Shown here: piece by piece, positions 1-64,000 of the stretch
Position numbering within the stretch: the first letter of the stretch is position 1
Layout: the number at the start of each line of letters is the position of its first letter
Source of the DNA: Ulva prolifera
Taxonomy: Eukaryota; Chlorophyta; Ulvophyceae; Ulvales; Ulvaceae
DNA: 64,000 nt
Direction: 5' to 3'
NCBI GenBank assembly: GCA_023078555.1
Contig: CM041199.1
Location: 10,031,943-10,095,942 of the forward strand
Notes under the pieces: generated by a model
Seen by the model: only the letters and a program-made list of their open reading frames with translations
The model's database searches: none
What the model was told of the DNA's origin: nothing
Position numbers and translations under genes: made by a program

Positions 1-138
1 TATTAGGGATCGGAGTGCATCCAAGCACGAAGTGACTACGCAGTCACGTCTTGTCTCGGTATGTTTTTCTGAGCCCAGGTGGTCCAAGAAGTTCATGTCC
101 CACATATTTTGCATTATTTGTGTGGTAGGTTCTAGCTG

Positions 139-669
139 ATGACACGAACCCACAATGATATTGGTTGCTTTGCAGTAACTGCTGGAGCTCCAATCGCAAT
201 CACATATCGCATGTGCTGTCCATCTCAAGTCTCAAATGGACACAACTACAAGCATGTGCTGTACCCATTTTCAAGTGCTGCAAGCAATTCAAACAATTAT
301 GCGCAGGTAGCATCAGAGGCTGCGTCCACAGCGATAGGTGCAGAGATGGGAGATTTCCTGAACAGTGTCGGTTGCGATGCGGACATCAGTACACCGCCGT
401 TGCCCAAGTGGCACTTGGTGCATGATACCTGTGGTATCACAGCCCCCACCGCAAACGACAACGTCTCTGGTCGTATGACCATGCTTGACGCTGTCACCGA
501 CACACAGGGACCTGGTAGGGCTGCACAGCCGATGCTGAAGATCCATGTGGACACGCCTGCTCACATGAATGACATGCACAGGACAAGCTCGGCACTGTCT
601 TCATTTAGAAACATTTTGGGGATCGACTTCACTCCCGCCACATGTAGCGCTCTGCTGACGGAGGTATGA
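139..669 (+). CDS. Hypothetical ORF, 176 codons (copy 1)
   Basis: An ATG-started open frame with no recognised domain. The encoded protein is rich in Ser, Thr, Ala and Asn, with no signal peptide or membrane segment that I can see. The ATG follows TTCTAGCTG and there is no typical strong context. It may be an exon or a chance ORF, because the region around it contains exon-like sequence on the same strand. The same ORF is at 27142-27672. Confidence 0.25.
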   Translation: MTRTHNDIGCFAVTAGAPIAITYRMCCPSQVSNGHNYKHVLYPFSSAASNSNNYAQVASEAASTAIGAEMGDFLNSVGCDADISTPPLPKWHLVHDTCGITAPTANDNVSGRMTMLDAVTDTQGPGRAAQPMLKIHVDTPAHMNDMHRTSSALSSFRNILGIDFTPATCSALLTEV

Positions 670-800
670 TTCTGCAGTTGGGACATGAGTAAAGTCTGCT
701 CACGCCGCTGAGCAACTCGCATGCGCTGTTTCGCAGTTTCCCATCTCGCTGCCTTTGCCGGTAGAACCAAGTGTCAGAAGTATGAGTCCACTGCCCGTAC

Positions 801-1439
801 ATGCAGCCACCTAGACAGGTAGCTACGTGTAGCCAGCCACAGAGTGAAAATACTCCTGTGAACATTGTTTGCGTGGCCAGCATTCCAACCCATCATGTGC
901 AGGCCGTACAGATGTCTGCGCCTGCAGCGAATGATACAGCATTGCTCGGAAGAAAACACAGATTTGAGACTGATGTGGACATCCGAGACCGTTGCACACC
1001 CTCACCGATTGAGTTGCCGTTAGCATACGGCAGACGTGACATCAGATGCGCAGTCTCGGGCCGGAACAGCATGGTTAGCCTAGTGCACGCGCCGGGTTCG
1101 CTCTCTGACACACACATGCCCATCGCGGCCACCCCAGCGCTTCTGCTTGACGCTTCAGGGGAATCGTCAGCTGATGTTGCAACTCTACACGGGACGACAA
1201 TACTTCCTGATGTCATACACATACTGACTCGCGGCTCCACCAGCCCCACGTGTCCTGCTTCTTCAGAGGTGCGCTACACACGCACCAGGCCTCAGGTCTC
1301 TCAGCATGTTCGCAAGGGGGACCGATCAATGCCGCTACACACTCAGCTAACATCTATGCTGCGTGTAGCTGTACAGTGCGTACATATGGCAGTAGCCTCG
1401 TGTATACTTGCGTACCAGGTGGTGCTCAATATGAGATGA
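801..1439 (+). CDS. Hypothetical ORF, 212 codons (copy 1)
   Basis: A long open frame on the same strand as 139-669, with a low-complexity, Ser/Thr/Pro-rich product and no recognised domain. The first ATG is at 801. A 118-codon minus-strand frame (893-1249) overlaps it, so the coding strand is not certain. Its length in about 50% GC sequence is suggestive but not decisive. Confidence 0.25.
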   Translation: MQPPRQVATCSQPQSENTPVNIVCVASIPTHHVQAVQMSAPAANDTALLGRKHRFETDVDIRDRCTPSPIELPLAYGRRDIRCAVSGRNSMVSLVHAPGSLSDTHMPIAATPALLLDASGESSADVATLHGTTILPDVIHILTRGSTSPTCPASSEVRYTRTRPQVSQHVRKGDRSMPLHTQLTSMLRVAVQCVHMAVASCILAYQVVLNMR

Positions 1440-1554
1440 CTCATCGCATACTAGTCTATAGGATACCAATCCTCTAGACTGCATGCAGAACCCGAAGACA
1501 CCGTTAACAGCACGCCAGAACCACTTTGACAAATAAAAAACGGTCTTTGGATCA

Positions 1555-1986
1555 GTGCAGGTAGCTGTTATTGGCTCAAAGACGTACACTCATGAGCAGG
1601 CTGTTACACATCGTGCAAGAGCAAACAAGCCAGGGACAGCAGGGAACATGCTGCTGCTAGGCTCATCGGCTGGCCAGAGCAACGGCAATCAGCAGACCAG
1701 TGCAGAGCAGCATGGGAGTGAGGTAGATTCATGTCACTCCCAAGAAAGCTACAAGTTTCTAGAGGAGACCACGTTACAAGTTTGTGACATCGAGGAATTT
1801 GAGCAAGATGAGCCTCAGGACCACATCACAGGGTGGGATGCCATAGAGATGGTGATAGATCTCACCCTTGTTCTCACATTTCGAGAATACCTGATGAGCG
1901 CACCACGACTGCAAGCGCTTGCGCTACTTGCCAGTGCAGGGCTTGTTCGATGGTGCATCAACAATTTTATTGGTGTATGGTGGTAA
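1555..1986 (+). CDS. Exon-like ORF with hydrophobic C-terminus (copy 1)
   Basis: The frame runs open from GTGCAG (a possible 3' splice site at about 1561) to TAA at 1984-1986. Residues about 60-100 are acidic (IEEFEQDEPQDHI). The tail is hydrophobic, including LQALALLASAGLV, and could be one membrane helix. It is probably the last exon of a gene I cannot name. In copy 2 the same frame is destroyed by a 73-bp C-rich insert, so copy 1 is taken as correct here. Confidence 0.35.
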   Translation: MQVAVIGSKTYTHEQAVTHRARANKPGTAGNMLLLGSSAGQSNGNQQTSAEQHGSEVDSCHSQESYKFLEETTLQVCDIEEFEQDEPQDHITGWDAIEMVIDLTLVLTFREYLMSAPRLQALALLASAGLVRWCINNFIGVWW

Positions 1987-2802
1987 GAAATTCCAGGTGA
2001 CAACATAATATATTAAGAAATGCATGGTGGCTGATGCTCAACGATGAAGCAGCATAGAGATGTGCCGTATGTGCGCGGTGTGCATGGTGACAAAAGCGCT
2101 GTCTGCCAAATGGTTGCTGAATGCTCTTCTGTACACATGCAAAAACAACGGATACATGCTTCACGAATGCCAAAAGCAAGAGTGTGCATTGTGTCAGACG
2201 CAGGCACACTTTAAAGCTGCAACGTAGCCACTGTACACTGCACAGTTCATGAACTTGCTATCCATGCGCACAGTGCACTGGCAATCCATGCGCACAGTCC
2301 AAAACCCAATTTGAGACAATCGCTGCGATGACCTAGGAAATATGTAGACATTGGGTTGGCCTTAAACGGTCAGACCAGTGCTCGGTAAGGTGTCGTTGAT
2401 TCACGCTGTTGTAAAGCTCAGAGGCGATGAAGCTCAGAAAATGAAACAACATTAGAATGCAGAGAGTATGTAATCTGCCCTCACACGAGCATAGCAAACG
2501 TTCAAGCGCATACCGGAGGCAGCTGGCACAGAAATCTCACCTTTAAGGTTTAAAAAGCGCTGGCCAACACTGCACAGAATCAAAGTACTCTTAAACGTCA
2601 ATGTTGGCCCGTGGCGACGTCCGCAGGCCCAGTGCAAACTGCTATGCACACTCGCCGGTGGCGGTCAGACCGTCCTCGACAGCCAGCACCCGGTCGGCCT
2701 GCCATGAGGATACACAGGCAGACTCTCACGCCGACACGTGTGAAAAGGTGTCCCAGTCGAAGCCATAGGCCTGATGTCTTTTGACCCCGACGTCGAGCAC
2801 AG
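1987..2802. other. No gene supported (copy 1)
   Basis: About 50% GC. It has short direct repeats such as ATCCATGCGCACAGT (about 2261 and 2285). There are only short, unconvincing frames. Copy differences here are scattered single-base indels. Confidence 0.5.
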
Positions 2803-5800
2803 GCCAGAGCCCTGATGTACGACCAACAAGGGAGTGCAGTGTTGATCATTGTCGCGACGGCGGCTCGGAGCGCCATCTGCAGAAAAAGTGGTCAGGTGTG
2901 CGCAGCTCGGCTACATGCAATGCTCAGCTGTGCGACAGACTCGAAACCAGGCAAGATTTGTTTGACGCAAGTATGTACGTAAAAGAGTTTTTTTGTAGCG
3001 CTCACCTGCATGAATGGTGTCGAGTGGTCGATCTGTGATCATACTGTTCTGCTGCCTTGTTTCGCGTTACTAGCACAGCTACATGAGCCCATGAAGGGGG
3101 AACAGGACTTGCCGAATGCAACGATGATGACATGAAGGAAAATTTTGCCTCCGTGGCTGAGGATGCTGCCGTGCAGACGACGTCGTGGGATGGTGCGCTC
3201 GGGCTTCGTTCATGGCGTCGTGGTGCTCAAACTGGCATCAGCACACCTTTGACAATGAAGAGTATGCAGACCTCCTGCGGACGGCGTGCGCGGAGGGCGT
3301 GTGTACGGTGTGTTTTTGTGTCTAGCTGCTGCACACGACCAGAGATGGTTGTACATGTTTCATCAATAGCCTCATGCGTAATCAAGAAGCGGTGCCACCT
3401 ACAAGCAACTCAATGAGCTCGACATCGCTGCATCCTCTTGGTTTGAATCTCAAATAATGAGCCTTGACCGCAGCCACGATCTCGAGCCAAAACCTGGCAT
3501 CATCTGCAGGAATCTACTTTGGTTTCTTTAGGATAGCTCTGTAGGCCGCCATGGGCAGCCGAGCTTGTCAGATTTTCTCCAGCTGCAAGACTGCAAGTAC
3601 CTTCCAGCATGCCGCCTCTCGATGAGACCTACCCAGGATTGGGGCAATCTACCTCAGTTTCATTGCAATATTGTATGCATCGCCACGTGCAGAGAGCCCT
3701 CATAGATTCACTGAAAACGAAGATGACTGGGAATTTGCACACTGTGTCTGGTTCAGTGCTTTTGACGAATTCATGTCAGACGGTGAACTCCACAGCTAGG
3801 TCAAATTGCCAGTTAAGCTGGGAACGTACACCGGCATGACCCTGCCGGTCACCTGGCCTCTGTTGGTCTCACTGATCAGGTGAGTTCCCGAGTCAGGAGT
3901 GCCGCTGCAGCCATACACGGTCGATGGTCGACAGGACATCCGGAAACAGGCCGCAACAGCTCCAGATTCCTTCTGCACTCTGACCTGTTTTCAATACGTG
4001 GTATGTTTCATTTGCAACACATGCAGGTGAGGACCGATCATGTGGGGTAGAATGTTCAACCAGAGACTTGCTGTGCACAAGACCGGAAAGAGCTTGCCTA
4101 CCTGCAGCCAGCTGTAAGCACGCAGTGCAGGTGTGATAACACAGGCTGAAGCCGCTTGCGACACGTCACAACCTGCGGTGTACTTGCATTTTTGTCAAGG
4201 TTTCTGAGTCAGGGTGTGACCTGTGAGCCCCTAACGAGCTACAAGACTGCCTAACACGCACGCCAGCGGTGGTGTACACTGACCTGTGCGCAGCAACGAC
4301 CTCACATCTCGATAGACACATGATGTGTTGCGTGCAGACGCCATACATGTGCATCTAGAAGCAGTGGCTAGCAGCGCGGTGGCGCCATCTCGAGGCCAAG
4401 CGGGCGGAGTGCACTGCAGGTGCGAGAGACAGATTCCCCGGCTCCCCGACTGCCGGCGGCGACGGCGGCTGCACGGCCTCCCCCGAGCATGCAGGTTGCG
4501 CTTGTGACTGAGCGCTTCAGCTTGCCGGGGGGCGAGTGGCTGTCAGAGGTGGGCGCGGCAGTGCAGGCAGACGCGGATAAGCAAAGAGCTTCCTGATGGC
4601 GGGCATGCGCAAAGGCGTGGCGTCGATGCGTTCTCCTCGCGCGCGTGGACTCACTACTACGCCGGCACCGGAGACGGCGACGCCAACGTGCGCTGCCGTC
4701 CATTGCTTGCCTGTACCACATGCATACTGTGAAAACACATGTGCAACTATTGCTTTCGCGCGTATACTCCTGGCCATAGCGCGCCTGGACGGGGCAGGCT
4801 CAATGTGAGTTGCACGCTCATGCCTGAGCTCTGGTCCACTGTGAAGCAAACTGTAAGCCGCTGACAAGTGCACCCACACATGCTGTCTGTACTCGTCATT
4901 GGTACACAGATCGCATGCATGCTGCACCGTAGGCTCCGAGCGCTTGTATGAGGAAAGTGACATAGCTCACAGGGCTCGAAAGCTGTAGGAAACAGCCCAG
5001 TGCTGAAAAATTGCATCTGCTAACAGAACAGTGGATAGTATACAAGAGAAGCTGGAAGTACTTGACATCTGACATTGTGCGTGCAGGCGGTGGTGGACCT
5101 GAAACGGACCCCGACCTCCCCCCTGCTACGTGCTCGCCCAGATCATCTCACACACAGTGTCCGGCAGCTCGGCTGCGAGCCGCCGCTCGCACGCGGCTCT
5201 CAAGGTCCCGCTGGTGGTTGCTGACGCAGCGTCGATGCGGCAGACGCGTTCATGGATGCAGGCACGTACGAGGTGCAGCGCGCGGTGACAGTGGCGGGGG
5301 AGCTCGTGGACGCGGTGCAGCGGCACTTCAGTATGACGGGACAGCCGAAACTGCTGGTGGTGCGTGCATCTGCTGCCCCCCTCCTGGCTCACCCCTCTTT
5401 GGAGGAAGAGGGATGAAAACAACATGATGACACCGTCCGCAGACGGAAGTGATCGTATCGGTGCCGGGCGGTCAGGCTCATTGTGCGAGTGCAGGCTGTG
5501 AGCGATGACAGTGCGCTGATAGCGTACCTGCAGCGTCGTAGGTTAGCTTTGCGCTAGGTCGACTGCAAAGGCTGCTCGTAGGCTTCAATGGTCACTCCCA
5601 CCAGGCAATGGAAGTGACTGTGGGACGGCTGCGCTTGTTTGATGATCATATGTTGGCGCGCCAGCGTGTCAGATCACACTACATTGCTGTCGCTACAAAG
5701 GTCAGCACCATGAAGAGGGCCACGGCTGTACCCTGACACTGCCAGTGGAGCCGACGGGCGCTACCACAGCCATGCATCGCCCCCCATGCATGCTCCAACA

Positions 5801-6198
5801 TGCCTGAGCTCACGTAGGTGCTCGAGCGCAGCATTGAGGCGCTTACAGCGTTGGACGACGCGGCAAGTGCATCCGGGGCGCACGCTGCAGGCGGAGCAGA
5901 GGCACGCCTACTTCCTGGCGGCGGCGGGCGTGTGCGCGCTGACGTCGCTTGTTTGCTCGCTCGCGCCGTTGCCACCGCGCTGCTGGCCATGGCGTGCGGG
6001 AGTCTGCTCTGCGAGGTGGGCCTTCTCCTGGACAATGGTGCCTCGTCAGCATGCATGACTCGTCAGTCTCCTCTGAGCATGCGTGAAGCTGCTGATGCGC
6101 TGGCAGCTATGCTTGGACTTCGACCAGACTCATACAAATCCGGTGCTTTGTTCCTTTGCTTACGTCAGTTCGTATATGTTGCCAGGCTCAGATGTTGA
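2803..6198 (+). CDS. Candidate intron-rich host gene, unidentified (copy 1)
   Basis: Several short plus-strand segments read like exons with GT/AG edges: 2803-2895 (31 codons, contains ALMYDQQGSAVLIIVATA), 3177-3307 (contains HTFDNEEYADLLRTACAEG), 4365-4419 (WLAARWRHLEAKRAECT), 4489/4495-4548 (VALVTERFSLPGGEWLSE), about 4567-4687, about 5240-5383 (contains TYEVQRAVTVAGELVDAVQR) and 5818-6198 (126 codons with a hydrophobic helix, ALLAMACGSLLCEVGLLL). They may belong to one gene or to several. An in-frame TGA at 5221-5223 separates two good-looking parts of one frame. I recognise no family, and all boundaries are predictions. Lying outside the transposon, it is probably host sequence. Here copy 1 keeps the frame near 5286 that copy 2 loses. 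Confidence 0.4.
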
Positions 6199-7824
6199 AC
6201 CTTCTTACCACGTGCGGTATTATATGGTGGTCAGCATGCCATCTCGGCAATGAGGGGGAGAGATGCATGAGGTGTGGTGGTGCCAGCCCACCGTGTGTCA
6301 CGGGGTCAAAGACGGAGAGGCAGCAGACCCCAGAGCCCGCTGACTCCAGCCCGCCATGTGTCAGCGGGACACAGGCAAAGCAAAGCATGAGCTGCAGTGC
6401 TCCAGTTCCCGCTCGCAATGTCGGTGTTGGAAACCAGCAATTGTCCGCAGCCGCAGCACAAGCCACTCCATCTGCTGTGGTGAGGTTTGATCCACATTAC
6501 ACTGTGAGTGCAGGGCTGGTGCTCAGAGACGGTCGCACATGGAGGGATCACCTGGGATATAACAAGGCACACGCTTGTGTGGGGGGTTCTGTATCACATC
6601 TGACTGCGATCGCCATCGTTGTGAAGGTCAAGGCACTTGTGCTTTTCTTTGTAGGGAACGCCTTGAGAGAGTCGCCAAGTGAAGGATATGGGGCGGTGTC
6701 CACAAATGGACATCGAGAGTGCTTTATTGCAGTGCACAGGCTGCCAGGTGGCTATGTGCCACATGCCTTGTTGTCAAGATTTTGACAGTTCCCAGTTCAA
6801 TGTCCGTCGTTCTGGTGCTGGTACATGGTTCCTGTTTTCTCAGTGTTTCTGCCTTCTGCCCTGGCACTGAGCACCTTACGGTTGCCATTGTCACACATGA
6901 TGTTTGAGATTGGATTAGAGTTGGAAGATGGCAACACCATTTTCATGCCGTCTGGAGCTTTGCCATGGTGCTGCAGGCTGTACGGCAATAGTGCAGGAGC
7001 TGTGTTTTGAAACGAGTGCACGTTGGGTGACATTCATAGAACAGTAAAGTGAAAGTTTCAAATTCTGTTGCATGCGACCAGACATGTTATGCAGCGCGAG
7101 ATTGTTCGCCTCAAGGGCTTGCCTTGCATTGTTTGCACGTACATGGCCCGTGTCTGTATCCTGCTTCTGCGAAAACACGGCAGATTCACCTGACTCAGGA
7201 TGTTTCCGATTGTTTCTCCATGTGTCACATGCTGATGCGATTCACTCTGCACTATGTAGACCCGTGTTAGGTGGGGCTTCCAGCCATAGTCGGTTGTAGC
7301 AGTGAGTGATACTCTGGAGCTCTGTCCAATATTTACAGCGGTTCTGTCGTTGGATATGATCAGTGGTAAAGAACACCTATATTGTCGTCTACATCATACT
7401 CGTATTGCAAAATGTCTTCACATGCACAGCAAACAGTCAATACGGGCAGTCGGATTTGAGGTCGAATGGTCTTACGTTCACTGCTAAGCTTCATCACAAG
7501 TACAAGGCTTTCAGCGTAGGTAGCAAAGGTTTTCATGTTTTCACTGATGAGCTGTAGCCCCTACATAACACCTTGCTGGACACATCAGCGGATGCAACAA
7601 GCAATTGTGGCAGATGCTGCAGACGAAAGGGGCATCGGTATTCAATCAATGGTGCCATCTTGACTCAACTCTACAGCCAACCAGCAAATTGACTGAAATA
7701 CCGCTCCAAACGGTCCACAGTTGTACATCCTCACATGGCACATGTGATTGTGCTCTAGACATTCAGCTCTAGAAATGTGCTCTAGACATACAGCTTCCAA
7801 TGAGAATCGCAGGATCAGAATCAT
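6199..7824. other. No gene clearly supported (copy 1)
   Basis: A 209-codon plus frame (6156-6785) contains two SPPCV(T/S)G peptides from a small direct repeat, but nothing identifies it. The rest holds only short frames. At 7750-7795 the motif TGCTCTAGACAT occurs twice. Confidence 0.4.
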
Positions 7825-8824
7825 TTGGCTGCTCAGGTTGCTGGCGACGGTGCCCTTACTCTGCGTTGCTCACTGCCTCGGGTAAAAGTTGCTCCTGCGG
7901 CAGCCTTGAGGTCAAAGTGCCCAACCCACCTGCATGATGATATTTTACCACATGGCTTGTATGCTATAATCCACAACGTTCGGATGATGATGCATGGAGC
8001 AGCTGGGTTGCAACTGCCTGTGTTCCTGCCGTATACGGACTTTGTGCTGCAAGTATGTATGCCAGAGGAGTGGGGGTCAGCAAGAAATGCAGCTGCGACA
8101 TCTGGCCCGAGATCCGGAAACACCTTCGCACAGGTGTCAACAAGCAAAGCAGCGGGGTTTCTAGCTGATACATCTCTAGCCGACATGAAGAGGATCAGAC
8201 TTGAAATGTCCAAGGCGCGTTCTCTGCCGTTGTGTGTCCTCCCTACATGTTCCTACATGTTCCCTTGCCAACATGGCTGTGACAAAACGGCAATGAGCAA
8301 GGCGATCAAAGCAAGATAACCACAATGTGTCCATACATGCAAGCACTCATGGCGAAAATCGGATTCTCCATATGATCAGGAGATTCCACGCTATTCTCGC
8401 AACACATACATGCACAAATGTCTGTCCGCATAAAGAAGCATTTGGACACGAGGAGAAGAGGGTATGAACAAAATTGCTTCTGTGCCTCCGCAATGTGAAT
8501 GAAGTGGTTGTGGTGCAGGCAAAGCATGATGTCTTTGAAAAGACTCGGCGATGTGTTCGAAGAGTTCAGAAATCTGGACTCATTCCAGAGCCGGTACAAC
8601 GCAGACTGCATGAGATTGATTCAACGCTCGCCGAGCACTATAAAGCAGTGCTGGCGTTTTTGGGCGTTTCTTGGGGTGCGCAAGCTGCAGTTCTGAAGGA
8701 AACCAAAGTTACAGCAGATGACCTGCTAAAATATGGCCGTGCTATCGCAGCGATGTGTGCCGCCAGAATCACAAATGTCACCGGCGATCACGAAAGCATG
8801 GCCAAAACCACACGCCAAAACTAA
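7825..8824 (+). CDS. Two exon-like segments, unidentified (copy 1)
   Basis: Segment 7825-8319 is open. Within it, the part ending FLPYTDFVLQ is followed by GTATGT, a plausible donor. Segment 8519-8824 follows a good acceptor (GTGCAG) and encodes a helical, charged stretch including PEPVQRRLHEIDSTLAEHYK and VTADDLLKYGRAIAAM. The last piece faintly recalls the LL-x-Y-A-x-x-I signature of Mediator subunit 4, but the match is too short to name it. The two segments need not be one gene. Confidence 0.3.
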
Positions 8825-9573
8825 TTATGGACGCTCTGTGATCTCCATGTGCGCGCTATCTCAAATTAACAACCATCTTTTCAGCTCTTGTGCTAGTGTG
8901 GTCAGGCTGCTGTACTGCACTGGTGGACTCGCTGCCAGCTACTCACTCGCAGCAGTTCACAACCATGCAACACTGATTGTTGCATACAGCCACGCCTCAG
9001 GCAGTTGGCGTTCAATGCTCATGTCTTGATGCTCTTTCCCCACTCCAAACGATATCTGTGCACAAATCACCACCCCATTGTGCACGAACGATGACCCCTA
9101 ACCCCCTTTTTTTATGCATGTGTATATGCTCAATCGTTGGCACATGATCCCAAGTACAACAGACTATGCAGAGAATGAGGATCGATTGAATGCCATGTAT
9201 CAGATGAACAAGGACGAAGAGCTCAACAACCAATACATGACCTTAGAAGTCGAGAGCCCCAGCGGTCTGCGAAAGCTTGACTCGCCATGGGCCTTCGTGA
9301 ATAGAGCTTCCACTATGTTGCTAGTCCAATCGGTGTGGTTTTTGCTCAACCTGACTTTGACCCATGTATGATGCTACCCACAAAGCCTTGGCTCCCGACA
9401 CTTTCCGTGCGGGTGAACCATGATCTTGGCCATGACAGCTTATTGAACAATGTAGATAGACACGCAGCTGATGCGCCTGCTTGGCGTGTGGAAGAGCGTG
9501 CACATGCCCCGTAATGGGTATAAATACTTCACGTAGTCTGTCTAACAGCGGCCCCACCGATACATGAGTATGC
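8825..9573. other. No gene supported, left flank of the CACTA element (copy 1)
   Basis: Short frames only, including an 85-codon plus frame at 9114-9371. GTA at 9574-9576, directly before CACTA, is the proposed target-site duplication. Confidence 0.5.
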
Positions 9574-10293
9574 GTACACTAGGAGAATGGCGACACTCTG
9601 AAACGGATCCGGGTGTCGTCCGCCAGATTCCGAAAGTCCGTTTGCTCTCTGATACCTTTCCGACGTCATCGGATGCGAGCAGTCGGATAGACCTTGGACT
9701 TTGGCACCGAATCATCCGCCGACCCAGGTATAATCTGCCGGACTGTGGACGTACCTTACCGCTGCAAGTGGCCTTCGCATGTCCGCGCCGGCTGCCATGA
9801 TACGAGGTCACTTCGGGCCAAGCCCGCGCTAACAGTGGATCGAATGTTACTAATGGTTACTTTATTACTATACACGCGTATCTCACTACAGGAAACTCTT
9901 GAGGCCTAGGGACAGGGCATCTGGTCCTTCTCGGCTTGGGCCTTCACTCAGAGGGCACATTTTGCCATTGTGTCCACAAAGGGCAGATCGCGGGTCTGGC
10001 GCTCACGTGGAAAGCTGACCTCAGATTCGAGAATCTGGAAAGGGGTGGATTGTCTGGCGTGTGCATGAGGCCTGCTTGATGCAAGCCGTCTAAAAAGGTG
10101 ACATCTTGGATCGTGTGCATCGGGCGGCCTGTCGTGTGAGGTTGACCCATACGTACACAGCTTACTGTTGAAGACAGTTGACGTCAAAATCGGCAACAGC
10201 AGTGTGGGAACACTGGTACACCTGTACCAAATGTTAGCAAATGGAACGAATTCGTGAAGTGTCACGAGTGTCCAACATTCTATTGCAGTGCAG

Positions 10294-10744
10294 GCGCTCG
10301 TGCGTTGGCTTGGATTGCACAGCATTCCGCAGTCACTCATATACGTATACATCAAGGTCCATGATCTGCGGCGCGCAGTGACGGCATATCTTGTGGCATA
10401 TCAGAGTACATGGCCATTCGGCCCGCCGGGCCTTGTCGACACACGCGGGAGAAAGCGTGGCGTCTACGTCTTCCGTTCAAGATGCAGCACATCGTGGGAA
10501 CTAAACATATATTTCACATGTGGAATGTTGTAACCTTGTCCGTTGCAGGAACTGTATATGGACTGCTGGTAGACTTAATCTTGCGATGCGATCAGTGCTG
10601 CAACTTCTCAACTTGCGAAGAGTTTGGCCACGACCAGGTCGATCAATGCCAAACAAAAAACTTCATTACAGACCACTTGCTGATGAGGTTGCCAAATACA
10701 TAGCCCTATCGTCGCACAGTAGTACCGCAGCGATCATCGTTTGA
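10294..10744 (+). CDS. Possible small gene near the left end (copy 1)
   Basis: After GTGCAG at 10288-10293 the frame is open to 10533 (includes LVRWLGLHSIPQSLIYVYIK and LVDTRGRKRGVYVFRS). A second frame, ending at 10744, includes NKKLHYRPLADEVAKY. Both look like coding sequence but the splicing between them is unclear. No family is recognised. Confidence 0.3.
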
Positions 10745-10936
10745 GCGCAGCGACCTTGCCTTCAGCAAGAAAAGACGTCGTATGATGGTGCACACGCCCC
10801 CCCTCAATGGTAAATTATCGAATTCATCATGGAGTTACTACATGCTGTCCTCAAAACATGTGTTCCTGGGGGCCGTGTGGTTGCCCAGTTGTTCCCACTG
10901 CGCTGGTCTCGTTCAACATTGCATATAGCAGCGGCG

Positions 10937-11336
10937 AGCTCTAGAGCTGATAGAGCGTAGGAGATCTCCTACGCTCTATCAACGCACGCGAAGCTATTCG
11001 GCTACGTCTATCAGCGCATTCAACGTGCAGGGCGGTCAAACAAGCAGATTCACCTCCTTTTCAAGACACACCGCGTTGCTGGCACTTCAGCATAGGTCCC
11101 TCCAGCAACAGATCTCACAAACGCCTCAGCAATATTGCTGAAGCATTTCAGGTATTGCAATTCAGGGGTTTATACCCCTGAATTTGCAGATGCGGACATC
11201 ACTGACCTGCCACAACAATCGTGAGGTGAGAACTGGTCTCCTCTGTGCCGTCTTTTGGCAACCACTTTTGGCAACTGTGCACTAGTGCACAGTTGCCACT
11301 ATTTATACTCATCTCAAGCTTGAGATGAGTATAAAT
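10937..11336. repeat. Cluster of perfect palindromes (copy 1)
   Basis: Same cluster as 38001-38400, which is described in full. Copy 1 positions: 10937-10948, 10948-10981, 11126-11141, 11159-11184 (4-base loop), 11269-11298 and 11301-11336. Confidence 0.95.
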
Positions 11337-11380
11337 CTATTGTGCTGGATGCTCTATCTAAGAGGATGTCCCAATTTCAG

Positions 11381-12513
11381 GCAACAACTGGAGACAGCAC
11401 AACATCATGGAGTCGTGAAGTACCAACCCCGCAATCAACCGACTGCGGCTCAGACAGAAAAGGTCAAGTGGTTGTGCTTGATATGTACTGTAGGCTCTAA
11501 GTCTGCGCTGCGGAGGCATAGCTGCAGTGTCAGCGCTAGCACAGGTAAGTCAATTATACATGTCTCTCTTATAAGTCTGGCGCCAAGCAAATGTCAAAGC
11601 TGCTGATACTGTGACGGTCCGTTCACTAACGGTCTGTACACTGACGGATTTCGGACATTTCGAGCCAACAGGTTTGCACGTACTGGATATGAGAGGTGCA
11701 GCAGGTGAATGTGTGGCATTCATGACCTTTAATCTGATCACGCATTGCAACTATCTCACATCCTTTCTGTGCAGGGTGTTTTGCGATCCGGGGCCAACCA
11801 AGAGAACCAGATGCAAGGAGCTCACAAGAGTGATTGCAATAGAAAGCGGCTAGCAACAACTGCTCAACCATCCAAGTGTAGTAAGCGGCCTGCGCCAAAG
11901 GTATGATACCACACAGTCGACCCGAGGAGATCATTTGTATGCACGTGAGCAGTCTATGACTGGATGAAACATACAAGTATGGATACAGATTTGCAACATA
12001 TGTTACTGGCCTGCAGCACCAGCAACGCTGCACAGCTTACAGTTGAACTGACACCTAGAGAACATCTCAGCATACTCATACATGCAGGTTGTGCCTGGCA
12101 GGCACTGGTCCCTTGCAGAGAGCATCCCATCAGCTGCAACAGAAGTGAGGATGGCTAGCAAGCACACAAAGACTCACCAGAGGCAGCCTCGTCCGAGCAG
12201 TAGGCTCCACAGCTATTCCACCTCCTTTCTAGTGAGCATGAGCCATTGCATCGCAGTGTACTTACCTTGTGTGTTGTGAGGGATCCCTGGGGAGCCGTGG
12301 GGTTGCAGGAGCAGAGTGCAGTGGACCAGTAGACGCTGTAATCATGGATATAACATGATCAGGAGCAACTTGTGATTGATTACTGCTGCACAGCCACTGA
12401 TCTACCGTGCATTCTGCCTGGGACGCATGGCCTCCCGCCAGCATACGGAATCTGCCCTTTTCGCAAAGCAGGCAGAATCTGCCATCCAAATTGTCGAACT
12501 GGTCCTAATTTAG
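11381..12513 (+). CDS. Zinc-finger gene with basic tail (copy 1)
   Basis: Identical to 38445-39577. Predicted exons here: 11381-11544, 11775-11900, 12088-12231 and 12472-12513. Confidence 0.5.
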
Positions 12514-12679
12514 TGGAATCTGCTCGTGGACGTACGGCAAATTCTGCCTGTTGTGGCAACATGGGGCAATACTGGCGCACTTCGGAGCGGCATGTGTGCA
12601 AGGACTGCAACATCGCCATACAGCCCGCGGCTAGCCAATCAGGGAATGTAGAAGGGCACACACGGTATAGTATCTACGA

Positions 12680-13420
12680 GCTAACAAATATGTGAAGGCG
12701 CGCTTGTAATCCAGCGTGTTTTGGAGCTGTATAGCAGACGCGCGCAACAGCCACTCTGCCGATCGCTGTTGTCGTGGAATGTCTTGCTCAGGCTCCACGG
12801 TCCGCCAACACCCCAGAGTGCAGTCCAATGTGATCAGCATCACTTCTGCATCAACTTCGACGAAATTAGTGTGCAACTGAAGCCGACATGTACAGGCTGA
12901 ACCGGCCTTGCACTGCATTGTCCAAATAGGGCAGTTTGCATGAGATCACCACCGCGATGCGGCTTTGGCGCACTTGCCAACATGTCGATAGACTAAAATA
13001 TATGAATGATATTGACGCCGGCGGCATAGCAAATAACCTTTCAAGGACTCTGAACCAGCTGTTTCCAAGTGGTCTGCCTTTCCAACATCAGCCCCAAACC
13101 TAGCCAAATGTGCCCCAGTTGCCCTCATCAAATTCAGCATAGTGGCATCTGAAATTTGGCCCTTTCGCCCTCAGGGACCAGCCGAGTTTCCTGTAGTGTC
13201 TGGAAACGACTGGACTGGACACGGTGCAGGTATACGTGGACCCATACTCATGGCAACTGACATCGACTTTGGTCAGGAGACGCTGCAGCAGGAAGCTGGA
13301 GGCAGGCTCACAATAGCGGTGACTTTCTGCATCGCCCAAGATAGCGTTGGTCCGTATTTCAGGCTCGGCAGCAGTCCATGTAGTGTTGGTCGTCGCCCTG
13401 TGAATGGTGGCCGGAAAAGC
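12680..13420 (-). CDS. Unknown minus-strand gene (copy 1)
   Basis: Identical to 39744-40484. Predicted exons on the minus strand: 13420-13236, 13148-13036 and 12876 to about 12680. Confidence 0.4.
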
Positions 13421-13458
13421 CTGCACATAGGTTCCTGGATGCGAATGCATGCGGTGGT

Positions 13459-13592
13459 CCAGAGTGGCCATTCGGCGAATGGCCACTCTGGCCGAGTTAC
13501 GTCATCATGCTCCAGGTAAGGCGTGCGCTCGTCCTCCTGGACGCGAATGCATGCGCTGGTCCAGAGTGGCCATTCGCCGAATGGCCACTCTG
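13459..13592. repeat. Two stop-free palindromes, 102 bp apart (copy 1)
   Basis: Perfect inverted repeats at 13459-13491 (16-bp arms, centre G) and 13562-13592 (15-bp arms, centre C), with core arm GAGTGGCCATTCG. They lie in a roughly 102-bp unit present twice (GCGAATGCATGCG precedes each). The same core forms the array at 54854-55205. Confidence 0.95.
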
Positions 13593-13832
13593 ACGGGGTG
13601 CTGTCATCGTGCTCCACCCGAGTGCGCAGGTGCCGTTGCAATCGGGGCGTCGTGCTGCATGAAATGTACGAATGGAGGATTGTGTGTTTGATACGGTTAA
13701 TCGCTGGCGGTCGTAGCTTACCTGGCATCGCAATTCGATACTGTCGAAGTGACTTGGAATTCCGTTGCAGATCTGCGCATCTCGTCACCAGTGACCGCTT
13801 TCGGTAGTAGTATATTGACATACGTATTAGCG

Positions 13833-16800
13833 ATGGATCCACGCCTTGCAGCACTGGTCGCAGGACTGCCAAGTACCCAGCATTGGCTGACTTCCACGCG
13901 CAGCGGAGACTTGCTTGTCGGTCGCATGCGCACTAGCCGAATCCCAGTAGTGGGTAGTTTGATTTCTAGAGACGGGCGTTTCACTGACCCAGCCCGCGTC
14001 GGCACCAATAGCGGTCCAGCAAGCGGGCCTGGGGTGGCTGTGTGGTGGGGCCTTGGGGAGGTCCTGCGAGACAACGTGGTGGTAAGCCGGGGGAGTGAGC
14101 TGGAAACGGCCAAGGGAGTGGCCGTTACTACCTTTCTCGTGCTCTCCGGCTGGCTCCACGAGCAGGATATGTTCGTGTCCTCGTGGGAGGGCAAAGGGAG
14201 GACCCCTGCTGGGTGCACGGAACCCCTGCGGTGGAGGCCTCTGCTGGGAACGAAGGAGGTGTGTGCCTCCTGGTGGGCTGGTGGTAGAACTGCTGACCAC
14301 GCTCTACTGCAACTGCCTGTTTACTGCGGAGGGGCGTAGCCTGACTGTGGAGTGGGTTCAGTAGTCAGTGCATCCAGCTATGCAGCATAAGGTTACGGGC
14401 CACGTATCTGAGTCAGGATTCCCCAAGACTACAGTCACGGAGGAGCGAGATCCGGAGCTCGCCGAGCGGTTCGATATCCCACAGGCGAAGGTTGGGGAGA
14501 AGCGCAAAGCCGCTGACCCCCCGCCTCCTGACGGTGTGCTCACTCCCCGTCTGCTGCCCTTTCTTTGGGAGTCATGCAGTCCGTGTCCACCGCGGGCGTG
14601 CCAAAGGCCACCGCGTCCATGCATAAGGTCCACATGTGTTCTTGGGCGTGTCCCAGAGGTGATGGAAGGGGAACGTTATAAGAGGTGTCGGTGCAGTTTT
14701 CTATTGCCAAACCCCCCGGCACGTCGTGTGGGCATGGGCTTCTTTCATGTCTGGCCTCTCCCCGCATCGTGTCAAACTGTGGACTGCCGGAAAGCAGACA
14801 CCCGCGGCGGGGGGGGCCGGGTCCTCCAGGAGCAAGGAGAGACCAACCTCCAACCTCCCTGATGACCTCAACCCACTGGTGGGGTGGGTGCTATATGAAA
14901 ACGCCCACTACGAAAGTCTGGAGGGCATCAAGGAAAAGAAGCTCGAACCGTCTCAGTCACTAGCGCGGCACATTGGGGACCGGTGTCACGCGCTGCTGGC
15001 CAACACAAATGGGGTCCCCTCCCAGGTGGTGTACCAACTGACTTCGGGCGCGCCGGTACTAGCGGACATGCACGTCTGGCACTCAGACCTCATCGAGGCG
15101 TTCGTGCGTTCCTGATATTTTCTATGATTCCGGTGTGGTCAGGCATGGCTGCCTGTATGCTTGTGCGTTGTCTGGCTCTGCAGTGCATTCTTTCCACCAC
15201 GCATGCATGAGTGTGGCTAGGCGGCCTCTGATTCCTCCTACACCTCAAGCCTGCCCAGTCACAGGCCTGTGATCGATTTGTGTAACATGCCTCAGATCGT
15301 GCAGGATATGAAGTTCCTCGGCGAATTCGTCACCACCCTCTACAATCTAGCCCCCTGGGTGTTGGCGTATGCGGCGGAGCATCCGTTGATGGATTGGTCA
15401 GGGGTGCGAGTCGCCACTGTTCTGAACATCCCTTGGGCGGCGTGACACTGTGGTGCTACTTGGCCTAACCCCCCATGTCGTTCACTCCTGGTTCTGGCCG
15501 TGCAGGGAGACAGGGTAGCCCGAGCCCTCCGTCCGGCGTGGCTTTCTGTCAAGTCCTTCTACTCCCACATCATGGGAGCATGTTCAGGGCTGCGGTCGTC
15601 CACACAGGACCTGGCGGCTTTCGCCAGTAGCGGGGTCCATCTCTTTATGCATGCGTATGTGCGCCTCGTTGCTTCAGCAATGACATGCAGCCCTGGGGCG
15701 CCTGACCTAGAAAGGCGGGGTGGAGAGGACATCCCGGCGCTGGAGCCCAGTCTCCTTGATCCCACCTTTGCCGCCATCCTGGTGTGCACGGTCAATCACA
15801 GCTGTGCGTCGCCAGCCTGTCATGTACACCTGTATATGGATCTGTAGTGTCCTGTTGTATCCCCCCGGGTGGGTCAACACAACGCTTTGCAGTCAGTGTG
15901 AACGCCTGAACCCCGCGGTGCATGCAGGCTTGGTGAAATCGGGGTACGGTCTGCCTGTCAAGAGGTTGGCTGATGCGCTGATTCCATTGTGCCCGCCCCA
16001 CACGCTCTGGCACTGGGCGCTCAGGAGCTGGCGGCACCTGGCTGTGGCGCAAACAGTCCCCGCGGCGAGCAGTTCGGGCGATCCCGTCTCCACGCCCGCC
16101 GTTCGCCTGAGGCCAGTGACGTTCCCGGGTTTCAAGGACTGGGATTACGCCGGCGCTGAAGAACTCGCGAAGCAGTCCATCGCCAAAGGGATGCAGAGTC
16201 CAACCTGCTACAGGTGCATACCCCATCGATGTCTGGCCCTACGGTTCGTTGTCGTCTGCATCAGAACCTGCTACACGGATGTAATGTCATTGGCGAACAC
16301 TGCTGTGGCCACCTCCTACTCTTGTATCAATTGCATGCATGCATGTGCCCTGTGACTCGCGCCGTGCGCTGTATGGTGTGGGCTTATCGGCTATGGTTCG
16401 CAGGGAGGAGCTCGTCAACATCCCCGATGGCATCCTCGCCACCCTCCCCGCGGGCTGCCGGCAGCCCCCTGCGGTTGCGTCCCTGGGACAGGGGGTGCCG
16501 ATGATGCGAGTGCCCGAGGCCACCACCAGCGTCGAGCAAGTGGGAAGAGCTCGGCAGCAAAATCACGCGAGAAGGCGCTGCTGCTGCGAAAGTGCGGCAT
16601 TCCAGCACCCCTGAACGCGGGCACTGCCACCGCCGGTACCAACACCGGCGACAGCGCCACGCAGGAGTCTAATGGCGAGGCGAACCCCGCCCGCCGAGCG
16701 TCCGGCGGCGCGGCGGCGCTTCCGGTGACCCTCACAGGCGCACGGGCCGGCGCTGGGCCAGGGGCACCCGCAACTCGGCAGGAGGGGGGCCCGGGGGAAT

Positions 16801-18243
16801 CAGCAGCGCCTGCGGGGGGTGGGCCTGCGTCGGGGGGGCTGAACCCTGGGGAATCAGCCGGGCCTGTGGGCGGTGGGCCTGCGGCGGGGGGGCTGAACCT
16901 GGGGGAATCAGCCGGGCGTGTGGGCGGTGGGCCTGCGGCGGGGGGGCTGAACCTGGGGGAATCAGCCGGGCCTGTGGGCGGTGGGCCTGCGGCGGGGGGG
17001 CTGAACCTGGGGGAATCAGCCGGGCCTGTGGGCGGTGGGCCTGCGGCGGGGGGGCTGAACCTGGGGGAATCAGCCGGGCCTGCGGGGGGTGGGCCTGCGG
17101 CGGGGGGGCTGCACCTGGGGGAATCAGCAGGGCCTGTGGGGGGGTGGGCCTGCGTCGGGGGGGCTGCACCTGGGGGAATCAGCCGGGCCTGTGGGCGGTG
17201 GGCCTGCGGCGGGGGGGCTGACCTGGGGGAATAAGCCGGGCCTGTGGGCGGTGGGCCTGCGGCGGGGGGGCTGAACCTGGGGGAATCAGCCGGGCCTGTG
17301 GGCGGTGGGCCTGCGGCGGGGGGGCTGAACCTGGGGAATCAGCCGGGCCTGCGGGGGGTGGGCCTGCGGCGGGGGGGCTGCACCTGGGGGAATCAGCAGG
17401 GCCTGTGGGGGGTGGGCCTGCGTCGGGGGGGCTGCACCTGGGGGAATCAGCAGGGCCTGTGGGGGGTGGGCCTGCGTCGGGGGGGCTGACTCCCCACGAG
17501 GCTGTCACCGCGGGCCCCCGTGGCACCTCTGCGCCCCCACATGCAAGGGCACAGGAACCCCTCCCCACCGCGCAGCCGACTGCAGATGGTGGCGATGGAT
17601 TAGGGTTCGTTCTGGGCGGTGCCGAGGACATCGCCCAGTTCGCCGAACCCCTGGCAGATGCCTTGCACCTCGACTACGAAGATACGTTCGGCGCTTTTAG
17701 TTCTGACATCGATCCGGGGCCTGCGGATTCGGCGGACATTTCAGTAGATGAGGACGACCTGGCGACAGATGATCCAGAGGTGAGGCCGTCCCAGTTGTAC
17801 TACCTGCGGGACACTGCTGGCACGATGCAGCTCACCCTGGCAGAGTCTCCCGCTGCACAACAGACCACCGTTCAAATGGCCGCCACCTTCGCCACGTCCG
17901 AAGGAGAAGGTTTCGGGCGAGCTGCTCAATTGCGGTTCATTGTCGTTGCATGCGACTTAATGATGCTCAGCAACCCCGTCTGCGTGAGGATGATAACGAG
18001 CGCCTGGAACGCGTCAAGGCGATCGTTTCGGCGTATGGGCTGGAGCCTGACAGTGCCACAATAGCAGAGGTTGTGGCACTGATCCGGAAGGTATGCTCCG
18101 TTCTGAGGTTGCCTCTCGTCCCGTGCTTGACTGTTGCGCAGGCCCTCCCTGTCTCCCAGTTGCCACTCTTGCGTCCTGCCCCCTTACACCCATTTCATTA
18201 TTCGAGGCTGCTCACCGTACAGGGACGCAACGTGGCCGAGTGA
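13833..18243 (+). CDS. Long multi-exon unknown gene with coding minisatellite (copy 1)
   Basis: Same gene as 40897-45309. In copy 1 the repeat region has extra indels at about 17141 and 17221, and one C is missing near 17975 before the LREDDNERLERV exon, so its frame is broken more often than in copy 2. Predicted exons: 13833-14081, 14386-14533, 14697-15103, 15305-15403, 15506-15781, then about 15928 onward. Confidence 0.5.
16796..17490. repeat. 54-bp G-rich coding minisatellite (copy 1)
   Basis: About 13 units of a 54-bp repeat encoding an 18-residue Gly/Pro/Ala-rich unit. Compared with 43860-44555, this copy has indels in two units near 17141-17221 and one near 17335, as expected of assembly or base-calling errors in G runs. 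Confidence 0.95.
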
Positions 18244-18770
18244 AGCTGAACGACGAAGGGGGGCTACTATGAGGAGTGCTGGAGTGCGGATTAGGGTGGG
18301 GTCGGGGAGGGGGGGGAGGGGGGGGGGTTTCCGTAGAATGTTGACTCTGAAAACTACCTTTGCGAACGAGTAATGATTAGCACGTACACCAACGAGCACC
18401 AGCAATGCATGGGCCATTCCAACTGTAGATGCAAACAGACTGAAGGTTGTCACGCCTCAGTACACCTTCTTAACAAAGGTGGCTCTGGCCTTTTATCGCA
18501 GCAGACACACGAATGGTATACATCTACCCAACACTGCATTACAACATCAACGCCGGGGGAGGCCTGTGGCCACAGTAACACTATCTCATGACTGCTATGG
18601 CGTGCCGTGCGCGTCCCGCCCACATAGCCGCCCCCCATTCCCTGGGAGCCCCCTCACAACCACCCCACCTGCCAGCTAGTACAATGGGCAACCCTGTCAC
18701 GAATACCCGCCTACCTGGCGCTTAGCGGTCGGTGCATTGAAACCTCTCGGCAAACGCCGTGTAGGGATAC
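18244..18770. other. Space between convergent genes (copy 1)
   Basis: Holds the 3' ends of the plus-strand unknown gene and the minus-strand protease gene. It has a G-rich tract at 18298-18328. No gene is supported. Confidence 0.6.
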
Positions 18771-19549
18771 TCAGCGCCGCGTCTTCAGCGGAACGGCCAA
18801 CAGCTTGTTGTACTGCTGACTAAGGGTTCCAACGAGTGGCTGCACCTTCTGTATGAAGGCGTCGAAACCCGCGTGAAGGTACCATTCCCTGCATAGTACC
18901 GGCATCTTGTAGGAGTGGTGCCGCCTGCGGGGGGGATGGGGGCGAGACCAGCGCCTGTGCGATGACTAGACAAGGCCTGTGCGGGCTGGCAAATGACAGA
19001 CTCTCCAGAGGAGTAGAGGTAGCGGGGCTAAGGTGGTGGTAACATGGGGATTGTGTAGCGCACACCTCAACTCATCTGCAGACATGTCTGCAAACGGCGG
19101 GGACTGCAGGTGGCGGTCCCACCGAGCATCGGCTAGGATGTTGGTGCCGTCTTCAGCGGATAGACCCACTAGCTGGTCCCCCGCCCTCCCACCACGGTGC
19201 CATTCTTGCAAGAGGGCCCGTGTAAGCAGGACGCGGTACAGCACCGCATGCTGCACCTTGAGGCGGGATATGCGCTTCAGGACCCTACGAGTAGCCTCCA
19301 CCCCGTGGAGGTCACTCGAAAATAGGTCCCCCTCCTCTTGTTGCATTTCGCGGACGACCTGGCATGCTGCATCGGCGAACATTGCTGTGTACGCCCCGCA
19401 ATCATGGCCGTTCGGTTGTTGGGGGACTCCACCGACCTGTATTCCACATCGCACTGGTGTAGGTGGCCAAGACGGGCGTGTCAACGGCGAAAATTCAAGT
19501 CAATGACATGCTAGGGTGTGGTTATGACAGGGCCCGCAGGGATGAAGGT

Positions 19550-19588
<39 letters not shown>

Positions 19589-22164
19589 GGGGGTGGCTTG
19601 AGGCGGCGGGTGGCTGGAGGACGGGGGCACAATGGAAGCTGGCCGGCGTCATGCGGTTCAGCGCGTGACTCCCTGTGAGCGGGTGACAGCAAACAGGTGG
19701 CCGCATGTTCAAGATACCAGTGCCCGGGGAGAATCGCACTGTAGTCAACTTCAGAGTGATCCTCGCTGTGGAAGCCGGTGGCCTGGTGCCCAAACGCACG
19801 TTTGGACGCCGTCCCCACTCCTCCCCTCCCTGTCCCCGACCTAGTTGGGGGATTCTCTGGCAAGGGAGGTGCCGGTTGCCCGGCGCTCCGGGTGTCGAGC
19901 GCCATGCACATCGCCGCACTCAGCACCGCCTGGACCCGCTCGGCGGCTGCCGGGGCCGGCCGTCCATCAAGCTGTCGAAACAAGGACATGATAGGGGCCT
20001 TGTCCTGCTTCAACAGGCCCTGCAACACGACATCACCATCGGTGGGCCCTGCAGGTCCTCGCCTGCTGGGATACGCGACAAGGAGGAGCGACTAACAGAG
20101 TATGCGATTCTCATTGCATACTCAGTTGAGTCGAGGGGGCGCACATGGATGCCAGATGACGGCCAGTGCCCTAGTGGCCGTTCCGGGGGTACTGGGACCA
20201 TGACGCATGCTTGCTCGAATATGTGGGCTCGGACCATCCACCGCCCCCAAACACCTACCTGCGCACGGCAAGACCAGCCTGCACCGGCATCCCCCGGTAC
20301 ATACCCCGGCCAAGTTGTGTTTGCAGCGCGATGATGCCCTGGCTGCAAGTGTCACACATCTGCTGAGTGCGTAGTTACGTGCGGCGATTCTAGCCAGGAC
20401 GTGGGCAGCCTTTCGCAAGGATGGTAGTCCCACGACCACATACACCCGCGCTTCCTCAAAATGCCCCAGCTGTTGTTGTACCGTTACGCCCCCCGGCATG
20501 ATGACGGGCCTGGCTCGTCGTCATCGGAGAGGAGGGCACCTAAGTGGGCCCGCCAGCGTAACGCGACCGGGCAGGGGCTGTGTTACTGGGCCCCGGGGGT
20601 GTCGGCGACCACAACTGCTTCAGTTTCCCCGGCGGCTTTGCGGGCATGTCCGTCACCCATGCCGGAGGGGTCACCGGAGGTGGGCAGTATTAGTGAGGCA
20701 GAGAGCAGCTGTACGCCCTGACTGGCCCCTGTCGGAGGGAGGGCGTCGTGCCCCGGGCGACATGCCTGTTGGTTGCGGCGGGCCCCCCTACAGGGTTGGG
20801 GATTGCGCCGGACCCTCCCCGTCGTCCGCAGCGGTGACCGGTTACGACATGAGATTCAGGAGTTGGCTCGATGTCCCCTTCTGCGGGGGGGTCTGCAATG
20901 GCCCCCTCCCGAGCTATCAGAACCTCCTCCGCCTTGCCTGTGGCCTGGGGGCGGCGGGCAGCTGTTGCCAGCAACCACGGAAGCGGAGGTGGCAGATAGC
21001 GGTGGTCCGGGATGAGAAGAGCGGCCCTTGCATGCCCTTCTGGCTGATCGGGTCTGGGCGCACCGCCGGCGGGCGAGCCCCCTACTGCTGCTGGCACTAC
21101 TGGTGCCAGAGGCTCACGGCTGAGTATCTCCGCCACGGCCGCCGCGCCCCGCCGGGAGCCACCCCGTGCACTGACAAGTACCCGCGCGGGCTGTTGGAGG
21201 GTGTTAGGGCGGGACCCACGCCCTGCAACCGGTGCCACTGCCCCTCGTGCCCCCACCGCCCCTGTGCCGCTGCGGGGCATGTCTGCCACGCCCCCGCTTG
21301 CCACCACCACTGAACACGCTGTCGCCGCTGGACTCCGCCCCAGGGTAAAGGAGCGGACCGACTCCATGGCCCGGGGATTGTGGCGGCGTTGATGGCCCCC
21401 CCAGATCGGCGGGTCACCAGCAGCCCCCCCCCACGTCGAGCTGTAAGGGAGCGACCGCACACCACGCCCCGGGGATGTGGTGGCGTCAGTGGCCCCCTCG
21501 GAGCGGGGTCACTCAGCAAGCCCCCCCCAAGTCGAGCTGTAAAGGGCAACAGAGCGCGCCTGCAGAGGGGCCACCTGCACCTCTGAAAGTGGCCATGTGG
21601 GATGCGCTGATGCGGCGCCTCCCTCTCCACCTCTACCCACCGGCGAATCGCCTCCCGCTCGTGCCCAGCACACGCACGAGCAGGCCGCCGGCATCTTCCA
21701 CAACTCCCCCTCCGGATTTACATGCCTGTACAAGTACCATGTCCTCGGGCTCGCACGGTGAGCCCGTCCTGACCGCGGCGCTCGACCGCGATGAGCCGGA
21801 TGTCGTGCCATAGATAATGCATCTTCTTCTCTACAACCGCTGCGTGGTTTGCGGCGTGGGCTTACCTGGACGCCTTCCTTCATCGCCCGAAGGAGTCCCC
21901 AGGTACTCGTCCAGCCCTTCTCCCCCGGCCATCGATATAAACCCCCCATGGTGATGTCAACCGTGGTCAGGAGATAGGAGTTCCCCATTAAATTAGTGGG
22001 AAACCCGGATCCCTGCTGCAGATAGTGAGAACCGGAATCGGTTGACCTGGCGTCCATGTCCCCCTTAGGGCCGTTTCTACAGAATCTATTAGAACGACGA
22101 CTCGTATGAATTTCTACTATTTAATGTCGCGAATCAAGGTCCTCAGGTCCCCGGCTGAAATCAT
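18771..22164 (-). CDS. Ulp1-type cysteine protease gene (copy 1)
   Basis: Same gene as 45836-49208. Between 19.55 and 22.1 kb this copy has many single-base indels relative to copy 2, so its Pro/Ala-rich middle part is fragmented into short frames. The catalytic exon (18966-19484) is identical to copy 2. Confidence 0.6.
19550..19586. repeat. Poly-G tract, 37 bases (copy 1)
   Basis: Uninterrupted G run inside the protease gene region. The equivalent run in copy 2 is 41 bases. Assembly differences between the copies start just after it. Confidence 0.95.
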
Positions 22165-22490
22165 CCTGTCCTAACCAAGTTGGGGATCTAAGCACTACGG
22201 GCGTGTTGTACCAAGCTTATCGCGTCGCCGTCATCCAGTATCTAATACATTTAACTATCAACAATATTCAATCGATCCGCAAGTGCCGGGTACCATGATG
22301 TCGGAGCCGTCGCCGATGCTCGAAGCAGGCGCGAAAGTGGCTACACGCGCACCACGTTTGGCGAATGACTGTTGGCTGCTGCCGATAATGCACTGGTGGC
22401 CATTACAGTGCCAGAGACTGGGCGCCAACTATCTGCTGTAGCATGTGCCGTACTGGTTATCAATGGGAGAGCGCACGATGCCCCAGTGCT
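22165..22490. other. Spacer between transposase stop and protease start (copy 1)
   Basis: About 326 bp, AT-richer than its neighbours. It may hold the promoter of the protease gene; no clear motif was identified. Confidence 0.4.
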
Positions 22491-25400
22491 TTACACGGTT
22501 CGGCCAGAAGCCTTGTCGCAGTGGCCCAATACTTGCCACACTTGTGCACCCCTCCGGACTGGAACTAACTGGCATGGAACTACGTCCAAGTCTACGACGT
22601 ATCTGCCGCCATACGCCCGAGAGACCCCCTGTTTGCACCCGCCCACACCGAAAAACTCAGGGGGACGTTTCAACACGGGATCTGGGGCGCGGGCTCCCGG
22701 GGTGGCTGGCAAGGTGCATTATACAGATCAGCAACCTCCAGGTACAATGGGTTTGGTTCGCAACACAGGACCCGCAACTCACGACATCCCGGGGCTGCAC
22801 ACACGCCCTCATGAAATACTGCAGTTCCCCGACGTAATACGTCACTGTCCCGCCACCACCGTCCCCGCCCCCCCCCAATGAGGTACCTCAAGAGCACCAC
22901 TTGTTGTCTTTCTTCCCTTGCGTAGACTGTTGTGCGCAGCTGAACATGTCTGCAACGCGGGATTGCATCTGTGGAACTTCAGAAGTGTTACTGTACCCTC
23001 ACGGCGAGCCTCATCAACAGTGCCATCCACCTTCAGGCCCAGAGCTCGGTGGATGGCCACGCGGCGTGCATATCCAACCCCCCGGCGACAGTGAGTTGGC
23101 CAGCCCTCATCCTGTAGGGAATCCTGATGGAAGAGGAGGTACGGCAACCCTGTCAGCTCATCTCCCCGACGTCAAGGGGAGGACCTCTGCTGTCTCAGAC
23201 TGGGCAGGAGCCCTGCCCACCCCGACGACCCTGCCGGTGATCCGGTCGCTGTCAATTGATTGCTCCCTGTCAGCGGATCTTCCATTGCGAGTTCGTGGCC
23301 CGCCGGCGTTTCTCCGTCGTTATGGCATACGGACAGTGAGGTCATGGCAGCAGGCAGGGAAGCTGCATCATGCAGCAGCCGCATACATGTGCGGCGCAGC
23401 AGTTCATCGCTCACGTATACTTGTTCAGGGCAACGAGTCAATCGATATTTGATCAGTCTCTTCAAGAGCTGGACCATCCGCTCAATCCAGAATTCAAGAA
23501 TGAAGAAGGATGCACCGCAGTACCTCACCTGATCCGGAAGGTTACAAGCCGCCAGATGCAGCTTGTACGTGCTTAGAGCAGCGCCCGCAAACGTCTCCTC
23601 CGCCAGCTTGGCGTTCTGCAGCATCAATCGCTGTGCTTCCGTGATTCGGGCCGGTGTGTGCTGACCCTCTTCATATCTGAGAAAGTAGAGGGCCCCTGCT
23701 CGCAGGAGCCCCCACGACTGCTCAAACACTCTGCGTATGCGTTTGTCGGAGGCTTTCCACGGGAGATCGTGCAGGAGGTACAGCGAGAATGTCTCGGTGA
23801 AGGCCAGCCAGTCTTCCATGAGCCAGCGACTGCGGTTCCTAGGCAAACAGTCACCCTGACTCAGAGGGGCTGCTTCAACAGGAGTGCACATGGTTCCCGT
23901 GTCCAAGTAACAGTCCGACAAGTGGCGCAGCCTCGGATGCGAGTAGGGCGTGCTGGCGATGTGACTGCGCACTTGGTGATGTCGGTGTACACCTTCTTGG
24001 AAAGAGAGGTCTGCATGATGTGGGGCGCTCTGGCAGCTATCGCCTTTACGACATCCTCTGGCAGTCGGAACAGGGCCCGGAGGCCTGCCAATGGCGCCTT
24101 CTTGGACTTCTTCCGGCCCAGGGGAGGGAGCCACTGGTTCCAGAAGTCCATGAGCACACCGAGCAGAAACACGTGCGCCACTCCGAGCCGGAAGAAATGG
24201 CAGGGACTTCAACGCCACAGCGTAGTTCATAATCAATTCCAGACTCAAGGGCGGGGCAGGGAGCAGCAGGCTGGGGGTGTTGGTACTTGAAGTAGGAGAG
24301 GAGACTGAACAGCGGGGAACCTTTTACCCCCAGTAGCTTGTACTCGTCTTTGGCGAGCTTGGCCCTGGACTTCGGTGTCTTCCGGTCGCAATAGCGTTTC
24401 AAGGTTGGTGCGTGGACCTGTAAATCCACAGGCCTGGCCAGGGTTACCACAAGAAAAGAGCCGTATCACCTACGACGCTTGTTCGGTGTCAGAGGGGCTG
24501 GCAGGATGAGATGCGGCGCACAGAGGGGGGGCAGGGGAGTAGGCCGCATGTGCACAGATGGCATTCGATGACACTGTAGATGGAATTGCACCTGGGCAGC
24601 AATCTTGTCGCCCTTTCGGCCCCTGGCCAGGATTTCTGCCGCCGAGTACTTCAAGCGGTTGTCAGACTCCCAGGAAGAGGGCTGCACATGCTGGGGCTCG
24701 GTCCACGCGGTCCGCGGCGGGTTGCCACCAGTGTCCGGTTGTACACTCCCAGGCACCATCCGGGGGTTTGCAGCTGAAGATGCCGCTTCTTCCTCCGGGG
24801 TGAGTGATTTCCCTTTCAGAGGCCCGTCGGCATAGCAGGGCACGGGCTGATGCAGAGGGAGATGGTGTCCCATCCACCTGCATCGCCGTGGCATGCATGA
24901 TAGCAATTGTAAGCGGGACAGGTACGTGAGGCAGCACTAGCAGGAAAGTGTTTACACCCGGAAGTGACCACCACGGACCTGACAGTCCCGATGCTTTGGC
25001 TTGAGGATTTTGCCCCCACACGCCAGGTTGATGGCCTTTCCAGCCGGGGAGTTGAGGAAGCTGCTTTTGTCTTTGACAGCTGTTGCCCTGGCTTCCCGTA
25101 CGCTGTTCAGCAGCCCCGGCTGCAAGAGGAGGTCTTTCAGCGAGGCTTCTTCGCCAAAGAAGAAAGCTGAGCGCACTGGGACACCCTTCCCTGTGAGATC
25201 GACCTCGAATCGCTGTTGAACACAACCAGGGGTTCCGCAGGTATCCGCCAGGTGCTGGTGATGGTCACACGGATCAAGTGGGGGGGACAAGCTCCAGCAA
25301 TGGGGACAAACGTGGCGCGTCACAGAGGAAACAGGCGGGACACCCAAGACCGCCTTGACGAGGTGGAAGGAGGGAGGGAAAAAGTTGCCATCGGGTAGCA

Positions 25401-26387
25401 GCAGGTAATGTATGAACCTGCACCACGTATCCACGACCACGTCCTGTATGCGAAAGAGGCTCTACAACTGGGCAATCCACATGCACACCGTGAGGACGGT
25501 GAGGGCGCCGCCAGTGTATATGTGTTTCATGCGTTCGTCATGCCACCAGGCGCCCGTGCCCTTCCGGGCCCCTGTGGTGGGGAGCGGGCCGTCGTCATCT
25601 GCCTCCTGCATGTGCAACGATCCGGCCAGTCCCACGGAGGAGTACGAGCGGATTCACAGCATTGCATGTAATGGAAGATGAGGACACACCTCGGATTCGT
25701 CTGAACTGTACTCCGTCTCTGAGGAGAAGGCAATGGTGTCTGCGTCTGAGATGTCTGAGTCGGCGTCTGAAAATTGTGCGGGGCCCTCGGCATAGTCGCT
25801 TTCGGACGGTGGGGGCAGCTGTACACAATCCCAACACATCAGAGTTGCTTTGGGCGAGCAGGCAAGATACAGCAAAGGGACAGGAGCGCTGACACCCATG
25901 GCCATCACGAGCCGCTGTCATGCCGAGCTGCATCATGATCAGGCAATCCGGGACTCAGCACGGTCAACTACCGCAGGTACGCACGTCGAAGAGGTCGTCG
26001 GAGTGGGCAGGGTCATTGGGGGGACCCCCCATGTCTGGAGGGGATGGTGGTCTCCCAGAGGGACCGGCCCCGTCGTGTCTGCCGATGACGTCATCATCTG
26101 CAGCAGCGGAGATCGGGCCAGTGGCTGGCCTCGAGACTGGGCCCGCGTCGTCGTGTCCACCAGCGGCTCTCCGCGCTGCGGTTGCTGCACTCAGACGACT
26201 GCTGCAAGGATCGTGATGGTTTTGGGCGGTGGTGTGCCGGGCAAACTTCTCACCACAGGCTAGACACTGGAATTTCAACGTACGGTTCCTTCCCCGTCGG
26301 CTCGGGAGGGATCAGGCGCTTACAGTTCGCTTTGGCAATCAACTCGTTCACCTCATGCTTCTTCAGGCTAGACGTCGAATGGGCCAT
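22491..26387 (-). CDS. Tnp2-type CACTA transposase (copy 1)
   Basis: Same gene as 49533-53429 (subtract 27042 for the 5' exons). The last large exon is interrupted here: an extra G near 23331 and further indels at 22.4-23.2 kb break the frame that is open for 585 codons in copy 2. Confidence 0.7.
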
Positions 26388-26723
26388 GGTAGCCAGCCGT
26401 ACTTAAGCATACTTGTGACGAAGTTATACGACAGCGCGACCTCTGGTGTTTACCGTTCCTACGATGGCATTAAGTACCACCAAGACCTCCCTGTCGTATA
26501 CCGTGTTCGCCCTGTCGCCACGATATCTGGCGAGGCGCCGGGGTATCGAGGCAGCCAAACCTTTGAAGGCAGACCGCGTGACGACGCTACATCGGCATAC
26601 CATTCAAAGCATGGAGCAGCAAAGCATGTGCGAACGACGCGATCTGTTAGCTGTCATACGAAAAGACCATCCACAGTACCGACTATCTACGTGTGTTAAT
26701 TCCGCTTTGTCTAATCCTCCACC
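26388..26723. promoter_or_regulatory. Divergent intergenic region (copy 1)
   Basis: Identical to 53430-53765: the 336 bp between the transposase start and the divergent 206-codon gene. Confidence 0.4.
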
Positions 26724-27002
26724 ATGTCCAACCTGCAGTTCACGTTCCTCCGCGCCTCGCCCGTCATCATCGAGAAAGAAGTTGTAGATGATGCAGACAA
26801 CGGAGCAGGGATGCTTGACGTGCTGGTCAGCAACGTGTGGAGCAGGGGTGCCGGCGTCGACGGGTTGACTTTGACGTCAACCGTCGACAAAGACAGCTCC
26901 GTTGATGTCGACAGTGTCGAGAAACTGATGACGTGCATAAAGTACTTCTTCAGGAAAGGCACAATCGCTGGACTGCTGAAGCCGCCCGTGCTGGTGAAGG
27001 CG
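26724..27002 (+). CDS. 5' fragment of the 206-codon unknown gene (copy 1)
   Basis: First 93 codons of the gene complete at 53766-54386; ends at the N. Confidence 0.6.
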
Positions 27003-27003
27003 N
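27003..27003. other. Single N: contig join
   Basis: This is the only ambiguous base in the window. It follows GTGAAGGCG of a truncated ORF and precedes the exact first bases of the window (TATTAGGGATCGG). It marks a scaffolding or gap-closing join, not a biological junction. Confidence 0.95.
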
Positions 27004-27141
27004 TATTAGGGATCGGAGTGCATCCAAGCACGAAGTGACTACGCAGTCACGTCTTGTCTCGGTATGTTTTTCTGAGCCCAGGTGGTCCAAGAAGTTCATG
27101 TCCCACATATTTTGCATTATTTGTGTGGTAGGTTCTAGCTG

Positions 27142-27672
27142 ATGACACGAACCCACAATGATATTGGTTGCTTTGCAGTAACTGCTGGAGCTCCAATCGC
27201 AATCACATATCGCATGTGCTGTCCATCTCAAGTCTCAAATGGACACAACTACAAGCATGTGCTGTACCCATTTTCAAGTGCTGCAAGCAATTCAAACAAT
27301 TATGCGCAGGTAGCATCAGAGGCTGCGTCCACAGCGATAGGTGCAGAGATGGGAGATTTCCTGAACAGTGTCGGTTGCGATGCGGACATCAGTACACCGC
27401 CGTTGCCCAAGTGGCACTTGGTGCATGATACCTGTGGTATCACAGCCCCCACCGCAAACGACAACGTCTCTGGTCGTATGACCATGCTTGACGCTGTCAC
27501 CGACACACAGGGACCTGGTAGGGCTGCACAGCCGATGCTGAAGATCCATGTGGACACGCCTGCTCACATGAATGACATGCACAGGACAAGCTCGGCACTG
27601 TCTTCATTTAGAAACATTTTGGGGATCGACTTCACTCCCGCCACATGTAGCGCTCTGCTGACGGAGGTATGA
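27142..27672 (+). CDS. Hypothetical ORF, 176 codons (copy 2)
   Basis: Identical to 139-669; same remarks. Confidence 0.25.
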   Translation: MTRTHNDIGCFAVTAGAPIAITYRMCCPSQVSNGHNYKHVLYPFSSAASNSNNYAQVASEAASTAIGAEMGDFLNSVGCDADISTPPLPKWHLVHDTCGITAPTANDNVSGRMTMLDAVTDTQGPGRAAQPMLKIHVDTPAHMNDMHRTSSALSSFRNILGIDFTPATCSALLTEV

Positions 27673-27803
27673 TTCTGCAGTTGGGACATGAGTAAAGTCT
27701 GCTCACGCCGCTGAGCAACTCGCATGCGCTGTTTCGCAGTTTCCCATCTCGCTGCCTTTGCCGGTAGAACCAAGTGTCAGAAGTATGAGTCCACTGCCCG
27801 TAC

Positions 27804-28442
27804 ATGCAGCCACCTAGACAGGTAGCTACGTGTAGCCAGCCACAGAGTGAAAATACTCCTGTGAACATTGTTTGCGTGGCCAGCATTCCAACCCATCATG
27901 TGCAGGCCGTACAGATGTCTGCGCCTGCAGCGAATGATACAGCATTGCTCGGAAGAAAACACAGATTTGAGACTGATGTGGACATCCGAGACCGTTGCAC
28001 ACCCTCACCGATTGAGTTGCCGTTAGCATACGGCAGACGTGACATCAGATGCGCAGTCTCGGGCCGGAACAGCATGGTTAGCCTAGTGCACGCGCCGGGT
28101 TCGCTCTCTGACACACACATGCCCATCGCGGCCACCCCAGCGCTTCTGCTTGACGCTTCAGGGGAATCGTCAGCTGATGTTGCAACTCTACACGGGACGA
28201 CAATACTTCCTGATGTCATACACATACTGACTCGCGGCTCCACCAGCCCCACGTGTCCTGCTTCTTCAGAGGTGCGCTACACACGCACCAGGCCTCAGGT
28301 CTCTCAGCATGTTCGCAAGGGGGACCGATCAATGCCGCTACACACTCAGCTAACATCTATGCTGCGTGTAGCTGTACAGTGCGTACATATGGCAGTAGCC
28401 TCGTGTATACTTGCGTACCAGGTGGTGCTCAATATGAGATGA
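27804..28442 (+). CDS. Hypothetical ORF, 212 codons (copy 2)
   Basis: Identical to 801-1439; same remarks. Confidence 0.25.
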   Translation: MQPPRQVATCSQPQSENTPVNIVCVASIPTHHVQAVQMSAPAANDTALLGRKHRFETDVDIRDRCTPSPIELPLAYGRRDIRCAVSGRNSMVSLVHAPGSLSDTHMPIAATPALLLDASGESSADVATLHGTTILPDVIHILTRGSTSPTCPASSEVRYTRTRPQVSQHVRKGDRSMPLHTQLTSMLRVAVQCVHMAVASCILAYQVVLNMR

Positions 28443-28557
28443 CTCATCGCATACTAGTCTATAGGATACCAATCCTCTAGACTGCATGCAGAACCCGAAG
28501 ACACCGTTAACAGCACGCCAGAACCACTTTGACAAATAAAAAACGGTCTTTGGATCA

Positions 28558-29057
28558 GTGCAGGTAGCTGTTATTGGCTCAAAGACGTACACTCATGAGC
28601 AGGCTGTTACACATCGTGCAAGAGCAAACAAGCCAGGGACAGCAGGGAACCCACCCCCCCCCCCCCCCCTCCCCCCCCACCCCCCCCCTCTCCCCTCTCC
28701 TCCCCTCTCCCCCCCCCCCAAACATGCTGCTGCTAGGCCATCGGTGCCAGAGCAGGCAATCAGCAGACCAGTGCAGAGCAGCATGGGAGTGAGGTAGATT
28801 CATGTCACTCCCAAGAAAGCTACAAGTTTCTAGAGGAGACCACGTTACAAGTTTGTGACATCGAGGAATTTGAGCAAGATGAGCCTCAGGACCACATCAC
28901 AGGGTGGGATGCCATAGAGATGGTGATAGATCTCACCCTTGTTCTCACATTTCGAGAATACCTGATGAGCGCACCACGACTGCAAGCGCTTGCGCTACTT
29001 GCCAGTGCAGGGCTTGTTCGATGGTGCATCAACAATTTTATTGGTGTATGGTGGTAA
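28558..29057 (+). pseudogene. Exon-like ORF broken by C-rich insert (copy 2)
   Basis: Counterpart of 1555-1986. The 73-bp insert and about 13 missing bases just after it shift the frame, so translation runs into poly-proline. The break is most likely an assembly error, because copy 1 reads through. Confidence 0.5.
28651..28723. repeat. 73-bp C-rich low-complexity insert, copy 2 only
   Basis: Runs of C broken by single T or A, inserted after AGCAGGGAAC (copy 1 position 1647). The 35 bp after it also lack bases present in copy 1. The pattern suits noisy long-read gap filling. Confidence 0.9.
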
Positions 29058-29868
29058 GAATTCCAGGTGACAACATAATATATTAAGAAATGCATGGTGG
29101 CTGATGCTCAACGATGAAGCAGCATAGAGATGTGCCGTATGTGCGCGGTGTGCATGGTGACAAAAGCGCTGTCTGCCAAATGGTTGCTGAATGCTCTTCT
29201 GTACACATGCAAAAACAACGGATAGATGCTTCACGAATGCCAAAAGCAAGAGTGTGCATTGTGTCAGACGCAGGCACACTTTAAAGCTGCAACGTAGCCA
29301 CTGTACACTGCAAAGTTCATGAACTTACTATCCATGCGCACAGTGCACTGGCAATCCATGCGCACAGTCCAAAACCCAATTTGAGACAATCGCTGCGATG
29401 ACCTAGGAAATATGTAGACATTGGCTTGGCCTTAAACGGTCAGACCAGTGCTGGGTAAGGTGTCGTTGATTCACGCTGTTGTAAAGCTCAGAGGCGATGA
29501 AGCTCAGAAAATGAAACAACATTAGAATGCAGAGAGTATGTAATCTGCCCTCACACGAGCATAGCAAACGTTCAGCGCATACCGGGAGGCAGCTGGCACA
29601 GAAATCTCACCTTAAGGTTTTAAAAAGCGCTGGCAACACTGCACAGAATCAAAAGTACTCTTAAACGTCAATGTGGCCGTGGCGACGTCCGCAGGCCCAG
29701 TGCAAACTGCTATGCACACTCGCCGGTGGCGGTCAGACCGTCCTCGACAGACAGCACCCGGTCGCCTGCCATGAGGATACACAGGCAGACTTCACGCCGA
29801 CACGTGTGAAAAGGTGTCCCAGTCGAAGCCATAGGCCTGATGTCTTTTGACCCCGACGTCGAGCACAG

Positions 29869-32800
29869 GCCAGAGCCCTGATGTACGACCAACAAGGGAG
29901 TGCAGTGTTGATCATTGTCGCGACGGCGGCTCGGAGCGCCATCTGCAGAAAAAGTGGTCAGGTGTGCGCAGCTCGGCTACATGCAATGCTCAGCTGTGCG
30001 ACAGACTCGAAACCAGGCAAGATTTGTTCTACGCAAGTATGTACGTAAGAGTTTTTTTGTAGCGCTCACCTGCATGAATGGGTCGAGTGGTCGATCTGTG
30101 ATCATACTGTTCTGCTGCCTTGTTTCGCGTTACTAGCACAGCTACATGAGCCCATGGAAGGGGGAACAGGACTTGCCGAATGCAACGATGATGACATGAA
30201 GGAAAATTTGCCTCCGTGGCTGAGGATGTTGCCGTGCAGACGACGTCGTGGGATGGTGCGCTCGGGCTTCGTTCATGGCGTCGTGGTGCTCAAACTGGCA
30301 TCAGCACACCTTTGACAATGAAGAGTATGCAGACCTCCTGCGGACGGCGTGCGCGGAGGGCGTGTGTACGGTGTGTTTTTGTGTCTAGCTGCTGCACACG
30401 ACCAGAGATGGTTGTACATGTTTCATCAATAGCCTCATGCGTAATCAAGAAGCGGTGCCACCTACAAGCAACTCAATGAGCTCGACATCGCTGCATCCTC
30501 TTGGTTTGAATCTCAAATAATGAGCCTTGACCGCAGCCACGATCTCGAGCCAAAACCTGGCATCATCTGCAGGAATCTACTTTGGTTTCTTTAGGATAGC
30601 TCTGTAGGCCGCCATGGGCAGCCGAGCTTGTCAGATTTTCTCCAGCTGCAAGACTGCAAGTACCTTCCAGCATGCCGCCTCTCGATGAGACCTACCCAGG
30701 ATTGGGGCAATCTACCTCAGTTTCATTGCAATATTGTATGCATCGCCACGTGCAGAGAGCCCTCATAGATTCACTGAAAACGAAGATGACTGGGAATTTG
30801 CACACTGTGTCTGGTTCAGTGCTTTTGACGAATTCATGTCAGACGGTGAACTCCACAGCTAGGTCAAATTGCCAGTTAAGCTGGGAACGTACACCGGCAT
30901 GACCCTGCCGGTCACCTGGCCTCTGTTGGTCTCACTGATCAGGTGAGTTCCCGAGTCAGGAGTGCCGCTGCAGCCATACACGGTCGATGGTCGACAGGAC
31001 ATCCGGAAACAGGCCGCAACAGCTCCAGATTCCTTCTGCACTCTGACCTGTTTTCAATACGTGGTATGTTTCATTTGCAACACATGCAGGTGAGGACCGA
31101 TCATGTGGGGTAGAATGTTCAACCAGAGACTTGCTGTGCACAAGACCGGAAAGAGCTTGCCTACCTGCAGCCAGCTGTAAGCACGCAGTGCAGGTGTGAT
31201 AACACAGGCTGAAGCCGCTTGCGACACGTCACAACCTGCGGTGTACTTGCATTTTTGTCAAGGTTTCTGAGTCAGGGTGTGACCTGTGAGCCCCTAACGA
31301 GCTACAAGACTGCCTAACACGCACGCCAGCGGTGGTGTACACTGACCTGTGCGCAGCAACGACCTCACATCTCGATAGACACATGATGTGTTGCGTGCAG
31401 ACGCCATACATGTGCATCTAGAAGCAGTGGCTAGCAGCGCGGTGGCGCCATCTCGAGGCCAAGCGGGCGGAGTGCACTGCAGGTGCGAGAGACAGATTCC
31501 CCGGCTCCCCGACTGCCGGCGGCGACGGCGGCTGCACGGCCTCCCCCGAGCATGCAGGTTGCGCTTGTGACTGAGCGCTTCAGCTTGCCGGGGGGCGAGT
31601 GGCTGTCAGAGGTGGGCGCGGCAGTGCAGGCAGACGCGGATAAGCAAAGAGCTTCCTGATGGCGGGCATGCGCAAAGGCGTGGCGTCGATGCGTTCTCCT
31701 CGCGCGCGTGGACTCACTACTACGCCGGCACCGGAGACGGCGACGCCAACGTGCGCTGCCGTCCATTGCTTGCCTGTACCACATGCATACTGTGAAAACA
31801 CATGTGCAACTATTGCTTTCGCGCGTATACTCCTGGCCATAGCGCGCCTGGACGGGGCAGGCTCAATGTGAGTTGCACGCTCATGCCTGAGCTCTGGTCC
31901 ACTGTGAAGCAAACTGTAAGCCGCTGACAAGTGCACCCACACATGCTGTCTGTACTCGTCATTGGTACACAGATCGCATGCATGCTGCACCGTAGGCTCC
32001 GAGCGCTTGTATGAGGAAAGTGACATAGCTCACAGGGCTCGAAAGCTGTAGGAAACAGCCCAGTGCTGAAAAATTGCATCTGCTAACAGAACAGTGGATA
32101 GTATACAAGAGAAGCTGGAAGTACTTGACATCTGACATTGTGCGTGCAGGCGGTGGTGGACCTGAAACGGACCCCGACCTCCCCCCTGCTACGTGCTCGC
32201 CCAGATCATCTCACACACAGTGTCCGGCAGCTCGGCTGCGAGCCGCCGCTCGCACGCGGCTCTCAAGGTCCCGCTGGTGGTTGCTGACGCAGCGTCGATG
32301 CGGCAGACGCGTTCATGGATGCAGGCACGTACGAGGTGCAGCGCGCGGTTGACAGTGGCGGGGGAGCTCGTGGACGCGGTGCAGCGGCACTTCAGTATGA
32401 CGGGACAGCCGAAACTGCTGGTGGTGCGTGCATCTGCTGCCCCCCTCCTGGCTCACCCCTCTTTGGAGGAAGAGGGATGAAAACAACATGATGACACCGT
32501 CCGCAGACGGAAGTGATCGTATCGGTGCCGGGCGGTCAGGCTCATTGTGCGAGTGCAGGCTGTGAGCGATGACAGTGCGCTGATAGCGTACCTGCAGCGT
32601 CGTAGGTTAGCTTTGCGCTAGGTCGACTGCAAAGGCTGCTCGTAGGCTTCAATGGTCACTCCCACCAGGCAATGGAAGTGACTGTGGGACGGCTGCGCTT
32701 GTTTGATGATCATATGTTGGCGCGCCAGCGTGTCAGATCACACTACATTGCTGTCGCTACAAAGGTCAGCACCATGAAGAGGGCCACGGCTGTACCCTGA

Positions 32801-33262
32801 CACTGCCAGTGGAGCCGACGGGCGCTACCACAGCCATGCATCGCCCCCCATGCATGCTCCAACATGCCTGAGCTCACGTAGGTGCTCGAGCGCAGCATTG
32901 AGGCGCTTACAGCGTTGGACGACGCGGCAAGTGCATCCGGGGCGCACGCTGCAGGCGGAGCAGAGGCACGCCTACTTCCTGGCGGCGGCGGGCGTGTGCG
33001 CGCTGACGTCGCTTGTTTGCTCGCTCGCGCCGTTGCCACCGCGCTGCTGGCCATGGCGTGCGGGAGTCTGCTCTGCGAGGTGGGCCTTCTCCTGGACAAT
33101 GGTGCCTCGTCAGCATGCATGACTCGTCAGTCTCCTCTGAGCATGCGTGAAGCTGCTGATGCGCTGGCAGCTATGCTTGGACTTCGACCAGACTCATACA
33201 AATCCGGTGCTTTGTTCCTTTGCTTACGTCAGTTCGTATATGTTGCCAGGCTCAGATGTTGA
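29869..33262 (+). CDS. Candidate intron-rich host gene, unidentified (copy 2)
   Basis: Counterpart of 2803-6198. An extra T at about 32350 breaks the exon containing TYEVQRAVTVAGELVDAVQR. The final segment, 32882-33262, is intact. Confidence 0.4.
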
Positions 33263-34888
33263 ACCTTCTTACCACGTGCGGTATTATATGGTGGTCAGCA
33301 TGCCATCTCGGCAATGAGGGGGAGAGATGCATGAGGTGTGGTGGTGCCAGCCCACCGTGTGTCACGGGGTCAAAGACGGAGAGGCAGCAGACCCCAGAGC
33401 CCGCTGACTCCAGCCCGCCATGTGTCAGCGGGACACAGGCAAAGCAAAGCATGAGCTGCAGTGCTCCAGTTCCCGCTCGCAATGTCGGTGTTGGAAACCA
33501 GCAATTGTCCGCAGCCGCAGCACAAGCCACTCCATCTGCTGTGGTGAGGTTTGATCCACATTACACTGTGAGTGCAGGGCTGGTGCTCAGAGACGGTCGC
33601 ACATGGAGGGATCACCTGGGATATAACAAGGCACACGCTTGTGTGGGGGGTTCTGTATCACATCTGACTGCGATCGCCATCGTTGTGAAGGTCAAGGCAC
33701 TTGTGCTTTTCTTTGTAGGGAACGCCTTGAGAGAGTCGCCAAGTGAAGGATATGGGGCGGTGTCCACAAATGGACATCGAGAGTGCTTTATTGCAGTGCA
33801 CAGGCTGCCAGGTGGCTATGTGCCACATGCCTTGTTGTCAAGATTTTGACAGTTCCCAGTTCAATGTCCGTCGTTCTGGTGCTGGTACATGGTTCCTGTT
33901 TTCTCAGTGTTTCTGCCTTCTGCCCTGGCACTGAGCACCTTACGGTTGCCATTGTCACACATGATGTTTGAGATTGGATTAGAGTTGGAAGATGGCAACA
34001 CCATTTTCATGCCGTCTGGAGCTTTGCCATGGTGCTGCAGGCTGTACGGCAATAGTGCAGGAGCTGTGTTTTGAAACGAGTGCACGTTGGGTGACATTCA
34101 TAGAACAGTAAAGTGAAAGTTTCAAATTCTGTTGCATGCGACCAGACATGTTATGCAGCGCGAGATTGTTCGCCTCAAGGGCTTGCCTTGCATTGTTTGC
34201 ACGTACATGGCCCGTGTCTGTATCCTGCTTCTGCGAAAACACGGCAGATTCACCTGACTCAGGATGTTTCCGATTGTTTCTCCATGTGTCACATGCTGAT
34301 GCGATTCACTCTGCACTATGTAGACCCGTGTTAGGTGGGGCTTCCAGCCATAGTCGGTTGTAGCAGTGAGTGATACTCTGGAGCTCTGTCCAATATTTAC
34401 AGCGGTTCTGTCGTTGGATATGATCAGTGGTAAAGAACACCTATATTGTCGTCTACATCATACTCGTATTGCAAAATGTCTTCACATGCACAGCAAACAG
34501 TCAATACGGGCAGTCGGATTTGAGGTCGAATGGTCTTACGTTCACTGCTAAGCTTCATCACAAGTACAAGGCTTTCAGCGTAGGTAGCAAAGGTTTTCAT
34601 GTTTTCACTGATGAGCTGTAGCCCCTACATAACACCTTGCTGGACACATCAGCGGATGCAACAAGCAATTGTGGCAGATGCTGCAGACGAAAGGGGCATC
34701 GGTATTCAATCAATGGTGCCATCTTGACTCAACTCTACAGCCAACCAGCAAATTGACTGAAATACCGCTCCAAACGGTCCACAGTTGTACATCCTCACAT
34801 GGCACATGTGATTGTGCTCTAGACATTCAGCTCTAGAAATGTGCTCTAGACATACAGCTTCCAATGAGAATCGCAGGATCAGAATCAT
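33263..34888. other. No gene clearly supported (copy 2)
   Basis: Same content as 6199-7824. Confidence 0.4.
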
Positions 34889-35888
34889 TTGGCTGCTCAG
34901 GTTGCTGGCGACGGTGCCCTTACTCTGCGTTGCTCACTGCCTCGGGTAAAAGTTGCTCCTGCGGCAGCCTTGAGGTCAAAGTGCCCAACCCACCTGCATG
35001 ATGATATTTTACCACATGGCTTGTATGCTATAATCCACAACGTTCGGATGATGATGCATGGAGCAGCTGGGTTGCAACTGCCTGTGTTCCTGCCGTATAC
35101 GGACTTTGTGCTGCAAGTATGTATGCCAGAGGAGTGGGGGTCAGCAAGAAATGCAGCTGCGACATCTGGCCCGAGATCCGGAAACACCTTCGCACAGGTG
35201 TCAACAAGCAAAGCAGCGGGGTTTCTAGCTGATACATCTCTAGCCGACATGAAGAGGATCAGACTTGAAATGTCCAAGGCGCGTTCTCTGCCGTTGTGTG
35301 TCCTCCCTACATGTTCCTACATGTTCCCTTGCCAACATGGCTGTGACAAAACGGCAATGAGCAAGGCGATCAAAGCAAGATAACCACAATGTGTCCATAC
35401 ATGCAAGCACTCATGGCGAAAATCGGATTCTCCATATGATCAGGAGATTCCACGCTATTCTCGCAACACATACATGCACAAATGTCTGTCCGCATAAAGA
35501 AGCATTTGGACACGAGGAGAAGAGGGTATGAACAAAATTGCTTCTGTGCCTCCGCAATGTGAATGAAGTGGTTGTGGTGCAGGCAAAGCATGATGTCTTT
35601 GAAAAGACTCGGCGATGTGTTCGAAGAGTTCAGAAATCTGGACTCATTCCAGAGCCGGTACAACGCAGACTGCATGAGATTGATTCAACGCTCGCCGAGC
35701 ACTATAAAGCAGTGCTGGCGTTTTTGGGCGTTTCTTGGGGTGCGCAAGCTGCAGTTCTGAAGGAAACCAAAGTTACAGCAGATGACCTGCTAAAATATGG
35801 CCGTGCTATCGCAGCGATGTGTGCCGCCAGAATCACAAATGTCACCGGCGATCACGAAAGCATGGCCAAAACCACACGCCAAAACTAA
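34889..35888 (+). CDS. Two exon-like segments, unidentified (copy 2)
   Basis: Identical to 7825-8824; same remarks. Confidence 0.3.
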
Positions 35889-36637
35889 TTATGGACGCTC
35901 TGTGATCTCCATGTGCGCGCTATCTCAAATTAACAACCATCTTTTCAGCTCTTGTGCTAGTGTGGTCAGGCTGCTGTACTGCACTGGTGGACTCGCTGCC
36001 AGCTACTCACTCGCAGCAGTTCACAACCATGCAACACTGATTGTTGCATACAGCCACGCCTCAGGCAGTTGGCGTTCAATGCTCATGTCTTGATGCTCTT
36101 TCCCCACTCCAAACGATATCTGTGCACAAATCACCACCCCATTGTGCACGAACGATGACCCCTAACCCCCTTTTTTTATGCATGTGTATATGCTCAATCG
36201 TTGGCACATGATCCCAAGTACAACAGACTATGCAGAGAATGAGGATCGATTGAATGCCATGTATCAGATGAACAAGGACGAAGAGCTCAACAACCAATAC
36301 ATGACCTTAGAAGTCGAGAGCCCCAGCGGTCTGCGAAAGCTTGACTCGCCATGGGCCTTCGTGAATAGAGCTTCCACTATGTTGCTAGTCCAATCGGTGT
36401 GGTTTTTGCTCAACCTGACTTTGACCCATGTATGATGCTACCCACAAAGCCTTGGCTCCCGACACTTTCCGTGCGGGTGAACCATGATCTTGGCCATGAC
36501 AGCTTATTGAACAATGTAGATAGACACGCAGCTGATGCGCCTGCTTGGCGTGTGGAAGAGCGTGCACATGCCCCGTAATGGGTATAAATACTTCACGTAG
36601 TCTGTCTAACAGCGGCCCCACCGATACATGAGTATGC

Positions 36638-36640
36638 GTA
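36638..36640. repeat. Left 3-bp target duplication of CACTA element (GTA)
   Basis: GTA directly before CACTAG; matches GTA directly after the right end. Confidence 0.8.
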
Positions 36641-36860
36641 CACTAGGAGAATGGCGACACTCTGAAACGGATCCGGGTGTCGTCCGCCAGATTCCGAAAG
36701 TCCGTTTGCTCTCTGATACCTTTCCGACGTCATCGGATGCGAGCAGTCGGATAGACCTTGGACTTTGGCACCGAATCATCCGCCGACCCAGGTATAATCT
36801 GCCGGACTGTGGACGTACCTTACCGCTGCAAGTGGCCTTCGCATGTCCGCGCCGGCTGCC
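36641..36860. repeat. Left TIR and subterminal repeat zone of CACTA element
   Basis: The 20-bp terminus is followed by a stretch with about ten TCCG or CGGA words in both orientations (CGGATCCG, GTCCG, ATTCCG, TTTCCG, ATCGGA, GTCGGA, CATCCG, GCCGGA). In other CACTA elements such repeats bind the accessory transposition protein; that role is inferred here. Confidence 0.75.
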
Positions 36861-37357
36861 ATGATACGAGGTCACTTCGGGCCAAGCCCGCGCTAACAGT
36901 GGATCGAATGTTACTAATGGTTACTTTATTACTATACACGCGTATCTCACTACAGGAAACTCTTGAGGCCTAGGGACAGGGCATCTGGTCCTTCTCGGCT
37001 TGGGCCTTCACTCAGAGGGCACATTTTGCCATTGTGTCCACAAAGGGCAGATCGCGGGTCTGGCGCTCACGTGGAAAGCTGACCTCAGATTCGAGAATCT
37101 GGAAAGGGGTGGATTGTCTGGCGTGTGCATGAGGCCTGCTTGATGCAAGCCGTCTAAAAAGGTGACATCTTGGATCGTGTGCATCGGGCGGCCTGTCGTG
37201 TGAGGTTGACCCATACGTACACAGCTTACTGTTGAAGACAGTTGACGTCAAAATCGGCAACAGCAGTGTGGGAACACTGGTACACCTGTACCAAATGTTA
37301 GCAAATGGAACGAATTCGTGAAGTGTCACGAGTGTCCAACATTCTATTGCAGTGCAG

Positions 37358-37808
37358 GCGCTCGTGCGTTGGCTTGGATTGCACAGCATTCCGCAGTCAC
37401 TCATATACGTATACATCAAGGTCCATGATCTGCGGCGCGCAGTGACGGCATATCTTGTGGCATATCAGAGTACATGGCCATTCGGCCCGCCGGGCCTTGT
37501 CGACACACGCGGGAGAAAGCGTGGCGTCTACGTCTTCCGTTCAAGATGCAGCACATCGTGGGAACTAAACATATATTTCACATGTGGAATGTTGTAACCT
37601 TGTCCGTTGCAGGAACTGTATATGGACTGCTGGTAGACTTAATCTTGCGATGCGATCAGTGCTGCAACTTCTCAACTTGCGAAGAGTTTGGCCACGACCA
37701 GGTCGATCAATGCCAAACAAAAAACTTCATTACAGACCACTTGCTGATGAGGTTGCCAAATACATAGCCCTATCGTCGCACAGTAGTACCGCAGCGATCA
37801 TCGTTTGA
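37358..37808 (+). CDS. Possible small gene near the left end (copy 2)
   Basis: Identical to 10294-10744. It lies 0.5 kb inside the left end and just before the palindrome cluster. No family is recognised, and the exon structure is uncertain. Confidence 0.3.
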
Positions 37809-38000
37809 GCGCAGCGACCTTGCCTTCAGCAAGAAAAGACGTCGTATGATGGTGCACACGCCCCCCCTCAATGGTAAATTATCGAATTCATCATGGAGTT
37901 ACTACATGCTGTCCTCAAAACATGTGTTCCTGGGGGCCGTGTGGTTGCCCAGTTGTTCCCACTGCGCTGGTCTCGTTCAACATTGCATATAGCAGCGGCG

Positions 38001-38400
38001 AGCTCTAGAGCTGATAGAGCGTAGGAGATCTCCTACGCTCTATCAACGCACGCGAAGCTATTCGGCTACGTCTATCAGCGCATTCAACGTGCAGGGCGGT
38101 CAAACAAGCAGATTCACCTCCTTTTCAAGACACACCGCGTTGCTGGCACTTCAGCATAGGTCCCTCCAGCAACAGATCTCACAAACGCCTCAGCAATATT
38201 GCTGAAGCATTTCAGGTATTGCAATTCAGGGGTTTATACCCCTGAATTTGCAGATGCGGACATCACTGACCTGCCACAACAATCGTGAGGTGAGAACTGG
38301 TCTCCTCTGTGCCGTCTTTTGGCAACCACTTTTGGCAACTGTGCACTAGTGCACAGTTGCCACTATTTATACTCATCTCAAGCTTGAGATGAGTATAAAT
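38001..38400. repeat. Cluster of perfect palindromes (copy 2)
   Basis: Within 400 bp there are six near-contiguous inverted repeats of unrelated sequence: 38001-38012 (12 bp), 38012-38045 (34 bp, half-site TGATAGAGCGTAGGAGA, no loop), 38190-38205 (16 bp), 38223-38248 (11-bp arms AATTCAGGGGT, 4-base loop), 38333-38362 (30 bp, half-site TGGCAACTGTGCACT) and 38365-38400 (36 bp, half-site ATTTATACTCATCTCAAG). A further 8-bp stem, GTTGCTGG...CCAGCAAC, lies at 38139-38173. All sit between the small left gene and the zinc-finger gene. Function unknown; candidates are a replication or transposition signal, or protein-binding sites for dimers. Confidence 0.95.
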
Positions 38401-38444
38401 CTATTGTGCTGGATGCTCTATCTAAGAGGATGTCCCAATTTCAG

Positions 38445-39577
38445 GCAACAACTGGAGACAGCACAACATCATGGAGTCGTGAAGTACCAACCCCGCAATC
38501 AACCGACTGCGGCTCAGACAGAAAAGGTCAAGTGGTTGTGCTTGATATGTACTGTAGGCTCTAAGTCTGCGCTGCGGAGGCATAGCTGCAGTGTCAGCGC
38601 TAGCACAGGTAAGTCAATTATACATGTCTCTCTTATAAGTCTGGCGCCAAGCAAATGTCAAAGCTGCTGATACTGTGACGGTCCGTTCACTAACGGTCTG
38701 TACACTGACGGATTTCGGACATTTCGAGCCAACAGGTTTGCACGTACTGGATATGAGAGGTGCAGCAGGTGAATGTGTGGCATTCATGACCTTTAATCTG
38801 ATCACGCATTGCAACTATCTCACATCCTTTCTGTGCAGGGTGTTTTGCGATCCGGGGCCAACCAAGAGAACCAGATGCAAGGAGCTCACAAGAGTGATTG
38901 CAATAGAAAGCGGCTAGCAACAACTGCTCAACCATCCAAGTGTAGTAAGCGGCCTGCGCCAAAGGTATGATACCACACAGTCGACCCGAGGAGATCATTT
39001 GTATGCACGTGAGCAGTCTATGACTGGATGAAACATACAAGTATGGATACAGATTTGCAACATATGTTACTGGCCTGCAGCACCAGCAACGCTGCACAGC
39101 TTACAGTTGAACTGACACCTAGAGAACATCTCAGCATACTCATACATGCAGGTTGTGCCTGGCAGGCACTGGTCCCTTGCAGAGAGCATCCCATCAGCTG
39201 CAACAGAAGTGAGGATGGCTAGCAAGCACACAAAGACTCACCAGAGGCAGCCTCGTCCGAGCAGTAGGCTCCACAGCTATTCCACCTCCTTTCTAGTGAG
39301 CATGAGCCATTGCATCGCAGTGTACTTACCTTGTGTGTTGTGAGGGATCCCTGGGGAGCCGTGGGGTTGCAGGAGCAGAGTGCAGTGGACCAGTAGACGC
39401 TGTAATCATGGATATAACATGATCAGGAGCAACTTGTGATTGATTACTGCTGCACAGCCACTGATCTACCGTGCATTCTGCCTGGGACGCATGGCCTCCC
39501 GCCAGCATACGGAATCTGCCCTTTTCGCAAAGCAGGCAGAATCTGCCATCCAAATTGTCGAACTGGTCCTAATTTAG
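38445..39577 (+). CDS. Gene with C2HC-type zinc finger and basic Gln/Ser-rich tail
   Basis: Predicted exons: 38445-38608 (ends at the strong donor GTAAGT), 38839-38964 (after TGTGCAG, ends at GTATGA), 39152-39295 (after ATGCAG, ends at GTGAGC) and 39536-39577 (ends TAG). The last three are all in phase 0, and the joined tail ends ESAIQIVELVLI. Exon 1 holds a likely zinc knuckle, WLCLICTVGSKSALRRHSC. Its spacing loosely resembles the finger at the transposase N-terminus (FQCLACGEKFARHTTAQNHH). Exons 2 and 3 are basic (NRKRL, HTKTHQRQPRPSSR), as in a nuclear DNA-binding protein. One exon between 1 and 2 may be missing, because their phases do not match. A role like the TnpA protein of plant CACTA elements, binding subterminal repeats, is only a guess from size, charge and position. 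Confidence 0.5.
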
Positions 39578-39743
39578 TGGAATCTGCTCGTGGACGTACG
39601 GCAAATTCTGCCTGTTGTGGCAACATGGGGCAATACTGGCGCACTTCGGAGCGGCATGTGTGCAAGGACTGCAACATCGCCATACAGCCCGCGGCTAGCC
39701 AATCAGGGAATGTAGAAGGGCACACACGGTATAGTATCTACGA

Positions 39744-40484
39744 GCTAACAAATATGTGAAGGCGCGCTTGTAATCCAGCGTGTTTTGGAGCTGTATAGCA
39801 GACGCGCGCAACAGCCACTCTGCCGATCGCTGTTGTCGTGGAATGTCTTGCTCAGGCTCCACGGTCCGCCAACACCCCAGAGTGCAGTCCAATGTGATCA
39901 GCATCACTTCTGCATCAACTTCGACGAAATTAGTGTGCAACTGAAGCCGACATGTACAGGCTGAACCGGCCTTGCACTGCATTGTCCAAATAGGGCAGTT
40001 TGCATGAGATCACCACCGCGATGCGGCTTTGGCGCACTTGCCAACATGTCGATAGACTAAAATATATGAATGATATTGACGCCGGCGGCATAGCAAATAA
40101 CCTTTCAAGGACTCTGAACCAGCTGTTTCCAAGTGGTCTGCCTTTCCAACATCAGCCCCAAACCTAGCCAAATGTGCCCCAGTTGCCCTCATCAAATTCA
40201 GCATAGTGGCATCTGAAATTTGGCCCTTTCGCCCTCAGGGACCAGCCGAGTTTCCTGTAGTGTCTGGAAACGACTGGACTGGACACGGTGCAGGTATACG
40301 TGGACCCATACTCATGGCAACTGACATCGACTTTGGTCAGGAGACGCTGCAGCAGGAAGCTGGAGGCAGGCTCACAATAGCGGTGACTTTCTGCATCGCC
40401 CAAGATAGCGTTGGTCCGTATTTCAGGCTCGGCAGCAGTCCATGTAGTGTTGGTCGTCGCCCTGTGAATGGTGGCCGGAAAAGC
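39744..40484 (-). CDS. Unknown minus-strand gene
   Basis: Three exon-like minus-strand segments with GT/AG edges: 40484-40300 (after TATGTGCAG; contains AEPEIRTNAILGDAESHR and FLLQRLLTKVDVSCHE), 40212-40100 (after TTTCAG; contains RFGADVGKADHLETAGSESL) and 39940 to about 39744 (after CTTCAG; contains TNFVEVDAEVMLITLD and RQQRSAEWLLRASAIQLQ). The plus strand is also open over part of this stretch, so the strand call rests on composition and splice sites. The two stop-free palindromes lie just upstream of the first segment. No family recognised. Confidence 0.4.
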
Positions 40485-40522
40485 CTGCACATAGGTTCCT
40501 GGATGCGAATGCATGCGGTGGT

Positions 40523-40656
40523 CCAGAGTGGCCATTCGGCGAATGGCCACTCTGGCCGAGTTACGTCATCATGCTCCAGGTAAGGCGTGCGCTCGTCCTC
40601 CTGGACGCGAATGCATGCGCTGGTCCAGAGTGGCCATTCGCCGAATGGCCACTCTG
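40523..40656. repeat. Two stop-free palindromes (copy 2)
   Basis: Identical to 13459-13592: palindromes at 40523-40555 and 40626-40656. Frames on both strands stay open across them. Confidence 0.95.
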
Positions 40657-40896
40657 ACGGGGTGCTGTCATCGTGCTCCACCCGAGTGCGCAGGTGCCGT
40701 TGCAATCGGGGCGTCGTGCTGCATGAAATGTACGAATGGAGGATTGTGTGTTTGATACGGTTAATCGCTGGCGGTCGTAGCTTACCTGGCATCGCAATTC
40801 GATACTGTCGAAGTGACTTGGAATTCCGTTGCAGATCTGCGCATCTCGTCACCAGTGACCGCTTTCGGTAGTAGTATATTGACATACGTATTAGCG

Positions 40897-43800
40897 ATGG
40901 ATCCACGCCTTGCAGCACTGGTCGCAGGACTGCCAAGTACCCAGCATTGGCTGACTTCCACGCGCAGCGGAGACTTGCTTGTCGGTCGCATGCGCACTAG
41001 CCGAATCCCAGTAGTGGGTAGTTTGATTTCTAGAGACGGGCGTTTCACTGACCCAGCCCGCGTCGGCACCAATAGCGGTCCAGCAAGCGGGCCTGGGGTG
41101 GCTGTGTGGTGGGGCCTTGGGGAGGTCCTGCGAGACAACGTGGTGGTAAGCCGGGGGAGTGAGCTGGAAACGGCCAAGGGAGTGGCCGTTACTACCTTTC
41201 TCGTGCTCTCCGGCTGGCTCCACGAGCAGGATATGTTCGTGTCCTCGTGGGAGGGCAAAGGGAGGACCCCTGCTGGGTGCACGGAACCCCTGCGGTGGAG
41301 GCCTCTGCTGGGAACGAAGGAGGTGTGTGCCTCCTGGTGGGCTGGTGGTAGAACTGCTGACCACGCTCTACTGCAACTGCCTGTTTACTGCGGAGGGGCG
41401 TAGCCTGACTGTGGAGTGGGTTCAGTAGTCAGTGCATCCAGCTATGCAGCATAAGGTTACGGGCCACGTATCTGAGTCAGGATTCCCCAAGACTACAGTC
41501 ACGGAGGAGCGAGATCCGGAGCTCGCCGAGCGGTTCGATATCCCACAGGCGAAGGTTGGGGAGAAGCGCAAAGCCGCTGACCCCCCGCCTCCTGACGGTG
41601 TGCTCACTCCCCGTCTGCTGCCCTTTCTTTGGGAGTCATGCAGTCCGTGTCCACCGCGGGCGTGCCAAAGGCCACCGCGTCCATGCATAAGGTCCACATG
41701 TGTTCTTGGGCGTGTCCCAGAGGTGATGGAAGGGGAACGTTATAAGAGGTGTCGGTGCAGTTTTCTATTGCCAAACCCCCCGGCACGTCGTGTGGGCATG
41801 GGCTTCTTTCATGTCTGGCCTCTCCCCGCATCGTGTCAAACTGTGGACTGCCGGAAAGCAGACACCCGCGGCGGGGGGGGCCGGGTCCTCCAGGAGCAAG
41901 GAGAGACCAACCTCCAACCTCCCTGATGACCTCAACCCACTGGTGGGGTGGGTGCTATATGAAAACGCCCACTACGAAAGTCTGGAGGGCATCAAGGAAA
42001 AGAAGCTCGAACCGTCTCAGTCACTAGCGCGGCACATTGGGGACCGGTGTCACGCGCTGCTGGCCAACACAAATGGGGTCCCCTCCCAGGTGGTGTACCA
42101 ACTGACTTCGGGCGCGCCGGTACTAGCGGACATGCACGTCTGGCACTCAGACCTCATCGAGGCGTTCGTGCGTTCCTGATATTTTCTATGATTCCGGTGT
42201 GGTCAGGCATGGCTGCCTGTATGCTTGTGCGTTGTCTGGCTCTGCAGTGCATTCTTTCCACCACGCATGCATGAGTGTGGCTAGGCGGCCTCTGATTCCT
42301 CCTACACCTCAAGCCTGCCCAGTCACAGGCCTGTGATCGATTTGTGTAACATGCCTCAGATCGTGCAGGATATGAAGTTCCTCGGCGAATTCGTCACCAC
42401 CCTCTACAATCTAGCCCCCTGGGTGTTGGCGTATGCGGCGGAGCATCCGTTGATGGATTGGTCAGGGGTGCGAGTCGCCACTGTTCTGAACATCCCTTGG
42501 GCGGCGTGACACTGTGGTGCTACTTGGCCTAACCCCCCATGTCGTTCACTCCTGGTTCTGGCCGTGCAGGGAGACAGGGTAGCCCGAGCCCTCCGTCCGG
42601 CGTGGCTTTCTGTCAAGTCCTTCTACTCCCACATCATGGGAGCATGTTCAGGGCTGCGGTCGTCCACACAGGACCTGGCGGCTTTCGCCAGTAGCGGGGT
42701 CCATCTCTTTATGCATGCGTATGTGCGCCTCGTTGCTTCAGCAATGACATGCAGCCCTGGGGCGCCTGACCTAGAAAGGCGGGGTGGAGAGGACATCCCG
42801 GCGCTGGAGCCCAGTCTCCTTGATCCCACCTTTGCCGCCATCCTGGTGTGCACGGTCAATCACAGCTGTGCGTCGCCAGCCTGTCATGTACACCTGTATA
42901 TGGATCTGTAGTGTCCTGTTGTATCCCCCCGGGTGGGTCAACACAACGCTTTGCAGTCAGTGTGAACGCCTGAACCCCGCGGTGCATGCAGGCTTGGTGA
43001 AATCGGGGTACGGTCTGCCTGTCAAGAGGTTGGCTGATGCGCTGATTCCATTGTGCCCGCCCCACACGCTCTGGCACTGGGCGCTCAGGAGCTGGCGGCA
43101 CCTGGCTGTGGCGCAAACAGTCCCCGCGGCGAGCAGTTCGGGCGATCCCGTCTCCACGCCCGCCGTTCGCCTGAGGCCAGTGACGTTCCCGGGTTTCAAG
43201 GACTGGGATTACGCCGGCGCTGAAGAACTCGCGAAGCAGTCCATCGCCAAAGGGATGCAGAGTCCAACCTGCTACAGGTGCATACCCCATCGATGTCTGG
43301 CCCTACGGTTCGTTGTCGTCTGCATCAGAACCTGCTACACGGATGTAATGTCATTGGCGAACACTGCTGTGGCCACCTCCTACTCTTGTATCAATTGCAT
43401 GCATGCATGTGCCCTGTGACTCGCGCCGTGCGCTGTATGGTGTGGGCTTATCGGCTATGGTTCGCAGGGAGGAGCTCGTCAACATCCCCGATGGCATCCT
43501 CGCCACCCTCCCCGCGGGCTGCCGGCAGCCCCCTGCGGTTGCGTCCCTGGGACAGGGGGTGCCGATGATGCGAGTGCCCGAGGCCACCACCAGCGTCGAG
43601 CAAGTGGGAAGAGCTCGGCAGCAAAATCACGCGAGAAGGCGCTGCTGCTGCGAAAGTGCGGCATTCCAGCACCCCTGAACGCGGGCACTGCCACCGCCGG
43701 TACCAACACCGGCGACAGCGCCACGCAGGAGTCTAATGGCGAGGCGAACCCCGCCCGCCGAGCGTCCGGCGGCGCGGCGGCGCTTCCGGTGACCCTCACA

Positions 43801-45309
43801 GGCGCACGGGCCGGCGCTGGGCCAGGGGCACCCGCAACTCGGCAGGAGGGGGGCCCGGGGGAATCAGCAGCGCCTGCGGGGGGTGGGCCTGCGTCGGGGG
43901 GGCTGAACCCTGGGGAATCAGCCGGGCCTGTGGGCGGTGGGCCTGCGGCGGGGGGGCTGAACCTGGGGGAATCAGCCGGGCGTGTGGGCGGTGGGCCTGC
44001 GGCGGGGGGGCTGAACCTGGGGGAATCAGCCGGGCCTGTGGGCGGTGGGCCTGCGGCGGGGGGGCTGAACCTGGGGGAATCAGCCGGGCCTGTGGGCGGT
44101 GGGCCTGCGGCGGGGGGGCTGAACCTGGGGGAATCAGCCGGGCCTGCGGGGGGTGGGCCTGCGGCGGGGGGGCTGCACCTGGGGGAATCAGCAGGGCCTG
44201 TGGGGGGTGGGCCTGCGTCGGGGGGGCTGCACCTGGGGGAATCAGCCGGGCCTGTGGGCGGTGGGCCTGCGGCGGGGGGGCTGAACCTGGGGGAATAAGC
44301 CGGGCCTGTGGGCGGTGGGCCTGCGGCGGGGGGGCTGAACCTGGGGGAATCAGCCGGGCCTGTGGGCGGTGGGCCTGCGGCGGGGGGGCTGAACCTGGGG
44401 GAATCAGCCGGGCCTGCGGGGGGTGGGCCTGCGGCGGGGGGGCTGCACCTGGGGGAATCAGCAGGGCCTGTGGGGGGTGGGCCTGCGTCGGGGGGGCTGC
44501 ACCTGGGGGAATCAGCAGGGCCTGTGGGGGGTGGGCCTGCGTCGGGGGGGCTGACTCCCCACGAGGCTGTCACCGCGGGCCCCCGTGGCACCTCTGCGCC
44601 CCCACATGCAAGGGCACAGGAACCCCTCCCCACCGCGCAGCCGACTGCAGATGGTGGCGATGGATTAGGGTTCGTTCTGGGCGGTGCCGAGGACATCGCC
44701 CAGTTCGCCGAACCCCTGGCAGATGCCTTGCACCTCGACTACGAAGATACGTTCGGCGCTTTTAGTTCTGACATCGATCCGGGGCCTGCGGATTCGGCGG
44801 ACATTTCAGTAGATGAGGACGACCTGGCGACAGATGATCCAGAGGTGAGGCCGTCCCAGTTGTACTACCTGCGGGACACTGCTGGCACGATGCAGCTCAC
44901 CCTGGCAGAGTCTCCCGCTGCACAACAGACCACCGTTCAAATGGCCGCCACCTTCGCCACGTCCGAAGGAGAAGGTTTCGGGCGAGCTGCTCAATTGCGG
45001 TTCATTGTCGTTGCATGCGACTTAATGATGCTCAGCAACCCCCGTCTGCGTGAGGATGATAACGAGCGCCTGGAACGCGTCAAGGCGATCGTTTCGGCGT
45101 ATGGGCTGGAGCCTGACAGTGCCACAATAGCAGAGGTTGTGGCACTGATCCGGAAGGTATGCTCCGTTCTGAGGTTGCCTCTCGTCCCGTGCTTGACTGT
45201 TGCGCAGGCCCTCCCTGTCTCCCAGTTGCCACTCTTGCGTCCTGCCCCCTTACACCCATTTCATTATTCGAGGCTGCTCACCGTACAGGGACGCAACGTG
45301 GCCGAGTGA
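40897..45309 (+). CDS. Long multi-exon gene of unknown function with coding minisatellite
   Basis: ATG at 40897 (MDPRLAALVAGLPSTQHW). Predicted exons: 40897-41145 (donor GTAAGC), 41450-41597, 41761-42167, 42369-42467, 42570-42845, a segment from about 42992 to 43279, then the frame through the 54-bp repeat. After the repeat come an acidic part (DSADISVDEDDLATDDPE), an exon with LREDDNERLERVKAIVSAYG, and a last short exon ending RNVAE and TGA at 45307-45309. Phases agree across the first five exons. Repeat units encode GLNLGESAGPVGGGPAAG. One unit has GAATAA in place of GAATCA, an in-frame stop at 44295-44297 present in both copies. The gene is convergent with the protease gene. I know no homologue; it could be an accessory transposition protein or cargo. 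Confidence 0.5.
43860..44555. repeat. 54-bp G-rich coding minisatellite (copy 2)
   Basis: About 13 tandem units of 54 bp (18 codons). Variants ordered along the array (CTGAAC or CTGCAC; GCCGGG or GCAGGG; GTGGGC or GCGGGG) suggest that a block of several units was duplicated as a whole. The plus strand has runs of 4-8 G suited to G-quadruplex formation. The minus strand is also open (405 codons, Pro-rich), which I treat as a shadow. Confidence 0.95.
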
Positions 45310-45835
45310 AGCTGAACGACGAAGGGGGGCTACTATGAGGAGTGCTGGAGTGCGGATTAGGGTGGGGTCGGGGAGGGGGGGGAGGGGGGGGGTTTCCGTA
45401 GAATGTTGACTCTGAAAACTACCTTTGCGAACGAGTAATGATTAGCACGTACACCAACGAGCACCAGCAATGCATGGGCCATTCCAACTGTAGATGCAAA
45501 CAGACTGAAGGTTGTCACGCCTCAGTACACCTTCTTAACAAAGGTGGCTCTGGCCTTTTATCGCAGCAGACACACGAATGGTATACATCTACCCAACACT
45601 GCATTACAACATCAACGCCGGGGGAGGCCTGTGGCCACAGTAACACTATCTCATGACTGCTATGGCGTGCCGTGCGCGTCCCGCCCACATAGCCGCCCCC
45701 CATTCCCTGGGAGCCCCCTCACAACCACCCCACCTGCCAGCTAGTACAATGGGCAACCCTGTCACGAATACCCGCCTACCTGGCGCTTAGCGGTCGGTGC
45801 ATTGAAACCTCTCGGCAAACGCCGTGTAGGGATAC
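45310..45835. other. Space between convergent genes (copy 2)
   Basis: 3' regions of two convergent genes, with a G-rich tract at about 45364-45391. The 72-codon plus frame (45438-45656) is not convincing. Confidence 0.6.
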
Positions 45836-46614
45836 TCAGCGCCGCGTCTTCAGCGGAACGGCCAACAGCTTGTTGTACTGCTGACTAAGGGTTCCAACGA
45901 GTGGCTGCACCTTCTGTATGAAGGCGTCGAAACCCGCGTGAAGGTACCATTCCCTGCATAGTACCGGCATCTTGTAGGAGTGGTGCCGCCTGCGGGGGGG
46001 ATGGGGGCGAGACCAGCGCCTGTGCGATGACTAGACAAGGCCTGTGCGGGCTGGCAAATGACAGACTCTCCAGAGGAGTAGAGGTAGCGGGGCTAAGGTG
46101 GTGGTAACATGGGGATTGTGTAGCGCACACCTCAACTCATCTGCAGACATGTCTGCAAACGGCGGGGACTGCAGGTGGCGGTCCCACCGAGCATCGGCTA
46201 GGATGTTGGTGCCGTCTTCAGCGGATAGACCCACTAGCTGGTCCCCCGCCCTCCCACCACGGTGCCATTCTTGCAAGAGGGCCCGTGTAAGCAGGACGCG
46301 GTACAGCACCGCATGCTGCACCTTGAGGCGGGATATGCGCTTCAGGACCCTACGAGTAGCCTCCACCCCGTGGAGGTCACTCGAAAATAGGTCCCCCTCC
46401 TCTTGTTGCATTTCGCGGACGACCTGGCATGCTGCATCGGCGAACATTGCTGTGTACGCCCCGCAATCATGGCCGTTCGGTTGTTGGGGGACTCCACCGA
46501 CCTGTATTCCACATCGCACTGGTGTAGGTGGCCAAGACGGGCGTGTCAACGGCGAAAATTCAAGTCAATGACATGCTAGGGTGTGGTTATGACAGGGCCC
46601 GCAGGGATGAAGGT

Positions 46615-46657
<43 letters not shown>

Positions 46658-49208
46658 GGGGGTGGCTTGAGGCGGCGGGTGGCTGGAGGACGGGGGCACA
46701 ATGGAAGCTGGCCGGCGTCATGCGGTTCAGCGCGTGACTCCCTGTGAGCGGGTGACAGCAAACAGGTGGCCGCATGTTCAAGATACCAGTGCCCGGGGAG
46801 AATCGCACTGTAGTCAACTTCAGAGTGATCCTCGCTGTGGAAGCCGGTGGCCTGGTGCCCAAACGCACGTTTGGACGCCGTCCCACTCCTCCCCTCCCTG
46901 TCCCCGACCTAGTTGGGGGATTCTCTGGCAGGGAGGTGCCGGTTGCCCGGCGCTCCGGGTTGTCGAGCGCCATGCACATCGCCGCACTCAGCACCGCCTG
47001 GACCCGCTCGGCGGTGCCGGGGCCGGCGTCCATCAAGCTGTCGAAAAAGGACATGCTAGGGGCCTTGTCCTGCTTCAACAGCCCTGCAACACGACATCAC
47101 CATCGGTGGGCCCTTGCAGTGTCCTCGCCTGCTGGGATAACGCGACAGGAGCGACTAACAGAGTATGCGATTCTCATTGCATACTCAGTTGAGTCGAGGG
47201 GGCGCACATGGATGCCAGATGACGGCCAGTGCCTAGTGGCCGTTCCGGGGTACTGGGACCATGACGCATGCTTGCTCGAATATGTGGGCTCGGACCATCC
47301 ACCGCCCCAAACACCTACTGCGACCGGCAGACCAGCCTGCACCCGCATCCCCGGTACATACCCCGGCCAAGTTCGTGCTTTGCAGCGCGATGACGCCCTG
47401 GCCTGCAAGTGTCACACATCTGCTGAGTGCGTAGTCTACGTGCGGCGATTCTAGCCAGGACGTGGGCCAGCCTTTCGCAAGGATTGGTAGTCCCACGACC
47501 ACATACACCCGCGCTTCCTCAAAATGCCCCAGCTGTACCGTTACGCCCCCCGGCACTGATGACGGGCCTGGCTCGTCGTCATCGGAGGAGGGCACCTCCG
47601 TGGGCCCGCCCGCGTCACGCGACCGGGCAGGGGCTGTGTTACTGGGCCCCGGGGGTGTCGGCGACCACAACTGCTTCAGTTTCCCCGGCGGCTTTGCGGG
47701 CATGTCCGTCACCCATGCCGGAGGGGTCACCGGAGGGTGGGCCAGTAGTGAGGCCGAGAGCAGCTGTACGCCCTGACTGGCCCCTGTCGGAGGGAGGGCG
47801 ATCGTGCCCCGGGCGACATGCCTGTTGGTGCGGCGGGCCCCCCTACAGGGTTGGGGCTTGCGCCCGGACCCTCCCCGTCGTCCGCAGCGGTGACCGGTAC
47901 GACATGAGATTCAGGAGTTGGCTCGATGTCACCTTCTGCGGGGGGGTCTGCAATGGCCCCCTCCCGAGCTATCAGACCCTCCTCCGCCTCTGCCTGTGGC
48001 CTGGGGGAGGCGGCAGCTGTTGCAGCCACCCCCGGAAGCGGAGGTGGCAGATAGCCGGTGGTCCGGGATGGAGAAGATGCGGCCCTTGCATGCCCTTCTG
48101 GCTGATCGGGCTCTGGGCGCACCGCCGGAGGGCGAGCCCCTACTGCTGCTGGCACTACTGGTGCCAGAGGCTCACGGCTGAGTATCTCCGCCACGGCCGC
48201 AGCGCCCCGCCGGGAGCCACCCCGTGCACTGACACGTACCCGCGCGGGCTGTTGGAGGGTGTTAGGGCGGGACCCACGCCCTGCAACCGGTGCCACTGCC
48301 CCTCGTGCCCCCACCGCCCTGTGCCGCTGCGGGGCATGTCTGCCACGCCCCCGCTTGCCACCACCCCTGAACACGCTGTCGCCGCTGGACTCCGCCCAGG
48401 GTAAAGGAGCGACCGACTCCATGCCCGGGGATGTGGCGGCGTTGATGGCCCCCTCCAGATCGGGGTCACCAGCAGCCCCCCCCCACGTCGAGCTGTAAGG
48501 GAGCGACCGACACCACGCCCGGGGATGTGGTGGCGTCAGTGGCCCCCTCCGGAGCGGGGTCATCAGCAGCCCCCCCCAAGTCGAGCTGTAAGGGCAACAG
48601 AGGCGCCTGCAGAGGGGCCACCTGCACCTCTGAAAGTGGCCATGTGGGATTGCGCTGATGCGGCGCCTCCCTCTCCACCTCTACCCACCGGCGAATCGCC
48701 TCCCGCTCGTGCCCAGCACACGCACGAGCAGGCCGCCGGCATCTTCCACAACTCCCCCTCCGGCTTTACATGCTCTGTACAGTACCATGTCCTCGGGCTC
48801 GCACGGTGCGCCCGTCCTGACCGCGCGCTCGACCGCGATGAGCCGGATGTCGTGCCATAGATAATGCATCTTCTTCTCTACAACCGCTGCGTGGTTTGCG
48901 GCGTGGGCTACCTGGACGCCTTCCTTCATCGCCCGAATGGAGTCCAGGTACTCGTCCAGCCCTTCTCCCCCGGCATCGATAATAAACCCCACCATGGTGA
49001 TGTCAACCGTGGTCAGGAGATAGGAGTTCCCCATTAAATCTAGTGGGAACCCCGGATCCCTGCTGCAGATAGTGAGAACCGGAATCGGTTGACCTGGCGT
49101 CCATGTCCCCCTTAGGGCCGTTTCTACGAATCTATAGAACGACGACTCGTATGAATTTCTACTATTTAATGTCGCAATCAAGGTCCTCAGGTCCCCGGCT
49201 GAAATCAT
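45836..49208 (-). CDS. Ulp1-type (C48) cysteine protease gene
   Basis: Likely start ATG at 49208 (MISAGDLRTLIATLNSRNSY). The first exon is open to about 48681 (includes NSYLLTTVDITMVGFIIDAG and KKMHYLWHDIRLIAVERAVR). A long Pro/Ala/Gly-rich linker follows (about 48660-47520). It includes two or three roughly 60-bp repeats near 48420-48600 and an acidic SSDDDEPGPSS. The C-terminal catalytic part at 46549-46031 has VPQQPNGHDCGAYTAMFADA. That is the Q-x(5)-DCG signature of Ulp1/SENP proteases, with the catalytic Cys in DCG. The last exon reads GFDAFIQKVQPLVGTLSQQY and ends KTRR, with TGA at 45838-45836. The catalytic His and Asp should lie upstream, and I could not place them with confidence. 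Ulp1 domains are known cargo or partners of several eukaryotic DNA transposons. It lies downstream of the transposase in the same orientation, 324 bp from its stop. Confidence 0.65.
46615..46655. repeat. Poly-G tract, 41 bases (copy 2)
   Basis: Uninterrupted G run between the catalytic exon and the upstream exons of the protease gene, followed by T/G-rich sequence. It is a likely assembly trouble spot. Confidence 0.95.
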
Positions 49209-49532
49209 CCTGTCTAACCAAGTTGGGGATCTAAGCACTACGGGCGTGTTGTACCAAGCTTATCGCGTCGCCGTCATCCAGTATCTAATACATTTAACTA
49301 TCAACAATTATTCAATCGATCCGCAGTGCCGGTACCATGATGTCGGAGCCGTCGCCGATGCTCGAAGCAGGCGCGAAAGTGGCTACACGCGCACCACGTT
49401 TGGCGAATGACTGTTGGCTGCTGCCGATAATGCACTGGTGGCCATACAGTGCCAGAGACTGGGCGCCAACTTATCTGCTGTAGCATGTGCCGTACTGGTA
49501 TCAATGGGAGAGCGCACGATGCCCCCAGTGCT
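49209..49532. other. Spacer between transposase stop and protease start (copy 2)
   Basis: 324 bp, relatively AT-rich (for example ATACATTTAACTATCAAC). A possible promoter or terminator zone; no gene seen. Confidence 0.4.
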
Positions 49533-52500
49533 TTACACGGTTCGGCCAGAAGCCTTGTTCGCAGTGGCCCAATACTGCACACTTTGTGCACCCCTCCGGA
49601 CTGGAACTAACTGGCATGGAACTACGTCCAAGTCTACGACGTATCTGCCGCCATACGCCCGAGACCCCCTGTTTGCACCCGCCACACCGAAAAACTCAGG
49701 GGGACGTTTCAACACGGGATCTGGGGCGCGGGCTCCCGGGGTGGCTGGCAAGGTGCATTTATACAGATCAGCAACCTCCAGGTACAATGGGTTTGGTTCC
49801 GCAACACAGGACACGCAACTCACGACATCCCGGGGCTGCACACACGCCCTCATGAAATACTGCAGTTCCCCGACGTAATACGTCACTGTCCCGCCACCCC
49901 CGTCCCCGCCCCCCCCAATGAGGTACCTCAAGAGGCACCACTTGTTGTCTTTCTTCCCTTGCGTAGACTGTTGTGCGCAGCTGAACATGTCTGCAACGCG
50001 GGATTGCATCTGGTGGAACTTCAGAAGTGTTACTGTACCCTCACGGCGAGCCTCATCAACAGTGCCATCCACCTTCAGGCCCAGAGCTCGGTGGATGGCC
50101 ACGCGGCGTGCATATCCAACCCCCCGGCGACAGTGAGTTGGCCAGCCCTCATCCTGTAGGGAATCCTGATGGAAGAGGAGGTACGGCAACCCTGTCAGCT
50201 CATCTCCCACGACGTCAAGGGGGAGGACCTCTGCTGTCTCAGACTGGGCAGGAGCCCTGCCCACCCCGACGACCCTGCCGGTGATCCGGTCGCTGTCAAT
50301 TGATTGCTCCCTGTCAGCGGATCTTCCATTGCGAGTTCGTGCCCGCCGGCGTTTCTCCGTCGTTATGGCATACGACAGTGAGGTCATGGCAGCAGGCAGG
50401 GAAGCTGCATCATGCAGCAGCCGCATACATGTGCGGCGCAGCAGTTCATCGCTCACGTATACTTGTTCAGGGCAACGAGTCAATCGATATTTGATCAGTC
50501 TCTTCAAGAGCTGGACCATCCGCTCAATCCAGAATTCAAGAATGAAGAAGGATGCACCGCAGTACCTCACCTGATCCGGAAGGTTACAAGCCGCCAGATG
50601 CAGCTTGTACGTGCTTAGAGCAGCGCCCGCAAACGTCTCCTCCGCCAGCTTGGCGTTCTGCAGCATCAATCGCTGTGCTTCCGTGATTCGGGCCGGTGTG
50701 TGCTGACCCTCTTCATATCTGAGAAAGTAGAGGGCCCCTGCTCGCAGGAGCCCCCACGACTGCTCAAACACTCTGCGTATGCGTTTGTCGGAGGCTTTCC
50801 ACGGGAGATCGTGCAGGAGGTACAGCGAGAATGTCTCGGTGAAGGCCAGCCAGTCTTCCATGAGCCAGCGACTGCGGTTCCTAGGCAAACAGTCACCCTG
50901 ACTCAGAGGGGCTGCTTCAACAGGAGTGCACATGGTTCCCGTGTCCAAGTAACAGTCCGACAAGTGGCGCAGCCTCGGATGCGAGTAGGGCGTGCTGGCG
51001 ATGTGACTGCGCACTTGGTGATGTCGGTGTACACCTTCTTGGAAAGAGAGGTCTGCATGATGTGGGGCGCTCTGGCAGCTATCGCCTTTACGACATCCTC
51101 TGGCAGTCGGAACAGGGCCCGGAGGCCTGCCAATGGCGCCTTCTTGGACTTCTTCCGGCCCAGGGGAGGGAGCCACTGGTTCCAGAAGTCCATGAGCACA
51201 CCGAGCAGAAACACGTGCGCCACTCCGAGCCGGAAGAAATGGCAGGGACTTCAACGCCACAGCGTAGTTCATAATCAATTCCAGACTCAAGGGCGGGGCA
51301 GGGAGCAGCAGGCTGGGGGTGTTGGTACTTGAAGTAGGAGAGGAGACTGAACAGCGGGGAACCTTTTACCCCCAGTAGCTTGTACTCGTCTTTGGCGAGC
51401 TTGGCCCTGGACTTCGGTGTCTTCCGGTCGCAATAGCGTTTCAAGGTTGGTGCGTGGACCTGTAAATCCACAGGCCTGGCCAGGGTTACCACAAGAAAAG
51501 AGCCGTATCACCTACGACGCTTGTTCGGTGTCAGAGGGGCTGGCAGGATGAGATGCGGCGCACAGAGGGGGGGCAGGGGAGTAGGCCGCATGTGCACAGA
51601 TGGCATTCGATGACACTGTAGATGGAATTGCACCTGGGCAGCAATCTTGTCGCCCTTTCGGCCCCTGGCCAGGATTTCTGCCGCCGAGTACTTCAAGCGG
51701 TTGTCAGACTCCCAGGAAGAGGGCTGCACATGCTGGGGCTCGGTCCACGCGGTCCGCGGCGGGTTGCCACCAGTGTCCGGTTGTACACTCCCAGGCACCA
51801 TCCGGGGGTTTGCAGCTGAAGATGCCGCTTCTTCCTCCGGGGTGAGTGATTTCCCTTTCAGAGGCCCGTCGGCATAGCAGGGCACGGGCTGATGCAGAGG
51901 GAGATGGTGTCCCATCCACCTGCATCGCCGTGGCATGCATGATAGCAATTGTAAGCGGGACAGGTACGTGAGGCAGCACTAGCAGGAAAGTGTTTACACC
52001 CGGAAGTGACCACCACGGACCTGACAGTCCCGATGCTTTGGCTTGAGGATTTTGCCCCCACACGCCAGGTTGATGGCCTTTCCAGCCGGGGAGTTGAGGA
52101 AGCTGCTTTTGTCTTTGACAGCTGTTGCCCTGGCTTCCCGTACGCTGTTCAGCAGCCCCGGCTGCAAGAGGAGGTCTTTCAGCGAGGCTTCTTCGCCAAA
52201 GAAGAAAGCTGAGCGCACTGGGACACCCTTCCCTGTGAGATCGACCTCGAATCGCTGTTGAACACAACCAGGGGTTCCGCAGGTATCCGCCAGGTGCTGG
52301 TGATGGTCACACGGATCAAGTGGGGGGGACAAGCTCCAGCAATGGGGACAAACGTGGCGCGTCACAGAGGAAACAGGCGGGACACCCAAGACCGCCTTGA
52401 CGAGGTGGAAGGAGGGAGGGAAAAAGTTGCCATCGGGTAGCAGCAGGTAATGTATGAACCTGCACCACGTATCCACGACCACGTCCTGTATGCGAAAGAG

Positions 52501-53429
52501 GCTCTACAACTGGGCAATCCACATGCACACCGTGAGGACGGTGAGGGCGCCGCCAGTGTATATGTGTTTCATGCGTTCGTCATGCCACCAGGCGCCCGTG
52601 CCCTTCCGGGCCCCTGTGGTGGGGAGCGGGCCGTCGTCATCTGCCTCCTGCATGTGCAACGATCCGGCCAGTCCCACGGAGGAGTACGAGCGGATTCACA
52701 GCATTGCATGTAATGGAAGATGAGGACACACCTCGGATTCGTCTGAACTGTACTCCGTCTCTGAGGAGAAGGCAATGGTGTCTGCGTCTGAGATGTCTGA
52801 GTCGGCGTCTGAAAATTGTGCGGGGCCCTCGGCATAGTCGCTTTCGGACGGTGGGGGCAGCTGTACACAATCCCAACACATCAGAGTTGCTTTGGGCGAG
52901 CAGGCAAGATACAGCAAAGGGACAGGAGCGCTGACACCCATGGCCATCACGAGCCGCTGTCATGCCGAGCTGCATCATGATCAGGCAATCCGGGACTCAG
53001 CACGGTCAACTACCGCAGGTACGCACGTCGAAGAGGTCGTCGGAGTGGGCAGGGTCATTGGGGGGACCCCCCATGTCTGGAGGGGATGGTGGTCTCCCAG
53101 AGGGACCGGCCCCGTCGTGTCTGCCGATGACGTCATCATCTGCAGCAGCGGAGATCGGGCCAGTGGCTGGCCTCGAGACTGGGCCCGCGTCGTCGTGTCC
53201 ACCAGCGGCTCTCCGCGCTGCGGTTGCTGCACTCAGACGACTGCTGCAAGGATCGTGATGGTTTTGGGCGGTGGTGTGCCGGGCAAACTTCTCACCACAG
53301 GCTAGACACTGGAATTTCAACGTACGGTTCCTTCCCCGTCGGCTCGGGAGGGATCAGGCGCTTACAGTTCGCTTTGGCAATCAACTCGTTCACCTCATGC
53401 TTCTTCAGGCTAGACGTCGAATGGGCCAT
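49533..53429 (-). CDS. Tnp2-type transposase of the CACTA element
   Basis: Predicted minus-strand exons: 53429-53023, 52860-52732, 52647-52531, 52485-52021, 51888-51634, 51459 to about 51300, about 51240-51010, and a last exon open to 49533. Exons 2-6 join in phase 0. The N-terminus has a C2H2-like finger (FQCLACGEKFARHTTAQNHH), then an acidic Ser/Asp stretch. Exon 4 has LLLPDGNFFPPSFHLVKAVL followed by HVCPHCWSLSPP, like the PxGNxLPxSYYEAKK...HVCPNDC region of Tnp2. Later come VFLLGVLMDFWNQWL (compare MHLxxLGxxKDFW) and LMEDWLAFTETFSLYLLHDL. LPDQVRYCGASFFILEFWIE matches the LPxQVxxxGPxxxFxxFxxER region. These point to the En/Spm TnpD (Transposase_21/Tnp2) group and its Plavaka relatives; family known, assignment inferred. 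Exon 1 needs a one-base shift in CCTCCC near 53348 in both copies, so the gene may be inactive or the consensus wrong. Confidence 0.78.
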
Positions 53430-53765
53430 GGTAGCCAGCCGTACTTAAGCATACTTGTGACGAAGTTATACGACAGCGCGACCTCTGGTGTTTACCGTTC
53501 CTACGATGGCATTAAGTACCACCAAGACCTCCCTGTCGTATACCGTGTTCGCCCTGTCGCCACGATATCTGGCGAGGCGCCGGGGTATCGAGGCAGCCAA
53601 ACCTTTGAAGGCAGACCGCGTGACGACGCTACATCGGCATACCATTCAAAGCATGGAGCAGCAAAGCATGTGCGAACGACGCGATCTGTTAGCTGTCATA
53701 CGAAAAGACCATCCACAGTACCGACTATCTACGTGTGTTAATTCCGCTTTGTCTAATCCTCCACC
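53430..53765. promoter_or_regulatory. Divergent intergenic region, likely two-way promoter
   Basis: 336 bp between the transposase ATG (minus) and the 206-codon gene's ATG (plus). No clear TATA box on either side; the word TCGTATA/TATACGA recurs (53465-53471, 53536-53542). Function inferred from geometry only. Confidence 0.4.
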
Positions 53766-54386
53766 ATGTCCAACCTGCAGTTCACGTTCCTCCGCGCCTC
53801 GCCCGTCATCATCGAGAAAGAAGTTGTAGATGATGCAGACAACGGAGCAGGGATGCTTGACGTGCTGGTCAGCAACGTGTGGAGCAGGGGTGCCGGCGTC
53901 GACGGGTTGACTTTGACGTCAACCGTCGACAAAGACAGCTCCGTTGATGTCGACAGTGTCGAGAAACTGATGACGTGCATAAAGTACTTCTTCAGGAAAG
54001 GCACAATCGCTGGACTGCTGAAGCCGCCCGTGCTGGTGAAGGCGCTGGGCAAGGGCAGAGGGAGCGTGGAACAAGCGTCGGCAGCCGTCGGCACTGCACA
54101 CTCAACAGCTACGGCCTTGACTGCGGACCCCGAAGCTGACGTGCGTTGGGAAAAGTTGAAGGATGCGGTGCTGATGTGGACGGAAGGGATGAGATCCAAG
54201 GTGGAGGGAATGGCCGCTGCCCACAAGGAAGGCAAGCTCGTGCAGGCACTAGTGAACCTGAACGCCCCAGCCGACGAGAAGGTGTGGGTCGGGAGTATTC
54301 TAACGAAAAAGCAGGCGGACGCAATCGGCAAAGCTGCATATGGGGTACGGCTGCTGTCTCCGACTAACAACGTGATTGCAACCTGA
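53766..54386 (+). CDS. 206-codon protein of unknown function, divergent from transposase
   Basis: A single open frame with a good start context (CCTCCACCATGTCC), ending TGA at 54384-54386. The N-terminal half alternates hydrophobic and acidic residues (SPVIIEKEVVDDADNGAG, VDKDSSVDVDSVEKLMTCIK). The C-terminal half is helical and Ala/Lys-rich (VEGMAAAHKEGKLVQALVNL, LTKKQADAIGKAAYGVRLLS). There is no signal peptide, membrane segment or motif I recognise. It lies inside the CACTA ends, so it is either part of the element's machinery or captured cargo. This is the only complete copy, since copy 1 is cut by the N. Confidence 0.65.
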   Translation: MSNLQFTFLRASPVIIEKEVVDDADNGAGMLDVLVSNVWSRGAGVDGLTLTSTVDKDSSVDVDSVEKLMTCIKYFFRKGTIAGLLKPPVLVKALGKGRGSVEQASAAVGTAHSTATALTADPEADVRWEKLKDAVLMWTEGMRSKVEGMAAAHKEGKLVQALVNLNAPADEKVWVGSILTKKQADAIGKAAYGVRLLSPTNNVIAT

Positions 54387-54611
54387 GGTCCACTACCACC
54401 CCGCCAGGGCCACGGGATCGCACGCCACCGACTTTCAGTGTAATTTCAGTGTAGTTTCTTGCGGCAGTTCACCATCGCCATTCGCGGTCAGAATGCAGTG
54501 ACGGGTATCGTGTACAGGTTGGCAAAACTGGTGAAGCGTAGGAAGTTGCGACTAATATCAATCATGCTTTCTACAGCCAGCACAACCATTTGAACGCCAC
54601 GACCAAAGAGT

Positions 54612-56274
54612 GTGCCTCTGCTGATGCTCGGGTTATGCCGTACCTGTTGCCGCGCCCAACGGTGGCAGAGAAGGGGAGCATACAATACCCGCCCAGACGG
54701 AGGTGACCCGATGTGCAGGAAGTATGCAAGACGGGCGTGGGACCATAACACGGCGCTGCGGAGGAATCCCGACTCTCGCGAGCAGAGGAAGCTTCAAGCG
54801 GCAATGCAAGTGTTCCAGAACTCCAAGGCATGTCCTCCTCCTTGGTCAGAGCTGGAGTGGCCATTCGGCGAATGGCCACTCCAGCGCGTCATGCATTGTC
54901 TTGCACTGCACGCGCCTGGAGTGGCCATTCGGCGAATGGCCACTCCAGCGCGTCATGCATTGTCTTGCACTGCACGCGCCTGGAATGGCCATTCGGCGAA
55001 TGGCCACTCCAGCGCGTCATGCATTGTCTTGCACTGCACGCGCCTGGAATGGCCATTCGGCGAATGGCCACTCCAGCGCGTCATGCATTGTCTTGCACTG
55101 CACGCGCCTGGAGTGGCCATTCGGCGAATGGCCACTCCAGCGCGGCGCGGCCTGCATGAATCTGCACTTGCATGGGCACTGACTGGCCATTCGGCGAATG
55201 GCCACTGTGTTCCAACAAACGTGATTCGTGCGCAGTTCACCGTGAGAGGCGACCGCCTCCCTATTGCTGACGAACCCATGAAAACCCCCCAGGCATGGGC
55301 TATGGAGGACGGTCTGTATGTGTGCGAAGGAATCGCCAAGGTTGCTGCAGCCCAGCGCGCCATCGAAGGGACCGCTGACTCTCCCGTCCAACGGGGCACG
55401 AGACCAAGGAAGACCGGGAAGGTACAATCTCACCACACGCTGTACTGCACGCCTGAGGGTGGGCATTAAGTGGTACCAGGATTGCACGGGCGCCTGTGTG
55501 AGCGGCATGTGCCATGATTCGAGACAGCCATGCGGGTACAGGCTCCTACCGCATCCAAGTCAGGAAGACGGGGCACTCATTCCAGCAGCGGACGGCGCAC
55601 AATGCTCGCTGACTTTTCTCCCCGGCGGCCAGGGCTCCAGCGAGAACCAAGGGCAGACCGCACTGCTGATCACGACAGTGAGCACCAGCCGGACGAGGTG
55701 GGTCACGATCAGACGGAGGAAGATGAAGAGCCTGATTCTCCCCAGCGTGCAGACGATCGATGCAAGTCCCCGGAGATAGAACTACAAGTCGTGGCGCCGG
55801 TATGTCCTCTTATGATTTGTGCCAATGTGTGCCTAGTCCGATTGTAATTGCCCCACCCATCATCAGACCAGGTGTAGAAGCGCATGTACGTTGCAGAAGC
55901 CCAACAAAGCTCTCGAGAAGCGAAAGGCCAAGGCAGACAAGGAGGCCGCCCTACAAGCGCGTAGGGATATTCGGAAAAAGATTGAGGATTGCAAGGCTAA
56001 GCTGGCAACGCATCAGCCCAAAAGCAAGGGTCCGAGTGTGCAGAAATTAAAACAACAGAATAGTGTATTGACGGTATATCACTACCCCGATACACTTGAT
56101 CCGACATGTGACACCAATGTCTGCAATCCCGGGTAGTAGCACTATTTGTGTGACAGTCACTTGGACAACGAATGCATCGGAGCCGTGCACTCATGCAGAT
56201 GGTATTGCATGCAGGACGAGTTATCAAAGCTTCAAGACTCCATAATTGACGGCCTCCCGGATGAGGACGAGTAG
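54612..56274 (+). CDS. Multi-exon unknown gene interrupted by a palindrome array
   Basis: The 5' part is open from about 54612 and clearly coding near 54710-54835 (KYARRAWDHNTALRRNPDSR, EQRKLQAAMQVFQNSKA). After the palindrome array come four segments that join in phase 0: 55236-55421 (62 codons, contains EDGLYVCEGIAKVAAAQRAI), 55542-55799 (86 codons, acidic, DEVGHDQTEEDEEPDSPQ), 55897-56073 (59 codons, Lys-rich helix, EKRKAKADKEAALQARRDIR) and 56215-56274 (ends IIDGLPDEDE, TAG). The frame is also open straight through the array, so the palindromes may be translated or may lie in an intron. The charged helix could be a coiled coil. No family recognised. It is inside the CACTA element, in tandem with the 206-codon gene. 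Confidence 0.55.
54854..55205. repeat. 64-bp tandem array carrying stop-free palindromes
   Basis: Five units start at 54854, 54918, 54982, 55046 and 55110, exactly 64 bp apart. Each begins with a palindrome whose arms are GAGTGGCCATTCG and CGAATGGCCACTC around one G (two units have GAATGG at the left arm), followed by a spacer with GCGCGTCATGCATTG. A sixth, solitary palindrome core lies at about 55184-55204. Since 64 is not a multiple of 3, successive units are read in different frames (WPFGEWPL, AIRRMAT, GHSANGHS), and none contains a stop. Confidence 0.97.
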
Positions 56275-56401
56275 ACATGCCCGTGCATTGCATGGTTGTA
56301 GTTGGGTCACCTCAGGACCATCTTGCAGCCTGTACATAGGTCCTTTGCCTGGTCATGTCCATGGAATGTCAGGAAGTCTGTCCTGAGGGAATGTATGGGA
56401 G

Positions 56402-58112
56402 TAGGGGGTCATCCACTCCCGCTAAAGGGTGGTCCCCCCCCGGGCGCGCAAAATTCGCTGCGAAACAGAGAAATTGGGGAAGGTTTCCACTATTGTTTAG
56501 GTAGGTTGGGAACTCGTAGTGTTCGATCTCAGTCTTGGGAAAAGTCCCCAAGGTTCGTACCCTTTTCGGCACAAATCAGCCATTCTCCCCAATATCGACA
56601 GAACGAAGAGATAACGTCCCCAATCACTCGCCTTCGCTTCCAGAACACGAACCACGCCATAAATAGGCTATAATATGTTGCTATCTTTGTGGTTGGTGTA
56701 TTTCCGTTGTATGCGGGTGACCCGACACAATGTGTACAGTACGTAGTGTCGTTCGGCTGCCAATCAACTTGCTGGAGACGGCAAGCAATTGCAAGCGTCG
56801 ATCGATGGTGTTCTTGTTATATGTTAAGCAGTGTCGTTGATCAATGAGACAACGCCGATTACGTGCGTCGACGGCTGTATGGCACGTTTGCACGCACAGT
56901 TCTTTCGTAACGCGACGCAACCACGTGCTCATCGCATACCAAAACACGACCATTAGATCAGCAGTCGGAACAAGCATTCTGCGCTGTTTGACAGCGTCCT
57001 CGCGAGAAGTAGCCCACATCGGAGGATGTCAGGCACTCAATTTCTCCACGACAGACTCGCCACCTCACTAAACACATCGACCACACTACGCCACTTACTC
57101 CAGGATTTGGACTTGCATCCTGTATGTGGGCCCGTTTGAGCCTCGACCGTTTTTCAGCTCTGCAACTGCATTGGCTTGCACACTGCACGAGCACAAATGC
57201 TCCGAACGGCTGTGACTTGGTTCCTGTCGATGTCCAGGCAACAAAACGAGTTTATATGCTCTCGTGATTTTGCTTATGTTGTCAAGCAGGGTCCATTTGG
57301 TGCACCTCCAGATCACCGTCTGCTGCCCTGTCAGAGAGACAGGAACGATTCGAGAGCGCTGAAACTGCAGATGCCAAGACTCGTAAAATGGTGTGATAAT
57401 TTTCGAATAGACACAGTTAAGCGACTCGCATTGTCTCACTTGTGCACTGTTACTGTCAAGACGCGTGTTAGTCTCATCGAGTGTGCACAGGGGTTAATGC
57501 GCGTGCCTGAGCTGGTAAGCATGCTGACTGTGCATGACGACGTGGAGGGGAGCGTACCTTGCCATCGCGTGAAGTCGCGCGGCAGAAATGAAAGTAATAG
57601 TTGAACCGGTGACCTCATGAGTACACACGACATGCTCTACCACTGGGGCTCACCTGAAGCAACGAGTCCTTTGTTAGATGACTCCTCCCTTGATTATGTC
57701 ATCTATATTCTTGGATCCCCAGATATGGATATCCCACAACAGTTACCCCTGCGTGCCGTCTCAACGTGCACGAATCAGCTGCCTCCCAATTGACAAATTC
57801 GATGCAGCGCGGCCGTCTAGGGGCAACACAACACAATAGCAAAGGTTGTAGAAGAAGTTTGGGAAAGATTGGGAAAGGAGCTGAGAAACTGGGCAACATT
57901 GGGGAGCCGAGGACGGCAAATCGAGGTTCTCCCCAACCAGACCGGCCATTTCAGCGATTGTGACCCATTTTGCCCAAGACTCCGAACTAAAACACTACGA
58001 TTGTTCATTCAACATAGACAATAGTGGAAACCTTCCCCAATTTCTCTGTTTTGCAGCGAATGTTGCGCGGCCGGGGGGGGACCACCCTTTAGCGGGAGTG
58101 GATGACCCCCTA
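56402..58112. mobile_element. Nested 1.7-kb TIR element without its own transposase
   Basis: The first 95 bp (56402-56496) and the inverted last 95 bp (58018-58112) differ at only 3 positions; both start TAGGGGGTCATCCACTCCCG. Weaker similarity extends inward to CGTAGTGTT. TGGGAG flanks both ends (56396-56401 and 58113-58118). The shared flank can be read as the 8-bp TATGGGAG if the terminal TA on the right belongs to the target. A TAGGGG start and an 8-bp duplication would suit a hAT-type element; 6 bp would suit other superfamilies. The interior has only a 142-codon unidentified frame (57176-57604) and a tRNA-like sequence. It is probably non-autonomous and recently mobile, given the TIR identity. 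Confidence 0.85.
57595..57654 (-). other. tRNA-like (A/B-box) sequence, degenerate
   Basis: On the minus strand CCCCAGTGGTAGAGC resembles a tRNA D-arm/A-box, and GAGGTCACCGGTTCAA resembles a variable loop with T-arm/B-box. The acceptor and anticodon stems do not pair well, so I do not call a functional tRNA. It could be a tRNA-derived SINE fragment or pseudogene inside the TIR element. Confidence 0.35.
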
Positions 58113-58118
58113 TGGGAG

Positions 58119-58282
58119 TGTGAGCTATGTATGAAGCCTTATATGAACAAGGAAAGCGCAAGCCATGTAAGCACCTACATCATATAAATGCAGGCAAGTT
58201 GCCATCTCCAGTGCCGTGTACATGTGCCTCAAATGATAACAAACAAATCCACCCCATCATGCTTCCACAAAACCGCTCTCCT
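58119..58282. other. CACTA-element sequence between two nested insertions
   Basis: 164 bp separating the 1.7-kb element from the hAT element; no gene. GCCTGCAC at 58283-58290 is the hAT target copy. Confidence 0.6.
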
Positions 58283-58290
58283 GCCTGCAC
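58283..58290. repeat. Left 8-bp target duplication of hAT element (GCCTGCAC)
   Basis: Perfect match to 60888-60895. Confidence 0.95.
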
Positions 58291-58598
58291 CAGTGTTGGC
58301 AAAATACGCGTATTCTCGAAAAAAACGTATGAAATACGCGTATTATGGCCACAGCGTATGGAATACGGCATACGTTGGACTTGGCCAGCGTGTGGGCGCC
58401 TAAGTGCTAGCGCTGTACACAGACTGCGCTTGTAGACGCTTGTCGACAAGCGCGTAGGCTCAATAGTCACCTGCCGCGGCCGCTGCGCTGCGCATGCCGC
58501 CACACAGAGCCTCGTGTAACGTTTAGTCGTGTCTGTAGTATTTTCAGAGGTCATGAGACATTGCGGCTTACGTGCAGCGTGCTGTTCACTGTGGCACG

Positions 58599-60704
58599 AT
58601 GCAGCGGTTCTTGGGGAACAGGCCCGCGGCCGCGGGCCCTGCAGCGCAAAAGCGAGGGCGTGATGATGACTGGAAATCTCACGTAGATATTAAGGAGAAT
58701 CATGGGAAGGGTAGCTATACAGTTGTGTGCAATTACTGCAACAAGGGCGGTGACCAAAAGTGGACCACAACTGCGAACCGCATCGTGGCTCACCTCTGCG
58801 GCACTGGCGGAGGCGTAGCAGCATGCAAGCACATTTCCGACACGATGCGTCAAGCTATGAGTGGAGAGAAGCGTCCCAAGCAGGCTTCGCTGCCGAACTC
58901 CGGCAAGGCGCTCAGCAAGGACGCGGCAGATGCTGCCGTTGCGGAGTGCTTCTATTACAATGGCATGGCGTTCAACATTGCCGACTCTGAGGCGTTCAAG
59001 AAGATGTGCGTTGCCATTGGCAAAGTCGGGCCTGACTACAATCCTCCCTCGAGGCGCCAGCTGGCTGGCAAACTGCTGGACGAGGCTCACGAGTCTGTGA
59101 AAGTCAGGTGTGCACAAACTGCAGAGGTCTCCAAGGCAGTGCTGCAAAATGCAGAGACATTGAAAACGCTCAACGCACGTCCATGAATGCAAGCACAAAT
59201 GAGTCCGTTCAGACCTGCACGAGACACACTCTGAGTCAGTTACGTCATCTCTTCAGATGCCCATGATCCAACCCAACAACAAATGTGCAGGATCCAGCCC
59301 CTCCTCGATGCCGCGCTCAAGCTTGGCGTCACTCTTTGCAGCGACGGCTGGACAGACATCAACCGGCACCCCCTCATCAACATCCTCGTCAACACGCTGG
59401 ACGGGCCGATCTTCATCGCAGCTGAGGACACCAGCGGCCACGTCAAGGATGCTGACTTCCTCGCTGAGCTCATGAGCAAGCACATCAAGGAGCTCGGCGA
59501 GGTGAGCGTCATCCTCATCGTGACCGACAACGCCAAGAACTGTGTCAACGCTGGCACGGAGCTCGAAGAGGTCTACCCTGGCATCAGCTGGGTGGGCTGC
59601 GCAGCGCACTGCCTTGACCTGCTGCTCAAGGACATCTTCAAGCTCGACTGGGCGTCGACGGCGGTCTCGACTACGAAGGGCCTCTGCCGCTTCGTGCGCG
59701 ACACGCAAGCCCCCAATGCCTGCATGCGCGAGCAGACGACGAAGGAGATGAAGATGCCCGGCGATACTCGCTTCGGCGGCAACGTCATCATGCTCGAGCG
59801 CCTGATCGAGCTCGAGGACGAGTGCGAGAAGGTCACGGCATCTGAGCGCTGGGCCAAGTTCAAGGGCAAGAAGAAGAGCAAAAAGCTGCGCAAGGTTGAG
59901 CGCATGGAGGCGCTGCTAAAGGGCAGCAACGAGGAAGGCAAGGCCATGTGGCGCGATGCCAAGGTGCTCGTGGCGCTCTGCGCCCCCATCATGGGGGTCC
60001 TGCGCATGTGCGATGCGGCTGCGCCGTGCGCCACGCAAGTGTACCACGCCATGTGGACGCTGGGCGAGGGCCTCAAGACAGTGGACCTGGGGGGCAAGTC
60101 GCTTACAACAAAGCGGCGCCCGGCGGTGCAGGCCATTGGCGCACAACGCTGGGACTTCATGCATGCGCCGATCTATGCAGCGGCGTATGCACTGAACCCC
60201 AAATTCCAGGACCATGACGTGTCTGGAAACAAGGAGGTGATGGTGGGCCTGCGGGAGATGATGGGCAAGTTGCTGACAGATGAGGGGTACGTCATCGCGC
60301 TGCAAGAGTTTGGCGACTTCAAGAAGGGGCGGGGCGTGTGGGGATCGGAGCTCGCAAAGCGCAGCGCGCTGGCAATGCAGCCACACAAGTATTGGGAGGC
60401 GTTTGCGGATGCCGCGCCGACGCTTGCCAAGTTTGCAGAGCGCATCACTGCGCTGGGGCCAACGGCGTCGCCTTGTGAGCGCAACTGGTCTGCGTATGAG
60501 CATGTTGTGAGCAAGAAGCGCAACCGCCTGAGCGTAGACAAGGCTGAGAAGCTTGTTTATGTGTTCCAGAACCTGCGTACGCTGTATGCGACAGAGCACG
60601 CCAACCGTAGTGAGCTCTATGAGCAGATGTACTTCGATGCATTTGCTTCGGAGGACGAGGGTGGAAGCAGTGATGCCAGCGACGAGGATGTTGCAACAGA
60701 ATGA
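58599..60704 (+). CDS. hAT-family transposase (BED finger, DUF659-type, hAT dimerisation domain)
   Basis: Predicted as two exons, 58599-59107 and 59291-60704, joined by a 183-bp GT-AG intron (CAG|GTGTGC ... GTGCAG|GAT). The join restores the frame (VKV-R-IQPLLD) and gives 640 residues. The start is the first ATG in frame (MQRFLGNRP). A BED-type zinc finger spans about 25-76 (Cys44, Cys47, His65, Cys76). A DUF659-like region spans about 135-300, with GVTLCSDGWTD (Asp188/Asp192), VTDNAKNC (Asp249) and the Cys-His pair GCAAHCLDLLLKD (about 273-276). The C-terminal hAT dimerisation block SPCERNWSAYEHVVSKKRNR starts at about 563. An acidic tail ends the protein. GC and codon use shift to high G+C in exon 2 compared with the flanking CACTA DNA. 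It should bind the element's TIR/subterminal repeats and cut and paste it in the nucleus. The exact third acidic catalytic residue was not assigned. Confidence 0.93.
59108..59290 (+). other. Predicted intron of the hAT transposase gene
   Basis: Donor GTGTGC, acceptor ATGTGCAG. Exon 1's frame runs past the donor to a stop at 59184-59186, and exon 2's frame has no good upstream start, so splicing is needed for one protein. Confidence 0.8.
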
Positions 60705-60744
60705 GCTGCTGTTGTCTTGGTGCATGCACAGATGCTCTGGTCGG

Positions 60745-60761
60745 CGGGGGCTGCGCCCCCG
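60745..60761 (+). other. GC hairpin 40 bp after the hAT stop codon
   Basis: Stem CGGGGGC / GCCCCCG with loop TGC, followed by C-rich sequence. It could form an RNA 3'-end structure; no T tract follows, so I do not call it a terminator. Confidence 0.6.
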
Positions 60762-60887
60762 CACCCCCGTTGCTATGTTCCTGCCTCAAGTGCACTTTGA
60801 CACACGTATTCCCCCACCGCAAACGTATTTGCATACCGTATTCGCTGCCCAGCGTATGCCATACGAAATACAAAAGTGCCAACACTG

Positions 60888-60895
60888 GCCTGCAC
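60888..60895. repeat. Right 8-bp target duplication of hAT element (GCCTGCAC)
   Basis: Directly follows AACACTG, the inverted end of the hAT TIR. Confidence 0.95.
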
Positions 60896-61415
60896 CCTGC
60901 TTACACGAGCGCGACCAAGTCTGATCCGGAAATAACGCCCATGACGCCAATGCTGAAGCATGGCGCCACGCGTGTGTCTACAAGTGCACATCCTTCGTGA
61001 CCATGCGTGAGTATCCCAAGCCAGACGGGTATAAGACGTCGGGAGGCCACCAATCCTAAGGCCCAGCCCGTACTCCCCGCATCCCCGAGGCGGACGTCAA
61101 ACGGATACGAGACGGATCCGAAATTTAGTGCAAGCGTCCGTAGCCCGTCCGCCGGACGCATAGGGAAACCGACTTATCTTCCGTACATCCTCCGGTTGTG
61201 CTCCGAAGACAGGCTTGCCACAAAAGGCGTTGCCCTGGGGCGTACCGGACGGGAATCGGAAAATCCTACCTACCTCTGCCCCACCTCCGCCACAACGATC
61301 CGATACTCCGTGCAACCTACGTCCGGCCTCCACCGATTCTCCGAAGGCTCTCCAACTGCCCCTCCGTACACACTACGTCAGCTCTCCGAATCACCGTGTC
61401 GCCATTCTTCTAGTG
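60896..61415. repeat. Right end and subterminal repeat zone of CACTA element
   Basis: From about 61085 to 61415 the sequence is dense in CGGA/TCCG words (CGGATACG, CGGATCCG, GTCCGCCGGACG, CTCCGAAG, ACCGGACGG, ATTCTCCGAAGG, CTCCGAATCACCG), matching the composition of the left subterminal zone. It ends GTGTCGCCATTCTTCTAGTG at 61415, the inverse of the left terminus. No gene. Confidence 0.75.
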
Positions 61416-61418
61416 GTA
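61416..61418. repeat. Right 3-bp target duplication of CACTA element (GTA)
   Basis: GTA directly after TAGTG, matching the left flank. Confidence 0.8.
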
Positions 61419-63585
61419 CATCATGAGCCAGCCATGTTGGGTCATCATTCCGTGGAGGAACCGAAGTAATGGTATCATCTTTTAGTTCGGTTGTGTGACG
61501 ATGAACATTCCCAGAAGACTGTGGTGCACAACCGTGATCAACAAGCTCCACGAAGGCTGCGAATTCGATTACAGCAAATCTATATGTTAAAATATTGAAG
61601 TTCTGTTGCGCAAACTTGAGCCTAAGCGGTAATAAATTCGACTGCGGCTATCTGATCTGGATTGCCTTCAAAAACAGTTGATGATTGCAGGTTGGCAACC
61701 TGACAGGCCCAATGTGCACCTGCATGGACAATCCGAGGAGAGGGCAAAAGTCTGGAGGCATGCCGTTGATCTTGAAGACACGGCTTGCCGAAAAGAAATA
61801 TGGCTTGCGGCCAGCGAACACTGTCCGGCTTCCTTTGATTGCAGTCACGCTGGCGTGGTACTATGTGGCTTTCCTGAACGCCGGCAGGTGCCCATGAAGA
61901 CCGGCAGCACACATGTATGAAGTTTCACCATGTCTCCATGAACATATCGACAGGCTCCAAGGGCCGCCTATTGAACTAGTATCAACATCAATCGTTTATC
62001 AAGCCGCAAGCCATTCCTCACTGTGGTCAAATATATGTGCCACACGGCCATAGCATAGGCAGTGAGCTTGGCAGGGACCACCTGGTCATCCGAGCAAAGC
62101 TGGGCAGTCTTTGGTTGCCACCGTGAATCTCAGCAGCAGCAAAGCATCAATGCAACATTCGACTTCTACCAGCAGTGGCCAGCAGAGACAGATATGTCAA
62201 CCACAGCAGCGCATCAAATGTACAGCATGCTCAGCCTAGTCTTTGTGCCCAGCCCTGCTCTGCATTGCTTCACTGCTGCGGTTGACCCGGTCGCACATCA
62301 GTGCACACTCGAACACAGATGCATAGATCCAGCTATACCGTGCAATAGTGCGTCCCTGATTCACTACGCGGGCAGACACTGGAAAAAAACTTTCAACAGA
62401 CAAGCGTGCCGAGACCAGGCATTGTTCCCATGCCGGTTCCGATTCCGTGTGACAGCTGTATTCGCTTCACACCTTCATTCCGTGTATAGAATCCAGCGTC
62501 TACTTCTGGGATCAGCAATGGGACGCCCTGGGTCATACGGAAGGCGATCGACTTCACATCGGTGCAGCTGCGTCATTAGCGATCGGCGAGAAATCCTTAG
62601 TGAGCGAGTCGCCCGTTGCGGACAAGTCTACGTCACAGTCGGGTTGTTGATCATGTAGAAATTTCACTGACGGAGAGGTTGAATGCGTTCGACATGTATT
62701 TTACCGAAAGGCTCCTGTCGAGCAGCTGCTGCATGCCTGGCTACAGGATGGTTGCAATGCATGAACCCTCACCTGGCACAGGCATATCCATGTGGGCAGG
62801 TAGCACCGTATCCACCCACTCAACACAGCCACTCAATGGTACACTTAGCTCGCCAGGTGCTGCAGCTGCCTCCTTGGACTTTGTGTTTGTTGGCGTGCAA
62901 TACTCAAGATTCAGCACTGCTGGCTCATGCAACAGTCAAAAACAATGATTCTGCGTGTTGCAGCACATTGCAGGCGTACGTTGGCAGTGGTTACTGTATG
63001 TACGTGAGACACCAGTATTGCCGCCAGGTCAAAGCCGGAGAAGCAGATATATCAGCAAGAGAGAGAGATAGCACAGCAGGATTGGCAGACACCAATCACG
63101 CCAGCTGACCGGCTGGATCCACTGGCCACAACTTGCAACATGGAGAGCAGTATGTATATGTCATGTCATAGATCAGCGATACATCGATGCTTGGATCTGT
63201 GGATTAAGCACAGTTCGTACGGTAAAGGGCGCTCGTCACAGGGTAGCACCTTCCGTATACTAGGAAGAACCACACAGCGCAATGTACTGTGTAAGCACAT
63301 TACAATTGCAACACGAGCTGCAACACGCCGATACTTGACCTGCCCCGACCCTGGCAGGGCCACTGCCGAAGTTTATCTCAGAGATGCAGCTGTCTGGTGC
63401 GACGACCGTACAACATGGACGTCAGTATTGCCAATTCCTTGTCCCCAGGCAGCAAACTGCTGAATCGAAACAGGACAGGACCACACCGACAGACACATTC
63501 ACGCCGACAGGTGACCAAAGAGACAAACGTGTGTCCCGTGCGGCAAAGCACGCTGCTCTTGATGTACCCTGTTGGTACCTGAAAC
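61419..63585. other. Right host flank, no gene supported
   Basis: Several plus-strand frames of 100-200 codons (62062-62658, 62683-63108, 63140-63463) have no recognisable content or splice context. At 61685-61897 both strands read like coding sequence (plus LILKTRLAEKKYGLRPANTV; minus TAIKGSRTVFAGRKPYFFSA), but I cannot choose between them. Confidence 0.5.
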
Positions 63586-64000
63586 ACACTTTTCACCAAC
63601 CATGTGAATGGACTTGGTTGTAGCCACGCAACCCCTCGCGCATCAAAAGGTACATCGCCATCAACAATCCAAGATGTTGGGGGGTATGAGATGTCCATCA
63701 TTCATTGCGTATTTTCTGCAGACACCATGGAGTGGTGTGGTGCAAAAGTGCACACTTTTCACCAACCATGTGAATGGACTTGGTTGTAGCCACGCAACCC
63801 GCCGCGCAGCAAAAGGTACGTCGCCATCAACATTCCAAGATGTTGGGGGGTATGGGATGTCCATCATGCATTGTATTTTCTGCAGACACCATGGCGTGGT
63901 GTGGTGCAAAACTGCACACTTTCCACCAACCCATATGAATGGACTTGGTTGCAATTGTAGCCACGCAACCCCCCGCGCATCAAAAGGTACATCGCCATCA
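63586..64000. repeat. Tandem repeat of about 165 bp, reaching the window end
   Basis: The block starting at ACTTTTCACCAACC recurs at spacings of 166 and 164 bp (CACCAAC at 63594, 63760, 63924). About 2.5 units are visible, with a few substitutions, including TGTAGCCACGCAACCC and GATGTTGGGGGGTATG in each full unit. It continues beyond the window. Confidence 0.95.

Follow-up and report, generated by a model that had tools for sequence, protein, structure and literature searches.

Textbook CACTA transposons contain two open reading frames and are flanked by a 3-bp target duplication (PMC4158355). Longer forms are on record in grapevine, where the CACTAs of the Cactavine set measure 10–25 kb and five of the families carry a ULP domain (PMC2528002). 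Protease domains of this kind also occur outside the CACTA group: the Ulp1-carrying VANC genes of Vandal MULEs are linked to methylation loss, and the review that treats them leaves the role of the Ulp1 domain itself unexplained (PMC13317346).

The window analysed here, a stretch of 64,000 nucleotides from the green alga Ulva prolifera (contig CM041199.1, positions 10,031,943 to 10,095,942), harbors a large element that an earlier note, made from the letters of the window, had described as a CACTA transposon with both ends, a target duplication and an unusually large gene set. It is very probably a cut-and-paste CACTA (En/Spm) DNA transposon of a green-lineage host, with a length of about 17–18 kb, four own genes and many copies. 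Two nuclear loci for the small subunit of RuBisCO, with introns, agree with such a host, probably a green alga; the best PDB sequences for them are 1ir2, 7jfo, 9hvm, 1uw9 and 1gk8, several of which are from Chlamydomonas. We file it as CACTA by its ends, its target duplication and its layout. Sequence comparison documents the ends, target duplication, empty sites, copy number, gene order, frame constraint and defects of the window copy, and all protein functions beyond family resemblance are putative. The coordinates of the features are given in Table 1.

Table 1. Features of the element in the window (positions in the 64,000-nucleotide window; TSD, target-site duplication)
Feature	Position	Strand	Remarks
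Whole CACTA-type element including nested insertions	36641..61415		24,775 bp, of which own 17,135 bp; ends, TSD, three empty sites
Left TSD GTA	36638..36640		
Right TSD GTA	61416..61418		
Left 20-bp terminal inverted repeat	36641..36660	+	Inside TCCG/CGGA-rich 300-bp zone
Right 20-bp terminal inverted repeat, one mismatch	61396..61415	-	Inside TCCG/CGGA-rich 300-bp zone
Nested CACTA-type element, other family	36948..40262		Ends CACTACAGGAAACTC, TSD TCT
Left array, two 31-33-bp palindromes	40526..40654		
Cassette (G1 and protease)	40681..49532		46-79% identical to C7 per 250-bp bin, flanks 91-99%
G1	40891..43281	+	Conserved part, approximate exon limits, may reach ~45.3 kb; frames and collinearity
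C48 (Ulp1-type) protease gene	46034..49259	-	In-frame stop just past His motif in window copy
Tnp2-like transposase gene	49533..53391	-	Approximate limits; ~620 bp including two core exons missing at 52023-52025; N-terminal in-frame stop
G4, 206-aa protein	53766..54386	+	
Right array, six palindromes, period ~64 bp	54855..55207		
Nested element with perfect 27-bp inverted repeats AGGGGGTCATCC...	56403..58111		TSD ATGGGAGT
Nested hAT element (DUF659, hAT dimerisation domain)	58291..60887		TSD GCCTGCAC

Ends, insertion site and family of the element

The left terminus of the element, beginning at 36641, reads CACTAGGAGAATGGCGACAC; the right terminus, which ends at 61415, is the reverse complement of this sequence except for one mismatch. 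These termini (CACTAG...CTAGTG) match the definition of the CACTA (En/Spm) terminal inverted repeat (CACTA...TAGTG), and CTAGTG was found at the matched edge in 29 of the 30 right-end loci read, with locus L035 deviating. TCCG and CGGA words number 11 within 300 bp of the left terminus and 16 within 300 bp of the right one, compared with about 2.2 per 300 bp element-wide, and the eight richest 300-bp intervals (step 50) are all located at the two ends. Subterminal repeated motifs, a further character of CACTA elements, are present as this enrichment together with the palindrome arrays described below. The 20-bp ends, the GTA duplications and the TCCG/CGGA-rich zones had all been placed correctly in the earlier note.

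Some caution is needed for the assembly around the element. Positions 1–27002 of the window are repeated in 27004–54044, which had escaped the earlier note; the first 1647 bp are identical and the remainder is 99.3% identical, with 34 mismatches against 120 indels, 111 of which involve a single base. The sole N in the window, at 27003, falls exactly on the joint between the repeated stretches. On these grounds a true tandem duplication was set aside, and in the simplest reading two overlapping contigs were probably left unmerged and set end to end. A second left end of the CACTA family, at 9577 inside the repeated stretch, would then be an artefact, without a second element. Only 22 of the 120 indels are in homopolymer runs of four or more bases, so that the error pattern has no pure homopolymer signature; a pair of haplotypes, or a genuine duplication of recent date, would be less likely sources of the repeat. 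The element itself sits entirely to the right of the N. A tandem array of 54-bp units (window positions 43843–44682), in or beside the 3' part of G1, differs in copy number between the overlapping stretches.

The genome was searched for an empty insertion site with a 262-bp query in which 120 bp of the left flank, up to and including its GTA, were joined to 142 bp of the right flank. Three other genomic places matched all 262 bp with 97% identity, without gaps and with a single GTA, as the earlier note had proposed to look for; the remaining three matches were the two flanks in the window itself and the repeated left flank. By their sequence, the three places are paralogous uninserted sites, and they show that both ends of the element belong to one insertion event. 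These copies of the insertion site (L043, L044 and L045; C4:2.64–2.71 Mb) are about 29–35 kb apart, as if within a longer repeat.

Queries taken from the element, its terminal 260 bp at the left and 300 bp at the right, were run against the whole genome (88.9 Mb in 44 contigs), in keeping with the check suggested in the earlier note, and at least 40 scored matches were obtained for each end (the best 40 of 74 candidates for the left end and the best 40 of 66 for the right). The best 40 left-end matches were 89–100% identical, most of them 95% or more, and 28 of these 40 had a right-end partner in the same orientation at a distance of up to 60 kb. The spans of these pairs were 17.57–18.48 kb in 17 cases and 17.5–20 kb in 20 of the 28, a set that includes a pairing of the artefact left end (51.8 kb) and two pairings, of 44.6 and 48 kb, that may join different elements. 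A 3-bp target duplication was recognized in six of the eight copies in which both flanks were compared, the two copies lacking it being C5:7251439 and C9:739368. One short copy of 3.4 kb (L007/L013; C3:1549937–1553367) has both ends and a GTG duplication, and is likely to be a non-autonomous derivative produced by internal deletion. The claim of a CACTA element with both ends is borne out by its termini, its duplication, its empty sites and the size of its family.

Three nested transposons have enlarged the window copy to 24.8 kb. The nested CACTA-type element near the left end is missing from the six other left-end loci read (L003–L008), and the two nested elements near the right end are missing from the other right ends read (L010–L038; L034 is rearranged there and uninformative). 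After subtraction of the three insertions and their target duplications, the own sequence comes to 17,135 bp and not to the 20.5 kb estimated previously. Near another copy of the CACTA family (L037 248–802), stretches 96–99% identical to the ends of the nested hAT element were seen.

Gene layout and a diverged two-gene cassette

The window copy (W) was compared with two close copies, C7 (17,993 bp) and C9 (18,148 bp), and with a diverged relative, T (C1:4772563–4790416; 17,854 bp, TSD CCT, one changed base in the right terminus), which is about 74% identical, with long aligned blocks at 66–82%. The order of parts in all four is left end, palindrome array, G1 (+), C48 protease (-), transposase (-), G4 (+), palindrome array and right end. 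From this comparison, the four own genes are supported to different degrees. The comparative exon model scored 369 for the transposase against 95, 74 and 35 for the other three genes. Values of dN/dS by themselves leave the strand open, as antisense frames within the transposase and protease genes are also low, and the strands were taken from motifs, profiles and stops. Beyond G4 (C7 15.3–17 kb), no frame was clearly constrained against T, though the region is collinear at about 68%, and further genes there were rejected.

A census of the gene modules was made in 24 end-paired copies of 17.5–31 kb; of the 28 pairings, those of 3.4, 44.6 and 48 kb and that of the artefact left end were set aside. 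The complete set of four was detected in at least 19 of the 24; G1 was missed in four copies and G4 in one. The figure of 19 is a lower bound, because each module search scored the best 40 candidates and the window's own G1 was among the misses, though evident by alignment. The inference in the earlier note that the additional genes travel with the element is supported both by this census and by the gene order repeated in T. The earlier note's count of five or more unknown genes has to be reduced to four supported own genes, two of them without a known family; the gene close to the right end is that of the nested hAT element. Of the "unusually large gene set", the four own genes stand; much of the excess consists of nested transposons, and plant CACTAs of 10–25 kb, some with ULP domains, had already been published.

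The ~9-kb half of the element that contains G1 and the protease is strongly diverged between versions that have near-identical ends and transposase. Identity of W to C7 per 250-bp bin is 94–98% over C7 0–750, only 46–79% from 1000 to 9750, and again 91–99% from 9750 to the right end, save for a stretch missing in W. C7 and C9, by comparison, share 94–100% in the left half (89–91% in the repeat array) and 82–98% in the right half. In the 24 copies, protease types and right-end types are combined as B-b (15 copies), A'-b (four), A-a (three) and B-a (two).

We read this pattern as an exchange of a two-gene cassette between families. Divergence of the G1-protease half in place, with gene conversion keeping the ends and transposase alike, is a rather less probable account, which would yield the same picture at the ends and is in keeping with the similarity of the left ends of the versions (see the best 40 matches above). 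However, the similar stretch spans the entire transposase gene and the right side of the element, with an abrupt step where the long W/C7 matches restart exactly at the transposase stop codon. Furthermore, the A and B types are about as far apart in G1 (75%) as either is from T (73–74%), whereas their transposases share about 96% with each other and about 75–78% with that of T.

Accessory genes, transposase and palindrome arrays

The C48 profile matched two joined C7 segments, containing the His and Cys parts, at 27.7 bits (cut-off, 20.7), and the Cys piece alone at 19.9 bits. The GHW and DCG motifs of the protease are kept in C7, C9 and T; the frame of W is interrupted right after the His motif. 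The profile score and the motifs bear out the Ulp1-type protease gene of the earlier note, and the window's protease was absent from the 19 matches of a genome-wide C48 search. Protease frames have dN/dS values of 0.27–0.38 versus W and T, and the two main frames show weak constraint versus C9 (0.55 and 0.70, with few changes). In G1, the frames give 0.36–0.67 versus W, and only two of the five main frames are below 0.55 versus T; a protein search with G1 found no relative among 7997 scored candidates. G4 has values of 0.36 versus T (without stops), 0.45 versus W and 0.75 versus C9, and four unnamed relatives with 65–91% identity. Its predicted structure, made from five sequences, had a mean pLDDT of 32 and was useless.

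Could G1, the protease and G4 be host genes that were captured once and are now carried along, playing no part in transposition? The ULP domains of plant CACTAs and MULEs have been described as transduplicated host sequence (PMC2528002, PMC13317346), and the functions of all three genes are putative. However, old passengers without benefit should decay, while here the genes keep the same order and strands in a relative as distant as T, their frames are constrained, and their modules recur throughout the family as counted above. Capture without function seems unlikely.

The transposase was modeled with 10 exons and 1105 aa by comparison of copies, the weak first exon being doubtful. Two database proteins match it, one with 52% identity across 54% of the query and the other with 48% across 11%. 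The Transposase_21 profile (PF02992) gave no match; its genome-wide search, in which the control was silent as well, is uninformative. A DUF4218 match (E-value = 0.011–0.077) fell under the cut-off. Motif I, read by eye on the model, consists of three hydrophobic positions followed by D-G-X3-Y-X9-W, with G after the W where the published motif has P; T has D-A in place of D-G. For the DDE core, in which C(2)C and H(3-4)H are expected between the second D and the last E, two Asp motifs and a C-x2-C after the second Asp were placed in C7 and C9, and the second Asp and C-x2-C in T, with no assignment for H(3-4)H or the last E; the D-D spacing is 106 in the model versus about 80 published. By this partial fit of motifs, the gene probably encodes a Tnp2-like transposase, as also claimed in the earlier note. 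A position in another branch of the CMC group (Plavaka-like) with convergent CACTA ends, to which the unreached Transposase_21 profile and a motif fit weak in places might point, is quite improbable, since the CACTAG...CTAGTG termini and 3-bp duplications are those of CACTA, whereas Plavaka termini are described as TGT..ACA or CATCA..TGATG (PMC12730594).

The last transposase exon is constrained, with dN/dS of 0.24 versus T and 0.28 versus C9. In the window copy the signal for relaxed constraint is mixed: the same exon gives 0.8 versus C7, yet the frame C7 12906–13616 gives 0.28. The stretch of ~620 bp missing from W includes two modeled exons that carry the C-x2-C and the two Asp motifs presumed to be catalytic, and the N-terminal part of the W transposase has an in-frame stop. 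Judged from these lesions and from the stop in its protease gene, the window copy is defective; it cannot make a complete transposase, and other copies would have to supply one.

Both arrays consist of a palindrome whose left form, CCAGAGTGGCCATTCGGCGAATGGCCACTCTGG, is a perfect 33-bp palindrome; the right-side form has the outer bases CTGGAG...CTCCAG, both halves having changed together. The eight longest odd palindromes of C7 are all this one, and the next longest has an arm of 7. A 23-bp core, with up to one mismatch, occurs at 495 genomic sites, compared with none for the reversed control. Among the 50 sites listed, which are all on C1, 49 are positioned 566–1077 bp from a left terminus or 1937–2398 bp from a right terminus, and the remaining one lies 885 bp before a G1 match. 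The first left palindrome of T is at 572 with an arm of 16, but on its right side the arms are no longer than 8; those at the right of C9 have arms of 11–14. A natural guess from this form is a dimer-binding or hairpin site.

A working mechanism can be outlined. The Tnp2-like transposase would cut at the CACTAG ends and insert the element at a staggered 3-bp target, and a DNA-binding protein encoded by the element (G1, G4 or the zinc-finger-like N-terminus of the transposase) may bind the TCCG/CGGA-rich ends, the palindrome arrays or both, like TnpA in plant elements. The C48 protease may strip ubiquitin-like tags such as SUMO from element or chromatin proteins, and so help the element to escape silencing. 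As a tentative extension, this green-algal CACTA lineage may consist of two halves that can be exchanged: one for mobility (ends, transposase and G4) and the other a 9-kb accessory cassette (G1 and the SUMO-type protease, perhaps anti-silencing) swapped whole between families. In such a lineage, the arrays of the 33-bp palindrome close to both ends may act as internal sites of recognition or regulation for a protein encoded by the element.

Comparison with described transposons

Published transposons offer separate precedents for the large size, for Ulp1 and for the subterminal palindromes. The accessible text on the compared systems (PMC4158355, PMC2528002, PMC2613891, PMC13317346) makes no mention of a constant four-gene set with two familyless genes, of cassette exchange or of set-back arrays, and no algal CACTA with Ulp1 was recognized among the open-access papers listed, as judged by titles and the beginnings of abstracts. 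The family described here is a well-documented large CACTA whose four-gene layout is constant, in a green-lineage host outside the land plants studied. Retention of the C48 protease in two diverged families bears on why unrelated transposons keep Ulp1-type genes, and the combination of near-identical ends and transposase with strongly diverged cassettes makes the family a natural test case for the exchange of accessory genes as one unit. The palindrome arrays provide a concrete candidate binding site for testing.

Tgmt*, a 20.5-kb CACTA of soybean, resembles the Ulva element in its large size, CACTA ends, 3-bp duplication, Tnp2 and palindrome-forming subterminal repeats (PMC2613891). It differs in having one large gene that gives both transposase and DNA-binding products, with no C48 protease gene mentioned in the text available, and in the position of its palindromes, which are no further than 159 and 732 bp from the ends (PMC2613891), whereas the Ulva arrays begin ~0.57 kb and 1.9 kb inside. 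The Cactavine elements share the size of 10–25 kb and, in five families, Tnp2 with a ULP-type protease, but they belong to a land plant, and genes of the G1 or G4 type or an exchange of gene pairs are not mentioned in what was available of their description (PMC2528002). Kaonashi and Vandal are likewise transposons with an accessory Ulp1-type domain, whose role is putative there as it is here; they belong, however, to the MULE superfamily and have unrelated ends (PMC13317346). The EnSpm/Plavaka elements of fungi, with a CMC-type transposase and 2–3-bp duplications, differ in that their accessory gene is a TET/JBP dioxygenase and in the termini of Plavaka (PMC12730594). Their accessory genes have been passed between transposon lineages and are proposed to counter silencing (PMC12730594), a situation comparable to that proposed for the G1-protease cassette in Ulva.
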